Origin: Spongiibacter taiwanensis
Lineage (GTDB): Bacteria; Pseudomonadota; Gammaproteobacteria; Pseudomonadales; Spongiibacteraceae
Assembly (NCBI RefSeq): GCF_023702635.1
Contig: NZ_CP098455.1
Coordinates: 2,294,001-2,358,000, forward strand
Length of the DNA: 64,000 nucleotides
Direction of reading: 5' to 3'
A program made the translations under genes and the position numbers. Under the pieces are notes generated by a model. It was not told the DNA's origin. It saw only the letters and a list, made by a program, of their open reading frames with translations, and ran no database searches. This document shows positions 1-64,000 of the stretch, piece by piece (within the stretch, counting starts at the first letter, position 1; the number at the start of each line of letters is the position of its first letter).

Positions 1-1
1 C

Positions 2-250
2 CCGAGCCATCCTTGTCGGCCCCATCAGGTGGAGACGTGGTTAGCGGCGGGCGATCTAGAGGTGGTCGCCCGGCGAGGGATTCGTCTGGTGTACGATTTA
101 ATGCCTCGGGCGATTCGAGATGCCCGTAGCCTAGAAGATGTGGCGGCATTGGAGTGGCAGTACGGCGATCAGGAGCCTTTCTGGGCTTTGGGGCGGTACG
201 TGCATTTGCTTTGCCGACCCTCGGTCAAGCGGGGCCGCCCAGCGCGTTAG
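2..250 (+). CDS. 3' end of a protein gene cut by the window edge
   Basis: The reading frame is open from the first bases of the window to a TAG at 248-250, giving about 82 residues of a C-terminus. An internal GTG at 29 could also be a start, but the frame continues upstream without a stop, so truncation by the window edge is the simpler view. The translated end is rich in Arg, Leu and Trp and ends in a basic tail. I do not recognise the family, and no motif is diagnostic. It converges on the small minus-strand gene that ends at 278. Confidence 0.45.
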   Translation, partial: PSHPCRPHQVETWLAAGDLEVVARRGIRLVYDLMPRAIRDARSLEDVAALEWQYGDQEPFWALGRYVHLLCRPSVKRGRPAR

Positions 251-277
251 GGCGCTGGGCGGCAGTGTGGGGCGGGC

Positions 278-403
278 TTATACCAGGCTGATCAGGCAGG
301 CAACCAGGGCAGCGGTAACACCCAGTAACAGGCTGTATTTTGCGGCCAACTCCGCAAATGCGTCGGTATTTTCCACGTATTGTTGCAGTTTCTCTTGTGA
401 CAT
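278..403 (-). CDS. small single-pass membrane protein, 41 aa
   Basis: This is a 41-residue protein with a polar N-terminal half (MSQEKLQQYVENTDAF) and a C-terminal hydrophobic helix (roughly residues 24-41) ending in LISLV. The start at 403 was chosen because an excellent Shine-Dalgarno, GGAGG, sits 6 bases upstream of the ATG. The frame extends further upstream, but that extension has no ribosome site and a composition unlike protein. It is probably an inner-membrane peptide. The function is unknown; the shape resembles small hypothetical membrane proteins common in gammaproteobacteria. A strong terminator at 571-605 isolates it from the glpD-like gene, so it should have its own promoter at about 410-560. 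Confidence 0.6.
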   Translation of the reverse strand: MSQEKLQQYVENTDAFAELAAKYSLLLGVTAALVACLISLV

Positions 404-570
404 CTTGCACCTCCATGGGTGTCTGCTGAGCTTGTGTTCAGTATATCGATGCAATGTGTTACGTAAAGTTACATTTGAGAAAGGTTTGGCTGCGTTGTTC
501 TGGCGGTTAAATCCGTGCGATTTGAAATAATGCTTAAAAAACAACAAGATATTTTTTTTGATGTGCAATA

Positions 571-605
571 AAAAGCCTCTCTAGCGCAACGCTGGAGAGG
601 CTTTT
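571..605. terminator. bidirectional intrinsic terminator
   Basis: A perfect 11-bp stem (AAAAGCCTCTC at 571-581 with GAGAGGCTTTT at 595-605) is extended through a T:G pair and AGCG/CGCT to a 3-base loop (CAA). A-tract and T-tract flank the GC-rich core, so it works on both strands. It lies just beyond the stop of the minus-strand glpD-like gene (652). Confidence 0.9.
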
Positions 606-651
606 TATTAACTTATGGTAACAATTTGGCTGGCGGTGTTACCTGGGGTGC

Positions 652-1845
652 TTACTCGCTGCCCTGGGGTAGCGGGCTGAGGGGGAGGCGCCGGGTGTCG
701 GCGACCACCGTGCGCTTGCCGAGGCTCTCGGTAATGTAGTCCATCACCCGTTCGGCGGTGTGGCGGTAGCTGGTCAGCTTGCCGCCGTAGACTGCAATCA
801 ATGAGGCCTTTTTCGGGTCGTCACAGAGAAAGAACGTGTCCCGATCCCGCTTGTTCGCCAATTCTGACGATTTTGGTAGTACCCGCAAGCCGGCCCAGGC
901 CTCTAGTACCGTTGCATCGTCGTTTTTGAAGAAGTGGCCAAAGGTGGCCTGCAGGTAGCTAATTTCTTCTGTGCTGGGGGTGACGTTGTCGGCGCCTTCC
1001 TCATGGATGACTTCGGTGGTGCCGATCAGCGCCTTGTCGCCCCAGGGCATGGCAAACACGGCGCGGCCGTCTCGGGGCGATTCCATGTAGTACACACCCT
1101 GGCTGAGGGTTTTGTTGACCAGAATGTGGCTGCCGCGCACCAGATCGATTGAACGTGGGGCGGTATCAGTTTCGATCCGATGGCCGATGTCGTTGACCCA
1201 CGGGCCGCCGGCATTGACCAGACACTTGCAGTCGCAGTGAATGTGACCGTCGAGGGTGCGGATGGTGAGGCGGTAGCCGTTGGCGGTTTTGCGGGCTTCC
1301 ATCAGCTCGGCACTGGCCAGGGTAGTGACCCCCATCTCCTGGGCGGAGCGAATCACCGCTTCCGTCAGGAGTTTGTCATTGGTTTGCCCATCCCAGTACT
1401 GAAAGACCGCTTGCAGGTCGTTGGTGCTGATACCATCGAGCTGGTCCCATTCGGATTTTGGCACGCTGCGAAAGCGGGCCAGTTGGCCGCCGCCGCTGAG
1501 CAGATAGTAGAGCGTCAAACCGGCGCGAATCTGCCAGGGGCGACGGCTGGTATCTTTATAGATTGGGATAAAAAATTTGACTGGCTTGACCAGGTCGGGC
1601 GCGTTTTTGAGCAGGCGCGCGCGCTCTTGCAGGCTGTGATACACCAGCGGTATCTGCCCGGTTTCCAGATAGCGAAGGCCACCGTGGATAAGCTTGCTGG
1701 AGCGCTGGGAGGTGCCTGCGGCCCAGTGGTGGCGCTCAAAAATAGTGACTTTGTAGCCAGCGGCGGCAGCGGCCTGGGCAATGCCTGCCCCCTGAACACC
1801 ACCGCCAATGACGGCGACTTCGGTTTCAATATGCTGCTCAGACAA
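652..1845 (-). CDS. FAD-dependent glycerol-3-phosphate dehydrogenase-like protein (short GlpD)
   Basis: This is an FAD-dependent oxidoreductase of the GlpD/DAO superfamily. It likely oxidises sn-glycerol-3-phosphate to dihydroxyacetone phosphate at the membrane and passes electrons to quinone. The Rossmann motif GGGVQGAG is at residues 14-21, followed by family signatures such as SSKLIHGGLRYLE and, later, GTTE and YGGKLTSYR. The chosen start is a TTG at 1845, preceded by AGGAG at 7 bases; it overlaps the stop of the upstream phosphodiesterase gene by 8 bases. A TTG at 1872 is the alternative. At 397 aa it is about 100 residues shorter than typical GlpD and lacks most of the helical C-terminal domain. 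The pairing with a glycerophosphodiester phosphodiesterase supports a G3P substrate, but a related 2-hydroxyacid or polyol phosphate cannot be excluded. Confidence 0.85.
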   Translation of the reverse strand: MSEQHIETEVAVIGGGVQGAGIAQAAAAAGYKVTIFERHHWAAGTSQRSSKLIHGGLRYLETGQIPLVYHSLQERARLLKNAPDLVKPVKFFIPIYKDTSRRPWQIRAGLTLYYLLSGGGQLARFRSVPKSEWDQLDGISTNDLQAVFQYWDGQTNDKLLTEAVIRSAQEMGVTTLASAELMEARKTANGYRLTIRTLDGHIHCDCKCLVNAGGPWVNDIGHRIETDTAPRSIDLVRGSHILVNKTLSQGVYYMESPRDGRAVFAMPWGDKALIGTTEVIHEEGADNVTPSTEEISYLQATFGHFFKNDDATVLEAWAGLRVLPKSSELANKRDRDTFFLCDDPKKASLIAVYGGKLTSYRHTAERVMDYITESLGKRTVVADTRRLPLSPLPQGSE

Positions 1846-2572
1846 GGTTGAACTCCTGTAGTAGTTCTCCAATCAGATAGGTTTCTACGGCGGCAGCGCC
1901 CCTTTGGAACCAGTGTTCGGCCTGTAAGCGGCTGCCAATTTCGTAGACAACGATGGGCCAGGGAAGGCTCCGCAGGTCGGCGTCGAGGGGGATGCAATTG
2001 CGGTCGCAAAACACCACTTCTGCCGCCATTTTGCTCAGCGAAGCCAACTGCCAGTCGGGCCAGTAATCAAATACCGCGCCGACACGCTGCCAGCCGGACT
2101 GCCTGGCCATGACCAGCGCTTCCAGCTCAAAGCTGATCAGCACGCAGCGCTCTGCTACTGGTTCCAGTGTTGAGCATACGGCGTTGAGCATGGCTGCTTC
2201 GCCAAAATGATGCAGGCTCTCGCCTTTCAGCTCGACATAGGCCGTCACCGAGGGAAACTCGTGCAACAGTGATACCAAATCCCGCAAATGGCAGAGCGGA
2301 TTTCCGGTGAAGCGGTCGCCAAACCGAATCGCCTCACTGGCAGAAAAGCCCGCCAGAGTGCTGGCATCATAGTCCCAGATCAGGCCCTCCCGCTGGCACA
2401 GCCGATCAAGGCTGGCATCGTGAAACACAAAGGGCTCTCCATCTGCGCTGAGTTGCACGTCCAGTTCAATATTGGCGGCGCCGGCCAAAATGGCCTGGCG
2501 CAATGCAATAAGTGTGTTTTCTGGATAGTGCTGACGCCAGCCGCGGTGAGCGACAAAATTTGTGGCGAGCAT
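1838..2572 (-). CDS. ugpQ: glycerophosphodiester phosphodiesterase
   Basis: GDPD-family TIM-barrel enzyme (244 aa) hydrolysing glycerophosphodiesters to sn-glycerol-3-phosphate plus an alcohol. The family signature is complete: H9-R10-G11, PENT at 17-20, the metal ligands E36 and D38 (IELD) and the catalytic H51-D52. There is no signal peptide, so a cytoplasmic UgpQ type is more likely than periplasmic GlpQ. Its 3' end overlaps the start of the GlpD-like gene by 8 bases, which implies translational coupling: the product of this enzyme is the predicted substrate of the next one. Together they would recycle phospholipid head groups. Confidence 0.88.
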   Translation of the reverse strand: MLATNFVAHRGWRQHYPENTLIALRQAILAGAANIELDVQLSADGEPFVFHDASLDRLCQREGLIWDYDASTLAGFSASEAIRFGDRFTGNPLCHLRDLVSLLHEFPSVTAYVELKGESLHHFGEAAMLNAVCSTLEPVAERCVLISFELEALVMARQSGWQRVGAVFDYWPDWQLASLSKMAAEVVFCDRNCIPLDADLRSLPWPIVVYEIGSRLQAEHWFQRGAAAVETYLIGELLQEFNLV

Positions 2573-2751
2573 GGGGAGTCCAATGTTTGATGTCGAGGTT
2601 ACTGTAGACCGGATGATCGGCCGCTAAAAGTGAGGTGGTTGGGAAATATCAAAATATTAACCATCACGTAAAACTTATTGGCCCTAAAGGGTTTCTGCCA
2701 AGCCAGCTATAATGATTTTCGGTTTTTAGTGACGGCGCAATAAGGGAAAAC

Positions 2752-4143
2752 ATGAGTGTAAATTCAATTAAAGCCTTGCTCGCCGGTGGTGCGCCGGGGA
2801 GTGTGGTGACAGTACAAGGCTGGGTGCGCAGCCGCCGGGATTCCAAGGGCGGGTTCTCCTTTCTCGCCCTGAACGACGGCTCGTGCCTGGCCGCAATTCA
2901 GGCGGTGATTCCCGGTGAGCTGGAAAATTACGCCACCGATGTGCTGCAGCTGACGGCGGGCTGCGCCGTCCGGGTGACCGGGGAGCTGGTGGAATCCCTG
3001 GGCAAAGGACAGGCGGTCGAAATTCAGGCCAGTGCGGTGGCGGTGCTTGGCTGGGTGGATGACCCCGACAGCTACCCGATCGCCAAAAAGCGCCACAGCT
3101 TTGAATATCTGCGGACCGTTGCCCACCTGCGGCCGCGCACCAATACCTTTGGTGCGATCACGCGGGTGCGCACCGTATTGGCCAACGCGGTGCATCGCTA
3201 TTTCTTTGAGCGGGATTTTCAGTGGATCAATACCCCAGTGATCACTGCCAGTGATTGCGAAGGGGCTGGCGAAATGTTTCGGGTATCGACCCTTGATCTG
3301 CTCAACCTGCCGCGTACTCCCCCGGGGGCAGTGGATTTTAATGAGGATTTCTTTGGTAAAGAGGCGTTTTTAACGGTGTCCGGCCAGCTCAACGCCGAGG
3401 CCTATGCGCTGGCCATGTCCAAGGTGTATACCTTTGGCCCCACCTTCCGGGCCGAAAACTCCAATACCAGTCGTCACTTGGCAGAATTCTGGATGGTCGA
3501 GCCCGAGGTCGCCTTTGCCGATTTGAATGATGACGCGGCGCTGGCTGAGGATTTTCTTCGTTATTTGCTCAAGCAGGTACTGGAGCAGTGCGAAGAAGAC
3601 CTGGCCTTTTTCAATGAGTTTATCGACAAGACGGTGCTTGAGCGGCTGCAAAAAGTGGCTGAGACCGGATTTGCGCGGATGGACTACAGCGATGCGGTCG
3701 CCATATTGCAAAAGGCCGATCGCAAGTTTGAGTTTCCGGTGACCTGGGGGACGGACTTGCAGTCTGAGCATGAGCGCTTTCTCTGCGAGCAGTATATCGG
3801 CGGGCCGCTGGTGGTGATGAACTATCCCAAGGACATCAAGGCCTTTTATATGCGCCTGAATGATGACGAAAAAACCGTGGCGGCCATGGATGTGCTGGCG
3901 CCGGGGATTGGCGAGATTATCGGTGGTAGCCAGCGCGAGGAGCGTTTGTCGGTGCTGGATCAGCGCATGGCCGAGCAGGGTCTGGCGGGGCTGGATTGGT
4001 ACCGCGACCTGCGCCGTTACGGCACCGTGCCCCACGCCGGCTTCGGGCTCGGGTTTGAGCGCTTGCTCAATTACATCACCGGGATGGACAACATTCGCGA
4101 TGTCATCCCCTTTCCTCGAGTGCCTCGCCACGCCGACTTTTGA
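2752..4143 (+). CDS. asnS: asparaginyl-tRNA synthetase
   Basis: Class IIb aminoacyl-tRNA synthetase (463 aa; E. coli AsnS is 466 aa) charging tRNA-Asn. The N-terminal OB-fold anticodon-binding domain occupies about residues 1-110 ([14 protein letters not shown]). The catalytic core shows class II motif 2 ([21 protein letters not shown] region) and motif 3 ([10 protein letters not shown]) near the C-terminus. The ATG at 2752 follows AAGGGAAAAC. The gene is divergent from ugpQ (about 180 bp between starts) and converges with the RNase II gene. Confidence 0.97.
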
Positions 4144-4193
4144 TTTGTTGCCGTCGCCGGGTGCTATTGCCAGCCCGGCGCAAGCCTCCTTGC

Positions 4194-6128
4194 TCAGCCT
4201 GCGGCGCTCGTGGGCTCGCTCTCTTCGCTTGCCGCCTCGGGCACCAGGGCAAACATCAGCCGCCCGGCAAAGGGGTCGAGTTCAGTTACCTTCACCTGCA
4301 CGCGCTTGTCGAGCTGGTACTGTTGTTTGTCGTTGAACAGGCGCAGGGTGTTGGCGTCGAAGCTGAGTTTTTCCGGGATGGATCGCGCCTCCACAAAGCC
4401 GCTGATGCCGGTGTCGTCCAGTTCGACGGTAAAGCCGCCGCCGTTAAGGTGGGCGATATGACCTGTGTAAACCTGCTCCGGGTCCTGCTTGGCCAGATAT
4501 TGATATTGCAGCCAGCGCTCCATGTAGCGACTCGCTTGGCGAGCATTGCGCAGGGCTTCCTGAATGGCTTCCAGCTCGGCTTCGCTCGGCAGGGCGGGTT
4601 TGCTGCCGGCGAGCTTGGCGCGAATGCAGCGCTGGGCAACCAGATCGCCGTACTTGCGCAGTGGTGAGGTAAAGGTGCTGTAGCGGTCCAGGCCCAGGCC
4701 GAAATGGGCCTTGGGGCTCAGGCTCAACTCCCCCGGCTGAAGCATGCGGGCAAAAATACTTTGCAAAGGCAGCTCATCGTCGCTGGCGGCGGCCGCCTTG
4801 ATTAGCGCCACGTAGCCCTCAAGCTGGCTGATATCGAGGTCTTTCAGGTCTGGCAGGGCTTCGGCCATCACTGTGCGCACGTTCTCCAGCCGGTCTTCGC
4901 GCAGGCCGGCGTGGGCATTAAAGATCGCTGGCGCATCCCCCAACCATTGGGCAGCGCTGCGGTTGGCGGCCAGCATGCATTCTTCCACCAGGCGGTGAGC
5001 ATCGTTGCGCAAGACTTTGCGAATGGACGCGATGCGGCCGTCATCATCCAGCTCGTAGTAGAAGTCCGGTTGCTCGGGCATGATCAGGGCAACCTGGGCG
5101 CGATGCTGTTTGAGTGCAGATGCCACATCGCTCAGTGCTGCGAGCTCGGGGTGGTCAAGCGTCTCGCTGCCATCGAAGTGGGCCTGAACGGCGGTGTAGC
5201 TTAATTTGGCATGGGAGCGGATCAGCGCTTCGCAGAAGTCGATACGGGTAATGTCGCCATCGGGGCTAACTTGCATTTCACAGACCAGGGCGGCGCGATC
5301 CTGCTCGGGGAGCAGTGAGCAGCGGTCCTTGGTGATGAACTCTGGCAGCATGGGCTGGGCTTTTCCCGGCAGATAGACGCTGGTGGCGCGTTGCCGGGCG
5401 GCTTTATCAAGGGGTGTCCCTGCGGCGATGTAGGCGCCGGGGTCGGCCACGGCAACCCGCAATAGCCAGCCCTGCTCGTTGGCTTCGGCCCACAGTGCGT
5501 CGTCGATGTCCCGGGTCTCGGCGGAGTCGATGGTGACAAAGGGGACGTCCCGCAAGTCGCGGCGCTGCGGCGCCCGGCTGTCCTCGCCCAGTTCCTGCTT
5601 GGCGGGCCACTCTCGAGGCAGGTTGAATTTGAACAGGGTGTAAAGGGCCTCGATGCCGGAATCGCTCGGTGAGCCAATGCGGTCGAGGATATTCACCTGA
5701 GACTTGCCGTCACGGAAGGGGTGGCGGCTGACCTGGCAGTGCAGCAGGTCACCCTCTTTGGCTTTTTTCCGTTGAGAGGGCGGAATGAACAGTAACTTAT
5801 TGAAGCGGGGCAGGTCGGGCTCCACAAAATGGCCCTGGCCGCGGATCACATAGCGTCCGGTGAACGTGTTCAGCGGGCTTTTGATCAGTCGCTCGAGCTC
5901 GGCTTTGAACTTGCCTTTGTCGTCGGTGTGAACGGTAATTTTGACGCGGTCGCCAGGAAAAACCCGCTGCATATCCTCAGGGGCCAGAAAAACGTCCCGA
6001 CCGTCGTCGAGTTTGACAAAGCCAAAGCGCCGTTGACTGCCTTTGACCTCCCCTTCGCCCTGGTCCTTGGAATCGATGATGTCGGTTTTTAGCTGGCGAA
6101 GCTGTGCCAGGGCATTGGGGTCGAGCAT
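4194..6128 (-). CDS. rnb: exoribonuclease II (RNase II)
   Basis: 3'-5' exoribonuclease of the RNB family, 644 aa, the same length as E. coli RNase II and much shorter than RNase R. N-terminal cold-shock/OB domains (KGSQRRFGFVKLDDGRDVFL at about residues 29-48) precede the RNB catalytic domain, which carries the acidic cluster TRDIDDAL at about 203-210 and the later conserved LDRYSTFTSPLRKYGDLVAQR. A C-terminal S1 domain follows (YTGHIAHLNGGGFTVEL region). It degrades unstructured mRNA from the 3' end. It starts at ATG 6128 with a 51-bp convergent gap to asnS. The length and the absence of a basic C-terminal tail favour RNase II over RNase R. Confidence 0.9.
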   Translation of the reverse strand: MLDPNALAQLRQLKTDIIDSKDQGEGEVKGSQRRFGFVKLDDGRDVFLAPEDMQRVFPGDRVKITVHTDDKGKFKAELERLIKSPLNTFTGRYVIRGQGHFVEPDLPRFNKLLFIPPSQRKKAKEGDLLHCQVSRHPFRDGKSQVNILDRIGSPSDSGIEALYTLFKFNLPREWPAKQELGEDSRAPQRRDLRDVPFVTIDSAETRDIDDALWAEANEQGWLLRVAVADPGAYIAAGTPLDKAARQRATSVYLPGKAQPMLPEFITKDRCSLLPEQDRAALVCEMQVSPDGDITRIDFCEALIRSHAKLSYTAVQAHFDGSETLDHPELAALSDVASALKQHRAQVALIMPEQPDFYYELDDDGRIASIRKVLRNDAHRLVEECMLAANRSAAQWLGDAPAIFNAHAGLREDRLENVRTVMAEALPDLKDLDISQLEGYVALIKAAAASDDELPLQSIFARMLQPGELSLSPKAHFGLGLDRYSTFTSPLRKYGDLVAQRCIRAKLAGSKPALPSEAELEAIQEALRNARQASRYMERWLQYQYLAKQDPEQVYTGHIAHLNGGGFTVELDDTGISGFVEARSIPEKLSFDANTLRLFNDKQQYQLDKRVQVKVTELDPFAGRLMFALVPEAASEESEPTSAAG

Positions 6129-6299
6129 GGCGGGGTGTTACCTGTTGTACCGAAAAAAGAGGGGCTATAGGGTAGCCGAATTATGGTCTCCCGTCTTCCA
6201 CCGCAGCCGCCTTTGGTCGACCAATGGCGCCCTTTTGGAGTGCAATTGCCCCAGCCTAATGCAAAAGCGTGATAAGGGGGGAATTCCTGCAAAGTTTGG

Positions 6300-6329
6300 T
6301 TGACATTCCCGGCGTCAAATTCCAATAAT
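6300..6329 (+). promoter_or_regulatory. sigma-70 promoter, probably for the PhoH-family gene
   Basis: A consensus -35 (TTGACA, 6300-6305) is separated by 18 bp from AATAAT (6324-6329), which differs from the -10 consensus at one position. It lies in the 443-bp gap between rnb and the PhoH-family gene. It would give a long leader of about 235 nt before the ATG at 6572. I see no other gene in the gap; the short frames there have no ribosome sites. Confidence 0.55.
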
Positions 6330-6571
6330 CGAATCAAATCTCGTTTTTTGGATTGGTCGATTGCCCTCGCTGCCTAGCCGCCTTCTGGCATACAGCAAGA
6401 CACCCAACACCGGTTGTGCGCCGCGGCGACTGCCACGGCCTTCTACCGCTCTCCGCCTCCCGAATCAATTGCTGCTTCGCTCCCGTTTTCTCCGGCTGTG
6501 TTTGGCCGGATGCTCCCGAATAACAAATCGTCGTATCGCGGCCTTTCAGCCCTGTCTGCAGAGAGAGACTT

Positions 6572-7957
6572 ATGGAAAAAATCTTTGTTCTTGATACCAA
6601 CGTGTTGCTGCATGACCCCATGGCGCTGAGCGCCTTCAAAGAACATCGGGTAGTGGTACCGATGACCGTGTTGGAGGAGTTGGATCACATCAAGGACAGG
6701 CGGGATAAGGACGTTAGCCGGGAGGCCAGGATTGCAATAAATGCCATCGACAAAATTCTCGCCAATGCCAACCCCCGGCAAATTCAGGAGGGTGTGGAAA
6801 TCCCCAGCAGTCGAGAGGGCGAGCAACTTGGCTTGTTAGCGGTGTTTCCCGATCAGCTGATCAATCACGACACCGGGGCGGCCTACCTCGATGGCAGTCA
6901 GCAACAGGCCAACGATAACCGCATTATCAATGTCGCGTTGCATCTTCAGGTTAAGAACCCCCAAGCCTATGTATGTCTGGTCACCAAGGACATCAATATG
7001 CGCCTTAAGGCGAAGGGTTCGGGGCTGGAAAACGTTGAGGATTACCGAAAAGACCGGGTGTTGGATGATATCCAGTACATGGCTAAAGGCTATGAGCATG
7101 TCGAGGGGCGGTTTTGGGACAGGGTTGATGCGGTGGAAACACTGCGGGAAGGTAGTCAGACCATTCACGTGCTTAGCCGGGAGCTTTTGCCCAAAGTGCA
7201 TGTGAACCAGTTTATTTACGATGATGCAGGCTTTGTCGGCTTGGTGAGATCGGTAGATGAGCAAAAGGTCGAGATGCTGGACCTGTGTCGGGAGCAATTG
7301 ATGAACCAGCACATGTGGGGTCTAAAGCCGCGCAACATGGAGCAGGCGATGGCCTTCTTTATGATTTCCAGACCGAACATTGATATGACGGTGCTCACTG
7401 GGCCGGCGGGGTCGGGTAAGACCCTGATAGCCCTGGCGTATGGTCTGCATGCCATTCTGGAAGAGAAACGCTATGACAAATTGATTGTGGCCCGATCAAC
7501 GCCACCCATTGCGGAAGACATCGGTTTTTTGCCGGGCACGGAAGAGGAAAAAATGGCGCCTTGGCTGGCGGCCTTTGATGATAATCTGGAGGTGCTGCAC
7601 GGCAGTGATGAGTCGCCTTTCAGTAGTATCGAGTACGTAAAAGATAAGGCTAACATTCAATTTAAGTCGCTAAACTTTATGCGTGGCCGGTCCTTCAATA
7701 ATGCGTATATTGTGATTGATGAATCCCAGGGCCTGACCCAATTTCAGCTCAAGTCGATCATCACCCGAGTGGGGTCGAATTCGAAGATTGTGGTATTGGG
7801 CAACCTGGCTCAGATCGACAATAAGTATATCTCACCACTCACATCAGGCCTGACGTATCTGGTTGAAAAAAGTAAACATTTTGCCCATGCAGGCATCATG
7901 CACGTCAATGGCATTGAGCGGTCCCGGCTGGCTGCATTCGCCGAGGAAAACCTGTAG
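6572..7957 (+). CDS. PIN domain-PhoH fusion ATPase (PhoH2/YlaK type)
   Basis: 461-aa fusion of an N-terminal PIN ribonuclease domain (about residues 1-130, starting KIFVLDTNVLLHDP with the first catalytic Asp in LDTN and a later DNRII acidic region) and a C-terminal PhoH P-loop ATPase. The Walker A motif TGPAGSGKT is at about 277-285 and the Walker B-like VIDESQ follows the conserved NNAYIVIDESQG. Members of this family (PhoH2) unwind and cleave RNA in some bacteria. The start is supported by AGAGAGA shortly before the ATG. It is monocistronic, with a candidate promoter at 6300-6329. Confidence 0.88.
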   Translation: MEKIFVLDTNVLLHDPMALSAFKEHRVVVPMTVLEELDHIKDRRDKDVSREARIAINAIDKILANANPRQIQEGVEIPSSREGEQLGLLAVFPDQLINHDTGAAYLDGSQQQANDNRIINVALHLQVKNPQAYVCLVTKDINMRLKAKGSGLENVEDYRKDRVLDDIQYMAKGYEHVEGRFWDRVDAVETLREGSQTIHVLSRELLPKVHVNQFIYDDAGFVGLVRSVDEQKVEMLDLCREQLMNQHMWGLKPRNMEQAMAFFMISRPNIDMTVLTGPAGSGKTLIALAYGLHAILEEKRYDKLIVARSTPPIAEDIGFLPGTEEEKMAPWLAAFDDNLEVLHGSDESPFSSIEYVKDKANIQFKSLNFMRGRSFNNAYIVIDESQGLTQFQLKSIITRVGSNSKIVVLGNLAQIDNKYISPLTSGLTYLVEKSKHFAHAGIMHVNGIERSRLAAFAEENL

Positions 7958-8083
7958 CAAACGGATCGGCCGTAGGCCGCAATGTCGACAGCTTTGTCAA
8001 TAGGGTGATTTCCGGCTGGGGTAGGGGTAAGGCGCTTGCTACATTAGCAGCATCTTAGCCTTTGCCCTGAGTATGCTGTGCCC

Positions 8084-8332
8084 ATGATCATGAACAAAGA
8101 CAAGCGATCAAAGCAGTCCGCCATTCCCGCTGATATCGATGCCCTGCTCACCGAAAGGCAGCGGGCCGGCTTGCGGCGCGTACAGAATTTTGGCTGGTCG
8201 TTGAAGTTTGTTCGGGGCGCGCAATCGGCTTCACCCGTGGTCGTGGTGGAAAATGCCTCCGGCCAGCGTATCGGTGTGTTGTCGCACTCGGGTGATCTGC
8301 AATTTGACCCGGATATTGCGCTGCGGGCCTAG
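8084..8332 (+). CDS. conserved small hypothetical protein, 82 aa
   Basis: Small soluble protein with a basic N-terminus (MNKDKRSK), a helical stretch (RQRAGLRRVQNFGWSLKFVR) and a beta-rich end (VVVVENASGQRIGVL). The pattern resembles a short conserved family seen in pseudomonads and relatives, but I cannot name a function. The start is uncertain: GTG 8078, ATG 8084 and ATG 8090 are all in frame and none has a clear Shine-Dalgarno. It converges on the DUF971 gene with a 7-base gap. Confidence 0.6.
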   Translation: MIMNKDKRSKQSAIPADIDALLTERQRAGLRRVQNFGWSLKFVRGAQSASPVVVVENASGQRIGVLSHSGDLQFDPDIALRA

Positions 8333-8339
8333 TGAACTA

Positions 8340-8717
8340 CTAGCTGAAGAACTTCACCACTTGCTCATCGGGGTCGCGACTGCCGCCAGCCTGGTTGAGT
8401 TGCTCAAGATAGTCCTGCCACAGTGCTTGCTGGTTCCGACACAGATCGAACAGGTAGTTCCAGGAATAGATCCCGCTGTCGTGCCCGTCGCTGAAAATCA
8501 GTTGCAGGGCGTAATTGCCCACGGGCACCAGGTCTTTGATTTCAACATGCAGTTTGCCGGTTTGCAGTTTTTCCTGGCCCTTGCCGTGGCCGCGCACCTC
8601 CGCCGATGGCGAATACACCCGCAAAAACTCCGCACTGAGGCGAAAACTACCCTGCCCGGGAAAGCTTAATTCCAGCTCGTTGGTTTTGCGGTGCAGGGTG
8701 ATGTCAGTTGGGGTCAT
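8340..8717 (-). CDS. DUF971 / gamma-butyrobetaine hydroxylase-like N-terminal domain protein
   Basis: 125-aa stand-alone DUF971 protein, the fold found at the N-terminus of gamma-butyrobetaine hydroxylase and in iron-sulfur-related proteins. Recognisable landmarks are TDITLHRKTNELEL, LSAEFLRVYSPSAEVRGHG and the conserved end SDGHDSGIYSWNYL. The ATG at 8717 is chosen over a TTG just upstream. In many gammaproteobacteria this gene follows hslVU directly. Here the MITE-like insertion ends only 18 bp before the start codon, so the native upstream region is gone and expression must read through or start within the element. Molecular role unknown. Confidence 0.85.
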   Translation of the reverse strand: MTPTDITLHRKTNELELSFPGQGSFRLSAEFLRVYSPSAEVRGHGKGQEKLQTGKLHVEIKDLVPVGNYALQLIFSDGHDSGIYSWNYLFDLCRNQQALWQDYLEQLNQAGGSRDPDEQVVKFFS

Positions 8718-8735
8718 CAATGTATGCTCTCGAAG

Positions 8736-9007
8736 CTAGGGCCTGTTAACACTAATTGAATTGCACCAGCTGGAGGTCATTTTTGCCTCCAGCTAGGCGG
8801 AGGGAGCGCAGTTTGGTCATTCCAAATAAGCGACCTCCAACAATGCTGGGGGCAAAAATGGCCCCAGCCCTCCGGGTTGTGGCTAAAAAACCACCACTCT
8901 TCGTTGTTCGTCGTTCATTTGGAACCACCAAACCTCTCTCCTCACGCCTTGATTGGCGAATTTTTAGCCACAACAGGCGTAATCCAATTAGTGTTAACAG
9001 GCCCTAG
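8736..9007. mobile_element. MITE-like element with 19-bp terminal inverted repeats and CTAG flanks
   Basis: The ends carry a perfect 23-bp inverted repeat (8736-8758 and 8985-9007) made of CTAG plus GGCCTGTTAACACTAATTG. Because CTAG is its own reverse complement, it is probably a 4-bp target duplication, leaving a 264-bp element (8740-9003). Inside are further dyads: AGCTGGAGG/CCTCCAGCT (8768-8794), GCTGGGG/CCCCAGC (8845-8868) and TTGTGGCTAAAAA/TTTTTAGCCACAA (8877-8889 / 8961-8973). It encodes no transposase, so it would be mobilised in trans. Short open frames inside it on both strands are not convincing genes. Confidence 0.8.
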
Positions 9008-9176
9008 TTAGCCCGTGGGAGGTTTGCAGGGCTTGCCCCGCGCCGCCTCCATCCCGAGTGAGAGGGTCTGGCTGGGAGGGCGAATCTTTACCGGGCGCAT
9101 CTCCGTACCAAAAGCACTCGCTGCGCTCGTGGGGCAGACCCTTTCCCATCCGGCGTCCTCCGTTCCGCGTCTCCCG

Positions 9177-10496
9177 CTATAGTATAAACCGGCTCAAGTC
9201 TTCGTTTTGCGCCAGTTCACCCAATTGCTGCTCCACGTAGCTGGCGTCCACGGTCAGGGTTTGATTGCCGTCGCCCGCATCGTAGGAGATGTCCTCAAGC
9301 AGTCGCTCCATCACCGTGTGCAGGCGGCGGGCGCCGATATTTTCGGTGCGCTCGTTCACTTCCCAGGCGGTTTCGGCAATCCGCCGAATGCCATCCTCGG
9401 CAAACGACACTTGCACACCTTCGGTGCCCAGTAGTGCTTGGTATTGCTCGGTGAGAGACGCCCGGGGCTCAGTCAGAATGCGCTGGAAGTCCTCGGGTGT
9501 GAGAGCGCCCAGCTCTACCCGAATGGGCAGGCGACCCTGCAGCTCGGGGATAAGATCCGAAGGCTTGGACAAATGGAAGGCGCCGGAGGCGATAAACAAA
9601 ATATGGTCGGTTTTGATCATGCCGTGCTTGGTGCTGACGGTGCAGCCTTCGATCAGCGGCAGTAGGTCGCGTTGTACTCCTTCCCGGGAGACGTCGGCGC
9701 CGCCGGTGTCCTGGCGTTTGGCGACCTTGTCGATTTCGTCGATAAACACAATGCCGTTTTGTTCAGCGGCACTCACTGCCTGGGCCTTGAGTTCTTCTTC
9801 GTTGATCAGCTTGGCCGCTTCCTCATCCTGAATTTGCTTGTAGGCGGCCTTGATGGTCATGCGGCGGCTTTTCTTGCGCTCGCCCCCGAGCTTGGAGAAC
9901 ATGCCCTGAAGCTGGTTGGTCATCTCCTCCATGCCGGGCGGTGCCATGATCTCCACGCCTACCGGAGCCTGATTCAGCTCCACATCAATCTCTTTGTCGT
10001 CCAGTTCGCCCTGGCGCAACTTCTTGCGGAAAATCTGCCGGGTGTTGGCGCCCTGGTCAGTATCGGCTTCGCCACCTCTTGCCGGCGGCAGTAGCGCATC
10101 GAGAATCCGCTCCTCCGTGGCATCCTGAGCCCGGTGGGCGACCTGCTCCATGGCCTGCTCCCGGTGCAGCTTGATCGACACGTCCACCAGGTCGCGAACA
10201 ATCGACTCCACGTCCCGGCCAACATAGCCAACCTCAGTGAATTTCGTCGCCTCCACCTTGATAAAAGGGGCTTTGGCAAGCTTGGCCAGGCGCCGGGCAA
10301 TCTCGGTTTTGCCGACCCCGGTGGGGCCAATCATCAGGATATTCTTCGGGGTAATCTCACTGCGCAGGCTGTCATCGAGTTGCATCCGCCGCCAGCGGTT
10401 GCGCAGGGCGATGGCGACCGCGCGTTTGGCATCCTGTTGGCCGACGATGTGTTTATCCAGTTCGTGAACGATTTCACGGGGTGTCATATTTGACAT
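9177..10496 (-). CDS. hslU: HslU, ATPase subunit of the HslVU protease
   Basis: AAA+ unfoldase (439 aa; usual 440-450) that forms hexamers and feeds substrates into HslV. Walker A GPTGVGKT is at residues 57-64, Walker B in [11 protein letters not shown], and the I-domain lies between them (about 110-235). The C-terminus ends NEDLSRFIL, the conserved tail that docks into HslV. The start [10 protein letters not shown] matches the family. It follows hslV by 26 bp and is surely cotranscribed with it. The tail of this gene faces the MITE-like element across about 170 bp without a gene. Confidence 0.97.
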
Positions 10497-10522
10497 GCTG
10501 ACTCCGGGCTCAGCGCAGGGCG

Positions 10523-11062
10523 CTAGTATTCCAATGATTCAATGGTGCGGTTGTGATTGGTGTAAATGCAGATATCGCCGGCGATGTTCAGGCCTTTCTC
10601 GACAATATCCAGGGCGCTGAGGTCGGTGTTGTCCATCAGTGCTCTGGCGGCGGCGGTGGCAAAACTGCCGCCACTGCCAATGGCAATCATGTTGTCTTCG
10701 GGTTCAATGACATCGCCGTTGCCGCTGATCACCAGGGTGGTTTCCTTGTCGGCCACAATCAGCAGGGCTTCCAGTTGGCGCAGGGAGCGTTCACTGCGCC
10801 AGGCTTTGGCCAGCTCCACCGCCGCCCGGGTCAGTTTGCCCTGGTGTTTGGCCAGTTCCTTTTCAAACAGCTCGAAGAGGGTAAAGGCATCGGCGGTGCC
10901 GCCGGCGAAACCGGCCAGGACGGTGCCGTTGTGCAGGCGCCGAACCTTGCGGGCATTGCCCTTCATCACCGTGTTGCCCATCGTGACCTGGCCGTCGCCG
11001 CCGACCACAACCTGGCCCTGACGACGTACCGAAAGAATAGTGGTGCCGCGAAACTGTTCCAC
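10523..11062 (-). CDS. hslV: HslV, peptidase subunit of the HslVU protease
   Basis: Proteasome-related threonine peptidase, 179 aa. The start is a GTG at 11062 with AAGGAG 6 bases upstream, giving [14 protein letters not shown]: a six-residue propeptide is removed to expose Thr7 as the N-terminal nucleophile. Longer upstream extensions are unlikely because the family starts here. Other family marks are [42 protein letters not shown] and GDICIYTNH. It sits in the conserved order argS, SPOR protein, hslV, hslU. Confidence 0.96.
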
Positions 11063-11286
11063 GCGGGACTCCTTTTTAACTCTGAGGTGGGACTGCCGGG
11101 GCAGTGTGTCGATCAGGAAGATGGAGGCGGGTTGCCCGGATTTCAAGGCGGGTAATGGAAATTGCGCCGATGGGGTTCTGCCTTACTGAGACAAATGCGG
11201 CAGAGCTAGCACAAGGCTAGGGCACAAACCTTATGTGAAGCGGGGTTACGGTTCTGTGGCTGCTGACCGGCGCGAGCCGGTATTTT

Positions 11287-11895
11287 TCAGGGCGTTTTCT
11301 GCCTCACCACCAGGGTATCGATGCTCTCGCCAATCAGCTTTGCCCGGGCATCAGACAGGGTGTTGTGGGAGGTGAATGGGCCCACGTAAACCCGGTGCCA
11401 GCGGTCGCCGTTGGCCTCCACGGACTCCACTTTGGCATCCAGGCCCAGCAACAGAATCTGCGCCCGGCGGCGGTCGGCATCGGCGCCATTGCGGAAGGAG
11501 CCAGCCTGGAGAATGTACTTCTCACCGGTAGGGATGGCGGGCTCGGGTTGAGTCGTCTTGGGTTTGGTTTCGGGCTCGGTCACCGGCTTGGTGCTGGCAA
11601 CGGCTTTGGCGGCGCTGGTTTCATCCGGCACGATCACTTCGCGCTCGGGCAGCAGGGTGAAGAAATCAAACTTGGTGCCGGTGGTGGTGGGTTTTTCTTC
11701 CGGCTTCTTTTTCTCAGCTGCGGCTTGCTGGGGCGCTGCGGCGGGGGCATCGCCGCCCTTATTGCTCAACTGGAAAACCAATACCGAACAGATCACACCG
11801 GCAATAAAGCCGGTGCCCAGCAGTACCGACGCCGGTACGCCTTGTTTTTGCGGTGCCCGGGTGGCGCCGCGGCTGGTACGTTTCCCTGTTGCCAT
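11287..11895 (-). CDS. FtsN-like SPOR-domain cell division protein
   Basis: 202-aa bitopic membrane protein. It has a short basic cytoplasmic end, one transmembrane helix (about residues 22-43, SVLLGTGFIAGVICSVLVF), a Pro/Lys/Thr/Ala-rich periplasmic linker and a C-terminal SPOR domain (about 125-200, starting KYILQAGSFRNGADADRR) that binds denuded peptidoglycan at the septum. A conserved FDFFTLLPEREV segment sits just before the linker's end. It starts 3 bases after the argS stop. The position between argS and hslV is typical of FtsN-type proteins in Pseudomonas-like genomes. A GC-rich hairpin (11266-11281) follows the stop. Confidence 0.85.
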   Translation of the reverse strand: MATGKRTSRGATRAPQKQGVPASVLLGTGFIAGVICSVLVFQLSNKGGDAPAAAPQQAAAEKKKPEEKPTTTGTKFDFFTLLPEREVIVPDETSAAKAVASTKPVTEPETKPKTTQPEPAIPTGEKYILQAGSFRNGADADRRRAQILLLGLDAKVESVEANGDRWHRVYVGPFTSHNTLSDARAKLIGESIDTLVVRQKTP

Positions 11896-11898
11896 GCT

Positions 11899-13653
11899 TT
11901 ACATTTCCTCTGGTGCGGTCACGCCCAGCAAGTGCAATCCGTTGCGCAGTACCTGTTGTACTGCCACCGACAGCGCGAGGCGGGCGTCCCGCAGTTGACT
12001 GTCTTCACCCAGCATTTTGTGGGCGTTGTAGTAGGTGTGGAAATCACCCGCCAGCTCACGCAAGTAGTGGGCCAGCGTGTGCGGCTCGAACTGCTCGGCT
12101 GACCCGCTTAGGACTTCGGGGTAGCGGCTGAGTTTCACCAGCAGCGCCTTTTCGGCGTCCTCGGTGAGCAGCGGCAGCTGCGCCAGGCCGCTCTCGCGGG
12201 TCCAGGCCTCGCCGGACTCGGCCAGCTTGCGCAGAATGCTGGCCACCCGGGCGTGGGCGTACTGAATGTAGTAAACCGGGTTGTCCTTGCTTTCGGATTT
12301 GGCCAATTCCAGGTCAAAGTCAGTGGCCTGGTCTGCCTTGCGCATAATGTAGAAGAAGCGCGCCGCATCGTTGCCCACATCGTCACGCAATTCGCGCAGT
12401 GTAACAAAGGAGCCAGAGCGGGTGGACATCTGAACCTGCTGATCGCCCCGGAACAGTGACACAAATTGAACCAGTCGCACCACGAGCCGCTCGGGGTCAA
12501 TATTCAGCGCCTGCAGGGCCGCCTTTACCCGGGCGATGTAGCCGTGATGGTCGGCGCCCCAGATATTGATGACGGTGTCGAAGCCGCGCTGAAATTTGTT
12601 CAGGTGGTAGGCAATGTCTGAGGCGAAGTAGGTGCACTGGCCGTTCTCCCGCTTTACCACCCGGTCCTTGTCGTCACCAAACTGGGTAGACAGAAACCAC
12701 AATGCGCCGTCGCGCTCCTCGATGTAGCCGTTGGCCTGAAGTTGGGCAATGGCCTGCTCGACCTGATCGGGGGATTGGGTGAGGCTGCGCTCGGAGAACC
12801 ACTCCTGGTAGCTGACGCCGAATTCCGCCAGATCCTGGCGAATATCGCCGAGGATGGCGTTGAGACCTTTCTCGAAGACGATTTGATAATCGTCGCCCAG
12901 CAGTTGCTTGGCTTGATTGATCAGCCCGTCGATATGCTTTTCTTTGTCGCCTTCCGGTGCATCAGCGCAGACGCCGGCGAACACCTCGGCGGCGCTGCGA
13001 CGCAGTTTGTCGCCCTCGGCGGCCAGCACTTCGCGGCCGTAGTCGGCAATGTAGTTGCCCTGGTAGCCATTGCTGGGGAAGGTGATCTGCTCACCGCAGG
13101 CTTGCAGGTAGCGCAGCCAGACGCTGGTGCCGAGAATATCCATCTGCCGGCCAGCGTCGTTGACATAATACTCCCGCCAGACGTCGTACCCAGCGGCCTC
13201 GAGCATATCCGCTACGCAGGCGCCGTAAGCCGCGCCGCGACCGTGACCAACATGCAGCGGGCCGGTGGGGTTGGCGGACACAAACTCGACCTGCACTTTT
13301 TTGCCGTTGGCGCTTTGGCGGCCAAAGTTGTCACCCTGGGCAAAGATGTCGTGGACCACCCGGTAGGCGCTGGCCTCATTCATGAAGAAGTTGATAAAGC
13401 CGGGGCCGGCGATTTCCACCTTCACCACCGTATCGTCAGCGGGCAATGCGTCGATAATTTGTTGGGCGATGGCGCGAGGGTTGCTGCGCAGGGGCTTGGC
13501 AAGGGTCATGGCCACGTTGCTGGCGAAATCGCCGTGGGCCTTGTCTCGAGTGCGCTCGACCTGGATGTTCAGCGGCAAATCCGCTGGCCAGTCTTGGGAA
13601 GTGCGCAGGTTCTGCACGGCCTGGTTGATAAGGTCGGCGACGGTGTCTTTCAT
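11899..13653 (-). CDS. argS: arginyl-tRNA synthetase
   Basis: Class I aminoacyl-tRNA synthetase (584 aa; E. coli 577). The Arg-specific N-terminal additional domain covers about residues 1-115. The HIGH-type motif is HVGH at 134-137, in [18 protein letters not shown] canonical KMSKS is replaced by MSTRSG ([11 protein letters not shown]), as in many ArgS enzymes. The C-terminal DALR helical bundle ends [10 protein letters not shown]. The roughly 305-bp gap upstream (13654-13958) holds its promoter region and a dyad TGCACCCAA/TTGGGTGCA near 13767-13811; I see no gene there. Confidence 0.97.
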
Positions 13654-13958
13654 GGCTTGCTTGATGCTCTCTTGGATGGGCCGCCTCTGCGTAACGATGC
13701 GGCCGTTGCTGTGCCTGCCGTTTGTGTAAAACGGGGCCGCGTATTATGGCGGGTTAGCTCAAAAAATGCACCCAAGGGTGGTGGGGAGTGTGGCGCTGCA
13801 TTGTTGGGTGCATCTTGCTGGCGTAGCGCTGTGGGTGTTGGGTGGCTTGGGTCGGACGCCTGGTCGGAGACATTTAACGGGAGCCAGGCGGCCGACGCTC
13901 TGCGGGCGCAAAAGCTTGATAAAGCCTGGCTCGCCTAAACGCTTACCTGCTTCCTGCG

Positions 13959-14924
13959 CTACAGCCGTGCCTTAAACGTCGCCTTCGCGATCTCATACTG
14001 GGTTATCCAGTCGGCGATCAATTCGGCGGTGGGGCGAATTTCTTTGACGACGCCCACGCCCTGACCGCAGCCCCAGATATCTTTCCAGGTATTGAAGCTC
14101 TGGCTCTTCTCGCTGATATCAATGGCTTTATCTTCGTCCCGCTTCAAGTTCTTCGGGTCCAGTCCCGCCCGGGTAATGGACCCAACTAGAAAATTGGCCG
14201 GCACGCCGCTGAAGGCATCGGAGGTGATAATGTCCTTGGCTTCGCTGGCTACTACCATGGCTTTGTATTCGGGCACGGCATTGGCTTCCGGGGTCGCCAG
14301 AAAGGGGGAGCCGATGTAGGCCAGATCGGCGCTGGTGGCCAGCGCGGCCAGTATGTTCTGTCCTGTGGCTATGCAGCCGGACAGCGCAAGCGGGCCGTCC
14401 CACCACTCCCGAATCTCGGAAACTAAGGCGAAAGGGGAGACGTTGCCGGTGTGGCCACCGGCGCCGGCGGCCACGGCAATTAATCCGTCGACCCCACCCT
14501 CAACCGATTTTTTCGCCTGGCGATTGGAAATAATGTCGTTGAAGACCATGCCGCCGTAGCTATGCACCACCTCGCAGATTTGTGGCGCTACGTAGAGGCT
14601 GACAATCACGATGGGGACTTTGTGTTTGGCGATGATCTCCAAATCGCCCATCAAGCGGTCATTGCTGGGGTGGGAAATCTGGTTGATGGCAAAGGGCGCT
14701 GCGGGCTTATCCGGGTTCTCGGCATCGTACTTAGCCAGTTCATCCTTTATGTAGGTAATCCATTCGTCCAGCTGGCTTTGGGGTCGAGCGTTCAGTGCGG
14801 GGATAGAGCCAATCATCCCGGCCTTGCATTGCTCCACCACTAACTGGGGTGTTGAGGCGATAAACATTGGCGCCGCCATCGCGGGCAGGCGCAGGTTTTT
14901 GGTGATAAATTCGGGCAGTGACAT
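13959..14924 (-). CDS. nitronate monooxygenase family protein
   Basis: FMN-dependent TIM-barrel protein of the 2-nitropropane dioxygenase/nitronate monooxygenase family, 321 aa. Marks are the N-terminal LPAMAAPMFIAS, the central AAGAGGHTGN phosphate-binding loop with its His, and GGIA-like LSGCIATGQNILAALATSADLAYIGSPFLAT. Family members oxidise alkyl nitronates; others act as enoyl reductases or as partners of fatty acid or steroid catabolism. It follows the acyl-CoA dehydrogenase gene by 15 bases and has a strong ribosome site (GGAGG), so the two form an operon. An acyl-CoA-linked role is inferred from that pairing. Confidence 0.85.
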   Translation of the reverse strand: MSLPEFITKNLRLPAMAAPMFIASTPQLVVEQCKAGMIGSIPALNARPQSQLDEWITYIKDELAKYDAENPDKPAAPFAINQISHPSNDRLMGDLEIIAKHKVPIVIVSLYVAPQICEVVHSYGGMVFNDIISNRQAKKSVEGGVDGLIAVAAGAGGHTGNVSPFALVSEIREWWDGPLALSGCIATGQNILAALATSADLAYIGSPFLATPEANAVPEYKAMVVASEAKDIITSDAFSGVPANFLVGSITRAGLDPKNLKRDEDKAIDISEKSQSFNTWKDIWGCGQGVGVVKEIRPTAELIADWITQYEIAKATFKARL

Positions 14925-14939
14925 GGTTTTTCCTCCGCC

Positions 14940-16076
14940 TTAGATTGAACGACTGATCAGGTCTTTCATGATTTCTGAAGTGCCGCCGTAAATGCGCATC
15001 ACCCGAGCGTCCCGCCACAGACGAGCGATTTCATATTCTTCGATGTACCCGTAGCCACCAAACATTTGCAGGCAGTCATCCACCACCTTGCAGCGCAGCT
15101 CGCTGTGCCAGAGCTTGGCGGCTGCCGCTTCATCGGTGGTGAGGCGCTTTTCGACCAGCGCTTCAATACAGGCGTCCAGGTGAGCCCAGCCGACCTGCAA
15201 TTGCGCTTTCAGGTTCGCCAGCACGAACTTGGTGTTTTGAAAGTCGAACACCGCTTTGCCAAACGCGCGACGCTCTTTCACATAACCCACCGCAATATCG
15301 TAGGCATGCTGGGCGGCGGCCTGGCAGGAAATGGCGATGGACAAGCGCTCCTGGGGTAGCTCCTTCATCATGTAAATAAAGCCGTCGCCCTGTTTGCCGA
15401 GCATGTTTTCGGCGGGAATAAACAGGTCTTCAAAGAACAGCTCGGCGGTATCAGAAGAGCGGTTGCCCACCTTGTCCAGCTTGCGGCCTTTGATAAAGCC
15501 CTTTTGGTCGCAGCCGGTGACAAACAGGGAGATCGCCTTGGCACCGCTGTCGTCACCCACCCGGGCGGCAATTACAGCCACGTCGGCATTGATGCCGTTG
15601 GTGATAAAGGTCTTGGAACCGTTTAGCACGAAGCCGCCTTCTACCGGAGTGGCCTTGGTGCGCACTTCTTTCAAATCGCTACCGGTGCTGGGTTCGCTCA
15701 TACAGATGGCGCCGATGGCTCCGCCGGTGGCCATTTTCGGCAGCCATTCCTGCTTCACCTTTTCGCTGCCGTAGTTGTTGATGTAATGGGCGACGATGTC
15801 GTTGTGCACACCAAAGGCGGGACCGGTGGTGCCTGCCATGGCGGTTTCTTCCAGAATGATGGCGTTAAAACGGAAGTCCAGGCCCATGCCGCCGTACTGC
15901 TCCGGGATATCCGGCAGCAACATGCCATTCTCGCCGCAAGCCTGCCAGAATGCCCGGCTGACAATGCCCTCCTGTTCCCATTGCTCAACGTAGGGCACCA
16001 GCTCCTTGGCGTACATCTTCTTAACGCTCTCGCGAAACTGCTGGTGTTCTTCGGTGTAAATGGCGCGGTTTAGCAT
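14940..16076 (-). CDS. acyl-CoA dehydrogenase
   Basis: FAD-dependent acyl-CoA dehydrogenase, 378 aa, with the usual three domains: the N-terminal helical domain, the central beta domain (ICMSEPSTGSDL at about 120-131, then FITNG) and the C-terminal helical domain (ERLSIAISCQAAAQHAYDIAVGYVKERRAFGK). The end reads RIYGGTSEIMKDLISRSI, with Gly where medium-chain enzymes have the catalytic Glu, as in subfamilies whose base sits on another helix. The ATG at 16076 (GAGG upstream) is preferred over longer in-frame extensions. First gene of a two-gene operon divergent from the LysR regulator; a large shared palindrome lies between them. Confidence 0.93.
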   Translation of the reverse strand: MLNRAIYTEEHQQFRESVKKMYAKELVPYVEQWEQEGIVSRAFWQACGENGMLLPDIPEQYGGMGLDFRFNAIILEETAMAGTTGPAFGVHNDIVAHYINNYGSEKVKQEWLPKMATGGAIGAICMSEPSTGSDLKEVRTKATPVEGGFVLNGSKTFITNGINADVAVIAARVGDDSGAKAISLFVTGCDQKGFIKGRKLDKVGNRSSDTAELFFEDLFIPAENMLGKQGDGFIYMMKELPQERLSIAISCQAAAQHAYDIAVGYVKERRAFGKAVFDFQNTKFVLANLKAQLQVGWAHLDACIEALVEKRLTTDEAAAAKLWHSELRCKVVDDCLQMFGGYGYIEEYEIARLWRDARVMRIYGGTSEIMKDLISRSI

Positions 16077-16172
16077 GTCTTGTCCTCGGCTAGATCGGGT
16101 CTGGGCAGTAAGCGTGGGCCTGTCCGTGTCAGTGGGCAGGCCGCTGATAGCAAAAGACTGCCAAAGCAAAGG

Positions 16173-16218
16173 CATTCCGTCTAATGATATTATTTCAGTA
16201 ATATTCTTTTTTGGAATG
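16173..16218. promoter_or_regulatory. nested palindrome in the LysR/acyl-CoA dehydrogenase divergent region
   Basis: Two perfect dyads share exactly the same centre (16195.5): inner ATATTA-N6-TAATAT (16187-16204) and outer CATTCC-N8-[inner]-N8-GGAATG. The inner dyad fits the T-N11-A pattern of LysR-type recognition sites. It lies 33 bp before the LysR start and 97 bp before the dehydrogenase start, as expected for an autoregulated divergent control region. Binding is inferred. Confidence 0.6.
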
Positions 16219-16250
16219 TCTGTGGTTGTGGTTTTAAAGAGGAGAGCGAG

Positions 16251-17174
16251 GTGAACCCGAGCAAGCTGAAGCACGTGGTGGCGGTAGATCGGTTTGGGTC
16301 GTTTACGGCCGCTGCCAAAGCGGTTTACCTGACCCAGTCGGCCCTGACCAAAAGCGTGGCTGAAATCGAAGCCGAGCTGGGCTTTTCGCTGTTCGAGCGG
16401 CACGCCAAAGGTGTTCACGCGACCACTGAGGGGCGGGCCTTTATCGACCGGGCCGCGCGTATTGTGGCGGATATCGATCAGCTTGCCGCCGATGCCAAGG
16501 CTGGCCGCCAATTGAGCGATTCCCGTCTGCGGGTCGGGGTGTGTCCGCCCTCGCTGGTGTCGCTGCTGAATCTGGCGCTGCCGAAGCTACTGGCAAGCTA
16601 TCCTCGTGTACGAATAGAGCAGACCGCTGGTTGGATTGAGCAGAGCATTCAGCATTTGAACAACCGGGATATTGATCTGCTGGTGGGGCCGGCACCCCAG
16701 TTGCAGCAGCATCCCCAGCTCAAAACCCATTCGCTGGAAGCCTTCGGCATCTGCTTCTTTGTGCGCAAGGACCACCCGCTGTGTCGGCAGCCTGAACTCG
16801 ATATTGCCGACCTGCAGCGTTTTCCAATGGCCCTGGCAGACAAGAGTGTGGCCACCCCAACCTTGATGCGCCAGTTGTTCGGCGCGCCGGAAATACCCGC
16901 CAATCAGCAATTGCACATCATTGGTCACTTTCCCTCTGCCTGCAAAATTGTGGAGGCAACCGATACTGTGGGGACGGTGAGCACCAACTACCGCAAAAAT
17001 CTCGCCTTCCAGCAAAGTTTCACCATCTTGGACATCGATACGGTCGACCCGATTCCGCTGGCCATTGCCCACCATGACAAATGGCTACCGAGCCCGCCAA
17101 TGCTTGCGTTGATTGAGATGCTGATAAACGAGCCCCATTGGGTGGACGCCCTGTCGGGGCGCCTCTGGAAATAG
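16251..17174 (+). CDS. LysR-family transcriptional regulator
   Basis: 307-aa LysR regulator. The winged HTH covers residues 1-60 (KLKHVVAVDRFGSFTAAAKAVYLTQSALTKSVAEIEAELG), followed by the linker helix and a periplasmic-binding-like effector domain (RLRVGVCPPSLVSLLNLALPKLLASYPRV onwards). The GTG start at 16251 is supported by AAAGAGGAG upstream. It is divergent from the acyl-CoA dehydrogenase/nitronate monooxygenase operon and probably controls it through the nested palindrome between them. The effector is unknown, plausibly a CoA thioester or free acid. Confidence 0.92.
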   Translation: MNPSKLKHVVAVDRFGSFTAAAKAVYLTQSALTKSVAEIEAELGFSLFERHAKGVHATTEGRAFIDRAARIVADIDQLAADAKAGRQLSDSRLRVGVCPPSLVSLLNLALPKLLASYPRVRIEQTAGWIEQSIQHLNNRDIDLLVGPAPQLQQHPQLKTHSLEAFGICFFVRKDHPLCRQPELDIADLQRFPMALADKSVATPTLMRQLFGAPEIPANQQLHIIGHFPSACKIVEATDTVGTVSTNYRKNLAFQQSFTILDIDTVDPIPLAIAHHDKWLPSPPMLALIEMLINEPHWVDALSGRLWK

Positions 17175-17207
17175 CGTTCACCATCGAGTTGCCGGTTTGT
17201 CACGTGT

Positions 17208-17280
17208 TGAGCCAGACTCACCTTTATGTTTGATTTTTGCCTTTTTGGCGTTGACAGGGTGAGTCTGGCTCAGCTATTGT
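17208..17280 (+). promoter_or_regulatory. promoter with twin TGAG-N5-CTCA operators
   Basis: A 15-bp perfect inverted repeat (17208-17222 and 17258-17272) consists of two copies of the palindrome TGAG-N5-CTCA, with centres 52 bp (about five helical turns) apart. The second copy fills the 18-bp spacer between a consensus -35 (TTGACA, 17251-17256) and a -10-like TATTGT (17275-17280). A protein bound there would block RNA polymerase. Transcription would start near 17287, ahead of the SDR gene. The same design occurs at 34458-34487. Confidence 0.7.
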
Positions 17281-17333
17281 GGCAAAAAATGGCGCCACCG
17301 TCTCGGCTGCCAGTGTGTAGTGAGAAGATTTTT

Positions 17334-18125
17334 ATGACAGGAACGAATGTGACAAAGAGCCTCGATCAGTCCTCTGTGCTGATTGTTGGCGGTACCTCTG
17401 GTGTCGGTTTGGCAACTGCGATGGAGTTTGCCTCCGCCGGCGCAACCAGAATTACCCTGGTGGGTCGCAGTGTGGAGCGCGGCGAAACCGCCCTCGCCGC
17501 GTTGAAGGGGAAATTTAGCGAACTCCATGCAGAGTTTATCTCAGCGGATGCCAATAACCCGGATGAGGCCATGCGCGTGGTGGCCCAATGTCTTGAGATG
17601 CAGGGTGGGCTCGACGTGCTGGTGAATACCACCTCCGCGGCCTATGTGCCCAAGCTGCTGTTCAATATGGACATTAACGATGTTCCCCAGATTCTTAATC
17701 AACAGGCCTTGGCGCCGCTGTTAATGAGCCGTGCGGCGCTGCCCCACATGCGCGAGCAGAAATTCGGCGTCATTATCAACATCGCCTCCGACGCAGCCAA
17801 AGTGCCAACACCGGGAGAAACGGTGTTAGGTGCAGCGATGGCGGCAATTTGTCTGTTCAGTCGGACCTTGGCGATTGAGGGCAAGCGTGACGGCATCCGG
17901 GTCAACGCGGTCACCCCTTCGCTAATTAATGGCACTACGGTTTATGACCGAGTGATGGATGATCCCTTCAGCGCCAAGCTGTTTGCCAACGCAGCCAAAT
18001 TGGCGAGCCTGGGTGTGGCGGAGCCCGAAGATCTTGCCAGCCTGATTGTTTTTCTGGCGAGTCCTGCGGCGCGCCGCATTACCGGGCAGGCGGTGAGTGT
18101 GAATGGTGGAATCTCTGCGGCTTAG
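17334..18125 (+). CDS. SDR-fold protein lacking the catalytic Tyr and Lys
   Basis: 263-aa short-chain dehydrogenase/reductase fold with a recognisable N-terminal dinucleotide site (GGTSGVG, residues 19-25) and the C-terminal block GIRVNAVTPSLINGTT and GQAVSVNGGIS. The active site is abnormal. Ser152 is present, but the position 13 residues later that should be Tyr is Leu165, and the Lys four further on is Met169. The NNAG structural motif is also changed (NTTSA). A classical oxidoreductase mechanism is therefore unlikely; a binding, regulatory or non-redox role is possible. The ATG at 17334 was chosen because it fits SDR length and lies about 47 bases after the predicted transcription start; a longer frame from 17226 would begin upstream of the promoter. 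Confidence 0.8.
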   Translation: MTGTNVTKSLDQSSVLIVGGTSGVGLATAMEFASAGATRITLVGRSVERGETALAALKGKFSELHAEFISADANNPDEAMRVVAQCLEMQGGLDVLVNTTSAAYVPKLLFNMDINDVPQILNQQALAPLLMSRAALPHMREQKFGVIINIASDAAKVPTPGETVLGAAMAAICLFSRTLAIEGKRDGIRVNAVTPSLINGTTVYDRVMDDPFSAKLFANAAKLASLGVAEPEDLASLIVFLASPAARRITGQAVSVNGGISAA

Positions 18126-18181
18126 CCGCAGACAAGAGCAGCGGATGCTGCGAGAGTGGTTTTCTAGAGTTAATAATAACG

Positions 18182-20407
18182 GTGAATAAAATGACGAGAG
18201 ATAAAATGTGCTGGCAGTTGTCGGCGTCTGGAAGATTAGTGCGCAACGGGCTTCTGGGTTCAGCTTCGGCGGCGTTCTGTCTTTTGCCCGCTACCGCCAT
18301 GGCGGCTAAAGGGGCGGCCAGTATTATGATGGAAGAGGTAGTGGTCACTGCTCAAAAGAAAGGAATTGAGTCAGTGCAGGATGTGCCACTGACCATCAAG
18401 GCCTTTGGTGAAGCGCAACTTGAAGCGATGAACTTCAAAAACATTAGCTCCCTTGGGTTTTCTATTCCCAACGTATCCTTGGATACCAATGGCGCGACGG
18501 TCGGATTTCAGAACTTTGCCATTCGTGGTCTGGGGCTCAACAGTGGCAGCCCGTCTATCGACCCTACCGTTGGGGTGTTTGTTGATGGTGTTTACCTGGG
18601 CACCAACGCCGGGGTTCTGCTGGATAACTTTGATCTGGAAGGGGTGGAAGTGCTTCGTGGGCCACAGGGTGTGCTATTTGGGCGCAACGTGACCGGCGGG
18701 GCAGTGTTGGTCAAAACCAAACGACCTTCTGATGAGTTGACCGTTGATGCGAGAGTGGCATTGGAGACGGGGCCGCAAGTAACCTCCGATTTCAGCATTT
18801 CCGGCCCGCTCGGTGATACCGGCCTCAAGGGCAAGCTTGCTGTGTACTACACGGATGATGATGGCTGGCACACCAATGATTTTGACGGTTCCGACTTTGG
18901 TGCCGCTCACCAGACCACCGTTCGTCCAGCGTTACTGTGGGATATCAATGACGACGTAGAGCTGCTCGTCCGCTATGAAAATACCCGGGCGGCCAGTGAC
19001 GGGTCGATCGGACAAAACCGCGCATTGTTTGACCGGGACAGCTTCGACTTTGCCATTAACGAGCCCGGCTTCAGCGAGCTTGAAGTGCAAGGCCTGACCA
19101 CCGAGATGAACTGGAACCTGGGCTTCGGCACGATCACCAACATTGCCGCTTGGCGGCAGGTAGAGAACGATGGGCTGGGCGATATTGACAGTACGCCAAT
19201 GACCTCATTTCACTTCTACCAGATCACCGATCAAGAGCAGTTCAGTAATGAACTGCGTTTCACCGGCACCTTTGGTGATGTGGACGTGACGAGTGGCTTG
19301 TATTACTTCACTCAGTCTCTGCTGTATGTGGAAGAGCGCATCCTGGGTGGCGGCAGCGTTATTCGTGGCGGTGGTGGTAAGGGTGACACTGATGTGATGG
19401 GCATCTTCAACTCACTGGATTGGCGTTTTAGTGACGAGTTGACCCTGAGCGCCGGACTTCGCTACACCACCGAGAAAAAGGACGCGAGCATTGGCAGTAT
19501 TCGCAGCGGCGGTGGCAGCTATGACAGCCGTGGCTTCGTGTCTGATTTTGAAGATGACGAATCCTGGTATGACCTGTCTCCGCGGATTGGTTTTCAGTAC
19601 TATCTGAACGATGATATTAATTTTTACGGCGCCTTTTCACGGGGTTTCCGCAGCGGCGGATACAACTTCCGCTCCACTGTACCCGGTGCGCCTCCCGGTC
19701 CCTTTGATGCGGAAGAGCAGGATTCTTTCGAGCTAGGTTTCAAATCTCAGTTTCTCGATGGCAGAGCTCAGCTCAACGGTGCGATCTTCCACAACACCAT
19801 CAAGGATATTCAGCGGGAAGTCCAAGTGCCGGTCGAGGGCGTAGGGATTGCTCAGTTGATCAAAAATGTTGGCGAGGTCGAAATTCAGGGGATTGAGCTT
19901 GATGGCCAGATATCGGTCACCGACTACATCGTAATTGGCGGCTTCGTCGGCTACCTGGATGACCAGTACAAGTCGCTCAAGTTCGATATCGACGGCGATG
20001 GTGAGATCAATAGCAAAGATAAAGCCTTGCACCTGCCTCGCGCTGCTGAGCTGACCTACGGCGCCCATATTATTGTGGATACGCCGGTGAATGATTGGGG
20101 TATGGTGTCAACGCGTTTGTCGTTCAGTCATCGTGACAAGGCCTACCACCTGGAGAATAACCTGGGCTACTACAACCCCTTGGATATGTTGGATTTGAAC
20201 ATTTCCATCCTGCCCAATGACTCCAACTTCCGCTACGCGATCTTTGCCCGCAACTTGTTGGATGAGGTGAATATCACCAACGACGCGCTGCTGCCAGATA
20301 TTCCCAGTTTTGGTGGCGACGGCCCTGATGGCCCGCGCCCCGTGCCAACCTATAGCTCCTTCAATGAAGGGCGGGTGATCGGTGTGGAAGTACGCTATCA
20401 GTTTTGA
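18182..20407 (+). CDS. TonB-dependent outer-membrane receptor 1
   Basis: 741-aa TonB-dependent receptor. It has a signal peptide (about residues 1-41, ending LPATAMA), a TonB box (EEVVVTAQKK), a plug domain with FAIRGLG and the conserved VEVLRGPQGVLFGRNVTGGAV, then a 22-strand barrel ending in aromatic F (VEVRYQF). It imports a scarce or bulky substrate across the outer membrane using TonB energy. This receptor style is common for non-siderophore substrates in sphingomonads and marine gammaproteobacteria. The start is GTG 18182, with an ATG at 18191 as the alternative. It sits 56 bp after the SDR gene and before the CoA ligase gene, so the substrate is probably the one catabolised by the downstream enzymes. 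Confidence 0.93.
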   Translation: MNKMTRDKMCWQLSASGRLVRNGLLGSASAAFCLLPATAMAAKGAASIMMEEVVVTAQKKGIESVQDVPLTIKAFGEAQLEAMNFKNISSLGFSIPNVSLDTNGATVGFQNFAIRGLGLNSGSPSIDPTVGVFVDGVYLGTNAGVLLDNFDLEGVEVLRGPQGVLFGRNVTGGAVLVKTKRPSDELTVDARVALETGPQVTSDFSISGPLGDTGLKGKLAVYYTDDDGWHTNDFDGSDFGAAHQTTVRPALLWDINDDVELLVRYENTRAASDGSIGQNRALFDRDSFDFAINEPGFSELEVQGLTTEMNWNLGFGTITNIAAWRQVENDGLGDIDSTPMTSFHFYQITDQEQFSNELRFTGTFGDVDVTSGLYYFTQSLLYVEERILGGGSVIRGGGGKGDTDVMGIFNSLDWRFSDELTLSAGLRYTTEKKDASIGSIRSGGGSYDSRGFVSDFEDDESWYDLSPRIGFQYYLNDDINFYGAFSRGFRSGGYNFRSTVPGAPPGPFDAEEQDSFELGFKSQFLDGRAQLNGAIFHNTIKDIQREVQVPVEGVGIAQLIKNVGEVEIQGIELDGQISVTDYIVIGGFVGYLDDQYKSLKFDIDGDGEINSKDKALHLPRAAELTYGAHIIVDTPVNDWGMVSTRLSFSHRDKAYHLENNLGYYNPLDMLDLNISILPNDSNFRYAIFARNLLDEVNITNDALLPDIPSFGGDGPDGPRPVPTYSSFNEGRVIGVEVRYQF

Positions 20408-20474
20408 CAGTGCGCAGCATTAGTTAGCAGTAATTGCAAAATAACCGTAATAAATAGCTTTGACAGGTGAAATC

Positions 20475-22133
20475 GTGACGAATGAAATGCGCCTAACGCA
20501 ATCTTATTGGCCCGCCGATACCTCGGAGCCCTTGTGGCGTAAAACCGCAGGTGATTTGCTGAGGGAGGCGGCGCGAACGTGTCCCGGCCGGGTGGCCCTG
20601 GTGGAAGGCGTTGCCGACATCCATCAACGCCGCCGCTGGACGTATGCGGAATTGTTACAAACTGCCGAGGCGCTTGCCGGAGCGATGCTCTCCGAGTTTG
20701 CGCCGGGTGACCGGGTGGCGATTGTGGCGCCCAACTGCGCCGAGTGGATTCTGTTGCAGCATGGGATGAGTCTGGCGGGGATTGTGCTGGTGTCTATTAA
20801 TCCCGCCTATGGCGAGCAGGAGCTTGACGTCATTCTGAGTCGCTGCGGTGCGAAGGGAGTGTTTTACGCGCCCGAGTATCGCGGCCGAAATCTGCAGGCC
20901 ATCCTTGAAGGACTGGGCAAGCGCCTTGGATTTAGCAGTGCGCCGATTGAGGACCTGGCGGGCTATTGTCAATCTCGTCCCAATCGGGGCGAGCTACCTG
21001 AGGTGGCTCCGGAGGCGACCCTGCAAATTCAGTTTACCTCGGGCACCACCGGCATCCCTAAAGGCGCCTTGCTGCATCACCTGGGGGCGGTGAATACCTC
21101 TAGGTTTGTTGCTGCCCGGGCGGGCTTCCCTGAGGGCGGAGTCTGGGTAAACGCCATGCCGATGTTCCACATTGCTGGCACCGTCGTGACCTCGTTGGGT
21201 ACGCTTACCCGAAAAGGCACCTACGTGATTGTGCCTGGCTTTGAGCCCGAGCTGATTCTGGATTTGTTTGAAACCGAGAAGGGCAACGCGTCTTTGTTGG
21301 TACCCACCATGATACTGGCGATGATGAGTAGTCCTTCATTCGGCAAACGGAATCTGTCATCGGTAACCACCATTCTTACCGGCGCGGCGGATGTACCCAA
21401 AGAACTGGTGTACCGCACCAAAGAGGCCTTTGACTGCAACCTGATTATTCTGTTTGGCCAAACAGAGGTTAACGGTGTGGTCAGTCAAACCCGGATCAGC
21501 GATAGCGCCGAAGACCAAAGCTCCACCTTAGGCAGCCCCTTGCCCCAGGCCGAAGTCTGTATCCGCAATGTCGATACCGGCGAAATTCAGCCCATCGGGG
21601 AGCCTGGCGAGATCTGCGTGCGTGGCTATCAGAATATGCACGGTTATTTTCGCGACGAAGAAGCTACTCGTGAAACCATTACCGAAGAGGGTTGGCTGCG
21701 CACGGGAGATTCAGGTGTGATGGATGAGCGTGGATATATGAAAATTGCTGGCCGTCTAAAAGATATGATTATCCGCGGCGGCATGAATATCTATCCTCGA
21801 GAAATTGAGGAGGTGTTGTTTAATCACCCGGCGGTGGCCCAGGCGAGCGTTATAGGTCTGCCTGACGACTATTGGGGTGAAATTATTGCTGCGGTCATTA
21901 TCCTCGAAGAGGGCTGCCATCGTCCTGATTTCGACGAGCTATTTGCCTATAGCCGTAAGCAATTATCGGCTCATAAATCGCCAATCAAATGGGCCGTAGT
22001 TGAGAGCTTTCCTCTGACCCCCTCCGGCAAGGTGCAGAAGTTTCTGCTGAGGGAATGGGTTAACTCTGGCAAGTTGATGCTGGAAGAAATTGATAAATGT
22101 GCAGCAAAAAATAAAAATGCGGGGCTCTGCTAA
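20475..22133 (+). CDS. AMP-dependent acyl-CoA synthetase / CoA ligase
   Basis: 552-aa ANL-superfamily ligase that activates a carboxylic acid via acyl-adenylate to the CoA thioester. The ATP P-loop FTSGTTGIPKGA lies at about residues 186-197, followed by GQTEVNG (A5-like) and the hinge TGDSGVMDERGYMKIAGRLKDMI. The C-terminal catalytic Lys is in PSGKVQK. Overall it resembles medium/long-chain or cyclohexanecarboxylate-type ligases; the exact substrate cannot be read from sequence. The chosen start is GTG 20475 with AGGTG upstream; a TTG at 20460 is in frame. It links the oxidising enzymes downstream (which would yield an acid) to the acyl-CoA dehydrogenase and HgdB/Bcr-type enzymes. Confidence 0.9.
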   Translation: MTNEMRLTQSYWPADTSEPLWRKTAGDLLREAARTCPGRVALVEGVADIHQRRRWTYAELLQTAEALAGAMLSEFAPGDRVAIVAPNCAEWILLQHGMSLAGIVLVSINPAYGEQELDVILSRCGAKGVFYAPEYRGRNLQAILEGLGKRLGFSSAPIEDLAGYCQSRPNRGELPEVAPEATLQIQFTSGTTGIPKGALLHHLGAVNTSRFVAARAGFPEGGVWVNAMPMFHIAGTVVTSLGTLTRKGTYVIVPGFEPELILDLFETEKGNASLLVPTMILAMMSSPSFGKRNLSSVTTILTGAADVPKELVYRTKEAFDCNLIILFGQTEVNGVVSQTRISDSAEDQSSTLGSPLPQAEVCIRNVDTGEIQPIGEPGEICVRGYQNMHGYFRDEEATRETITEEGWLRTGDSGVMDERGYMKIAGRLKDMIIRGGMNIYPREIEEVLFNHPAVAQASVIGLPDDYWGEIIAAVIILEEGCHRPDFDELFAYSRKQLSAHKSPIKWAVVESFPLTPSGKVQKFLLREWVNSGKLMLEEIDKCAAKNKNAGLC

Positions 22134-22300
22134 GGGCCATCGCGGCATGAATTTTTACAAGGCTTGCTAGACCGGGATATCGACAACTTGAGGAGAGATT
22201 GAGTTGAATTCGCTCTAATAAGCCGACTCTTATCTCCTCTGCGTAGTTTGTCAGTGCAGGTAATAAGTAGTTAGCAGGGCGCAAATACTGTGGAGAGAAA

Positions 22301-23803
22301 ATGAATAACAAGTGGCAAAATCTTATTGCAGGAGAGTGGCGTGAGCCACTCAGTGCTTCATACATGAGTGTGATCAGTCCGGTAAATGGTCAGGTAGTCA
22401 CGGAAATACCTAAATCGGATGAGGGCGACGTAAACGATGCTGTCGCTGCAGCGCGGGCGGCCTTTGAAAGTGCCGCGTGGCGGGAAATCACAATTGAAGA
22501 TCGATCAAACATTCTTACCGCAATAGCGCATGCCATCGGCGCCAATGCCGTCGAACTTGCTAAATTGGATGTGGATTGCTGTGGGGGAACTATCACTCGA
22601 TTGAGCTCCTTTGATGTGCCCGCGGCTATCGACATCTTTATGTTTTATGCCAATGCTGTAATGAGCTACCCCTTTGTTCAGCACGGTGCAGGCAGGCCGT
22701 TGCCAGAGCTTTGGCACGCTGAAATTTTCAAAGAGCCGGTCGGTGTCTGCGGTCTGATCACGGCCTGGAATGCGCCTCTGTTGTTGTTGGCGATGAAGCT
22801 TGCGCCAGCCCTGGCCGCGGGGTGTACGGTGGTGGTGAAGCCCTCCGAGCTAACGCCGACTTCTGCTCTGCGTTTGGCAGAAATTGTGGCTGACATTCTT
22901 CCCCCTGGGGTTGTCAATGTGGTCACCGGGGAGGGCTCTGTGGTGGGCGAGGCAATGTCCCTCCACCCCGGAATCGATAAGATTTCGTTTACGGGCTCCA
23001 CTCGAATTGGTGAGCGTATCCAACGGAATGGTTCCACCACAACAAAACGTGTAGCACTTGAGTTGGGCGGTAAAGGCGCGGGCATTGTTATGCCGGATGC
23101 CGATCTGGATCTTACGATTCAGGGGGCGGCTTTTGGTGTGTTGCTAAATACCGGGCAGGCTTGCGAGTCGGGCACCCGTTTGTTGGTACACAAGGATATG
23201 TATCAATCATTTACGGCGCGCTTGGCTGAATTTATGTCGGGCTTCAAAAGTGGTAATCCCTACAATCCGGACACGGGCATTGGAGCTGTGTCATCCAAAG
23301 CGCATCTGGACAAAATTCTGGCGTATGTGGCGTCTGCCCGCGATGAGGGTGCCTCAATCCTGTGTGGTGGGCATGCGGAGGTTGTTGAAGGCTGTGAATC
23401 TGGCTTTTATATGCAGCCCACGGTGATAGCCAACGCAAGTAATGACATGACTGTTGCGAAAGAAGAAATTTTTGGCCCGGTCATCACCGTTATTCCCTAT
23501 TCAACTATCGATGAGGCAGTGAATATTGCCAATGATACTTGCTATGGACTGTCAGCAGGTATTTGGACTGGCGATATTGCCGGCGCGCAATCGTTGGCGC
23601 GCCGCCTTGATGCTGGATCGGTGTGGATAAATGATTGGCACATGATTCGATCCGATCTTCCTTTTGGCGGTTATAAGCGCAGTGGTATTGGTAGGGAAAT
23701 GGGCTTTAGTGGATTAGAGGCTTACCTTGAAACCAAAGTGGTAACGACCTCATTTGAACGTGACCCTCGGAAAAAGGCCCTGCATTCGGTCGTGCTGAAA
23801 TAG
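22301..23803 (+). CDS. NAD(P)-dependent aldehyde dehydrogenase
   Basis: 500-aa aldehyde dehydrogenase superfamily enzyme oxidising an aldehyde to the acid. The catalytic Cys288 lies in NTGQACESGTR and the general base Glu254 in ALELGGKG. The cofactor region ITAWNAPLLL and the FTGSTRIG motif are present. The start is ATG 22301 after GGAGAGAAA. It is 10 bases ahead of the iron alcohol dehydrogenase gene. The pair would take a primary alcohol to an acid that the upstream ligase could activate. Confidence 0.93.
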   Translation: MNNKWQNLIAGEWREPLSASYMSVISPVNGQVVTEIPKSDEGDVNDAVAAARAAFESAAWREITIEDRSNILTAIAHAIGANAVELAKLDVDCCGGTITRLSSFDVPAAIDIFMFYANAVMSYPFVQHGAGRPLPELWHAEIFKEPVGVCGLITAWNAPLLLLAMKLAPALAAGCTVVVKPSELTPTSALRLAEIVADILPPGVVNVVTGEGSVVGEAMSLHPGIDKISFTGSTRIGERIQRNGSTTTKRVALELGGKGAGIVMPDADLDLTIQGAAFGVLLNTGQACESGTRLLVHKDMYQSFTARLAEFMSGFKSGNPYNPDTGIGAVSSKAHLDKILAYVASARDEGASILCGGHAEVVEGCESGFYMQPTVIANASNDMTVAKEEIFGPVITVIPYSTIDEAVNIANDTCYGLSAGIWTGDIAGAQSLARRLDAGSVWINDWHMIRSDLPFGGYKRSGIGREMGFSGLEAYLETKVVTTSFERDPRKKALHSVVLK

Positions 23804-23813
23804 GAGAATCGCA

Positions 23814-25013
23814 ATGTCATCTACGGGATATTTTCAATATTTAATGCGTGCCACGGTTCATTGCGCGGTAGGTGCGTCGATTCGACTGCCGTCGCTGTTT
23901 TCCGGAATGGGCGCGAAGCGGGTTCTGATTATCAGTGATGCAGGTTTGCGTGACGTTGGAATAGTCGATGCTGTCGTCGAAATTTTCAACGCCAACGGTC
24001 GCGGTAGCAAGCCGGCGGTGGCTGGCGTGTATACCGATATCAGCGCCGATGCAGAAGTAAAGTCAATAAACGCGGCGGTGCAATTCGCTAGAGAAGTTGG
24101 CGCTGATAGTATTCTTGCGCTGGGTGGAGGGAGTGTCTTAGATGCTGCAAAAGGAGTTAAATATTGTCTCCAAAACAAACTTCAGGATGTTGCCGACGCG
24201 ATAAAAAGTGGTATAAAAATGGAGCTTTGGCCGGACGTAAAACCATCGGATATTCCTCATATTGCTGTTCCCACGACTGCAGGAACCGGAGCAGAAGTGA
24301 CCCCCGCGGCAGTTATCTACAATGCTGATGCGGGCTTTAAAGGGGTTCTGATGTCGCCATATCTCGATGCTGATATGGCGGTTCTGGATGCAAAACTTAC
24401 CGAGAAGTTGCCTGCGGCCATCACCATTGCCACTGCAATGGATGCGCTTACCCACTCGCTGGAGGCGATTGCTTCACCTACAGCTAACCATTTCACCGAT
24501 GCCCACGCGCTACGAGCAGGGCAGTTGATTGAAGAAAATTTGCCCCGCGTTATTGAAAATCCAGGTGATTTGAACGCTCGGTCGGCACTGCTTCAGGCAA
24601 GCACCATGGCATGTGATGCCGTCTCCAACAGTCTGAATGTCGCTTATGTTCATAATATTTCTCATGCCTTGGGCGGCAAGTATCGTATTCCTCATGGAGA
24701 GGCGAATGGGGTGCTGCTGCCTTTCGTGCTGGAACATATGGCGCCGTTCTATCGCGACAAGCAACAGCGTATGGCTCAGGCTCTGAATATTTTCTCAGCC
24801 GACGTTGGCGATTATCTAACCTTGACAGTGGATCGCATTCGGCTGTTACAGCAGCAAGTAGGGTTCGCGCCCACCTTTACGCGCCACTCGATACCAAAAG
24901 AGGAAGCCGCGCAGATTGTTGTTGCGGTGCAGCAGGATCCGATGGGCGGAATGGCAATGCTGCCCGAGGACAAAATTCTCGCCATTGTTGGTGCCGCCGC
25001 AGGCTGGGTCTGA
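23814..25013 (+). CDS. iron-containing alcohol dehydrogenase
   Basis: 399-aa group III (Fe-dependent) alcohol dehydrogenase. The NAD site GGGSVLDAAK and TTAGTGAEVTPAAV lie in the N-terminal half. The metal-binding His residues are in DALTHSLEA and in NISHALGGKYRIPHGEANG. It starts at ATG 23814 with AGGAG 7 bases upstream. It probably interconverts an alcohol and the aldehyde used by the preceding gene product. A decayed fragment of a second enzyme of this type lies at about 29917-30051. Confidence 0.92.
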   Translation: MSSTGYFQYLMRATVHCAVGASIRLPSLFSGMGAKRVLIISDAGLRDVGIVDAVVEIFNANGRGSKPAVAGVYTDISADAEVKSINAAVQFAREVGADSILALGGGSVLDAAKGVKYCLQNKLQDVADAIKSGIKMELWPDVKPSDIPHIAVPTTAGTGAEVTPAAVIYNADAGFKGVLMSPYLDADMAVLDAKLTEKLPAAITIATAMDALTHSLEAIASPTANHFTDAHALRAGQLIEENLPRVIENPGDLNARSALLQASTMACDAVSNSLNVAYVHNISHALGGKYRIPHGEANGVLLPFVLEHMAPFYRDKQQRMAQALNIFSADVGDYLTLTVDRIRLLQQQVGFAPTFTRHSIPKEEAAQIVVAVQQDPMGGMAMLPEDKILAIVGAAAGWV

Positions 25014-25094
25014 TAATGGCTTTGCCGTTGCCCCTGAGCTGTTCCGTCAGCACCGCAAGGCAATTACTCGCATCGCGCATTCGAGGAGAGAGCA

Positions 25095-26252
25095 ATGATA
25101 CTCAGTGAAGATCAGCGAATGATTGTGGGTGTGGCTAGGGCATTCAGTAAAGATGTCCTGTTACCCCGTTATCAGTCTTTGGATGATCACGATAGCAGAA
25201 TCCCGCAAGAAACTTTGAGGGCACTTGGTGAGCTCGGCCTAATTGCGCCGGGAAACAAGGAAGAGCACGGTGGCATTGGCTTGGATAGCGCCACCGTGGG
25301 TTTGGTGCTGGAAGCGTTGGCCGAGGGCGACTTTAACATTACGTATATTGCTTTGATCGGCAGTTTAACGTCGCAGATATTGAGTCATCACGCGGCGCCC
25401 GGCTTGGCTCGGGAGTGGGTGCCTGGCATCGTTAGAGGTGAGCATATGGTCGGGTTGGCGTTGACCGAGCCACAGGGAGGGTCAGACGCCGCAAACATTC
25501 AGTTTAGCGCCCGCGCTATTGATGGGGGCTATCTGTTAAACGGCGAGAAAACCTCAATCACTTTGGCCCACTGCGCCGATGCTTTTGTTGTTTTTGGTCG
25601 TACTGGCACTAGAGGCCAGGGGGCCTCAGGTGTGAGTGCCTTTCTTGTCAAAGGCGACAGCGAGGGACTGAGCCGCACCCGTTTTAAAGACATGGGTGGC
25701 CGGGTGATTGGACGAGGATCACTGTTTTTTGATGATGTTTTCGTTCCAAGCGAGTACCGCATCGGTGACGAGGGCGATGCCTTCAAAACAATCATGCACG
25801 GTTTTGATTTCACCAGAGCGTTGCTGGGCTTGCAATGCGTCGGCGCTGCCCAGGCCTCCTTGCGTGAGACCTGGCAGTACACTCGGGAGCGGGCCGCCTT
25901 TGGGCGTCCTATCATCGAGAACCAGGGCGTAAGCTTTCCTCTGGCTGAAGCTGAGGGTCGTCTTGAGGCGGCTAGGCAGCTCTGTCTTTATGCATTGCAG
26001 TTGAGGGACGCAGGCTTGCCCCACAGCGCCGAAGCGGCGATGTGCAAATGGATTGCACCTGAAGCTGCGGTAGAGGTTATTCATCGCTGTTTAATTACCC
26101 ATGGTCACTACGGTTGGAGTATCGAATTTCCTCATCAGCAGCGCTTGAGGGATGTTATAGGCATGGAAATCGGTGATGGGGGGGAACAGATTATGAAAAT
26201 TATTATTTCGAAAATAAGGGGGGCAAAAGTTGATTTAAATGAGAGTAATTAA
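25095..26252 (+). CDS. acyl-CoA dehydrogenase with Asp at the usual catalytic Glu position
   Basis: 385-aa acyl-CoA dehydrogenase: N-terminal helical domain, the beta-domain marks LALTEPQGGSDAANIQF and GEKTSITL, then RERAAFGRPIIENQGV and a C-terminal helix. Where many acyl-CoA dehydrogenases read IYEGT with a catalytic Glu, this one reads EIGDGGEQIMK, with Asp361. Acyl-CoA dehydrogenases acting on alicyclic CoA esters (cyclohexanecarboxyl-CoA and cyclohexenecarboxyl-CoA dehydrogenases) are known to use Asp as active-site base. That makes an alicyclic substrate attractive here but does not prove it. The start is ATG 25095 after GAGGAGAG. It lies 81 bp after the alcohol dehydrogenase gene. Confidence 0.9.
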   Translation: MILSEDQRMIVGVARAFSKDVLLPRYQSLDDHDSRIPQETLRALGELGLIAPGNKEEHGGIGLDSATVGLVLEALAEGDFNITYIALIGSLTSQILSHHAAPGLAREWVPGIVRGEHMVGLALTEPQGGSDAANIQFSARAIDGGYLLNGEKTSITLAHCADAFVVFGRTGTRGQGASGVSAFLVKGDSEGLSRTRFKDMGGRVIGRGSLFFDDVFVPSEYRIGDEGDAFKTIMHGFDFTRALLGLQCVGAAQASLRETWQYTRERAAFGRPIIENQGVSFPLAEAEGRLEAARQLCLYALQLRDAGLPHSAEAAMCKWIAPEAAVEVIHRCLITHGHYGWSIEFPHQQRLRDVIGMEIGDGGEQIMKIIISKIRGAKVDLNESN

Positions 26253-26286
26253 ATTTTAAAAAATTAATGAGGTGGAGATCGCGAAA

Positions 26287-28497
26287 ATGAAAAATTATAA
26301 ATTTTACTTTATTTTGTTTGCTGGCGCCATTTCGGCGTTTTCTAATGCTGCTGTAATAGAGGAGGTTATAGTAACTGCTCAGAAGCGTGATCAGAACGCT
26401 CAAGATGTTCCTATCGCTGTGACTGCTATCAAAGGTGAAAGCCTAGAGAGGTTAGGGTTGTCAAATGGCAGTGAGATAGCAAGTCAAATTCCAAATGTAC
26501 AAGTACAAAAGCCATATGGTGATGCGCAACCAATTTTTGCAATCCGTGGGATTGTAAATTCGGATTATAAGGCGACTACGGCTTCTCCGGTTGGTGTTTA
26601 TGTGGATGAAGTGTATTTGGGGGTGCCGACTACGCATGGTTTACAATTATTTGACGTTGATCGCATTGAGATATTAAGAGGGCCTCAAGGCACATTGTTT
26701 GGAAAAAATACTACTGGTGGGGCTGTGAGCGTCTCTACCGCGCTCCCTTCAGGAGAGCGGGGGGGGTACGTCGGTGTTGGAGTCGGCAACTTTAATAGAA
26801 TTGATTTAAAAGGTGCGTACGAGACGGCTCTCATTCCTGATATTCTGGATGTTCGTGGCGCAATAAATTCCAGCAAAGCAGACGGCCACTTTGAAAACAA
26901 GGAGCCAGGGAAAGACGATTTAGATTCCGTTGATTATTTATCGGCAAGAGGTGTTGCTTATTATCGGCCAACATCTGGATTAGATGTAATTTTTCGTTAC
27001 ACGATAGCTGATCAAGACTCAAATGCTCCCACAATTACCCCAGGGGGAACAAATATTGGTGGGTATAAACACGAAGGTAGTGCGTTTGATGTGCGGTCTG
27101 ACTATGTTGAGGCGCAAACTAACAAATTTGATCTCGCCTCGCTAAGTGTTAGCTACTCTTGGGATGAGTATTTCCTCACATCAATTACCGGTTTGGGTGA
27201 TGGTGATTATTTGAATAAGACAGATACAGATGGCTCTCCTTTAGATATTATTACCGTAGACTGGGGGACTAGCTTTGAACAAATTTCTGAAGATCTTAGG
27301 TTTGGCGGTGGTTTCGATTGGTATAATTTTATTTTTGGTTTATATCTCTCAAGGGAATCGGTTGAGGCAGATAATTTCTACCAATTTGGACGGGATAGGC
27401 CGGACGCATTTAATGGTACTCAGATAAATCAAAATTTAGAGCTTCGGCGGGATAGTTTGGCCACTTATGGGCAGGCCTCGTTTGATATTACATCCGAACT
27501 CGCCTTCACCGTGGGTCTTCGATATAGCGTCGACACCAACATGCTAAGAGATTTTGAGGTAGATTGGATAGATGGTCGTACTGGATTGCCCTCGCCAGTT
27601 GCACTGGCTGCATTTGGTTCGACGAGAACCGTTGATATTGAAGAGAGGGAGTTTGAGAACAAGGAGCTATCGGGGAAGCTTGGTTTTGATTATAAGGTCG
27701 ACGAAGCGAGCTTATTATATTTTTCGTACAGTCGAGGATATCGCAGTGGCGCATTTAATACCGGCGCGCTGTTCGAAAGCGAAACAGAAGAAGTGCTTGA
27801 GCCGGAAATTGTTGATGCGTATGAGATTGGGTTTAAGGCTCAGCTGTGGGGGCGGCAAGCTCAATTGAACAGTGCAATTTTCTATTACGATTATCAAGAT
27901 CAGCAGTTTGTTAACGTAGTTGGCATTAGCCAGCTGCTAGCAAGCGCAGATAAATCTTCTGTTATTGGTGTGGAATCGGAGCTTTTGTTAAAGCCTACGG
28001 ATCGAATAACCATTAATACCGGGTTAGGAATTTTGGAGACAGAATATAAAAAATTGGAGCTTGATGTGGCGCTGGATGCTTTAGGTTCTACCTCGCGATC
28101 AGAGGACCTTTCTGGAAATAAGCTGTTGGCAGCACCGGAAGTGAATTTTAATTTCTCTATTGATTATGTGGTTCCATTTGAAAGCAGTGATTTAATATTT
28201 CATTTAGATACGATGTACGCTAGTGAGCAGTTCTTTACGGCGTTTAATGATTACTACGATGAGGATACAGTTGGCGCAGATTTTAGGGGCATAAAGCAGG
28301 AAAGTTATTGGATGTCGAATGCTCGTATTACATATGAAATTCCTGATAAAGGGATTTCCTTTGCGGCATGGTGTAAAAATTTAGAAAATAAAGAAATCAT
28401 CGCGTACTCCATCAATGCTCAAGCGTACGGAGGATTTGATTTTAATCAGTATTTGAAACCTAGAACGTTTGGTGTAGAGGTTAAGTATATTTTTTAA
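26287..28497 (+). CDS. TonB-dependent outer-membrane receptor 2
   Basis: 736-aa TonB-dependent receptor: a short signal peptide (about 1-22, AGAISAFSNA), a TonB box EEVIVTAQKR, plug landmarks FAIRGIV and IEILRGPQGTLFGKNTTGG, and a barrel ending VEVKYIF. ATG 26287 is chosen (GGTGGAG upstream). The codon use is clearly AT-richer than receptor 1 and the genes before it, a sign of separate acquisition. It probably serves a related substrate or intermediate. Its stop is 29 bases before the next start, so it forms a unit with the small exported protein. Confidence 0.92.
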   Translation: MKNYKFYFILFAGAISAFSNAAVIEEVIVTAQKRDQNAQDVPIAVTAIKGESLERLGLSNGSEIASQIPNVQVQKPYGDAQPIFAIRGIVNSDYKATTASPVGVYVDEVYLGVPTTHGLQLFDVDRIEILRGPQGTLFGKNTTGGAVSVSTALPSGERGGYVGVGVGNFNRIDLKGAYETALIPDILDVRGAINSSKADGHFENKEPGKDDLDSVDYLSARGVAYYRPTSGLDVIFRYTIADQDSNAPTITPGGTNIGGYKHEGSAFDVRSDYVEAQTNKFDLASLSVSYSWDEYFLTSITGLGDGDYLNKTDTDGSPLDIITVDWGTSFEQISEDLRFGGGFDWYNFIFGLYLSRESVEADNFYQFGRDRPDAFNGTQINQNLELRRDSLATYGQASFDITSELAFTVGLRYSVDTNMLRDFEVDWIDGRTGLPSPVALAAFGSTRTVDIEEREFENKELSGKLGFDYKVDEASLLYFSYSRGYRSGAFNTGALFESETEEVLEPEIVDAYEIGFKAQLWGRQAQLNSAIFYYDYQDQQFVNVVGISQLLASADKSSVIGVESELLLKPTDRITINTGLGILETEYKKLELDVALDALGSTSRSEDLSGNKLLAAPEVNFNFSIDYVVPFESSDLIFHLDTMYASEQFFTAFNDYYDEDTVGADFRGIKQESYWMSNARITYEIPDKGISFAAWCKNLENKEIIAYSINAQAYGGFDFNQYLKPRTFGVEVKYIF

Positions 28498-28526
28498 ATA
28501 AATTTATGGTTTATGAGGGATTTTGT

Positions 28527-28877
28527 ATGCGTTATATAAACGTACGGTTAGTTTTTCTTTCTTGCGTAATGAGTGCCTTTTCAGGCGGGGAGGTGATGGC
28601 GCAGGCATTGCCAGGGCTGGGAGATATTTTGAATATTGACATCGCCAATGAAGTGGCTGGCAAGTTGGCAATGCCGTCTCCCTCGGCAGGGGATAAAATT
28701 CTCGAGTTGAGCGAGGTCTTGGCGCCTTTGGAAAGCCTTGAATTGATTTCTGAAATCACTGGTTCTGGTATTCCCTTTCATCCAGGTATTGGGGCAATCC
28801 CGCTCGCGCCTGATTTAATCGGGATTCCGCCGATGCTGCCGGTAAATCCTTTGTTGATAATGACCTTAATTCCATAG
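28527..28877 (+). CDS. small exported protein of unknown function, 116 aa
   Basis: Has a clear signal peptide (residues 1-27, hydrophobic core RLVFLSCVMSAF, cleavage after MAQA). The mature part is about 89 residues, poor in charged residues and rich in Pro, Ile, Leu and Gly, with an acidic amphipathic middle (ILELSEVLAPLESLELISEI) and a hydrophobic Pro-rich end (PPMLPVNPLLIMTLIP). I do not recognise a family. The ATG at 28527 has GAGGGA upstream. Directly downstream of TonB receptor 2 and ended by a terminator, it may be an accessory periplasmic or outer-membrane partner of that receptor. Confidence 0.6.
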   Translation: MRYINVRLVFLSCVMSAFSGGEVMAQALPGLGDILNIDIANEVAGKLAMPSPSAGDKILELSEVLAPLESLELISEITGSGIPFHPGIGAIPLAPDLIGIPPMLPVNPLLIMTLIP

Positions 28878-28916
28878 AGCGTTAATTCCACTGTTGTTCC
28901 GCAGTGTTGTAATCAT

Positions 28917-28947
28917 AAAGCGGATCTCGTTTGAGGTTCGCTTTTTT
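28917..28947 (+). terminator. intrinsic terminator after the small exported protein gene
   Basis: Imperfect stem AAAGCG...CTC / GAG...CGCTTT around a GTTT loop, followed by six T residues. It ends the transcription unit that includes TonB receptor 2 and the small exported protein. Confidence 0.75.
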
Positions 28948-29030
28948 CCCTATCGGCCTGCTTTGTTGTGATCAATTGCTAATTTTTTTAAGTTGAGAAG
29001 GTGCGGGATATAATTTAGGCTGAAATTTTT

Positions 29031-29819
29031 ATGAATAAATCCGATTTTATGCCCACGAGTATCGCATGTGATGATAATCTTTTCGGTAATGATGCGGTCA
29101 TTTTTGTTCATGGTTGGTCATGTAATAGGAGTTCATTTTTTAGCCAATATGCCTTTTTTTCTAAAGGCCATCGAGTAATAGCGTTGGATTTGCCTGGGCA
29201 TGGCGAAAGCCCTGCATGTTCAGGTCTCGATGATTTAATGTCGTATTCAGAAATAATTTATGAATTTCTTGCGGCCAAAGGGCTTCATAAGGCTAGATTG
29301 GTTGGCCATAGTATGGGAGGGGCTATTGTATTAACTTTAGCCTCTATGTTTCCTGGTTTGGTGGAGGCGGTTGTGGTGTTGGACCCGGTGCCAATGGTGA
29401 TGACGCCGGAGTTTTACGCGGCGTTGGAAGGCCTTGCCATTTCCCTAGAGAAAGGCGAGGTTGAAATGCGATCCGCCTTTGTTGCACAAGCGTTGTTTCG
29501 AGAGGATGCGGACCCACAGCTGCGCAACGAGGTTGTGGCAATGATGTCGACTACGCCTGCAGCCATAGCAGCGGCGGCAATGCGGGCAATATTGCAGTAT
29601 GACGGTTTGGCTACAGCGAAATCCTGTCGTGCGCCTATCCTGCATATCGCGGCCGATCCGCCGACAAACCCAATACATCAAATGGAAGCGCTGCTGCCGG
29701 CAGTGATTAATCGGCAAATACTTTGTGCCGGGCATTTTAACCATCATGAGCAGCCGAAGTTGGTGAATCAATTTATTTCTGCGTTCTTCGAAAAAGTCAG
29801 TCGAGAGAGCAGGGCGTAA
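29031..29819 (+). CDS. alpha/beta-fold hydrolase
   Basis: 262-aa alpha/beta hydrolase. The oxyanion region is FVHGWS (residues 25-30), the nucleophile elbow GHSMGG has Ser94, and the catalytic His235 is in CAGHFNHHE; the acid is probably the Asp in HIAADPPTN. There is no signal peptide, so it is cytoplasmic. It may cleave an ester, a lactone, a CoA thioester or a ring-cleavage product. Moderately AT-rich like the two genes before it. It follows a terminator and so needs its own promoter in 28950-29030. A Shine-Dalgarno is weak. Confidence 0.85.
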   Translation: MNKSDFMPTSIACDDNLFGNDAVIFVHGWSCNRSSFFSQYAFFSKGHRVIALDLPGHGESPACSGLDDLMSYSEIIYEFLAAKGLHKARLVGHSMGGAIVLTLASMFPGLVEAVVVLDPVPMVMTPEFYAALEGLAISLEKGEVEMRSAFVAQALFREDADPQLRNEVVAMMSTTPAAIAAAAMRAILQYDGLATAKSCRAPILHIAADPPTNPIHQMEALLPAVINRQILCAGHFNHHEQPKLVNQFISAFFEKVSRESRA

Positions 29820-29916
29820 GCTGCTGTATACTCCGTAATTAGTCTATTGTATTTCAGATTGCTATTTAATTGGCAGTGTAAAGCAGAGAACAAGCACATT
29901 CACCGGTCACAGTAAG

Positions 29917-30051
29917 AAGCCGACGGTTCACCCGCTTTGATATCCGGCCGGCGATACGGTGGTGATTGTGGCCAAGGTCCAGACTGATTCCATGAGTATT
30001 CTGTCGACCTTGTCCGAGGAAAATATGCTGGCGATAGTTGGTCAGCCGTAA
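29917..30051 (+). pseudogene. decayed 3' fragment of an iron-containing alcohol dehydrogenase gene
   Basis: Translating the frame that ends at TAA 30049-30051 gives a segment that aligns without gaps to the C-terminus of the intact Fe-ADH encoded at 23814-25013. VIVAKVQTDSMSILSTLSE matches IVVAVQQDPMGGMAMLPED, and both then run into LAIVG. The start of the fragment (PTVHPL) aligns with PTFTRH and is broken by an in-frame TGA at 29938-29940. Only about 45 codons remain and no start is present. This accounts for part of the 365-bp gap between the hydrolase and TetR genes. I see nothing else there besides upstream sequence of the TetR gene. Confidence 0.7.
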
Positions 30052-30184
30052 GGCTGGAAATAAGGTCGTAGCGCCCTGTCTTGCTTGCGGTTGAGTCTGC
30101 TTTCTTGTGCAGGACAAGATGCTAACACAGCGGTCGGCAAGGTCATGGGGTCTGGCATTGGATTGATGGAGTAATAAAGACGGA

Positions 30185-30895
30185 ATGAAGGCAGAAAAAG
30201 GCAAAGTGGGCGCGACACCGCGCATGTCCAAGGATCAGCGCGTAGCCAATATCCTGACGGTGGCCAAGCGCCACTTTGGCAAGGTGGGTTATGAGAATTT
30301 TTCGCCGGTTGAGGTGGCGCAGGAGTGTGGGGTGTCTGAAGCTACGATTTACCGCTACTTTGCTAGCAAGCAGGATCTTCTTGAGCGGGTTGCCGAATTT
30401 TGGGTGGAAGAGTTGCTGCTTGGTGCACCCAATTTCAAGAAGCATGACAATATTTATGATCGCCTTAGAGAGGTCATCTGGTACAGCCTGTGGGTGGTTC
30501 ATTCGGAACCCGAACTGTCCAAGTACATTTGGATGGCAATCCGCAGCCAGCCCGATTTTAGAAGCTCTCGTATCTACTCGCTGAACCGTCGTTTTACCGC
30601 CTACACCACCAATGTGATTGCCGATGCCATGGCGCAAGGGGTATTTCGCGCCGATATTTCGGCCCGGACAGTGCGTAATATTATCTTTGGCACCATCGAG
30701 CACGAAGTGTGGTCCTTCGTACAGGGGGACGGGGATTTCTCGCTGGAGGCCTCGGTCGAGACAATTACGGGTTTTGTCTTTCGCGGCCTAGCAGTAGAAG
30801 CGCCGGTTAATGTTGAGACTTTTCACAGGGCGTTGGCCCGTATCCAGAGTGGTTTGCAGAAGATTGATGGAGCAGTAAAACAGTTGACGGATTAA
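30185..30895 (+). CDS. TetR-family transcriptional regulator
   Basis: 236-aa TetR regulator: the N-terminal HTH is at about residues 20-65 (ILTVAKRHFGKVGYENFSPVEVAQECGVSEATIYRYFASKQ), followed by an all-helical ligand-binding domain. It lies between the two transcription units that share the TGAG-N5-CTCA operator and converges on the HgdB/Bcr-type operon (8-base gap to the activase stop). That makes it the best candidate for the shared repressor. A partial operator-like TGAGTCTG occurs upstream at about 30092-30099. The ligand would be expected to be a pathway CoA ester, as for many TetR regulators of acyl-CoA catabolism; this is inference. Confidence 0.9.
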   Translation: MKAEKGKVGATPRMSKDQRVANILTVAKRHFGKVGYENFSPVEVAQECGVSEATIYRYFASKQDLLERVAEFWVEELLLGAPNFKKHDNIYDRLREVIWYSLWVVHSEPELSKYIWMAIRSQPDFRSSRIYSLNRRFTAYTTNVIADAMAQGVFRADISARTVRNIIFGTIEHEVWSFVQGDGDFSLEASVETITGFVFRGLAVEAPVNVETFHRALARIQSGLQKIDGAVKQLTD

Positions 30896-30903
30896 ATATC
30901 GTG

Positions 30904-31803
30904 TTAACTATAGCACTTCATGCAGTTGGGAAGGGGGCGGTTATTCGGTTGCATCGCTGCTTCGACTTCCAGCTCAAGTTGAGTCAATCTTTCGGTATTT
31001 AATTGCATGAGGGTGCGGCCAGTGCTTAGTTCCATGGCCAGCAGCGCTGCGCCAAAGGCACCCATAATCTGTGGGTCTTCCGGAATTTGCAGGGTCTGGT
31101 GTAATTCCTGCTCGAGAAAATGCACGGCCGCCGAGTTTTTTGCCACCCCGCCAGTCATAACGATAGGGCTGCGCTTGCCGACCTGGGCCACCAGGCCCAG
31201 CGCGCGATGGGCAATGGCGCGGTGAACCGAGGCGGCCACATCGGCAGGCTCGGCACCTCCGGCCAGCAAAGAAATAATCTCAGTTTCGGCAAAGGTGGCG
31301 CACATGGTGCTCACGTCGAGGTCCTTTGTGCCTTGCATGGCCAGTGGCCCCACCTCGCCGATTTCACACTCCAGTGCCCGGGCCAGCACCTCGTAGAAGC
31401 GCCCGGTGCCACTGGCACAGCGATCATTCAGGGCAAAGCGATCGACCAGGCCTTGATCGTCGAGGGCGATGACCTTGCTGTCCTGGCCGCCGACATCGAT
31501 CACCAAGCGGGCTTCTGGGAAGAGCGCGGCGACGCCCCGGGCGTGACAGGTAATTTCGGTAAAGGTGCGGCCGACCCCCGGCACCAGGCGCCGACCGTAG
31601 CCGGTGCCAATGGTGTAGCTAAGGTCCTGCTCAGTGAGTCCGGCCATCGTCAGGGCCCCCTGGATGGCTTTCTCTACCCCTTTGCGACTGACAGCCCCCA
31701 TCTGGACAATCTGCCCACCCGTAACCACGCCGTCACTGGTGATGACCACGGCTTTGGCAGTAGTGGAACCCAAATCGACGCCCATAAAATTTGAGGTGGC
31801 CAT
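30904..31803 (-). CDS. [4Fe-4S] activase ATPase of the HgdC/BcrA-BcrD/BadF family
   Basis: 299-aa ASKHA-fold ATPase that drives low-potential electron transfer into its partner dehydratase or reductase. The N-terminal phosphate loop GVDLGSTTAKAV is at residues 8-19 and the second nucleotide motif DVGGQDSK at 103-110. The two cysteines that bridge a [4Fe-4S] cluster between dimer halves are Cys129 (DRCASGTGRF) and Cys168 (STMCATFAE), at almost the same positions as in HgdC. ATG 31803 gives the family-length start; a TTG at 31827 is in frame. It is the last gene of the operon with the two HGD-D-type subunits. Only one ATPase gene is present, as in HgdC systems, whereas classical benzoyl-CoA reductases have two different ones. 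Confidence 0.92.
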   Translation of the reverse strand: MATSNFMGVDLGSTTAKAVVITSDGVVTGGQIVQMGAVSRKGVEKAIQGALTMAGLTEQDLSYTIGTGYGRRLVPGVGRTFTEITCHARGVAALFPEARLVIDVGGQDSKVIALDDQGLVDRFALNDRCASGTGRFYEVLARALECEIGEVGPLAMQGTKDLDVSTMCATFAETEIISLLAGGAEPADVAASVHRAIAHRALGLVAQVGKRSPIVMTGGVAKNSAAVHFLEQELHQTLQIPEDPQIMGAFGAALLAMELSTGRTLMQLNTERLTQLELEVEAAMQPNNRPLPNCMKCYS

Positions 31804-31827
31804 AGGCTTATTTCCCGTCATTGCCAA

Positions 31828-33177
31828 TTAGGCGGAGGCGATCAGGTCTCTGGAGCGGCGCACATCGATGGTTTCCAGCATCGCCTCCAGGCGGCTCTCC
31901 AGCAGTTCTCCCTTGTAGAAGGATTCGTCGGCAACATCGCCCTCAAAAAAGATAGACGGTAATCCGTGGTCCTTTTGCATCGCTCTGGCCAGCATCTGTT
32001 GGGGGCCGGTGAAGGCGCGGCAGGTGCGGGTGGAATGAAATACGATGCCATCCAAACCATAGTAGTCACAGTCGTGCTCGGTAAAGTGCTTGATGGTTTT
32101 GAAACCGTGATTGGTCGGGCACAGCAGATAGTGTTGTGCCATGCCGCGGATGGGGTCGTCGGTGTCGATCAGATGGGGTTCCTGCCAAAAAGCGTTGTGG
32201 GTGTAGCGGCCCGCGACGATGGCGACCTTGTGTTCCGCAAAGACCCGGGCGAGGGTGCCCAGTTTGTTCCAGTTCATGATGCCGTCGAAATACAACCGAT
32301 ATTTCTCATCCTTGATCGCGGTTTCGCCCCGGGCAAGTCGGCCGACGATTTCCTCGCGGATATTGCTGAAGTAGGTAACCAGCTCGGGGCCGGCAGGCAG
32401 GAAATTGATATGGGCAACGCTGGCGATCCAGTCCCAAAAGGTCGCCGGGGTAGGCTTGCTGCGGCACATGGCCATCGCATCCCGGCGGATTTCAGCGGCC
32501 TGCTTGATATAGTGCATCCCCTCCCGCAGGGCTTCCCAGTCGAAGGGGCGCTTGGTGTGAAACTCGATGAACTCAATCAATTTGTGCAGCTGGTCGGCGA
32601 CGTAATCGGAAGCCTCCTCCCATTCCTGTCCCTGCAGGTAGCCAGCGTCGGCCCGGTTGCTCCACAGGAAGGGCAGTGACACATTGAAGATAGGAACTTC
32701 CTTGCCGAGCACGCGCATGGTCAGTTCGTCCCACTGCTGGCCGGTGCTGCAGCCGGCGTAACTGTTGACGATGAAATTGGGCATGGGCAGGCGGCTGGCC
32801 AGCTCATCGCGGTCGGCCTCGTCGACGATGCCGTTTTCGAATTTTTCCCGGGCCTGTTTGGCGAGTAATGCGGTGCCAAGGTGGGTGCGGGCATAGGAGC
32901 AGAGCTCGCCGACGTAGCCGTATTCCTGTGCTGCCAGTTGGGCGGATTTTTCCAGTTTTTGCGCCGAGAGTCGCGCGGCGAAGGCCTCGCCGTGGGCCCA
33001 TTCAAGGCCAGCGGCCTGGAAGATGGGGTTCAGGGCAGCGCCGTTGTACCAGACCACGCTGGCATTGCGCTCGTTGGCGGTGAAAATTCTCTCCCAATAA
33101 TCGGAGATCATGTGTCGCCCTGCATCATTGCTTTTCAGGCGGTTAACGCTGCTGGGTTTGGTCGCGGCCGATGTCAT
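31828..33177 (-). CDS. 2-hydroxyacyl-CoA dehydratase / benzoyl-CoA reductase family subunit (BcrB/HgdA-like)
   Basis: 449-aa HGD-D family subunit. Candidate Fe-S ligands are Cys93 (ELCSYARTHLG), Cys143 (AGCSTGQQWDE) and Cys386 (HSTRTCRAFTG), followed by the family mark FFEGDVADESFY, in the order expected for BcrB/FldB-type proteins. With its partner it would form a heterodimer carrying [4Fe-4S] clusters. That heterodimer either removes water from a 2-hydroxyacyl-CoA through a ketyl radical or reduces an aromatic/unsaturated acyl-CoA. It overlaps the upstream subunit gene by 4 bases. The sequence does not decide between the two reaction types. Confidence 0.88.
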   Translation of the reverse strand: MTSAATKPSSVNRLKSNDAGRHMISDYWERIFTANERNASVVWYNGAALNPIFQAAGLEWAHGEAFAARLSAQKLEKSAQLAAQEYGYVGELCSYARTHLGTALLAKQAREKFENGIVDEADRDELASRLPMPNFIVNSYAGCSTGQQWDELTMRVLGKEVPIFNVSLPFLWSNRADAGYLQGQEWEEASDYVADQLHKLIEFIEFHTKRPFDWEALREGMHYIKQAAEIRRDAMAMCRSKPTPATFWDWIASVAHINFLPAGPELVTYFSNIREEIVGRLARGETAIKDEKYRLYFDGIMNWNKLGTLARVFAEHKVAIVAGRYTHNAFWQEPHLIDTDDPIRGMAQHYLLCPTNHGFKTIKHFTEHDCDYYGLDGIVFHSTRTCRAFTGPQQMLARAMQKDHGLPSIFFEGDVADESFYKGELLESRLEAMLETIDVRRSRDLIASA

Positions 33178-34355
33178 GGGGTGTGCTCCTGCAGAGATTG
33201 CTGGGGTTGTTTGCGCCGAATTCGCTCAATCATTGCCTCGACGCGGGTGCGTACAGATTCCACCGGCAGCCCTTCGTGCTCGGTTTCGATCAGCAAGTGG
33301 GGGATGCCCTTTGCGTTAAGTGCCTTGCGCAGCTCGGGGTAGTGGAACATATGGGCTTCGCAGAATTTGGCCATTAAGACGATGACACCCTCGGCGTCGC
33401 TCTCTTCCAGTGAGTGCAACAGATACTCTGACCAGCTGACTGACTTTTGTACCCGTGTTGGGCAGGGGGCATTGGCATTGCGGGCAAAGTACCAGTTCGC
33501 CAGTGCGTCCCGGGGGGAGATGTCCTGGGCAACGTCGGTGGAAACGTAGCGGGCGCCAGTGTAGAGGTCATCGTCTACGATAACGGCGCCGCAGTCTGCT
33601 AGCACGTCGAACAGTTCGGGGCGCGGTGCGTGGCAGAAGTGCCCTGATAGATGCAGGCGGATACCCGAGGTCCGGGGGCGGGGGGCGGACGTTGCGAGGA
33701 GTTGCTCGAGTAGCGTGGAATGTTCCTCTTTGTCCATGATCATGCTGGATTTGATCAGCACTTGCAGTTCTTCAGCGGAGAAACGGTCGTCACCCTGCTG
33801 CCGCGCCTGAAAAATTTTGCGCAGCAATTGGCGGTTGCGGTTATTGGCGGCAATGCACTCACGCAGTTTGTCATCGCTGATGGGCTGGCCGGTTACCCGT
33901 TCCGCTTCGGCAATAAACGCATCGATTTTTTCCCGCACCTGATCGTGGGTCCAGCTATCGTCCATTGCGGCAATCAGGTGCTCGAAAAAGAAAGGCTTGT
34001 CGGAAAGCATTTCTCTAACGACATCGGTGGCTCCCAGCAATTGGATGCAGTGGTCGGCATTCATGAATGCATCGTACTTTTCGAAGCGCCCTGTGGCGAC
34101 CTGATCAGCGATGCTGCGGGTATAGCCGCAGTAAAATTCGGCGAGCAGGTTGTTGCCCGCGGTAATGGGGGTGGGGTCATCCTGAATAATGACCGGCAGT
34201 GCGCCGGTCGCGGCAATAATTTCAACGGGAAAGTTCATCGGAAAGATGCCGATAACGGCGGTCTTTTTTCGGGATTTCCAGTCGTCGATATAGTGGGCGG
34301 GGTTGTTGGCGATTTCCCGCAACCTGTCCAGGGTACTGCTGTCGCTGTCATTCAT
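33174..34355 (-). CDS. 2-hydroxyacyl-CoA dehydratase / benzoyl-CoA reductase family subunit (BcrC/HgdB-like)
   Basis: 393-aa HGD-D family subunit, the smaller partner. The N-terminal FPMNFPVEIIAATGALPV is the family's CoA-site signature. Probable cluster ligands are Cys76 (FYCGYTRS), Cys103 (ADHCIQLLGA) and Cys332 (KFCEAHMFHYP), and the family's C-terminal GIPHLLIETEHEG is present. First gene of the three-gene operon; ATG 34355 is about 100 bp after the operator-filled promoter at 34458-34487. Such enzymes are extremely oxygen-sensitive in known systems, which is unexpected beside a gene set that looks aerobic. Confidence 0.88.
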   Translation of the reverse strand: MNDSDSSTLDRLREIANNPAHYIDDWKSRKKTAVIGIFPMNFPVEIIAATGALPVIIQDDPTPITAGNNLLAEFYCGYTRSIADQVATGRFEKYDAFMNADHCIQLLGATDVVREMLSDKPFFFEHLIAAMDDSWTHDQVREKIDAFIAEAERVTGQPISDDKLRECIAANNRNRQLLRKIFQARQQGDDRFSAEELQVLIKSSMIMDKEEHSTLLEQLLATSAPRPRTSGIRLHLSGHFCHAPRPELFDVLADCGAVIVDDDLYTGARYVSTDVAQDISPRDALANWYFARNANAPCPTRVQKSVSWSEYLLHSLEESDAEGVIVLMAKFCEAHMFHYPELRKALNAKGIPHLLIETEHEGLPVESVRTRVEAMIERIRRKQPQQSLQEHTP

Positions 34356-34457
34356 CGGTCTTGCTCAACATCATGGTCTGGCGCGCTTGGCGGGCTGACC
34401 GTTTGTTTGGAGGAAAAAGTGGTTTGGCAGTCGTGCTGCTTTTCCTTTTGTTGGGTC

Positions 34458-34487
34458 AGATTAGGTGAGTTATGCTCAGCATGTCAA
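34458..34487 (-). promoter_or_regulatory. promoter with TGAG-N5-CTCA operator in the spacer (HgdB/Bcr-type operon)
   Basis: On the minus strand a consensus -35 TTGACA (34487-34482) is followed by an 18-bp spacer (34481-34464) and TAATCT (34463-34458). The spacer consists of the palindrome TGAG-TTATG-CTCA (34466-34478 on plus). In plus orientation GGTGAGTTATGCTCAGC differs from the 17258-17274 copy (GGTGAGTCTGGCTCAGC) at only three central bases. Both promoters have the same 18-bp spacing. Confidence 0.7.
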
Positions 34488-34597
34488 GAATGGTGTGTTA
34501 TTTTTGGTGTGCTATATGACCGGGTGGCTAGGTTTTGATCTTTGAGATTAAGACAAAATCCATATAAAACAGCAAGTTGCTATTTTTATTTATTTTG

Positions 34598-34612
34598 TGA
34601 GTATTGCTCACC
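34598..34612. promoter_or_regulatory. third-locus copy of the TGAG-N5-CTCA operator
   Basis: TGAG-TATTG-CTCA followed by CC, a match to the operators at 17208-17272 and 34466-34478, with its centre 132 bp upstream of the promoter-embedded copy. It may be an auxiliary site for cooperative or looped repression, as the twin sites at 17.2 kb suggest. It lies in the 394-bp gap between the FadL-like gene and the HgdB/Bcr-type operon; no gene is seen there. Confidence 0.55.
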
Positions 34613-34749
34613 ATTGGATTGGGTGGCTGCCCAAATGCTCTTGCAAGAGTGAGTATGCCGGTGGCTTGGGGCTTAATGTCGATTGAGGCCAACTGGCCTT
34701 GATGAGAGTGCTGGGTTGCGTTTTTCAGCGAACCCAGCGCGATGGAGGT

Positions 34750-36060
34750 TTAGAATCGGCGACGAATGCCGAATTCTGCACCGAAAAAATTCATCCGCTC
34801 GGTAGAGTGTTTACCCAGAGGGAGACCGTTGATTGAATAGCTTTTGCTGTTGGGGAGGATGTGAATAACGCTGCCAAGGATCTCCCACTGTTCGTCGAGG
34901 CGGTAAGCAAACCCGCCGCCAATATGGGCTGTGGCGATCAGGGCCGTGGTCGGCTCTAGGGTTTTCTTCGGAATGGGGTCGTTTACAAAAGACATCGCCA
35001 CGGTGTAGGTGAGTCGAGGAGAGTATTGATACCGCAGCGCCACGGCAAGGGGAAACTGGTCCTGCCAGTCCAGCGGTGCGCTGGCGTTCAGTTGCTGTGG
35101 CGCATCTGGATTTGATGCGCGACCGAGGCGCATTTGTGTCCGCTTAAAGCTTTCTGACCAGTCGAGCCAGCCAAGTCGAACACCCAGCTCGAGCTTTTGG
35201 CTGATTTCATATTTCAGGCCAAGGTTAAACTCCCGGGCAAAGCTGAGGCCAGCGAGTTCTGCTCGATCATATTTCACTTTGCCCAGACCTTGGGCGGAGA
35301 AGTTCAGTTCGGCATCGCCGCCTTTCAAGGTCAGAGGCGTTTCATTGGCAAACACGGCAGATAACCTGAGCTTGGGGGTTAGCTGATAATTCGCGGCCAC
35401 TTTGAAGGAGTAACTTAACCCGGAAAGCCCGGTGAGGGCGAAGCCGCTAAAGCCGGGGTCATCGCCGTTGGCGGCAATGGCGGTGTTCGGCAGGATGTGC
35501 TGCTCGATTTCAGCGTAGTTTACATTGAGCACCGCGCCAAGGCTCAGCCGCTCGGTGGCCTTCCAGCCGATGGCAGGGCCCACACGAAAGACACCAAACT
35601 CGGTGGATAAGCGGTCTTGGTTTCCGGCCTCTGTGGTCAGCCCTTTGTAAATATAGCCGACCCCGCCTTGGGCAACGCCGCCAAAGCTGACAACGACCCG
35701 GCTGTCGTCATCCAGGGCTTTGGCATAGGCGCCGCCAAACACGGGTAACAAATCCTTGCTCGGGTAATGGCGGTTGCCAAGGGAATCTTTGTGTTTTTGA
35801 TTGCCGAATTTATACACCGCACCGTAGGCGGTGAAGGTTTCGCCCTTAATGTCCGTGAGGGTGGCGGGATTGACGCTGAATACCGTGGCGTCATTGAGCA
35901 AGGCGACGTCGGCGCCGGCTAATGACAAACCGTCGGGGCCATTGCCGGGAGCCAGGGGGCCCCAGCCAGCAGTGGCGTGAGAAGAAAGAAGGCAGGAAAA
36001 GCAAAAAAATGCGAAGGCACCTCCCGCCTTGGCGTGGCGGGAAAACAGGTTGGATATCAC
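34750..36060 (-). CDS. FadL/TodX-family outer-membrane transport protein
   Basis: About 436-aa FadL-type beta-barrel porin for hydrophobic compounds such as long-chain fatty acids, hydrocarbons or aromatics. The FadL-like N-terminal signature is NGPDGLSLAGADVALLNDATVFSVNPATL; alternating beta strands follow and the C-terminal residue is aromatic (GIRRRF). A signal peptide ends about ...SCLLSSHATA. GTG 36060 is chosen because it fits the signal peptide and has GGAG upstream; a longer frame begins at TTG 36126. It is on the same strand and upstream of the HgdB/Bcr-type operon but separated by 394 bp. It may supply that pathway's substrate. Confidence 0.82.
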   Translation of the reverse strand: MISNLFSRHAKAGGAFAFFCFSCLLSSHATAGWGPLAPGNGPDGLSLAGADVALLNDATVFSVNPATLTDIKGETFTAYGAVYKFGNQKHKDSLGNRHYPSKDLLPVFGGAYAKALDDDSRVVVSFGGVAQGGVGYIYKGLTTEAGNQDRLSTEFGVFRVGPAIGWKATERLSLGAVLNVNYAEIEQHILPNTAIAANGDDPGFSGFALTGLSGLSYSFKVAANYQLTPKLRLSAVFANETPLTLKGGDAELNFSAQGLGKVKYDRAELAGLSFAREFNLGLKYEISQKLELGVRLGWLDWSESFKRTQMRLGRASNPDAPQQLNASAPLDWQDQFPLAVALRYQYSPRLTYTVAMSFVNDPIPKKTLEPTTALIATAHIGGGFAYRLDEQWEILGSVIHILPNSKSYSINGLPLGKHSTERMNFFGAEFGIRRRF

Positions 36061-36276
36061 GGGAAGCAAACTCCAGGCTACAACGAAATGCGAGGGCGGT
36101 GCACCATAAAGCGTGCTGACTTGCAAATCAATACAGGATGTTGGGTTGTTCGTTCAATTGCTGCGGGTGAGGGTTTGGGGAGTCAGGCGTGATGATGTTG
36201 GGCAGGATTTGCGTGCTCAACGGCCTTTCATATTACCGCATGTGGCGGTCTAGGATTGGCGCGGGTTGTCTTGGCG

Positions 36277-36441
36277 TTACCACATACCGCTTGCTTTAAA
36301 CCAATTGCGCCCCTGTTCGGCATCATCGTGGCCGCTGGCCATGATCATCGGCCAGGCTGCGGCAAAAAAGGCATCGTCCTGGCATTCGGCGAGAATCAGC
36401 TCTTCGATAGCGGTGGCAATCTCTTCTGGCGACGAAGACAT
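36277..36441 (-). CDS. possible small protein, 54 aa
   Basis: The frame starts MSSSPEEIATAIEELI and ends GRNWFKASGMW, with an acidic amphipathic N-terminal helix and a conserved-looking WPMIMASGHDDAE core. It reads like genuine protein and occupies the 450-bp gap after the large lipoprotein gene. It lies in the same frame as the 35-codon frame just upstream (36445-36552), separated only by a TAG and one codon, so the two may be one gene with an internal stop. The ribosome site is poor. Family unknown. Confidence 0.4.
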   Translation of the reverse strand: MSSSPEEIATAIEELILAECQDDAFFAAAWPMIMASGHDDAEQGRNWFKASGMW

Positions 36442-36444
36442 TGC

Positions 36445-36552
36445 CTAGGCTAAGTCGTCCAGCGATGGCCGCCGGGCATCGGCGGGGTCCAGGTTAATCA
36501 GCGCCTTTGCCAGAGTGTTAATTTTGCCCGCGCGACCGCGCTGCACCTCCAT
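36445..36552 (-). CDS. possible small protein or broken 5' part of the 54-aa frame
   Basis: 35 codons from ATG 36552 (MEVQRGRAGKINTLAK...SLDDLA), ending at TAG 36445. The frame is also open upstream through WIGGRE to the TAA of the large lipoprotein gene, all in one frame. This arrangement could be a decayed reading frame, or two tiny genes translated by coupling. The protein-like composition is the only support. Confidence 0.3.
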   Translation of the reverse strand: MEVQRGRAGKINTLAKALINLDPADARRPSLDDLA

Positions 36553-36576
36553 CTCGCGCCCGCCGATCCATTGAGC

Positions 36577-38343
36577 TTAAGGGGTTCGGGTGCCGCAGAA
36601 CGCCTGCTCGCAGCGATTCTGGTAGCAGTTGATCAGGGCGTCCTGGGTACACTGCACCTCATCAGAATGGGCGCTGCGCTGACAGTCAGCCTGGGCGGAC
36701 CAGGTGATGTGGACTTTGAAGCTGTCTTTACAGAAGGCCGTTGCCTGATTGCGCAGCTGGGTCTGGGCCAGATCAATGGCCGTGGCCCGGGGATAGAAAC
36801 TGCCTGAGTCGCCGGTCATCCGGTAGTCCCGGGCTGCGCCCACAAAGGTGTTTGGCTCTGGCGGGGTCTGTTTCTCCTGGGCGGCGGTGGCAAGCCCTGT
36901 TTTTTCGGGCTGTGGTGTTGCAGCCGGTGCCGGGGCAGCGGGCTTGGGTGCGGCTGAGGTGGCAGGGGCCCGCTGCGCGGTCACGTCGGGCTCGCTCGTT
37001 CTGGGTATGCTTTGTTTGGATTCGCTAGGGGATTCGCGGTTGGCCGCCGGGCGATGCTCGGGCCGGTGTCTCTCTGCGGTGTTGTTGGCGGGCCGGGGTC
37101 TTGCTCTTGCGTCGCTCACCATCTGATTCACCTGCTGTTGCTGCTGAGCAATCGCTGCATTGCGGGCATTGATACTGGCCATGGTTGCCGCCCAGTTGGC
37201 ACGGCTGAAGGCCTCGGCCTGCTGCGCCCGGACCTGCTGCGCGGCCAGGTCATCCAAGGTCTCATAGGCCTCGTCGATTTGCCCGGCGGCCTTTTCAAGG
37301 CTACGTACAGCATTGGCCAGCATATCTTCCGGCTTAGTGATAATCGTTCGATTTTGCTTGCTTGATTTCTCCCAGAGGGCCTTCTCCCGGGCGGCGAGCT
37401 CCGGGTACTGAGCGGCGTAGGCCTCGGCCGGATAGGACTCCAGGGCCTTGGTGCGGCACTGCAAGTACGGCGTATTGATCTGCAATGTGCGGCGGGCATT
37501 GTAGTCAGCCGACTGGTTGCGGTTGTAGCCAGCCCGGGTGGTCGGGCAGCCTTGCCGCTTGGCCCAACTGTCAAAGGTCAGGGGTTGGTACTGCTGTTCA
37601 ATGAGGTGGCGGTATTGTTGGTCAACAGCGCGGGCATCGGTCATGGCTTCGGCCTGTGCGTTGATCGCTTCCGTAAGCTTGGCTTGTTGTGCAAAGGCCT
37701 CCTCGCCGCTGTAAAAAGTCACTGACTTTTTAGGCTTATCCAGAAAAGAGATACCAAACAGTTGCTTTGATCTCGCAGCCAGGGATTTGCTGAGCGCGGC
37801 AATTTGGCTGGGCTTAAGGTTTTCATAGGAGCGTCCGACGCCAGCGCACTCGAAGCAAAACTGCCAATCGGTAACCACGGCGCCGGCTTGAGCTTTAGCG
37901 GGCAAGCGGGCAGGCAGGCTTCCGTTGTAGCCCGTCAAATAAGTATTTTTTTCCAAAAGGGTTTCGGCGCTGATGCCCTTCAGTGGCAGCACGACATAAC
38001 GATAGACGGGAACGGTATGTGTTCCCTTCTTAAACTCCATCCAGGCGACGACGAGTGGCGCATTGCTGGATTCTAATTCATAGCTGTAGGGCATATTCCG
38101 CTGATTTGAGTAACGGCCTTTGCCGCTGTCATCCAGCATAATGGCTAGCTCACTCTGGAAGTCCGAGGGTGAAGTCTGCTTCCAGTCGTCTCGCCAATCC
38201 CAGATCCACGCTTTCTTTTCCTTGTAGTTGCTCCATGCGTAGTCACGGGCATTGGTCACGCAGCCGCTTTGGGCGAGACAGGTGATGAGAAGGAACAAAA
38301 TCGTCAGGGCGCGGGGGGGGATGGCGGGGCTCGTTCTTTTCAT
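36577..38343 (-). CDS. large lipoprotein of unknown function
   Basis: 588-aa predicted lipoprotein: signal peptide with lipobox LAQSGC, cysteine at about residue 28. The N-terminal half is globular (WDWRDDW, then VPVYRYVVLPLKG). A helical, Gln/Ala-rich coiled-coil-like middle follows (EKAAGQIDEAYETLDDLAAQQVRAQQ... then a QQQQQ run). Next is a long disordered Pro/Ala/Thr linker (about 415-500), and the end is Cys-rich (FCKDSF, DCQRS, QCTQD, NCYQNRCEQAFC) and probably disulfide-bonded. Start ATG 38343 or ATG 38355. I do not recognise the family; the layout suggests an envelope-anchored periplasmic or surface protein. Confidence 0.7.
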   Translation of the reverse strand: MKRTSPAIPPRALTILFLLITCLAQSGCVTNARDYAWSNYKEKKAWIWDWRDDWKQTSPSDFQSELAIMLDDSGKGRYSNQRNMPYSYELESSNAPLVVAWMEFKKGTHTVPVYRYVVLPLKGISAETLLEKNTYLTGYNGSLPARLPAKAQAGAVVTDWQFCFECAGVGRSYENLKPSQIAALSKSLAARSKQLFGISFLDKPKKSVTFYSGEEAFAQQAKLTEAINAQAEAMTDARAVDQQYRHLIEQQYQPLTFDSWAKRQGCPTTRAGYNRNQSADYNARRTLQINTPYLQCRTKALESYPAEAYAAQYPELAAREKALWEKSSKQNRTIITKPEDMLANAVRSLEKAAGQIDEAYETLDDLAAQQVRAQQAEAFSRANWAATMASINARNAAIAQQQQQVNQMVSDARARPRPANNTAERHRPEHRPAANRESPSESKQSIPRTSEPDVTAQRAPATSAAPKPAAPAPAATPQPEKTGLATAAQEKQTPPEPNTFVGAARDYRMTGDSGSFYPRATAIDLAQTQLRNQATAFCKDSFKVHITWSAQADCQRSAHSDEVQCTQDALINCYQNRCEQAFCGTRTP

Positions 38344-38557
38344 TAAAACATCCATGGGTGCAGCTACCGGGGAGGGTTAACCATAGAACACTGAGGCATC
38401 GGTGCAACTAAAAGTGACCGATTATTTAAGGACTGTGGCTTCGGAGAAAGTCTAGGCGGAGCTGGTACGAGGCGAATTGATGCGCCTCTGGAAGTTCTAT
38501 AAAGGGGATGTATACCTGAGTGAGTCAGGAATGTTGGCGTTACAGATGAGGCATCTG

Positions 38558-38589
38558 ATTAAAGACGGGGCCAATGCCCCGTCTTTAAT
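38558..38589. terminator. intrinsic terminator after ettA
   Basis: A perfect 14-bp stem, ATTAAAGACGGGGC (38558-38571) with GCCCCGTCTTTAAT (38576-38589), and a 4-base loop (CAAT). It lies 13 bases beyond the ettA stop on the minus strand. The A/T-rich foot gives short T tracts on either strand. Confidence 0.75.
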
Positions 38590-38602
38590 TGGCCGCCGGC
38601 GA

Positions 38603-40264
38603 TTACTTCAGCTTTTTGTACTTCATCCGCTGAGGGCCAGCGTTTTTGCCTTTGCGCTGAATAAAGTCAGCGTGGTACTCGGTGTAGTTGCCCTCAAAGA
38701 ACACCACCTCACTGTCGCCCTCATAGGCGAGAATGTGGGTGGCGATGCGGTCCAGGAACCAGCGATCGTGGGAGATCACCAGAGCGCAGCCGGGGAAATC
38801 CAGCAGGGCCTCTTCCAGGGCGCGCAGGGTTTCCACGTCCAGGTCGTTGGAGGGTTCGTCCAGCAGCAGCACATTGCCGCCTTCTTTCAGGGTGCAGGCC
38901 AGTTGCAGACGACCCCGCTCACCCCCAGACAGTTCGCCGACCCGCTTCTGCTGGTCGCTGCCCTTGAAGTTGAAGCGGCCGATGTAGGCCCGGGAGGGCA
39001 CTTCGTAGCCGCCGATCTGCAGAATATCGGCGCCGCCAGAAACCGCTTCCCACACGGTTTGTTTGTCGTCCAGGGCATCGCGCATCTGCTCGACTGACAC
39101 CAGCTTCACGGTTTCGCCAATGTCGATGCTGCCGCTATCCGGCTGCTCCTTGCCGGTAATCATTCGGAACAGGGTCGATTTACCGGCGCCGTTACCACCG
39201 ACGATGCCGACGATGGCGCCCTTAGGGATGGCAAAGCTCAGGTCGTTAATCAGCAGGCGGTCGCCGTAGCTCTTGCTGATGTTGTTGACCTCAATCACCT
39301 TGTCGCCCAGACGGGGACCCGGTGGAATGTAGATTTCGTTGGTCTCGCTGCGGCTCTGGAATTCCTGACTTTGCAGCTCTTCAAAGCGGGCCAGACGGGC
39401 CTTGCTCTTGCTCTGGCGACCCTTGGCGTTGCTGCGCACCCACTCCAGTTCCGAGGCGATGGTCTTCTGGCGAGAGGCTTCCGACTTGGCTTCCTGCTCC
39501 AGGCGCTTCTCCTTGGCCTCCAGCCAGTCGGAGTAGTTGCCCTCGTAGGGAATGCCGCGACCCCGGTCCAGCTCCAGAATCCAGCCCGCCGCGTTATCCA
39601 GGAAGTAGCGGTCGTGGGTAATGGCCACCACGGTGCCGGGGAAATCGCACAGGAAGCGCTCCAGCCAGGCCACGGATTCCGCATCCAGGTGGTTGGTGGG
39701 CTCGTCCAGCAGCAGCATGTCGGGCGCCGACATCAGCAGGCGGCATAGAGCCACTCGGCGGCGCTCACCCCCGGACAGTTTGGTCACGTCGGCATCCCAG
39801 GGCGGCAGGCGCAGGGCGTCGGCGGCCACTTCCAGCTTGTGGTCAATATTGTGGGCGTCGGTGGCCTGGATAATATCCTCCAGCTCCGCCTGGCGCTTGG
39901 CCAGGGCATCGAAGTCGGCGTCCGGTTCGGCGTAGGCGGCATAGACCTTATCCAGCTCGGCCAGGGCATTGATGGCCTCGCTCAGGCCCTCTTCCACATT
40001 GCCGCGCACGTCTTTGTCGGGGTTGAGCTGGGGCTCCTGGGACAGGTAGCCAATCTGGATGCCGGGCTGGGGCCGGGCCTCGCCGTTAAATTCAGTATCC
40101 ACCCCGGCCATGATGCGCAGCAGGGTGGACTTACCGGCGCCGTTCAGGCCGAGCACGCCGATCTTGGCGCCGGGGAAAAAGGACAGGGAAATATCGTGCA
40201 GAATTTCCCGCTTGGGTGGGACAACCTTGCCCACGCGATTCATGGTGTAGACGAACTGCGCCAT
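38603..40264 (-). CDS. ettA: energy-dependent translational throttle protein EttA (ABC-F)
   Basis: 553-aa ABC-F ATPase (E. coli EttA 555 aa) that binds the ribosomal E site and gates elongation by the ATP/ADP ratio. Two ABC cassettes without membrane segments: Walker A GLNGAGKST and GGNGAGKST, signatures LSGGERRRVAL and LSGGERGRLQL, and Walker B ending LLLDEPTNHLD and LLLDEPSNDLD. The EttA-type arm and linker lie in between. ATG 40264 has GGAG 5 bases upstream and gives the family start MAQFVYTMNRVGK; an upstream extension is not supported. It is divergent from glyA. Confidence 0.96.
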   Translation of the reverse strand: MAQFVYTMNRVGKVVPPKREILHDISLSFFPGAKIGVLGLNGAGKSTLLRIMAGVDTEFNGEARPQPGIQIGYLSQEPQLNPDKDVRGNVEEGLSEAINALAELDKVYAAYAEPDADFDALAKRQAELEDIIQATDAHNIDHKLEVAADALRLPPWDADVTKLSGGERRRVALCRLLMSAPDMLLLDEPTNHLDAESVAWLERFLCDFPGTVVAITHDRYFLDNAAGWILELDRGRGIPYEGNYSDWLEAKEKRLEQEAKSEASRQKTIASELEWVRSNAKGRQSKSKARLARFEELQSQEFQSRSETNEIYIPPGPRLGDKVIEVNNISKSYGDRLLINDLSFAIPKGAIVGIVGGNGAGKSTLFRMITGKEQPDSGSIDIGETVKLVSVEQMRDALDDKQTVWEAVSGGADILQIGGYEVPSRAYIGRFNFKGSDQQKRVGELSGGERGRLQLACTLKEGGNVLLLDEPSNDLDVETLRALEEALLDFPGCALVISHDRWFLDRIATHILAYEGDSEVVFFEGNYTEYHADFIQRKGKNAGPQRMKYKKLK

Positions 40265-40527
40265 CTTGACTCCGCTGAAGGTAATTTGCGTTGTGGCCGG
40301 CGTGTTGGGGTGGAAGGAAGTGCGCCGGAAAGTGGGCGAAAAGGTACCTAATTGGGGTGCTTTTCGCAATCTCGCCGGGCGCGAAAGGACAGATTTTGGC
40401 CGATCTGGCAGCTGCTGTCGGGGCCATTGCCAGTTGCGGCATTTGCTGGCTGAAAACGGTGCCGCAGGCGCCCATTTATTGTACAATGCGCGGCTTTTCT
40501 CAGCCTGTATGCCTTGCGGGGGTAGTA

Positions 40528-41790
40528 ATGTTTGACAAAGAAATGACCATTGCTGGATTTGATGCAGAGATCTGGTCTGCCATTCAAGAGGAAGAGGTTC
40601 GTCAGGAAGAACATATCGAGTTGATTGCTTCCGAGAACTATACCAGCCCGGCGGTCATGCAGGCCCAGGGTACCGTACTGACCAACAAGTACGCAGAAGG
40701 TTACCCCGGCAAGCGCTACTACGGTGGCTGTGAGTATGTGGACAAGGCCGAAGATCTGGCCATTGCCCGGGCCAAGGCCCTGTTCGGCGCCGACTACGCC
40801 AACGTTCAGCCCCACTCCGGCTCTCAGGCGAATGCCGCTGTGTATCAAGCGCTGGTGCTGCCCGGCGAAACCGTACTGGGCATGAGCCTGGACGCGGGCG
40901 GTCACCTGACCCACGGCGCCAAGCCCAACTTCTCCGGCAAAACCTACAACGCGGTGCAGTACGGTTTGAACAATGAGACCGGTGAGATCGACTACGCCCA
41001 GGTTGAGGCGCTGGCCCTGGAGCACAAGCCCAAGATGATCGTGGCCGGCTTCTCTGCTTACTCCGGCATTGTTGACTGGGCAAAATTCCGTGAAATCGCT
41101 GACAAAGTCGGTGCCTACCTGATGGTGGATATGGCCCACGTGGCCGGACTGGTTGCCGCGGGTGTGTACCCCAACCCGGTGCCGGTTGCCGACGTGGTGA
41201 CCACCACCACGCACAAGACCTTGCGCGGCCCCCGCGGTGGTCTGATTCTGGCCCGTGCCAATGAAGAGATCGAGAAGAAGCTGAACTCCGCGGTATTCCC
41301 CGGTGGTCAGGGCGGCCCGCTGATGCACGTGATTGCGGCCAAAGCGGTCAGCTTCAAAGAGGCCCAGAGCCCCGAGTTTGTCACTTACCAGAAGCAGGTG
41401 GTGGCTAACGCCCAGGCCATGGCCAAGACCTTTATCGAGCGCGGCATTAACATCGTCTCCGGCGGAACCCAGAACCACCTGATGCTGGTGGACCTGATTG
41501 GTAAGTCCTACACCGGTAAGGACGCCGATGCGGCCCTGGGTGCGGCGAATATCACCGTAAACAAGAATGCGGTGCCCAATGATCCGCGTTCGCCGTTTAT
41601 CACCAGCGGTCTGCGCGTGGGTACCCCGGCGGTAACCACTCGTGGCTTCAAAGAAGCGGAGTGCGTTGAGCTGGCTGGCTGGATGTGCGACGTGCTGGAA
41701 GCCCTGGAAGCCGGTGATGCCTCTGCCAAGATCGAAGAAGTGAAGGGCAAAGTGCTGGAGATTTGTAAGCGCTTTCCGGTGTATGCCTGA
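40528..41790 (+). CDS. glyA: serine hydroxymethyltransferase
   Basis: PLP enzyme interconverting serine and glycine with transfer of a one-carbon unit to tetrahydrofolate; 420 aa (E. coli 417). The N-terminal [14 protein letters not shown], the PLP lysine region [14 protein letters not shown] and the C-terminal SGLRVGTPA are all present. The start at ATG 40528 gives [12 protein letters not shown]; in-frame sequence upstream is the ettA/glyA promoter region. It is followed by GTCTGACG-type repeats and then nrdR. Confidence 0.97.
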
Positions 41791-41798
41791 GTCTGACG

Positions 41799-41856
41799 CC
41801 TGAAGTCGGACGTCTGACGCGAGTGACTTCGTCTGACGTCTGACCTCAGACTTCTG
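41799..41856. repeat. imperfect tandem/inverted repeat of a TCTGACG-type unit
   Basis: The stretch after glyA contains several copies of GTCTGACG and variants (TCGGACGTCTGACG, GTCTGACGTCTGACC), plus the reverse complement near GTCAGA. The units are 7-10 bases and imperfect. Similar short GACGCTA repeats occur after mscS. It resembles low-complexity intergenic repeats rather than a functional site. Confidence 0.5.
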
Positions 41857-41924
41857 GCCAGCGGCGCATTGCCGAAGTGTCATAACTGCTAAGCTGGTAA
41901 AAACCGTCCACGAGGCTCCCCACC

Positions 41925-42404
41925 ATGCGCTGCCCCTTCTGCAATTTCGATGACACCAAGGTAATCGACTCCCGCCTGGTCGCCGAGGGTGGTCAGGTGC
42001 GTCGGCGCCGGGAGTGCCTGTCGTGCGCTGAGCGCTTTACTACCTACGAAAGCGCTGAGCTGTTGATGCCCAAAATCATCAAAACCGATGGTTCCCGGGA
42101 GCCTTTCAACGAAGAGAAAATGCGTTCGGGGCTGCTCAAAGCCCTGGAGAAGCGCCCAGTCAGCGTGGAAGACATTGAGGCCGAAATTTCTGGCATCAAG
42201 CGGGCACTGCAGGCGACCGGTGAGCGGGAGATTGCCAGCCGGGATGTGGGTGAGCTGGTCATGGAGGCCTTAAAGGCGCTGGACCACGTGGCCTACGTTC
42301 GCTTTGCCTCGGTCTATCGCAGCTTTCAGGATCTGGATGAATTCCGTGCAGAAATCGATCGTCTTTCTGCCGAACCGCGCAGTGCCAAACTTGATCAGGT
42401 ATGA
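41925..42404 (+). CDS. nrdR: transcriptional repressor NrdR
   Basis: 159-aa repressor of ribonucleotide reductase genes. The Zn ribbon CPFC...CLSC occupies residues 3-34 and an ATP-cone ([22 protein letters not shown]) about 49-139. The start [17 protein letters not shown] is invariant in the family. It overlaps ribD by 4 bases, so it is the first gene of the riboflavin block, a common arrangement in proteobacteria. Confidence 0.97.
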
Positions 42405-43537
42405 AGACCGGCGAATTTGACACCCAAATGATGGCGCGGGCGATTCAGCTCGCCAAACAGGGGCGGTTTGGTACCAGCCCCAATCCCCGGGTGGGTTGCG
42501 TGATTACCCGCAAAACCAGCCTGATTGCCGAGGGCTGGCATGCCCGTGCCGGTGAGGGCCACGCGGAGGTGAATGCTCTGGCCGCATTGGCGCCGGGAGA
42601 GGCCAAAGGGGCGACGGCCTACGTGACCCTGGAACCCTGTTCCCATCGTGGCCGCACTGGGCCCTGCGCCGATGCCCTGGTAGCAGCCGGACTGGCGCGG
42701 GTGGTGGTGGCCATGACCGACCCCAATCCACTGGTGGCGGGCAAGGGCATTGAAAAGTTACGCAGCGCCGGTATTCAGGTGGATGTGGGTGTGTTGGAGA
42801 GCCAGGCTGCGGCGCTGAACCCGGGCTATATTCGCCGGATTCAAGGGGGGCAGCCCTGGGTGCGGATGAAGTCGGCCATGAGCCTGGATGGGCGCACGGC
42901 GATGGCATCCGGTGAGAGTTACTGGATTACCGGCCCGGAGGCCCGGGCCGATGTGCAGCGCCTGCGGGCATTGAGCTGCGCCATTGTGAGCGGTGTCGAA
43001 ACGGTGCTGGCCGATGACCCGGCCTTTACGGTGCGGCCCGAGGATTTCTCGGTAGAGGGCGCTGACCCGGTATGGCGGCAACCGATACGGGTGATTCTTG
43101 ACAGTCAACTGCGCACGCCGCTGAAGGCCAAGTTGCTCCAGGGCGGCGGTCCGCTGCTGATTCTGACGGGGGCCAGCAAAATGGACAGCCCTGCCGCCGA
43201 AGCCTTGCGCAAGTGCGGGGTAGAAGTGAACGAAGTGGCCCAGGGTGAAGAGGGCGGATTGCTCCTTTCTGCGGTGATGGCTGAGCTGGCTCGCCGGGGC
43301 TGTAATGAGGTCATGGTGGAGGCGGGTGCGACCGTGTCCGGCGCCTTTTTGCAGGCGGGTTTGGTGGACGAGTGGTTTATTTACATGGCGCCCTCGCTGA
43401 TGGGCAGCGCCGGTCGGCCGTTGATGAACTGGCCGATGGAAACCATGGCCCAGCGGCGGGAGCTGGAGATTGTCGATATTCGCGCTGTTGGACGCGACTG
43501 GCGCTGGCAGTGCCGCCTGGCCAAAAAGGAGAACTGA
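42401..43537 (+). CDS. ribD: riboflavin biosynthesis deaminase/reductase RibD
   Basis: 378-aa bifunctional enzyme for the second and third steps of riboflavin synthesis. The N-terminal cytidine-deaminase-like domain has zinc motifs HAEVNAL and [11 protein letters not shown], and the C-terminal NADPH-dependent reductase starts about [17 protein letters not shown]. It overlaps nrdR (ATGA) and its stop abuts the ribE GTG start, so the three are translated as a coupled unit. Confidence 0.96.
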
Positions 43538-44200
43538 GTGTTCACCGGAATTATTGAAGCGGTCGGGCAGATTGCGGCATTGCAGCCTACAGATGGCGAT
43601 CTGCGTCTGCGTATCGCCAGCGGTGACCTGCCCTTGCAAACCGTGAAGCTGGGCGACAGCATCGCCAGCAATGGTGTGTGCCTGACGGTGGTAGAACTGC
43701 AGGCCGACGGCTTTTGGGCTGACGTGTCCAGAGAAACACTGAGCCACAGCAGTTTTGCCCAGGCCAAAGTCGGTGATCCGGTCAACCTGGAGCGGGCGAT
43801 GGCCGTGGGCAGCCGTTTTGATGGTCACATTGTTAGTGGTCACGTTGATGGCGTGGGGACGATTGTCAGCCTGCGCAAAGATGCCCGCTCGATTCGGCTG
43901 CGCATTGAGGCACCGGCAGAATTGGCCCGCTATATTGCAGCAAAGGGCTCCATCACGGTGGATGGCGTGAGCTTGACAGTGAACAGCCTTGAAGGTCGCC
44001 TGTTTGACCTCAATATTGTGCCTCACACCGCGGCGCAAACGACGATTGCCAGTTACTGCACCGGCAGCCGGGTAAACCTCGAGGTGGATATTATTGCGCG
44101 CTACCTCGAGCGCCTGTTGCAGGCCGATGGACACAGCGCAAGCGCCGGGGTGAGTATGGCCACGCTGGCGGAGAACGGTTTTTTACGACGGGGTCGCTGA
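43538..44200 (+). CDS. ribE: riboflavin synthase, alpha subunit
   Basis: 220-aa enzyme that dismutates two 6,7-dimethyl-8-ribityllumazine molecules to riboflavin. It consists of two lumazine-binding barrels: the first starts MFTGIIEAVG, the second is centred on GSRFDGHIVSGHVDGVG. The GTG start immediately follows the ribD stop, with AAAGGAGAA upstream. Sometimes called ribC in other nomenclatures. Confidence 0.96.
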   Translation: MFTGIIEAVGQIAALQPTDGDLRLRIASGDLPLQTVKLGDSIASNGVCLTVVELQADGFWADVSRETLSHSSFAQAKVGDPVNLERAMAVGSRFDGHIVSGHVDGVGTIVSLRKDARSIRLRIEAPAELARYIAAKGSITVDGVSLTVNSLEGRLFDLNIVPHTAAQTTIASYCTGSRVNLEVDIIARYLERLLQADGHSASAGVSMATLAENGFLRRGR

Positions 44201-44225
44201 GCGGCCCGCAAATGAAGGCTTTTTT

Positions 44226-45353
44226 ATGGCGTTTAGCAAAATTGAAGACCTGATCCAGGATATCCGTCTGGGCAAAATGGTCATTCTGATGGACGATGAG
44301 GATCGGGAAAACGAAGGCGACCTGGTGATGGCCGCCGAGTGCGTACGTCCCCAGGATATCAACTTCATGGCCACCCACGGCCGCGGGCTGATCTGCATGC
44401 CGATGACGCGTGAGCGCTGCAAGCAGCTGAATTTGCCCCTGATGGTCGACCGCAATGCCTCGGGCTTTGGCACCAAGTTCACTGTGTCGATTGAAGCGGC
44501 AAAAGGGGTCAGCACCGGGATTTCCGCCGCTGACCGTGCCCACACCGTGCGTACCGCCGCGGCGAAAAATGCGGTGGCAGAGGATATTGTCCAGCCCGGT
44601 CATATTTTCCCGCTGATGGCGGAGCCCGGCGGTGTGCTCAACCGCGCCGGTCACACCGAGGCGGCCTGCGATCTGGCCCGGTTGGCGGGCTTTGAGTCCA
44701 CTGGGGTGATCTGCGAGATCATGAACGAAGACGGCACCATGGCGCGCCGGGAAGACCTTGAAAAATTCGCCTCGCAGCACGACCTGAAAATGGGCACTAT
44801 CGCCGATTTGATTCACTATCAGGTGCTTAACGAGCGCACGGTGGAGCGGATCAGCTCCGGCACCATTTCCACTGACTACGGTGATTTCCAGCTGCACGCC
44901 TACAAGGATTCGGTGGCGGGCGAGATTCACTTCGCCGTGCAGAAGGGCGAAATCAACGCCGACGAGCCCTGCCTGGCCCGGGTGCATCTGGGCTCGACCG
45001 TGCGCGATCTGCTGCAAACCCAGCCGCCGGGAAAAACCACCGGCTGGAATATCAATCGCTGTTTGAGTGCCATTGCCAAGCACGGTGGGGTGGTGGTGCT
45101 GCTGGCAAACCGGGAAAAAGCCGAAGATATCCTTTACGATCTGGATATTGCCCGGGGTCTGAAGCAGCCCCTGCAAGGGGACAGCATTCAGTACCAGACC
45201 ACCTATTTTAATATCGGTCTGGGCTCCCAGATTCTGCGGGATGTCGGTGCTGGCAAGTTGCGCCTGATGGGCGCGCCAGTGAAATACAATGCCATCTCCG
45301 GCTTTGATCTGGAGATGGTCGAATTTGTCAGCCCCGAAGAAGTGGGCGCCTGA
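44226..45353 (+). CDS. ribB: 3,4-dihydroxy-2-butanone-4-phosphate synthase with degenerate GTP cyclohydrolase II domain (RibBX-like)
   Basis: 375-aa RibBA-like fusion. The N-terminal RibB domain (about 1-205) is intact: ILMDDEDRENEGDLVMAAE, MATHGRGLICMPM and GHTEAACDLARLAG. The C-terminal cyclohydrolase II-like domain lacks the Cys-X10-Cys-X-Cys zinc site and the RQEGRG motif. The region that should hold them reads PCLARVHLGSTVRDLL and GGVVVLLANREKAED. It should therefore make only dihydroxybutanone phosphate, with a separate ribA elsewhere, as described for RibBX-type proteins in proteobacteria. Confidence 0.92.
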   Translation: MAFSKIEDLIQDIRLGKMVILMDDEDRENEGDLVMAAECVRPQDINFMATHGRGLICMPMTRERCKQLNLPLMVDRNASGFGTKFTVSIEAAKGVSTGISAADRAHTVRTAAAKNAVAEDIVQPGHIFPLMAEPGGVLNRAGHTEAACDLARLAGFESTGVICEIMNEDGTMARREDLEKFASQHDLKMGTIADLIHYQVLNERTVERISSGTISTDYGDFQLHAYKDSVAGEIHFAVQKGEINADEPCLARVHLGSTVRDLLQTQPPGKTTGWNINRCLSAIAKHGGVVVLLANREKAEDILYDLDIARGLKQPLQGDSIQYQTTYFNIGLGSQILRDVGAGKLRLMGAPVKYNAISGFDLEMVEFVSPEEVGA

Positions 45354-45354
45354 C

Positions 45355-45388
45355 CATTAACCCGGCAGTTTTTTAAGTCGGGTTAATG
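45355..45388. terminator. hairpin between ribB and ribH
   Basis: A perfect 10-bp stem (CATTAACCCG, 45355-45364, with CGGGTTAATG, 45379-45388) has a 14-base loop that contains TTTTTT. No T tract follows the stem, so it may be an attenuator or an mRNA-processing or stabilising structure rather than a full terminator. Confidence 0.4.
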
Positions 45389-45488
45389 CGGCACAAGGGT
45401 GTGCCGCCATTGGCCAACAGGCCAATGCAATGCCAGGTTAATAAGTCAGTCCGAATGTGTCGGGCAGTCGTAATACGATTAAGGAACA

Positions 45489-45953
45489 ATGATGAAAACA
45501 ATCGAAGGTAACTTCACCGCCGCCAGCGGCAAATTTGCGATTGTCGTCGGTCGCTGGAACAGCTTTGTGGTGGAAAGTCTGCTTGAGGGCGCACTGGATG
45601 CCCTGCGTCGTCACGGTGTGGCTGAAGACAATGTGACCATTGTGCGCGCTCCCGGCGCCTTTGAAATTCCGCTGGTCTGCCAGAAAGTCGCAGAGCAGAA
45701 ACAATACGATGCCATTATTGCCCTCGGCGCGGTCATTCGCGGCGGCACTCCCCACTTCGAGTATGTGGCAGGCGAGTGCACCAAGGGTCTGGCTCAGGTG
45801 TCCATGCAGCATGGTGTGCCGGTGGCCTTTGGCGTATTGACCGTAGACAGCATTGAACAGGCGATCGAGCGCGCCGGTACCAAGGCGGGCAACAAGGGCG
45901 AAGAAGCCGCCATGTCCGCGCTGGAAATGGTCAGCCTGCTCAAGCAGCTTTAA
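45489..45953 (+). CDS. ribH: 6,7-dimethyl-8-ribityllumazine synthase
   Basis: 154-aa lumazine synthase, condensing the RibD-pathway pyrimidine with dihydroxybutanone phosphate. Conserved [26 protein letters not shown] and [19 protein letters not shown] are present. It starts at ATG 45489 or the adjacent ATG 45492, with AAGGA upstream. It precedes nusB by 55 bp, the typical ribH-nusB order. Confidence 0.96.
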
Positions 45954-46008
45954 GCGCGGGGCTGCCCTGGAAGGGCGGCGCTGCCAACGACATTGAAGAG
46001 AATTTATT

Positions 46009-46479
46009 GTGGCTAAACGTGTACCCACAACGCCCCAGCACCTGCTGACGGCCCGCCGCCGCAAGGCGCGGCACTACGCCCTGCAGGCCATGTATCAGTG
46101 GCACATTGCGGGGCAGGGCCTGAATGAAATCGAGGCCCAGTTTCTGACCGATTACGACATGGCTAATGTCGATATCGAGTTTTTTCATGACCTGGTGCAC
46201 AACATTCCCGCCCAGGTGGGCGAATTGCAGGAGCGTTTCGCAAAGCACCTGGATCGCAGCCTCGACGACCTTGATCCCATCGAGCTGAGCTTGCTGCGCA
46301 TGGGCACCTACGAGTTGCTGCGTCGCATTGATGTTCCATACAAAGTGGCCATCAACGAGACCGTGAATCTGGCCAAGCGTTTTGGCGCGACCGACGGTTA
46401 CCGTTACATCAATGGTGTGTTGGACAAAGTGGCGGTTGAATGCCGGGCGGTGGAAGTGGCCGCTGAAAAGCGCGCCTGA
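46009..46479 (+). CDS. nusB: transcription antitermination factor NusB
   Basis: 156-aa all-helical RNA-binding factor for rRNA antitermination. It has the RRKARHYALQAMYQW N-terminal helix and the conserved LDRSLDDLDPIELSLLRMGTYEL and VAINETVNLAKRFG blocks. The start is GTG 46009, with GAAGAG upstream. It is flanked by ribH and thiL as in many proteobacteria. Confidence 0.96.
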   Translation: MAKRVPTTPQHLLTARRRKARHYALQAMYQWHIAGQGLNEIEAQFLTDYDMANVDIEFFHDLVHNIPAQVGELQERFAKHLDRSLDDLDPIELSLLRMGTYELLRRIDVPYKVAINETVNLAKRFGATDGYRYINGVLDKVAVECRAVEVAAEKRA

Positions 46480-46494
46480 GGAGCTTGCTGATTC

Positions 46495-47466
46495 ATGCCG
46501 CTGTCGGAGTTTGAGCTGATCGAACGCTTCTTCCGCCGCGGTGTGAATGCCTCCCGTCCAGCATCCGCGCCGTCGACCGTCTCGCTCGGTATTGGCGATG
46601 ACTGCGCCATTCTCACCCCGCCGCCGGGGGAGCAATTGCTGATCTCGGTGGACACCCTGGTCGAAGGGGTTCACTTTCCCAAGGCTTTTCATCCTGCCGA
46701 TCTGGCCCGCCGGGCCCTGGCGGTTTGTGTCAGCGACCTTGCCGCCTGCGGCGCCCAGCCAGCGGCCTACACCCTTGCCCTCACCCTGCCCGAAGTCAGC
46801 GAAGCCTGGCTCGCCCCGTTTGCTGAGGCGCTGCATCAGGCCGGGGCGGATTTTGGCATGGCACTGATTGGCGGCGATACCACGAAGGGGCCGTTAACCC
46901 TGTCCTTTCAGGTGATGGGGTTCGCCCCGGCTGGCGCGGCTTTGCTGCGCAGTGGTGCCGAGGTTGGCGACAACATTTATGTGTCGGGGTATTTGGGTGA
47001 GGCCCGGGCGGCACTGAATTGGTTGGATCAGCCCCAATTGAACGGTCACCAAGCCCAGCTGATGCAGCGCTACCTGGCACCCCAGCCACGTCTGGCCCTC
47101 GGCCTTGCCCTGCGCGGCGTGGCCTCGGCGGCGGTGGATATTTCCGATGGGCTGGCGGCTGATCTGGGGCATATTCTTGCTGCCAGTCAGGTTGGCGCGA
47201 CGCTACACAGTGAGCGGTTGCCGGTGTCGCCGGCCCTGCGGGGCGAGGCGGGGGAGCAGGCCCTGGAATATGCGCTGGGTGGCGGTGATGATTACGAACT
47301 GTGTTTTACCGCGCCGCCCCCGCATCATGAACAGGTGTTGGCCATCTCTCAAACGATAGGTTTGCCCATTCATCTGGTGGGGCATATTGAGGCCGATAGC
47401 GGATTGCGCTGCTTGAACGACAATGGCCAGTTGCGGTCATTGCCCGGTGGCTACCAGCATTTTTAG
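46495..47466 (+). CDS. thiL: thiamine-monophosphate kinase
   Basis: 323-aa ThiL, the last step of TPP synthesis (TMP + ATP to TPP). Landmarks are the start SEFELIERFF, GIGDDCAIL near residue 30, the Mg/ATP residues in DTLVEGVHF, DLAACGAQP, GGDTTKGPL and the later DISDGLAADL. It starts 15 bases after nusB. The thiC gene at the far end of the window belongs to the same biosynthetic pathway. Confidence 0.95.
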   Translation: MPLSEFELIERFFRRGVNASRPASAPSTVSLGIGDDCAILTPPPGEQLLISVDTLVEGVHFPKAFHPADLARRALAVCVSDLAACGAQPAAYTLALTLPEVSEAWLAPFAEALHQAGADFGMALIGGDTTKGPLTLSFQVMGFAPAGAALLRSGAEVGDNIYVSGYLGEARAALNWLDQPQLNGHQAQLMQRYLAPQPRLALGLALRGVASAAVDISDGLAADLGHILAASQVGATLHSERLPVSPALRGEAGEQALEYALGGGDDYELCFTAPPPHHEQVLAISQTIGLPIHLVGHIEADSGLRCLNDNGQLRSLPGGYQHF

Positions 47467-47490
47467 TTTGTCTTTGGTTAGGGAAGAATA

Positions 47491-47967
47491 ATGAGTACAC
47501 CCATTCCTCCAGCGCTGCTTAAGGATGGCACCCATCTTTTGTCGCTGGGTTTTGGCAGCGGCCTGTCACCTAAGGCGCCGGGCACCTTCGGCACTCTCGC
47601 CGCGTTGCCGTTGTGGTTTTTGCTGCAGATGTTATCCACGCCGATGTATATCGTCGTGGTGATTGCGGCCTTCGCATTAGGTGTTTATATCTGCGGCGAA
47701 ACGGCCAAGGCCCTCGGCGTGCACGATCACGGCGGCATTGTCTGGGATGAGTTTGTCGGTTTGTGGATCGCCCTGTTTCTGGCGCCGGCGAATTGGTTTT
47801 GGGTAGGCTTGGGCTTCGCTTTATTTCGCCTGTTTGATATCTGGAAGCCTTGGCCGATCCGGGTGCTCGACGCCAAGGTGCATGGCGGCCTGGGCATTAT
47901 GATCGATGATGTGCTGGCAGGCTTTTACGCCTTTGTGGTGTTGCAGCTGCTGTATCTATGGGTGTGA
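47491..47967 (+). CDS. pgpA: phosphatidylglycerophosphatase A
   Basis: 158-aa membrane phosphatase converting phosphatidylglycerol phosphate to phosphatidylglycerol. Family marks are LSLGFGSGLSPKAPGTFGTLAALP and the acidic motif GGIVWDEFVG, followed by FRLFDIWKPWPI. About four hydrophobic segments. It is the last gene of the nrdR-pgpA run. Confidence 0.94.
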   Translation: MSTPIPPALLKDGTHLLSLGFGSGLSPKAPGTFGTLAALPLWFLLQMLSTPMYIVVVIAAFALGVYICGETAKALGVHDHGGIVWDEFVGLWIALFLAPANWFWVGLGFALFRLFDIWKPWPIRVLDAKVHGGLGIMIDDVLAGFYAFVVLQLLYLWV

Positions 47968-48043
47968 ACGAATTACCGGTATGAATGATCCTGTTGGTGT
48001 GGAAGAAACGCAGCGGCTTGGTGCCGCTGCGCAGGCCCTCTAA

Positions 48044-48820
48044 TCAGGCAAGCAAGATAGAGTGGCCGTAATCCACTGGAATGACCGCACCGTTAATAAA
48101 GCTGGATGCGCCACTGGTTAACAGCAACAGGGTGCCCTCGAGCTCTTTCACATCACCAATCCGTTTGGACGGCAGGCGTGCTACTTCGGCTTGGCCTTGC
48201 TCGGTCTCAAAATACCAATCCACCATCTCGGTCATAAAGTAGCCTGGCGCAATGGCGTTGCAGCGGATTTTGGTTTCGAACAGGTCGGCGGCAATCTGCT
48301 TGGTCAGTTGGTTAAGGCCGGCCTTCACCGCGCCGTAGCAGGGCACATTGCGCAGGGTCTGGATCCCGGTAATCGAGGTGACGTTAACAATGGCGCCAGG
48401 CAGATCTTTGGCCATCAGCCGTTTGGAGAACTCCCGGGACATGCGCATGGTGCCGGTCAGGTTCACATTGACCAGATTGTCCCATTCTTCGTCGGAGACA
48501 TTGGGGAATGGCACAAACAGAATCTGACCGGCGTTGTTGACCAGAATATCCACGTTACCGAATTTGGCTTCGGCCTCATCAAAGGCCTGGGTAACACTCT
48601 CGGTGCTGCCAATATCCAGAGACACGGCGATGGCCTCACCGCCATCGGCATTGATCTCATCGGCCACCGCCTGGATCTTTTCCTTGCGGCGGGCCGCGCA
48701 AATCACTTTGGCGCCAGACTTGGCCAGTGCTTTGGCCATCGCCACACCCATGCCGGTACCAGAACCGGTGACCAGGGCGACTTTACCTGTGTTGTTGAAG
48801 AGTTCGTCTAAGTAGCTCAT
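48044..48820 (-). CDS. SDR-family oxidoreductase
   Basis: 258-aa classical short-chain dehydrogenase with a full active site: TGSGTGMG (18-25), NNAG (95-98), Ser149, Tyr162 and Lys166 (YGAVK), and PGYFMTEM. ATG 48820 has GAGG upstream and fits the family; a longer frame to 48850 is unlikely. It lies downstream of the DUF1214 and sulfotransferase genes on the same strand, so the three may act on one hydroxylated or sulfated compound. The substrate is unknown. Confidence 0.9.
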   Translation of the reverse strand: MSYLDELFNNTGKVALVTGSGTGMGVAMAKALAKSGAKVICAARRKEKIQAVADEINADGGEAIAVSLDIGSTESVTQAFDEAEAKFGNVDILVNNAGQILFVPFPNVSDEEWDNLVNVNLTGTMRMSREFSKRLMAKDLPGAIVNVTSITGIQTLRNVPCYGAVKAGLNQLTKQIAADLFETKIRCNAIAPGYFMTEMVDWYFETEQGQAEVARLPSKRIGDVKELEGTLLLLTSGASSFINGAVIPVDYGHSILLA

Positions 48821-48879
48821 AAAATGCCTCGTTGTGATTGTTATTACCAAGGGTTGTGAACAGGGTTAGTGAACGATGC

Positions 48880-50061
48880 TTACAAACAGCCGCGCCGGAC
48901 GGCAGACTCGTAACGCCGCTGCAATATCGCGCTGCGTTCATCCGCGTCGATATGTTGCGCGGGGTTAGGGAAGTGGGCATCGATGTCTGAAAATTTAATG
49001 CGGGTAATTTTGGGAACCGGCGTGTCCTGGGCGCGAATGTAACGGGCAGATAGCAAGCCCATGGTGTGGCCGGCGGCATCGAGCCAGTTGCGCACACCGG
49101 GGTCGCGGTGGGCAATTACCCCCCGAAAAATCCCGTCTTCATCGAGTTGCGCCTGGTGGCCGTTAATGGAAGTCTGGCGCAGCTGCCAGTCTCGGGCATC
49201 CCAGTAGTGACTGTAGAGCTGTAGGCTCCAGTAATCCGCTTTTGGTGGAACCAGTTCTACTAACAGCGCTTCATCCTCGCCGACTTCGTAGTTACCCTTG
49301 CCGTACTGCAGTGCGGCCCAGCCAATTGAGAGTTGGTCGAAGGCCATTTCATTGCTGGGTTGCTGGTAATAGGCATCAACCTGACTGGCAAAGAAGGCGG
49401 GTAGCTTGTTCAGCCAGTTGAGCAACATCTCGGTGCGCTCGGCAATAATGCTTGGGCTGATCGGTGGTGCGGGAAAACGGGCACCGTCCCGGGAGATATG
49501 CAGCTGTGCCTGGGTTTCGTTGTCCCAATCGTAAAAGTACTGGCGGAAGACAATGTCACCCGGGCCTTCGGGGATTTTGACCCAGTTGCCGGGCTGTTCG
49601 TGGTGGCTCAGAACGATTTCGATACTGCCGTCGTCGCCCAGTTCGAATTCATTGCGGCGGTCGCAGATCTGCCAGCCGTCAATGTTGGCAAAGTGGCCGT
49701 GGCGGGTTTCGCAGTCCATCAGCAGACTGGAGCCCCGCTGACCGCGAATGCGGTAAACGTGATCGCCGTGGACTGCTGCCCAGTGATACAGCGCATCTGC
49801 CGCGGGCAAGCCGTATTGAATCCGGGTTGAGAGAAATTTGAGCATGCTGGGGTAGTCGCTGTTCCAGCATTCCATGGTCATCGGAATCGCCCCGGCCACC
49901 AGACGGCTGAGGTAACGAATGCCCTCAGCGCGAGTGAGGTCGTCGCTAATGCGGGGATTGTCCCAGACCAATTTTTCCAGGGATTGGATCGCGTCAGTCA
50001 CCGCTGACCACAAGGCCGGCGATACTGACTCAGAAGTCGCGCTATTCGATGTTAAAGACAT
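48880..50061 (-). CDS. DUF1214-domain protein
   Basis: 393-aa protein with a DUF1214-type C-terminal region (about 225-360: AALQYGKGNYEVGEDEALLVELVPPKADYWSLQLYSHYWD). The N-terminal half includes RGSSLLMDCETRHGHFANIDGW. No signal peptide or membrane segment is seen. The function of DUF1214 proteins is unknown; they often neighbour sulfotransferase, SDR and CoA-ligase genes in marine and sphingomonad genomes. It is 127 bp after the sulfotransferase gene and 59 bp before the SDR gene. Confidence 0.78.
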   Translation of the reverse strand: MSLTSNSATSESVSPALWSAVTDAIQSLEKLVWDNPRISDDLTRAEGIRYLSRLVAGAIPMTMECWNSDYPSMLKFLSTRIQYGLPAADALYHWAAVHGDHVYRIRGQRGSSLLMDCETRHGHFANIDGWQICDRRNEFELGDDGSIEIVLSHHEQPGNWVKIPEGPGDIVFRQYFYDWDNETQAQLHISRDGARFPAPPISPSIIAERTEMLLNWLNKLPAFFASQVDAYYQQPSNEMAFDQLSIGWAALQYGKGNYEVGEDEALLVELVPPKADYWSLQLYSHYWDARDWQLRQTSINGHQAQLDEDGIFRGVIAHRDPGVRNWLDAAGHTMGLLSARYIRAQDTPVPKITRIKFSDIDAHFPNPAQHIDADERSAILQRRYESAVRRGCL

Positions 50062-50188
50062 GGTGATTGTCCTATCAGTCTGATGCCGGCCGACGCGCCC
50101 CTAGCTGTTGAGTGAGGCGCGAAAAAGGCAAGGGCTGATAAGATCTGGCATCAGCCCTTGCCAAGGGGTGACTGGCAGTAAGGGCGGT

Positions 50189-51382
50189 TTAGCCGAACAG
50201 TTTCAGATATTCAGCGAAGCGCTTATCGATGGCTTCGGGACTGAGACCGAATTCTTCCTGGGTGTAGCCATAGGCGCCCCAGTGATTGGCCGGACGGCTC
50301 TCGTCGTATTCCTTGCAGCCGGCAATGGCCTCTGGGGTCAGCTCGCGGCCGGCCTTTTCATACACCTTGGAGATCACGCTGATCGGGTCGTTACACACTT
50401 CATCAAAGTGGGTGTTAACGATCTGCTCGTGGGGCAGTGTGTCCCGCACTTGTAAATAACGGTCGGTCAGGCGCGCCCAGTAGTCGAACCATTCCTGGCC
50501 CACTTCCACAGGATCAATCGATTCGGTGGAGGTCTTGCGTAGTTCGTAGATCGTCGAGGCAAATGACGGTACGGTTTTTTGCGGGCTGCGATGGGAGTGG
50601 ACCACGGTCGCATCGGGGAAGAACTCAAACAGAATGTCCAGATAACCGACGTGCACCGGCGACTTCATGATCCAGGGACGGCCGCGGGCGCCACCGTCCT
50701 GCCACTGCAGGTACTGCATCATTTCGAACAGAATTTTGTAGGTTGGCCGCGGGTCTATCTGCATAGTGTATTCGCGGAAATTTGGCATGCGCGCCACCAT
50801 GGCGGACACGGTGCATTCCAGCGACATTTCCATGATGAACAGTTCTTCATCGGGCTGTTCGGCTTCCATCGGGTGGCGGGCCATCCAGCCGGGGAACTGG
50901 GTGCGAAACACCTCTTCCACGCCTTTGGCAAAGGCGATCCGCTCTACCGGGTTGCCCGGCTCCTCGCCCGGGAAGGGGGCGGGGTTCATCAGCTTCCACA
51001 TTTCCAGGCGCTGCACACCGGGGTCACCGGACATCACCCGTTGCAGCTTGGAGGTGCCGGTGCGCGGCAGGCCGGCAATGACGATGGGCGCAATGATTTT
51101 TTCGTCGCGAATCTCGGGATGCTTTTTGACGTCGTCAAGGTAGCGCAGGCGGTTGCTCAGCATGCGTACGATGCCATAGGCCTGACCGATCTTGCCGCCT
51201 TCGTGGAGATTGGCGGTGGTGTTCAGGTCTTGCACCATGATTTCCAATCCCTTTTTGAAGGACAGGTCACCAAAGTCAGACAAGCCGGTGGCCTCGGCTG
51301 CGGCCTGCATCAGGGCGTCTACTTCAAGGGGAATGGCGGGCGGCATTTCCGCCGCAGCGGCTTCGGTAGTTGAATCTTGCAT
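50189..51382 (-). CDS. sulfotransferase-family protein
   Basis: 397-aa member of the bacterial sulfotransferase family. The PAPS 5'-phosphosulfate loop is IAGLPRTGTSKLQRVM at about residues 100-115, and a 3'-phosphate-binding region HSHRSPQKTVPSFAS follows later. A conserved WIMKSPVHVGYLD lies in between. It could transfer or, if the family assignment is loose, bind a sulfuryl group on a hydroxylated lipid or sterol-like compound. First gene of the minus-strand trio. The upstream gap 51383-51606 contains a palindrome CCGAAC-N12-GTTCGG (51570-51593) and the end of the TetR gene. Confidence 0.82.
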   Translation of the reverse strand: MQDSTTEAAAAEMPPAIPLEVDALMQAAAEATGLSDFGDLSFKKGLEIMVQDLNTTANLHEGGKIGQAYGIVRMLSNRLRYLDDVKKHPEIRDEKIIAPIVIAGLPRTGTSKLQRVMSGDPGVQRLEMWKLMNPAPFPGEEPGNPVERIAFAKGVEEVFRTQFPGWMARHPMEAEQPDEELFIMEMSLECTVSAMVARMPNFREYTMQIDPRPTYKILFEMMQYLQWQDGGARGRPWIMKSPVHVGYLDILFEFFPDATVVHSHRSPQKTVPSFASTIYELRKTSTESIDPVEVGQEWFDYWARLTDRYLQVRDTLPHEQIVNTHFDEVCNDPISVISKVYEKAGRELTPEAIAGCKEYDESRPANHWGAYGYTQEEFGLSPEAIDKRFAEYLKLFG

Positions 51383-51606
51383 CAGATCATCTCTTCGTTA
51401 TTGTGGGTGCGGAGCAATTTCACCGCTGGCAAGTCCGGGATTCGGACCCCGCCGTTGGCGAGTGCGTCTTTTTTCAGATTACGAAGAGAGATGGGCTGGA
51501 ACAAGCGAAGGCGGGTCGGATTTCAGAATTTGAATAGGGTTATTAATGTGCTGATTATTAAGGTTTTTTCCGAACGCTCTCAGAGCTGTTCGGGTTCTGT
51601 TGTGGG

Positions 51607-52311
51607 TTAGTTTGTTCGCATGGGGCTCGTGGTTGGCCGGGTGCTGAAGGCGGCAACACACATCCGGGCCAGCATGTGCCGGAATTCTTCATTTTCAATA
51701 AACTCGGGGTTGTCCGCCATCATGGAGTAAACCAGCATCTGCGCCGTGCGGCCCAGCGCATGAACCCGCATGACATCGTCGTCGCCGGGAACAAAGTCAC
51801 TGCAGCGCTTCAGGTTTTCGTAAATGAAATGCTCGGTAGAACTGTTAGGTGCGAGATTCTGGTCCAGCTCCTTCCAGGTGTCCCAAAAGCCCCGGTGTTC
51901 CAGCAGCAGGGAGCGGTCAATCTCCAGAAGCTTGCGGTGAATATCAATGGACCAGTCGAGCAGCCAGTAAATAAACGACATGACCGTGGGGGGGTGTTGG
52001 CTCGGAAAGGCGCGATACTCCGATAGCTGACACTCGCGGATCACCTCGCGAAAAACCTCGAATACAATCGCGTCCAGATTGGGAAAGTATTGGTAAATAG
52101 AGGATTTTGGTACCCCAGATACGGTTTCCAGCGCGGTGGTGGTCAATCCCTCACGCCCGTGCTGCAACAGAATAAATCGCGCGGCCTGCACAATGGCAAG
52201 TACCATCCGACGCGACCGCTCCTGCTTAGGATGACGCCGCATTTCGTCCTGGGGACGAATCAACTCTTGAAATGATCGCGGCTCAATTTGTTCGTTTTTT
52301 ATTGCAGACAT
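51607..52311 (-). CDS. TetR-family transcriptional regulator
   Basis: 234-aa TetR regulator: the HTH is at about residues 32-80 (RRMVLAIVQAARFILLQHGREGLTTTALETVSGVPKSSIYQYFPN), followed by a helical ligand domain. It sits between the sulfotransferase trio and the divergent DapB-like reductase gene. Two repeated TTGGAG-containing sites in the divergent gap are probable operators. Ligand unknown. Confidence 0.9.
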   Translation of the reverse strand: MSAIKNEQIEPRSFQELIRPQDEMRRHPKQERSRRMVLAIVQAARFILLQHGREGLTTTALETVSGVPKSSIYQYFPNLDAIVFEVFREVIRECQLSEYRAFPSQHPPTVMSFIYWLLDWSIDIHRKLLEIDRSLLLEHRGFWDTWKELDQNLAPNSSTEHFIYENLKRCSDFVPGDDDVMRVHALGRTAQMLVYSMMADNPEFIENEEFRHMLARMCVAAFSTRPTTSPMRTN

Positions 52312-52387
52312 TTCACTCGCTCAGGGCTGTTATTGTTGTTTGTTTTTGCTCGCCAAGTCTTGACCTGTGACAAAATCCAGAAATAGT

Positions 52388-52417
52388 ATTGGAGCCAATG
52401 TTGAGCTTGGAGTCAAT
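52388..52417. promoter_or_regulatory. tandem operator-like repeats in the TetR/DapB-like divergent gap
   Basis: ATTGGAGCCAAT (52388-52399) is a perfect 12-bp palindrome, and TTGGAGTCAAT (52407-52417) repeats it with one change in the shared 11 bases, 18 bp further on. Two sites at this spacing between divergent genes fit a TetR autoregulatory operator pair. Confidence 0.55.
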
Positions 52418-52481
52418 ATTTGTTACCGCTCCGCACTGTCTTCTCCTGCAATTTTTCACTTGATTTTCGGATGCCAATCTT

Positions 52482-53501
52482 ATGAATAATAACGAGATTT
52501 CGCCTCGCGTTGCCTTCTACGGCCTGGGTTTTGTCGGCCAGCAATTAGCGGGCTTTGCCCTGGATAAAGGCTGGGAGATCGCCGCTGCCTACAATCGGGC
52601 AGGCGACAAAGTGGGCCGCGATCTTGGTGAACTGCTCGGTCGAGAAGCCATTGGTGTCATCATTGAAGATTGTGACACGGCAGATTACTCACGCCTCAAT
52701 GCCGATTTAGCCTTTGTTGCGGTATCGGACCGCTTGAATGAAAACCTCATCTCCTACCAGCGATTGATGAATGCTGGCGCCAATATTCTCTGTCACGGCT
52801 CTGAATCCTGTAACCCCTACCGACTTAACCCTGAGGTTGCAGAACAAATTCAGGCCTTGGCGTTGGCCAATCAGGTGACCTTCACCGGCGGCGGTATTTG
52901 GGATATGACCCGCATCTGGGCCGGGATTCTGTCTGTTGGCCCCAACACCCATATCGAGTCCATGACTCACTTGTCGTTCACTGATATTGGTCGCCAGGGG
53001 GTTCACCTGCTGCGCTACTGCGGCGCGGGGCTGTCGGTGGAGGAATACCATCGCAACGGCATTGCCGGGCAGAAGGGGCTGGCCGGGGTGGCCAGAACGC
53101 CGCCACTGTGTGTGGTGGATGCCCTCGGCCTTGAGTTACTGAGCGTGGAAGAAGAGCTCGAACCCATTGTCTGGGAGGAGGACCACCACAGCCGCTGGCT
53201 GGAGACAACCCTTAAAGCCGGCACCGTGGTGGGTACTCGCATGCGGGCGAAGATCGCCACCCGCCAGGGCATTGCTGTGCAGAGCTGCTTTGAATACCGG
53301 GATTTTCGCGACGATGAAACCGAATACATGAGCTGGAAAGTGAAGGGCAAGCCCAGCATGGAGGTCAGGGTGCTGCGCGAAGACTCCCACATGGCCTCGG
53401 CCAGCAGCCTGTTCAACCGGGCAGCCGATGTGCTGGCGGCAGAGCCGGGCATCGTGGAGTTGTGGAAATACCGGCCGCTGCAACCCAGCATGGCGTTATA
53501 G
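52482..53501 (+). CDS. DapB-like NAD(P)-dependent reductase-family protein
   Basis: 339-aa Rossmann protein of the dihydrodipicolinate reductase/2,4-diaminopentanoate dehydrogenase type. It has an N-terminal dinucleotide-binding FYGLGFVGQQLAG (residues 12-24), then GGGIWDMTRIWAG and a mixed alpha/beta C-terminal domain ending RAADVLAAEPGIVELWKYRP. It is not the housekeeping DapB (too long and divergent). Divergent from the TetR gene, so probably controlled by it. Substrate unknown; an imine- or carbonyl-reducing step is plausible. Confidence 0.72.
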   Translation: MNNNEISPRVAFYGLGFVGQQLAGFALDKGWEIAAAYNRAGDKVGRDLGELLGREAIGVIIEDCDTADYSRLNADLAFVAVSDRLNENLISYQRLMNAGANILCHGSESCNPYRLNPEVAEQIQALALANQVTFTGGGIWDMTRIWAGILSVGPNTHIESMTHLSFTDIGRQGVHLLRYCGAGLSVEEYHRNGIAGQKGLAGVARTPPLCVVDALGLELLSVEEELEPIVWEEDHHSRWLETTLKAGTVVGTRMRAKIATRQGIAVQSCFEYRDFRDDETEYMSWKVKGKPSMEVRVLREDSHMASASSLFNRAADVLAAEPGIVELWKYRPLQPSMAL

Positions 53502-53676
53502 TTAGCCGGCGCGCAGCAGACCGGCGGATCAATTCAGGGCGAAGCTGCCGGCTATTAGATTACCGCGGTGAAATGAGAGCCGGTCGCCAGCGCCGGGATA
53601 GTCATTGCTGGGATAATAGTTGCGAGAAAATCATTCGTTATTGCGGGTGAACATCGCATCGGAGAGGGGGTGAACA

Positions 53677-54081
53677 ATGCGCTTGAGCGGGGAATGCTTT
53701 TGCGGCGATATTGCCTATGAAATAACGGGCCCGGTGTTTGATGCTCGCTCTTGTCATTGCTCTCGCTGCCGCAAGGTTTTTAGCGCGCAGGCTTCTGCCT
53801 ATGCTTTGGTCAATGCCGATGATTTTCGTTGGCTTCGCGGCAGTGAGCACTTAACCACTTATGCCAGTCAGCAGGATTACGGCCTGCAGTTTTGCAAGCG
53901 CTGTGGTTCGACTCTGTGCGGTATATATCAGGGCAAGGTCCACGGCATCACGCTGGGGTGTTTGAATGAAGATCCCCAGATTCAAATTGGCAAGCATATC
54001 TTTGTCGGCTCCAAGGCCAGCTGGGAAGTGATGCCGGAAGGGGTGCCGCAATTTGAGGCGCACGCCCCGGAAGGCGTCTAG
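53677..54081 (+). CDS. GFA (CENP-V) family zinc protein
   Basis: 134-aa protein of the glutathione-dependent formaldehyde-activating enzyme/CENP-V fold. Zinc ligands: Cys in GECFCGDIAYE, CHCSRCRK and FCKRCGSTLCG. Members bind small molecules or reduce disulfides; direct formaldehyde chemistry is doubtful for most. It starts at ATG 53677 with GAGAGGGG upstream, giving MRLSGECFCG. Confidence 0.9.
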   Translation: MRLSGECFCGDIAYEITGPVFDARSCHCSRCRKVFSAQASAYALVNADDFRWLRGSEHLTTYASQQDYGLQFCKRCGSTLCGIYQGKVHGITLGCLNEDPQIQIGKHIFVGSKASWEVMPEGVPQFEAHAPEGV

Positions 54082-54241
54082 CGCGCGATCTTACCGTCCC
54101 CGTACTCTTCGGCCGTCGTTCTTCCAGGCTATCGGTTGCTGATTTGCCTCCGTCTAGTGTTGCCCTGGGTATTCCCTGTTGCCAGGACATGGCCTTGGGT
54201 ATGATGTCCGACCCTCCGCCCGTTTTAGAGAGATACAGACT

Positions 54242-55441
54242 ATGGTGTCAATTGGTACTCCGTTTTCAGATACCGCTTGCCGGGTGCTGCTGTGCGGTGC
54301 TGGCGAGCTGGGTAAAGAGGTGGTTATTGAGCTGCAGCGACTGGGCTGCGAAGTGATTGCCTGTGATCGCTACGCCAATGCGCCAGCCATGCAAGTGGCG
54401 GATCGAAGCCATAGTTTTTCCATGCTCGACGGCGCGGAATTGCGTCGGGTGATTGAGCAGGAGCAACCTCATTTTATCGTGCCTGAGATTGAGGCCATCG
54501 CCACCGATACCTTGGTGGAACTGGAGTCAGAGGGTTACAACGTGGTGCCCACCGCCCGGGCCGCGCGATTGACCATGAATCGGGAAGGCATCCGCCGGCT
54601 GGCGGCTGAAGAGTTGGGGCTAGCCACCTCGCCCTATATTTTTGCCGATTCCTATGCCGATTTTGAACAGGCGGTGGCGAGCATCGGTTTGCCCTGTGTG
54701 GTGAAGCCGATAATGAGCAGCTCGGGCAAGGGGCAAAGTCTGCTCAGAAATAGTGCCGATAGCCAGAAGGTGTGGGACTACGCCCAGCAGGGCGGTCGCG
54801 CCGGTGCCGGTCGGGTGATCGTGGAAGGCTTCGTGGATTTCGACTATGAAATCACGCTGCTGACGATTCGTCATCGCGGCCCTTGCGGTGACGACACGGC
54901 AACCAGCTTTTGCGCCCCCATTGGCCACCGCCAGGAAGATGGGGACTACCAGGAATCCTGGCAGCCCCAGCCAATGTCCGATTTGGCCCTGCAGCGCTCC
55001 AAAGACATGGCAGAAAAGGTGACGGCGGCGCTGGGGGGCTGGGGCCTTTTTGGCGTAGAGCTGTTTATTAAAGGCGACGACGTTTACTTCAGCGAGGTAT
55101 CTCCCCGGCCACACGATACCGGCTTGGTGACCCTGATCTCCCAGGATTTATCCGAGTTTGCCCTGCATGCCCGGGCGATTCTTGGCTTGCCCATTCCGAA
55201 CATTGTCCAGCACGGCCCGTCGGCCTCGGCGGTGTTGCTGGTGGAGGGTGATTCGAGTCAGGCAAGCTATGGTAATCTTCATTCGGCACTGGCTGATGCT
55301 GATACTCAGTTGCGCCTGTTTGGCAAACCGGAGGTGGCAGGTAAACGGCGGATGGGGGTTGCGCTGGCGCGGGGAGTCGACATTGACACCGCCAAAGAAA
55401 AAGCCAAATCGGCGGCTCGCGCCATCACAGTGACGCTTTAG
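54242..55441 (+). CDS. purT: formate-dependent phosphoribosylglycinamide formyltransferase
   Basis: 399-aa ATP-grasp enzyme (E. coli PurT 392) using formate and ATP to formylate GAR in purine synthesis. The family start [22 protein letters not shown] is present, then [15 protein letters not shown], the glycine-rich ATP-grasp loop [11 protein letters not shown] and the metal-binding [17 protein letters not shown] 54242 is preferred over an in-frame upstream extension. Confidence 0.95.
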
Positions 55442-55478
55442 CAGGTGGCGTACTTACAGGTAACCCTGGCAACGGCTA

Positions 55479-55513
55479 CCCGTCTGACAATGCATGGAAC
55501 ATTTTCAGACGGG
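55479..55513. terminator. hairpin after purT
   Basis: A 9-bp perfect stem (CCCGTCTGA, 55479-55487, with TCAGACGGG, 55505-55513) and a 17-base loop. The following sequence has only a weak T content, so termination strength is uncertain. Confidence 0.4.
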
Positions 55514-55555
55514 CGTATTCAAAACAAATCGTCAGTTAACTTTTGAGGAAGGATT

Positions 55556-55921
55556 ATGAAAACCCGTTCTCTGGGCGCGGTATTGGTTGTTGCTTTTGCA
55601 GTGGCGGCCTGCGGTGAGAGTGAGCTTCACGGTGCAATGGAAGGCATGGGCGAGTCTTACAAGTCCATGAAAGAAGCCCCGGCCTTGGTCGATATGAAGG
55701 CTGAGCTTGACGTATTTAAGGCCGAGCTGGAAATTGCCCGCCAGCAAGCGGTAAAGCCAGAACACCAGGCTGCGTTTGATGAAGGCCTGGAAAAGGTCGG
55801 TCAGCTGACGGCCCAGCTGACGCTGGCGGTAGACTCAGGCGATATCAATGCGGCCCGGGCACTGCTGGAAGAGCTCCGGGACGTGCGCAAGCAGTACCAC
55901 GAAAAACTGGGTGTTAAATAA
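55556..55921 (+). CDS. cytochrome b562-family lipoprotein
   Basis: 121-aa protein with a lipoprotein signal (lipobox VAAC, Cys19) followed by a four-helix bundle of the cytochrome b562 type. Both heme ligands of b562 appear conserved: Met28 (GAMEGM, aligning with Met7 of E. coli b562) and His115 in the C-terminal RKQYHEKLG, aligning with RNAYHQKYR. A non-heme b562-fold protein is the alternative. It starts at ATG 55556 with GAGGAAGG upstream. Lipid anchoring of a b562 is unusual. Confidence 0.7.
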   Translation: MKTRSLGAVLVVAFAVAACGESELHGAMEGMGESYKSMKEAPALVDMKAELDVFKAELEIARQQAVKPEHQAAFDEGLEKVGQLTAQLTLAVDSGDINAARALLEELRDVRKQYHEKLGVK

Positions 55922-56038
55922 GCCGCGCGGGGTCCCGGCAAAAGTGCACAAGATTTTTGCTGCCACCCGCGTTGGAGTCCGTATAATGTCGCCCGCTCCC
56001 GGCGGCCCTAGCTTGCCGTCGGGCTTTAGGACGCCGTC

Positions 56039-56812
56039 ATGCCCCTGCTGGAACACCTGTCGCTTTTTCTAATTTCCCTGGTTGCCAATGTGCTGTCTGC
56101 CATGGCCGGGGGCGGCGCAGGCTTGCTGCAATTACCCGCGCTCATCTTTCTGGGGCTGCCACTGAGCATGGCCCTGGCCACCCATAAAATTGCCACCGTT
56201 GCCCTGGGCCTGGGCGCCACCTTGAAGCATGTGCGCGAAGGTCATTTGCGATGGGGTTTTGCCGCGCTGATGCTGGCAGCGGGTTTGCCCGGTGTACTGG
56301 TGGGTGCCAATATTATTCTCTCTGTGCCACCGGCACCGGCCGAGTTTGCGCTGGGTGTGCTAACCCTGGGGCTGGGTGTTTATTCTCTGTTTAAAAAGCA
56401 GCTTGGCCAGCAGTATCAGCCCTGGCATCGGGATATGACAGGATACAGCGTGGGTGCGCTGGGGCTGTTTTTGCTGGGTGTGCTCAACGGGTCGCTGACC
56501 TCGGGGACCGGGCTGTTTGTCACGGTGTGGTTGATCACCTGGTTTGGTCTGGACTTCAAACGAGCCACCGCCTACACCATGATTTTGGTAGGGTTGTTCT
56601 GGAACGGTACCGGCGCCCTGGCGCTGGCTTTGCAAACCCCGGTGAAGTGGGCGTGGTTGCCCGCATTGCTGTTGGGGTCGCTGGTGGGTGGCTATGTGGG
56701 GGCTTTCCTGGCCATTCGCTATGCAAACCCGGTGATCAAACGGGTGTTTGAAGTGGTGACCATGGCGATGGGCTTGGCGCTGATTTTACAGGCCGTGCGC
56801 GCCTTGCTGTAA
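56039..56812 (+). CDS. TauE/SafE-family membrane permease
   Basis: 257-aa membrane protein with about seven to eight hydrophobic segments and the duplicated TauE/SafE signature: NVLSAMAGGGAGLLQLPALIFLGLP in the first half and GVLNGSLTSGTGLFVTVWLI in the second. The family exports sulfite, sulfoacetate and other organic anions. ATG 56039 starts MPLLEHLSLFLISL. No pathway neighbour indicates the substrate. Confidence 0.88.
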   Translation: MPLLEHLSLFLISLVANVLSAMAGGGAGLLQLPALIFLGLPLSMALATHKIATVALGLGATLKHVREGHLRWGFAALMLAAGLPGVLVGANIILSVPPAPAEFALGVLTLGLGVYSLFKKQLGQQYQPWHRDMTGYSVGALGLFLLGVLNGSLTSGTGLFVTVWLITWFGLDFKRATAYTMILVGLFWNGTGALALALQTPVKWAWLPALLLGSLVGGYVGAFLAIRYANPVIKRVFEVVTMAMGLALILQAVRALL

Positions 56813-56928
56813 TTCTGTGAAAGGCTAGCCAGATTGGCAAAGCACCTGCTCTGGCCAGCCCTCTGGCAGCGTAAAGTGGTGTAGTTGAGTTGAATGTGTG
56901 GTTTCCAATGGGATTGGGTGTGTAGATC

Positions 56929-59900
56929 GTGGCTAATTGGCGTGTGATTCGCAATGTCTCGGGCGGCCTGTTGTTGGCAGTGACGCTGCTGGTCGTGGCG
57001 GTGGGGGCCTTTGAGTTCCATACGTCGTATTTTCAGGCGCGTTACTTTTCTGAGCTGGCGGCCAAGCTGCAGTTTGAGGTCAAAGAAGGGCCTTCGGATG
57101 CCATCCGCTTTCCCGGGCATGGTCCGTACAATATTCAAAATGGCTACACCCGGTTGCCAGCTTTCAGCGACCGACTGACAGGGCGCAGCTTTCAAATTGC
57201 CCAGCAATCGCGCTTTTCTCCGGCACTCATCGATTATATGGAGTGGGGGGGTAATCCGCCTTACCCGGTAAAAGCCCAGTCGGGTCTGGTGATCAGTGAT
57301 CGGGATGGTGACACCCTGTTTTCGGCCAAGGAGCCGGAAAGCATCTATCGCGCCTTTGATGACATTCCGCCACTGCTGCTCAACTCGCTGTTATTTATTG
57401 AAAACCGGGAACTGCTGGGCGATCACCACCCGCGCAAGAATCCGGTGGTGGAATGGGACCGGCTGGCCGAGGCGGCCTTGTATCGGCTGCCTTTTATCGC
57501 CGAGCCCGGCGAATCGGGGCCGGGTGGCAGCACCCTGGCCACGCAGATGGAAAAATTCCGTTACTCACCCCGGGGCCTGACCACCGACAGTTACGAAAAG
57601 TTGCGCCAGATTGTGTCGGGCAGTGTGCGCTACTACGCCATGGGCACCGACACCCGGGAGGCCCGGCGCATTATTGTGCGGGATTACCTCAATGCCACGC
57701 CGCTGTCAGGTCGACCGGGCCGTGGTGAGATTCACGGTGTGGGAGACGGGCTTAAATATTGGTATGGCATCGACTTCGCCTACGCCAACCGGGTGCTGTC
57801 CGCGCCCTACGGGATTGTTGATATCAATGAGCAGGCCCGAGTATTCAAGTCGGCCTTGAGTCTGCTGCTGTCCCAGCGTCGCCCTTCTTATTACCTGCTG
57901 GCGGGGCGCCCGGCACTGGAAGAATTGACCGCTCGCTACCTGCGTGTGCTGGCAAAAAACGGGGTAATTGATGAGGCGCTGCGCAATGCCGCCCTGGCCC
58001 AGCCGCTGAGCTTTGCCCAGGGCTCTGCCATTCCGCCGCCACCGGTATTTGTCTCCCGAAAGGCGGTCAACAATGTGCGTACCGAGTTGTTGAAACTGCT
58101 CGGCGTGGATAGCCTTTACTTGCTTGACCGTCTGGATCTGACCGCCGATACCACAATCGATGGCGAGGCCCAGGCCAAGGTGGAAGCGCTGCTGCAGCAA
58201 GTGACCGACCTCAACTACGCCAAGCAGTCTGGCTTGCTGGGAGAGAAACTGCTTCGGGAAAATCAGCTCGACGCTCTCGACTACAGTGTGTTGCTGTATG
58301 AGAGCACACCGTCGGGCAATGTGCTGCGGGTACAGACCGACAACCTGAACATGCCCTTTGATATGAACACGGGTTCCAAACTGGATCTGGGGTCCACCGC
58401 CAAACTGCGAACGCTGATCAGTTATCTGGAAATTATCGAAAAGGTCTATCTTAACCACCGTGCCTTGGCAAAAGACGAGTTAAGTCAGGCGCGTAAGCTG
58501 GCAGAGGACCCGCTGCGCCAGTGGACCCTGGATTACCTGATTCAGCGCCCCGATGCTGATCTCAAGGGTTTGTTGGAGGCCGCGATGCAGCGGCGCTACT
58601 CGGCCAGTCCGGCGGAAGCCTTCTTTACCGCGAGTGGCTTGCACCGCTTCAGCAACTTTGACCGGGCAGACAACTTCAGGGTGATGAGCGTGGGTGAGGC
58701 AATGACCCGTTCAGTCAATCTGGTATTTATCCGCATGATGCGGGATATCGCCCGTTACTACACCTTGGAAATTCCCGGCTACAAACAACTGCTGCTCGAC
58801 CGTGAAGACCCGCGCCGCAAGGATTACCTCAAGCGCTTTGCCGATATGGAGGGGAAAACCTTCCTCAACCAGTTCTACCGGGTTTATACCAATCTGGATA
58901 AAGCGCAATTGCTGACGCGGCTGGCCAGTCGCACCAAACCCTTTCCGGGCCGGCTCAGTATGGCTTTTCGCTCGGTTCAGCCAGAGGCAAGCCCCGAGGA
59001 GCTGACGGCTTTTCTGCAGGCTCGTCTGCCGCCAGCACTGATGGAGGAGGCCGATGTTGCCAAGCTCTATCGTCAGTTTGACCCCGGCCGGTTCGACAGC
59101 AATGACCGAGCCTACCTGGCGCGACTGAACCCGCTGGAGCTGTTTGTGGTGAAGTATTTGCTGGACAAGCCCGGCGCTACCTTGAGCGAAATTTACCGGG
59201 ATAGCGAAGCTGCCCGGCAGGAAGCCTATGCCTGGCTAAATAAGTCGCGCAAGGTTCGGGCCCAGGACAGCCGCATTCGCATTCTGTTGGAGCAGGATGC
59301 CTTTCGCAGTATCCACCAGCAGTGGCAGCGGCTGGGGTACCCCTTTGAAAGCCTGATTCCCTCCTTTGCCACCGCGCTGGGGGCTTCCGCCGACCGCCCC
59401 ATTGCCCTGGCCGAGTTGATGGGCATCATCGTCAACAATGGTGTGCGCAAACCTTTCCGCCAAATTGATAGCCTGCATTTTGCAGAAGATACGCCTTATC
59501 AGACCGATTTTTCCTACGTTTCCCGAAACGGCCAGCCCGTGCTGTCGACCGAGATTTGCCAGACAGTGCGCAGCGCCCTGGCTAATATTGTTGAGGTGGG
59601 CACGGCCCGCCGCCTGAAGGGCGTGTATGTGGATGCCGACGGCAAACCCATCGCGGTCGGCGGAAAAACCGGAACGGGAGATCATCGGGTGAAATCTTAC
59701 GCCGCCGGTGGCCGGCTGGTGGGTGAGTCGGCGGTGAACCGCAATGCGCTGTTCACGTTCTATATCGGCGATCGCTTTTTCGGCGTCATTCTTGCCCATG
59801 TGGGTGGACAGGAATCCGGCGGCTTCGAATTCACCAGCGGCCTGGCGGCGCAACTCTTGAAGATACTGCAGCCGGCTCTGACCCCAATGCTGTTGGATTC

Positions 59901-60072
59901 GCGGGATGCAGCGCCGGCCCCGGCTCCCCAGCCGGTGGAGGCCTCGCCGCCGACCGCCGCGCTGGCGCCGACCCTCGATGCGGTGAGGCCGTCCCAGGCT
60001 CAGCCCGGCACGGCCCCGGCGCAATTGCCCCTCAGTCATCCCACGGCCCAACCCGGGACCCTGGTGCTGTAA
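56929..60072 (+). CDS. divergent class A (bifunctional) penicillin-binding protein
   Basis: 1047-aa peptidoglycan synthase with one N-terminal membrane helix (about 8-28). The glycosyltransferase-51 domain has the catalytic region FIENRELLGDHHPRKN (about 152-168) and GGSTLATQMEK. The transpeptidase domain has SxxK as GSTAKL (about 487-492), SxN as RSVN (about 593) and KTGTG (about 912). The separation of SxN and KTG (over 300 residues) is larger than usual, pointing to an inserted helical segment of roughly 600-800. A Pro/Ala-rich tail ends the protein. GTG start at 56929. Not a standard PBP1a or PBP1b; it is a distinct paralogue. Confidence 0.85.
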   Translation: MANWRVIRNVSGGLLLAVTLLVVAVGAFEFHTSYFQARYFSELAAKLQFEVKEGPSDAIRFPGHGPYNIQNGYTRLPAFSDRLTGRSFQIAQQSRFSPALIDYMEWGGNPPYPVKAQSGLVISDRDGDTLFSAKEPESIYRAFDDIPPLLLNSLLFIENRELLGDHHPRKNPVVEWDRLAEAALYRLPFIAEPGESGPGGSTLATQMEKFRYSPRGLTTDSYEKLRQIVSGSVRYYAMGTDTREARRIIVRDYLNATPLSGRPGRGEIHGVGDGLKYWYGIDFAYANRVLSAPYGIVDINEQARVFKSALSLLLSQRRPSYYLLAGRPALEELTARYLRVLAKNGVIDEALRNAALAQPLSFAQGSAIPPPPVFVSRKAVNNVRTELLKLLGVDSLYLLDRLDLTADTTIDGEAQAKVEALLQQVTDLNYAKQSGLLGEKLLRENQLDALDYSVLLYESTPSGNVLRVQTDNLNMPFDMNTGSKLDLGSTAKLRTLISYLEIIEKVYLNHRALAKDELSQARKLAEDPLRQWTLDYLIQRPDADLKGLLEAAMQRRYSASPAEAFFTASGLHRFSNFDRADNFRVMSVGEAMTRSVNLVFIRMMRDIARYYTLEIPGYKQLLLDREDPRRKDYLKRFADMEGKTFLNQFYRVYTNLDKAQLLTRLASRTKPFPGRLSMAFRSVQPEASPEELTAFLQARLPPALMEEADVAKLYRQFDPGRFDSNDRAYLARLNPLELFVVKYLLDKPGATLSEIYRDSEAARQEAYAWLNKSRKVRAQDSRIRILLEQDAFRSIHQQWQRLGYPFESLIPSFATALGASADRPIALAELMGIIVNNGVRKPFRQIDSLHFAEDTPYQTDFSYVSRNGQPVLSTEICQTVRSALANIVEVGTARRLKGVYVDADGKPIAVGGKTGTGDHRVKSYAAGGRLVGESAVNRNALFTFYIGDRFFGVILAHVGGQESGGFEFTSGLAAQLLKILQPALTPMLLDSRDAAPAPAPQPVEASPPTAALAPTLDAVRPSQAQPGTAPAQLPLSHPTAQPGTLVL

Positions 60073-60236
60073 GCCGGCAGTGGAGTGCCGGCGTTTTTTG
60101 TTGGCCTGACCTGGATCGGTATGGCCGGTTTTGATTGACAGCGGCGCTGCATTCGCTATCCACTATCGGCTCCAACAACAATGACTGTCCCCAGCGGGCA
60201 GCTACCAAAACTAGTGTGATTCCGGGACCTGTCTGC

Positions 60237-61550
60237 ATGGAAAATCCGACCTTTCTGGCCACCGCCGACCAGTACTTTGTGAAATTTCTAGGGCTGTTGT
60301 CCGAGGGTAAAATTTACAGCGAGTTGGGGGTCATCACCCTGATTTATGTGCTGGCCTGGCTATTGGCCGGCCGGGTCCGGCAGGTGATTCCGGTGTTTCG
60401 GAGTCTGTCTGAGGCCAATCACCCGGTGCGCAGTTTGATATTTCGCTGTGGCAAGCTGCTGTTTCCGGTGTTTGCCATTATGTTGCTGCGCCTGGCGGTG
60501 GAGTTTAGCGAATGGTTCACCGAAGAAGGCTGGATCATGCGTGGCGCGCTGGGTATCGCGCTGTTCCTGGTGTATTTCTCCTTCATCAATATCGCCATTA
60601 GAAACAAGATTGTGGCGGGGTGGTTTCGCTGGATTGGGGCACCGCTGCTGTTTTTACACCTGATCGGCGCGCTGGACGATATCGTCCAGGTGCTCGATGC
60701 CATTGCCGTGCAGGTGGGCAACATTCGCATCTCTGCTTACGGCATTTTGCGGCTGCTGATTTTTGGCTCGCTGTTGTTCTGGTTGGGCCGGGTATCCAGC
60801 GCTACCGGCCAGACGCTGATCCGCCGTCAGGAATCTCTCGATATTCGTACCCGCGAGGTGCTGGCCAAGCTGTTTGAGATTGGCCTCACCCTGGTGGTGA
60901 TTTTGCTGCTGCTGCAAGTCATGGGGATTAACCTCACCGCCTTGGCCGTATTCGGTGGTGCCTTGGGTGTTGGTTTGGGTTTTGGCTTGCAGGCCATCGC
61001 CTCCAACTTTATTTCCGGCATTATCATTTTGCTGGACCGCTCGGTGACGGTGGGTGATTACGTTGAGTTGGAAGATGGTCGCACCGGCATTGTGACCCAG
61101 CTCAACATGCGCTCCACCACGCTGGAGACCTACGATGGCAAGGACATTGTGGTGCCCAACGAAAAATTCATCACCTCGAGCTTTACCAACTGGACCCACA
61201 AGGATATCAAGCAGCGCTATCGAGTCGACTTCTCGGTGGCCTACAAGACCAATGTGCGGGAGATGGTGGAGTTGGTAAAGGAGGCGGTGGCTGAGCATCC
61301 CCAGGTGATCAGTGGCGACCATGTGCCCATTGAAGAGCGCCCCGACTGCGAGATTGATAGCTTTGGCGACAATGGCATCAATATGTTTGTCGAGTTCTGG
61401 ATGGAAGGCATTGATGACGGCCGCAACCGGGTCGGTGGTGACTTGCTGCTCATTATTCTGGAAACGCTGCAGCAGAATGGCATTGAGATTCCTTTCCCGC
61501 AGCGGGAGGTCCGAGTGTTGAATCCTGAGACGCTAGACGCTAGACGCTAG
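60237..61550 (+). CDS. MscS-family mechanosensitive channel
   Basis: 437-aa small-conductance mechanosensitive channel homologue. Several N-terminal membrane helices lead to the pore helix and beta domain: GGALGVGLGFGLQAIASNFISGIIILLDRSVTVGDYVEL, then IVVPNEKFITSSFTNW. The extra N-terminal helices relative to MscS put it in the YbdG/larger MscS group. ATG 60237 is chosen; an in-frame extension to 60135 is unlike the family. The last codons and the TAG stop (61548-61550) fall inside the GACGCTA tandem repeat, so repeat changes could alter the C-terminus. Confidence 0.88.
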   Translation: MENPTFLATADQYFVKFLGLLSEGKIYSELGVITLIYVLAWLLAGRVRQVIPVFRSLSEANHPVRSLIFRCGKLLFPVFAIMLLRLAVEFSEWFTEEGWIMRGALGIALFLVYFSFINIAIRNKIVAGWFRWIGAPLLFLHLIGALDDIVQVLDAIAVQVGNIRISAYGILRLLIFGSLLFWLGRVSSATGQTLIRRQESLDIRTREVLAKLFEIGLTLVVILLLLQVMGINLTALAVFGGALGVGLGFGLQAIASNFISGIIILLDRSVTVGDYVELEDGRTGIVTQLNMRSTTLETYDGKDIVVPNEKFITSSFTNWTHKDIKQRYRVDFSVAYKTNVREMVELVKEAVAEHPQVISGDHVPIEERPDCEIDSFGDNGINMFVEFWMEGIDDGRNRVGGDLLLIILETLQQNGIEIPFPQREVRVLNPETLDARR

Positions 61551-61570
61551 ACGCTAGACGCTAGACGCTA
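61529..61570 (+). repeat. six tandem copies of GACGCTA
   Basis: Exact 7-bp unit repeated six times (42 bp). The first three copies lie in the 3' end of the mscS-like coding region and supply its stop codon. Seven is not a multiple of three, so a change in copy number could shift the frame at the extreme C-terminus. Confidence 0.95.
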
Positions 61571-61586
61571 AATCCAAAACCCCGTC

Positions 61587-61616
61587 ATTCCGGACGCGTT
61601 TTTTGCGATCCGGAAT
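61587..61616. repeat. REP-like inverted repeat
   Basis: ATTCCGGA (61587-61594) and TCCGGAAT (61609-61616), 8-bp arms around a 14-base centre containing TTTTTT. It sits just after the GACGCTA array and may act as the terminator of the mscS-like gene. Confidence 0.5.
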
Positions 61617-61732
61617 CCCGTGCCCGGTAATATCGTGCAACTGGTTCCCCGTGTGGATCGTCGGGTTCGGTGTCTCCCGCGCAACCTTCGCCACCCTTGC
61701 CAGTCTCCAGCAGGAGGCCTACACTGCTCCTT

Positions 61733-63843
<2,111 letters not shown>

Positions 63844-63948
63844 TGACGGCGTAGTCGGGCGTCGGACGCTGGGAGGGGTAGATGGTGAGTCGTGGGCTGC
63901 GAGAGCTGAACGCTAGACGGGAGACGGAAGACGCTAAGAATTGCGGCT

Positions 63949-63993
63949 TTGCCGCTATTGCCGCTATTGCCGCTATTGCCGCTATTGCCGCTT
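63949..63993 (+). repeat. five tandem copies of TTGCCGCTA
   Basis: A 9-bp unit repeated five times, the last copy with one change (TTGCCGCTT). It lies in the 157-bp gene-free end of the window after thiC, next to GACGGGAGACGGAAGACG-like sequence. No gene or terminator is evident there. Confidence 0.9.
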
Positions 63994-64000
63994 TGTGCGA

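Follow-up and report, generated by a model that had tools for sequence, protein, structure and literature searches.

Paired TGAG-N5-CTCA palindromes at two facing promoters and a local TetR-family protein as their probable reader in an HgdB/HgdC-type gene cluster

FadR of Sulfolobus acidocaldarius, a member of the TetR family, is described in the accessible part of PMC6449355 as a local repressor that is released from DNA by fatty acyl-CoA and has only four genomic binding sites, in one 30-kb acyl-CoA-metabolism cluster. According to the available part of PMC3920632, the TetR protein BkaR of mycobacteria is autoregulatory; a single intergenic region holds two of its palindromes, and acyl-CoA genes close by carry another motif. 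No operator motif was found in the accessible portion of PMC6637906. The present analysis concerns a 64-kb stretch of DNA (the window), in which four palindromes are predicted to be operators of a local TetR repressor controlling two promoters; a probability of about 0.85 is assigned to this proposal as a whole. Regulation of this kind is already known, and the less ordinary feature is the dehydratase/reductase-type enzyme in presumed aerobes.

Palindromes and promoters in the window

All four copies of TGAG-N5-CTCA listed in the initial annotation, at 17208, 17260, 34466 and 34598, were recovered at these coordinates (Table 1). Its further particulars were also confirmed: the inner copies (17260 and 34466) lie in the 18-bp spacers of two TTGACA promoters facing opposite ways, three central bases distinguish their 17-base cores, and the spacing within a pair is 52 bp at 17.2 kb and 132 bp at 34.5 kb. 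A fifth exact copy, at 23344 within the ALDH ORF, was excluded from the operator count. Five copies in the window compare with 0.71 expected, a number reached in 0 of 100 shuffles, and in the two upstream stretches together (553 bp) 0.008 exact sites are expected if all bases are equally frequent; the four-site observation holds and greatly exceeds chance. A matrix trained on only 12 sites from three relatives (G012, G015 and G017) ranked the four window sites first to fourth, with scores of 28.3, 23.0, 21.4 and 18.4; the next score was 10.8, and the top score across 60 Markov windows was 17.4. The -10 box of P2 agrees with TATAAT at just 3 of 6 positions, and no promoter was called in the P2 stretch by the promoter scanner.

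Three side observations concern these sites. The 13-mers at 17208 and 17260 are mutual reverse complements, a point missed earlier. The SDR start was taken from homologues, a longer ORF running from 17226, and the site at 17260 falls within this longest-start extension yet upstream of the homologous/annotated start. An ORF antisense to the HgdB start covers the site at 34466.

Table 1. Coordinates of the candidate operators, promoters and genes in the window.
Feature	Position	Strand	Sequence	Basis
Candidate outer operator, SDR promoter	17208..17220	none	TGAGCCAGACTCA	exact pattern match
Candidate inner operator, SDR promoter spacer	17260..17272	none	TGAGTCTGGCTCA	arms and register kept in four genomes
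Candidate inner operator, HgdB promoter spacer	34466..34478	none	TGAGTTATGCTCA	exact pattern match
Candidate outer operator, HgdB promoter	34598..34610	none	TGAGTATTGCTCA	exact pattern match
Promoter P1	17251..17280	+		TTGACA 17251-17256, 18 bp, TATTGT 17275-17280; 10/12 matches
Promoter P2	34458..34487	-		TTGACA 34487-34482, 18 bp, TAATCT 34463-34458
SDR oxidoreductase, first forward-unit gene	17334..18125	+		Pfam; 70-73% identity, three relatives
TonB-dependent receptor, core gene	18182..20407	+		Pfam; 80-81% identity, three relatives
Acyl-CoA ligase (AMP-binding), core gene	20460..22133	+		Pfam; 73-78% from residue 12, three relatives
ALDH, Fe-ADH, acyl-CoA dehydrogenase, second TonB receptor, 123-aa protein, alpha/beta hydrolase	22301..29819	+		
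TetR-family regulator, proposed repressor of both promoters	30185..30895	+		Pfam; 64-67% identity, same three relatives
Acyl-CoA dehydratase activase (BadF/BadG/BcrA/BcrD-type ATPase)	30904..31827	-		PF01869; TIGR00241 above cut-off
HgdC, HGD-D subunit, HadB-like	31828..33177	-		Pfam PF06050
HgdB, HGD-D subunit, HadC/BzdN-like	33174..34355	-		Pfam PF06050

The initial annotation had proposed a genome-wide scan to see whether such palindromes are confined to this region, and had held that frequent occurrence at unrelated loci would speak against a single local repressor. When exact matches were sought in the complete genome (3,714,182 bp), the bare 13-mer was found without enrichment, at 23 places compared with 24 for the reversed control; its frequency, being at chance level, was dropped as an argument, and the weight therefore rests only on position, conservation and co-occurrence. 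The stricter GGTGAGTNNNGCTCA has three of its 4 places genome-wide at this locus, with 0 for the reversed control. The fourth falls within an ORF of 146 aa that has no Pfam domain, one of two grounds on which a wider regulon of exact sites was rejected. For exact matches, the check on unrelated loci showed the other places to be at chance level and mostly coding: 14 of the 19 non-operator 13-mer places (23344 included) fall in ORFs of at least 400 aa, and the other 5 in ORFs of 117-181 aa, two with a Pfam domain and three that may be non-coding because they have none. The second ground against a wider regulon is that three exact 13-mers occurring within 0.72 kb near 1776 kb are all inside an ORF with a phage-integrase domain.

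Conservation and association with the TetR gene

The four-site layout was repeated in all three other locus-bearing genomes (G012, G015 and G017) among the 18 searched in the genus Zhongshania. The SDR pair is spaced by 51 bp in each of the three, and the outer-to-inner distance at HgdB is 131 bp in G012, 178 bp in G015 and 166 bp in G017, beside 132 bp in the window. The inner site begins 3 bp past the -35 hexamer in all 8 promoters of the four genomes (TTGACA in seven, TTGATA in one). Invariant alignment columns number only 43 of 164 on the SDR side and 54 of 403 on the HgdB side, yet they cover the inner arms and, entirely or for the greater part, the -35 box. Arms, -35 box and register are preserved across the four genomes, while the N5 core and the majority of flanking bases diverge. 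This constancy of the arms around a free core, the fixed position relative to the -35 box within the genus and the recurrence of the pattern in other phyla refute, as far as sequence allows, the reading of the palindromes as chance or RNA-level structures; its probability is practically nil, even with the bare 13-mer at chance frequency genome-wide. Fixed-phase DNA looping at the HgdB promoter was considered and rejected, since the outer-site distances there are inconstant and simple helical phasing or looping is therefore unsupported.

Of 145 genomes, an identical set of 4, all congeneric, gave matches to HgdB (E up to 1e-60) and to TetR (E up to 1e-30), and among the 18 congeneric genomes it is these 4 that also have the paired palindrome. 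The unit is compact in the relatives, where SDR, TonB receptor, CoA ligase and TetR converge on HgdB-HgdC-activase and the inner sites are separated by about 9.3 to 11 kb. The distance of 17 kb did not carry over to them; it reflects the six extra genes (22.3-29.8 kb), for which no counterpart was found inside the clusters of the three relatives and which belong to the unit in the window only if transcription reads through. That one repressor may serve both units, as first suggested, is supported by the recurrence of the layout in three further genomes.

A LysR-type protein (16251-17174), encoded directly upstream of the SDR gene and adjoining P1, could read the palindromes instead, and a counterpart (74%) stands beside the G012 cluster. 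However, no LysR match (E up to 1e-15) was found in the stretches around the G015 and G017 clusters, both of which retain all four sites, and the LysR gene overlaps the start of an opposite-running acyl-CoA dehydrogenase ORF (14940-16511), probably the more usual kind of LysR target; a role for this protein is considered extremely improbable.

The protein at 30185-30895 belongs to the TetR family, with an N-terminal DNA-binding domain TetR_N (PF00440; 53.6 bits, cut-off 24) and the C-terminal domains TetR_C_4 (37.7 bits, cut-off 21) and TetR_C_24 (34.4 bits, cut-off 26.4). Its residues 45-59 read A..CGVSEAT[IV]YRYF, as in 7 of 9 aligned sequences including its own. Because a gap of 365 bp separates tetR from the preceding gene, it may be transcribed from a promoter of its own. 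A class-level search of 369 genomes at E 1e-40 gave no match besides the TetR of the window itself, and a search of 297 Pseudonocardia-family genomes gave, among the matches listed (at most 9 candidates scored), only two, both already known.

Outside the genus, site and TetR were compared at HgdC-type clusters. Where a TetR relative was present in the same genome or plasmid, a site lay near a cluster gene in 7 of 7 cases (6 exact; L069 has a one-mismatch version and no exact site), whereas no site outside coding sequence was found at 18 outside clusters without a detected TetR relative (exact sites, 7 vs 18 clusters, Fisher p = 4e-5; p-values here overstate independence because the loci are phylogenetically related). 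The p-value became 1.2e-5 (7 of 8) with Sulfitobacter L081, excluded from the 7 for having no HgdC match in its stretch, and 5e-5 with one of L061 and L063 removed, two TetR-less loci that look near-duplicate, with identical upstream sequence. The best matrix score per locus was 13.9-26.2 with TetR versus at most 8.4 without, two of the 7 TetR-bearing clusters (13.9 and 14.4) scoring below the random-window maximum of 17.4, which refers to Zhongshania composition. By eye, a TTG and a TA..GT hexamer again flank the site in Pseudonocardia (2) and Actinomycetospora.

TetR-less was defined as no match at E 1e-30, judged in 4 genomes on the best 130 of 161-229 candidates, and the R. ruber TetR search covered plasmid records. 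Plasmid records were chosen because they contain relatives of TetR or HgdC, and sites were looked for in them afterwards, except that one site of the QY30 plasmid was known beforehand, so that this record was not blind; six records matched TetR or HgdC, of which five were analysed, one of two Sphingopyxis records being left out, and L068 and L079, which represent one plasmid, entered the counts a single time, under L079. The stretches of L053, L060, L062, L065 and L069 are shorter, ended by the contig, and parts of the cluster may be missing from them. Exact copies at L051:10243 (HgdC ORF), L067:17700 (CoA-ligase ORF) and L041:1051 (288-aa ORF) were left uncounted. The copies at L066:8731 and L078:9925 fall within longest-start gene extensions, yet upstream of the homologous/annotated start. 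The L081 site lies upstream of a TetR gene, but a different one from the TetR gene nearest the window's. The paired pattern was seen in five genomes outside the genus; four loci were taken, and the pattern falls within ORFs of 150 aa or longer in three of them but not in L082, and the fifth genome (G117) was left out of the locus analysis.

The local TetR had been named as the natural candidate for the repressor, and its co-occurrence with the sites in 4 of 18 congeners, together with the site/TetR association in other groups, argues for this choice: it is very probably the regulator that reads the palindromes. A regulator encoded elsewhere in the genome could control both promoters and happen to share its targets with the cluster, and a loose TetR search of the same genome did give 21 candidates, the local one alone passing E 1e-30. 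Such a regulator is nevertheless unlikely, given that the sites track the local TetR within and outside the genus and that a genome-wide search for exact matches revealed no other site clearly placed in a promoter. The space between -35 and -10, where the inner site lies in all 8 Zhongshania promoters, is a typical location for repression, which makes it very unlikely that TetR reads the sites but activates, or acts both ways; pointing in that direction are the outer sites, upstream of both promoters, and a weak NCBIfam match of the window TetR (33 bits) to FasR of Mycobacterium, an activator according to the partial description available.

The HgdB/HgdC/activase enzyme

The two HGD-D subunits and the single activase gene form a complete set of the 2-hydroxyacyl-CoA dehydratase (HadBC/HgdAB) type, with scores below the HadB and HadC equivalog cut-offs (117.6 vs 750 bits and 143.9 vs 700 bits). 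HgdC cysteines 93, 143 and 386 are matched in the alignment by cysteines of 3o3m_A, and HgdB cysteines 76, 103 and 332 by those of BzdN (8s02_B), which we take to be [4Fe-4S] cluster ligands; judged by alignment only, the HgdB/HgdC cysteines appear suited to hold such clusters. Class I benzoyl-CoA reductases (Bcr/Bzd) combine two HGD-D subunits with two distinct ATPase subunits, and this assignment was rejected because the cluster contains one ATPase gene and the Bcr and Bzd equivalog cut-offs were unreached. Enzymes of the dehydratase/reductase type are normally associated with anaerobes, and the hosts of these HgdB/HgdC clusters are, we presume, generally regarded as mostly aerobes; no paper on an HgdB/HgdC-type enzyme in aerobes was found among the literature matches listed.

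An alicyclic-ring pathway was rejected as a firm claim and remains speculation: the SDR is far from BadH (112 bits, cut-off 431) and a crotonase encoded close to the R. ruber cluster resembles MenB, not BadI, by score. Among NCBIfam models, the inserted acyl-CoA dehydrogenase comes nearest to cyclohexanecarboxyl-CoA dehydrogenase, at 458 bits, below the cut-off of 575. The listed TTG start of the acyl-CoA ligase may precede the true start.

Proposed regulation and comparison with known systems

From these observations we infer TetR binding, its repressive sign, an acyl-CoA ligand and a role for the outer sites. A TetR dimer on the inner site, between -35 and -10, would block RNA polymerase at both promoters, which face each other over the convergent gene cluster, and a second dimer on the outer site would reinforce repression. 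Substrate taken up through the TonB receptor would undergo activation by the CoA ligase; one of the acyl-CoAs of the pathway could then bind the TetR C-terminal domain and take TetR off DNA, so that the uptake and activation functions would be induced jointly with the SDR and the activase-dependent HgdB/HgdC enzyme.

With the local TetR protein as its very probable reader, the palindromic switch would couple the import and activation of an acid to an unusual enzyme of the radical type. Switch, repressor and enzyme are found together in some distantly related bacteria. It is possible, though at somewhat less than even odds, that TetR, a TGAGY-NNN-RCTCA operator and the SDR/CoA-ligase/HgdB-HgdC-activase genes make up a self-contained catabolic module which travels between phyla together with its switch and which allows presumed aerobes to carry out ATP-driven radical dehydration or reduction, perhaps on an alicyclic acid. 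The operator-TetR pair is a sequence marker that, across at least two phyla, singles out a particular version of an uncharacterised pathway relying on this dehydratase/reductase type. If the inducer is a pathway acyl-CoA, release of TetR by acids would reveal the substrate, and the working of the enzyme in air-living bacteria would become testable.

Among known regulators, the best NCBIfam match of the window TetR is Bacillus FadR (YsiA; NF053878), with which it has TetR_C_4 in common, a domain described in Pfam as the YsiA-like C-terminal region; YsiA is taken here to be the FadR of Bacillus. With 73 bits against a cut-off of 200, the window TetR is no member of that family, and the Bacillus FadR operator is a TGAATGA-type palindrome. 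Like 2-hydroxyisocaproyl-CoA dehydratase HadBC, whose activator is HadI, the enzyme combines two HGD-D subunits with one activase gene and has cysteines that align with those of solved relatives; unlike HadBC, its subunits score far under the equivalog cut-offs and its hosts are taken as mostly aerobes. The half-site of BkaR differs from that of the window, its 16-bp core being given as GTTA(N)T(N4)A(N)TAAC in the available part of PMC3920632. FadR of Sulfolobus acidocaldarius, unlike the window system, is archaeal and controls lipases and beta-oxidation genes, and its motif is 16 bp long, according to the accessible part of PMC6449355; as far as that account extends, the two are alike in joining a local TetR-family protein and four sites to one acyl-CoA cluster.

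Palindromes and promoters in the window

The initial annotation had placed TGAG-N5-CTCA at four positions, two of them within the spacers of promoters 17 kb apart, and had proposed the local TetR as the protein that reads them. All four copies are present, and the inner ones occupy the spacers of P1 and P2 as described (table). The 13-mers of the SDR promoter are reverse complements of each other, and a fifth copy falls within an ALDH ORF. The -10 box of P2 is a poor match, and no promoter was reported for that stretch by the promoter scanner. A FadL/TodX-type outer-membrane protein gene reads toward the HgdB promoter region.

Features of the window
Feature	Position	Strand	Description
LysR block	13959-17174		LysR gene and acyl-CoA dehydrogenase ORF overlapping head to head, then a nitronate-monooxygenase-like gene
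Outer site, SDR promoter	17208
Inner site, SDR promoter	17260		in P1 spacer
P1		plus	TTGACA-18-TATTGT
Six additional genes	22301-29819		between CoA ligase and TetR
Fifth palindrome	23344		within ALDH ORF
Local TetR	30185-30895	plus	proposed repressor
Activase	30904-31827	minus
HgdC	31828-33177	minus	HGD-D subunit
HgdB	33174-34355	minus	HGD-D subunit
Inner site, HgdB promoter	34466		in P2 spacer
P2		minus	TTGACA-18-TAATCT
Outer site, HgdB promoter	34598
FadL/TodX-type gene	34750-36126

Genome-wide counts were made on the single contig of 3,714,182 bp, in which the window spans positions 2294001-2358000. The bare 13-mer occurs at 23 places, against 24 for the reversed control, and the motif by itself is therefore not rare. 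Each of the 19 further places is covered by an ORF; this ORF is 400 aa or longer in 14 cases and measures 117-181 aa in the other five, and three of these five shorter ORFs lack a Pfam domain. Of the four genomic occurrences of the stricter palindrome GGTGAGTNNNGCTCA, three lie in the window and the fourth elsewhere. Three exact copies of TGAG-N5-CTCA that fall within 0.72 kb inside a phage-integrase-domain ORF (L013, about 1775.7-1776.4 kb of the same genome) were taken as chance. At another locus (L045:1530), one 13-mer is surrounded by the long palindrome TGATTATTTGAGTGCCACTCAAATAATCA, which may represent a terminator or a different kind of element.

Conservation within the genus

Among 145 related genomes, 18 of them from the genus, HgdB relatives (E <=1e-60) were found in four, namely the genome itself and the congeneric G012, G015, and G017, and TetR relatives (E <=1e-30) in the identical four. 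Paired palindromes (gap 25-50) mark exactly these four among the 18, and occur in 5 of 127 genomes outside the genus. At the SDR promoter the two palindromes are 51 bp apart in all three relatives and 52 in the window; at the HgdB promoter the spacing is 131 (G012), 178 (G015), and 166 bp (G017), compared with 132 in the window. The inner palindrome begins 3 bp past the -35 hexamer (TTGACA in seven, TTGATA in one) in all eight promoters of the four genomes. The upstream regions have largely diverged, the two alignments retaining 43 invariant columns of 164 and 54 of 403. Against this background the inner arms are conspicuous and the bases that they enclose vary; the outer HgdB sites align only pairwise because their distance varies.

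In the relatives, the SDR, TonB receptor, CoA ligase, and TetR genes lie on one strand and the HgdB, HgdC, and activase genes convergently on the other, with inner sites approximately 9.3 kb (G012), 9.6 kb (G017), and 11 kb (G015) apart. The six additional genes of the window have no counterparts inside these three clusters. For one of the six, the acyl-CoA dehydrogenase, relatives at 42-47% occur in certain other HgdB/HgdC loci (L049, L055, L067). The LysR block also adjoins the G012 cluster. G012 possesses a further, more diverged cluster (L036:18038 to L041:613; TetR 43%, HgdB 42%, HgdC 52%), which carries an exact palindrome of its own upstream of the activase gene.

Distribution outside the genus

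A profile search of genome contigs with the HgdC alignment yielded 24 loci: two in Zhongshania, 20 in Actinomycetota, one on a Rhodobacteraceae plasmid, and one in Novosphingobium. The 22 outside Zhongshania showed 57-67% identity; an SDR of at least 50% was present within 20 of these loci and a CoA ligase of 47-53% within 19 (the match in L060 being partial). TetR relatives (E <=1e-30) were found in five of the 22 genomes, corresponding to L060, L066, L067, L068, and L069. Exact non-coding palindromes occur in the first four, upstream of HgdB in L060, L066, and L067 and of a CoA ligase in L068, while L069 has one-mismatch palindromes, one at 167 bp before HgdB.

Five of six plasmid records with TetR or HgdC relatives were then taken and scanned afterwards for the palindrome; the QY30 plasmid was not blind, one site being known beforehand from L068. 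Azoarcus pAZKH has two palindromes upstream of HgdB, and Sphingopyxis macrogoltabida one upstream of SDR-HgdB-HgdC and another upstream of tetR. On the QY30 plasmid one site precedes a CoA ligase gene, another, at L079:14859, has no assigned gene, and a third, weaker site lies 95 bp ahead of an HgdB. For the R. ruber plasmid, the scan found no palindrome and the plasmid matches included no TetR. On the Sulfitobacter plasmid, a palindrome (L081:2488) lies upstream of a second TetR gene and perhaps belongs to a broader group of operators read by related TetRs; AtuA-like and biotin-carboxylase genes are carried on the same stretch. Multiple HgdB/HgdC copies were seen in L079 (QY30) and L051 (Citricoccus).

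With QY30 entered once and Sulfitobacter excluded, the exact site is present in 6 of 7 TetR-bearing clusters versus none of 18 without TetR. A matrix trained on 12 sites from G012, G015, and G017 separated the groups as well, with best scores of 13.9 to 26.2 with TetR versus at most 8.4 without. Loci L066 (13.9) and L078 (14.4) fall under the top score of 60 random windows (17.4), and for both position therefore weighs more than score. In three actinobacterial cases the site, by eye, again lies between TTG and TA..GT hexamers.

Regulator, enzyme, and known systems

The shared-palindrome regulatory arrangement at both promoters is real. The proposal that the local TetR reads the sites is supported by their tracking of TetR within and outside the genus, and this protein is, on comparative sequence grounds, very probably the regulator at both promoters. 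It contains TetR_N and TetR_C_4, both above Pfam cut-offs; its nearest family is Bacillus FadR, below cut-off, and the fatty acid metabolism regulator 3whb is among its solved relatives at low similarity. Its profile matched 330 proteins at E <=1e-40 among 7997 scored candidates. An acyl-CoA would be a likely guess for the inducer, by analogy, because the TetR_C_4-type domain of FadR binds acyl-CoA and tetR is clustered with a CoA ligase gene.

HgdB and HgdC are HGD-D proteins in which three cysteines apiece align with cysteines of solved relatives; neither reached an HGD-D equivalog cut-off. Since only one activase gene is present, the arrangement looks more like that of a 2-hydroxyacyl-CoA dehydratase than that of a class I benzoyl-CoA reductase. 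The host bacteria are generally regarded as mostly aerobic, and some, such as Azoarcus, are capable of nitrate respiration. Among the matches listed from the open-licence PMC literature, none dealt with an enzyme of this type in aerobic bacteria.

The window circuit adds one more case to a familiar circuit type. What is surprising is the company it keeps: the HGD-D enzyme is activase-dependent and belongs to a cassette that occurs along with this switch in Gamma-, Alpha-, and Betaproteobacteria as well as in Actinomycetota. As proposed, the circuit would operate like Sulfolobus FadR (PMC6449355) and BkaR (PMC3920632), both of them TetR-family repressors that act locally on clusters of acyl-CoA genes through only a few sites. 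The BkaR half-site is unlike that of the window palindrome.
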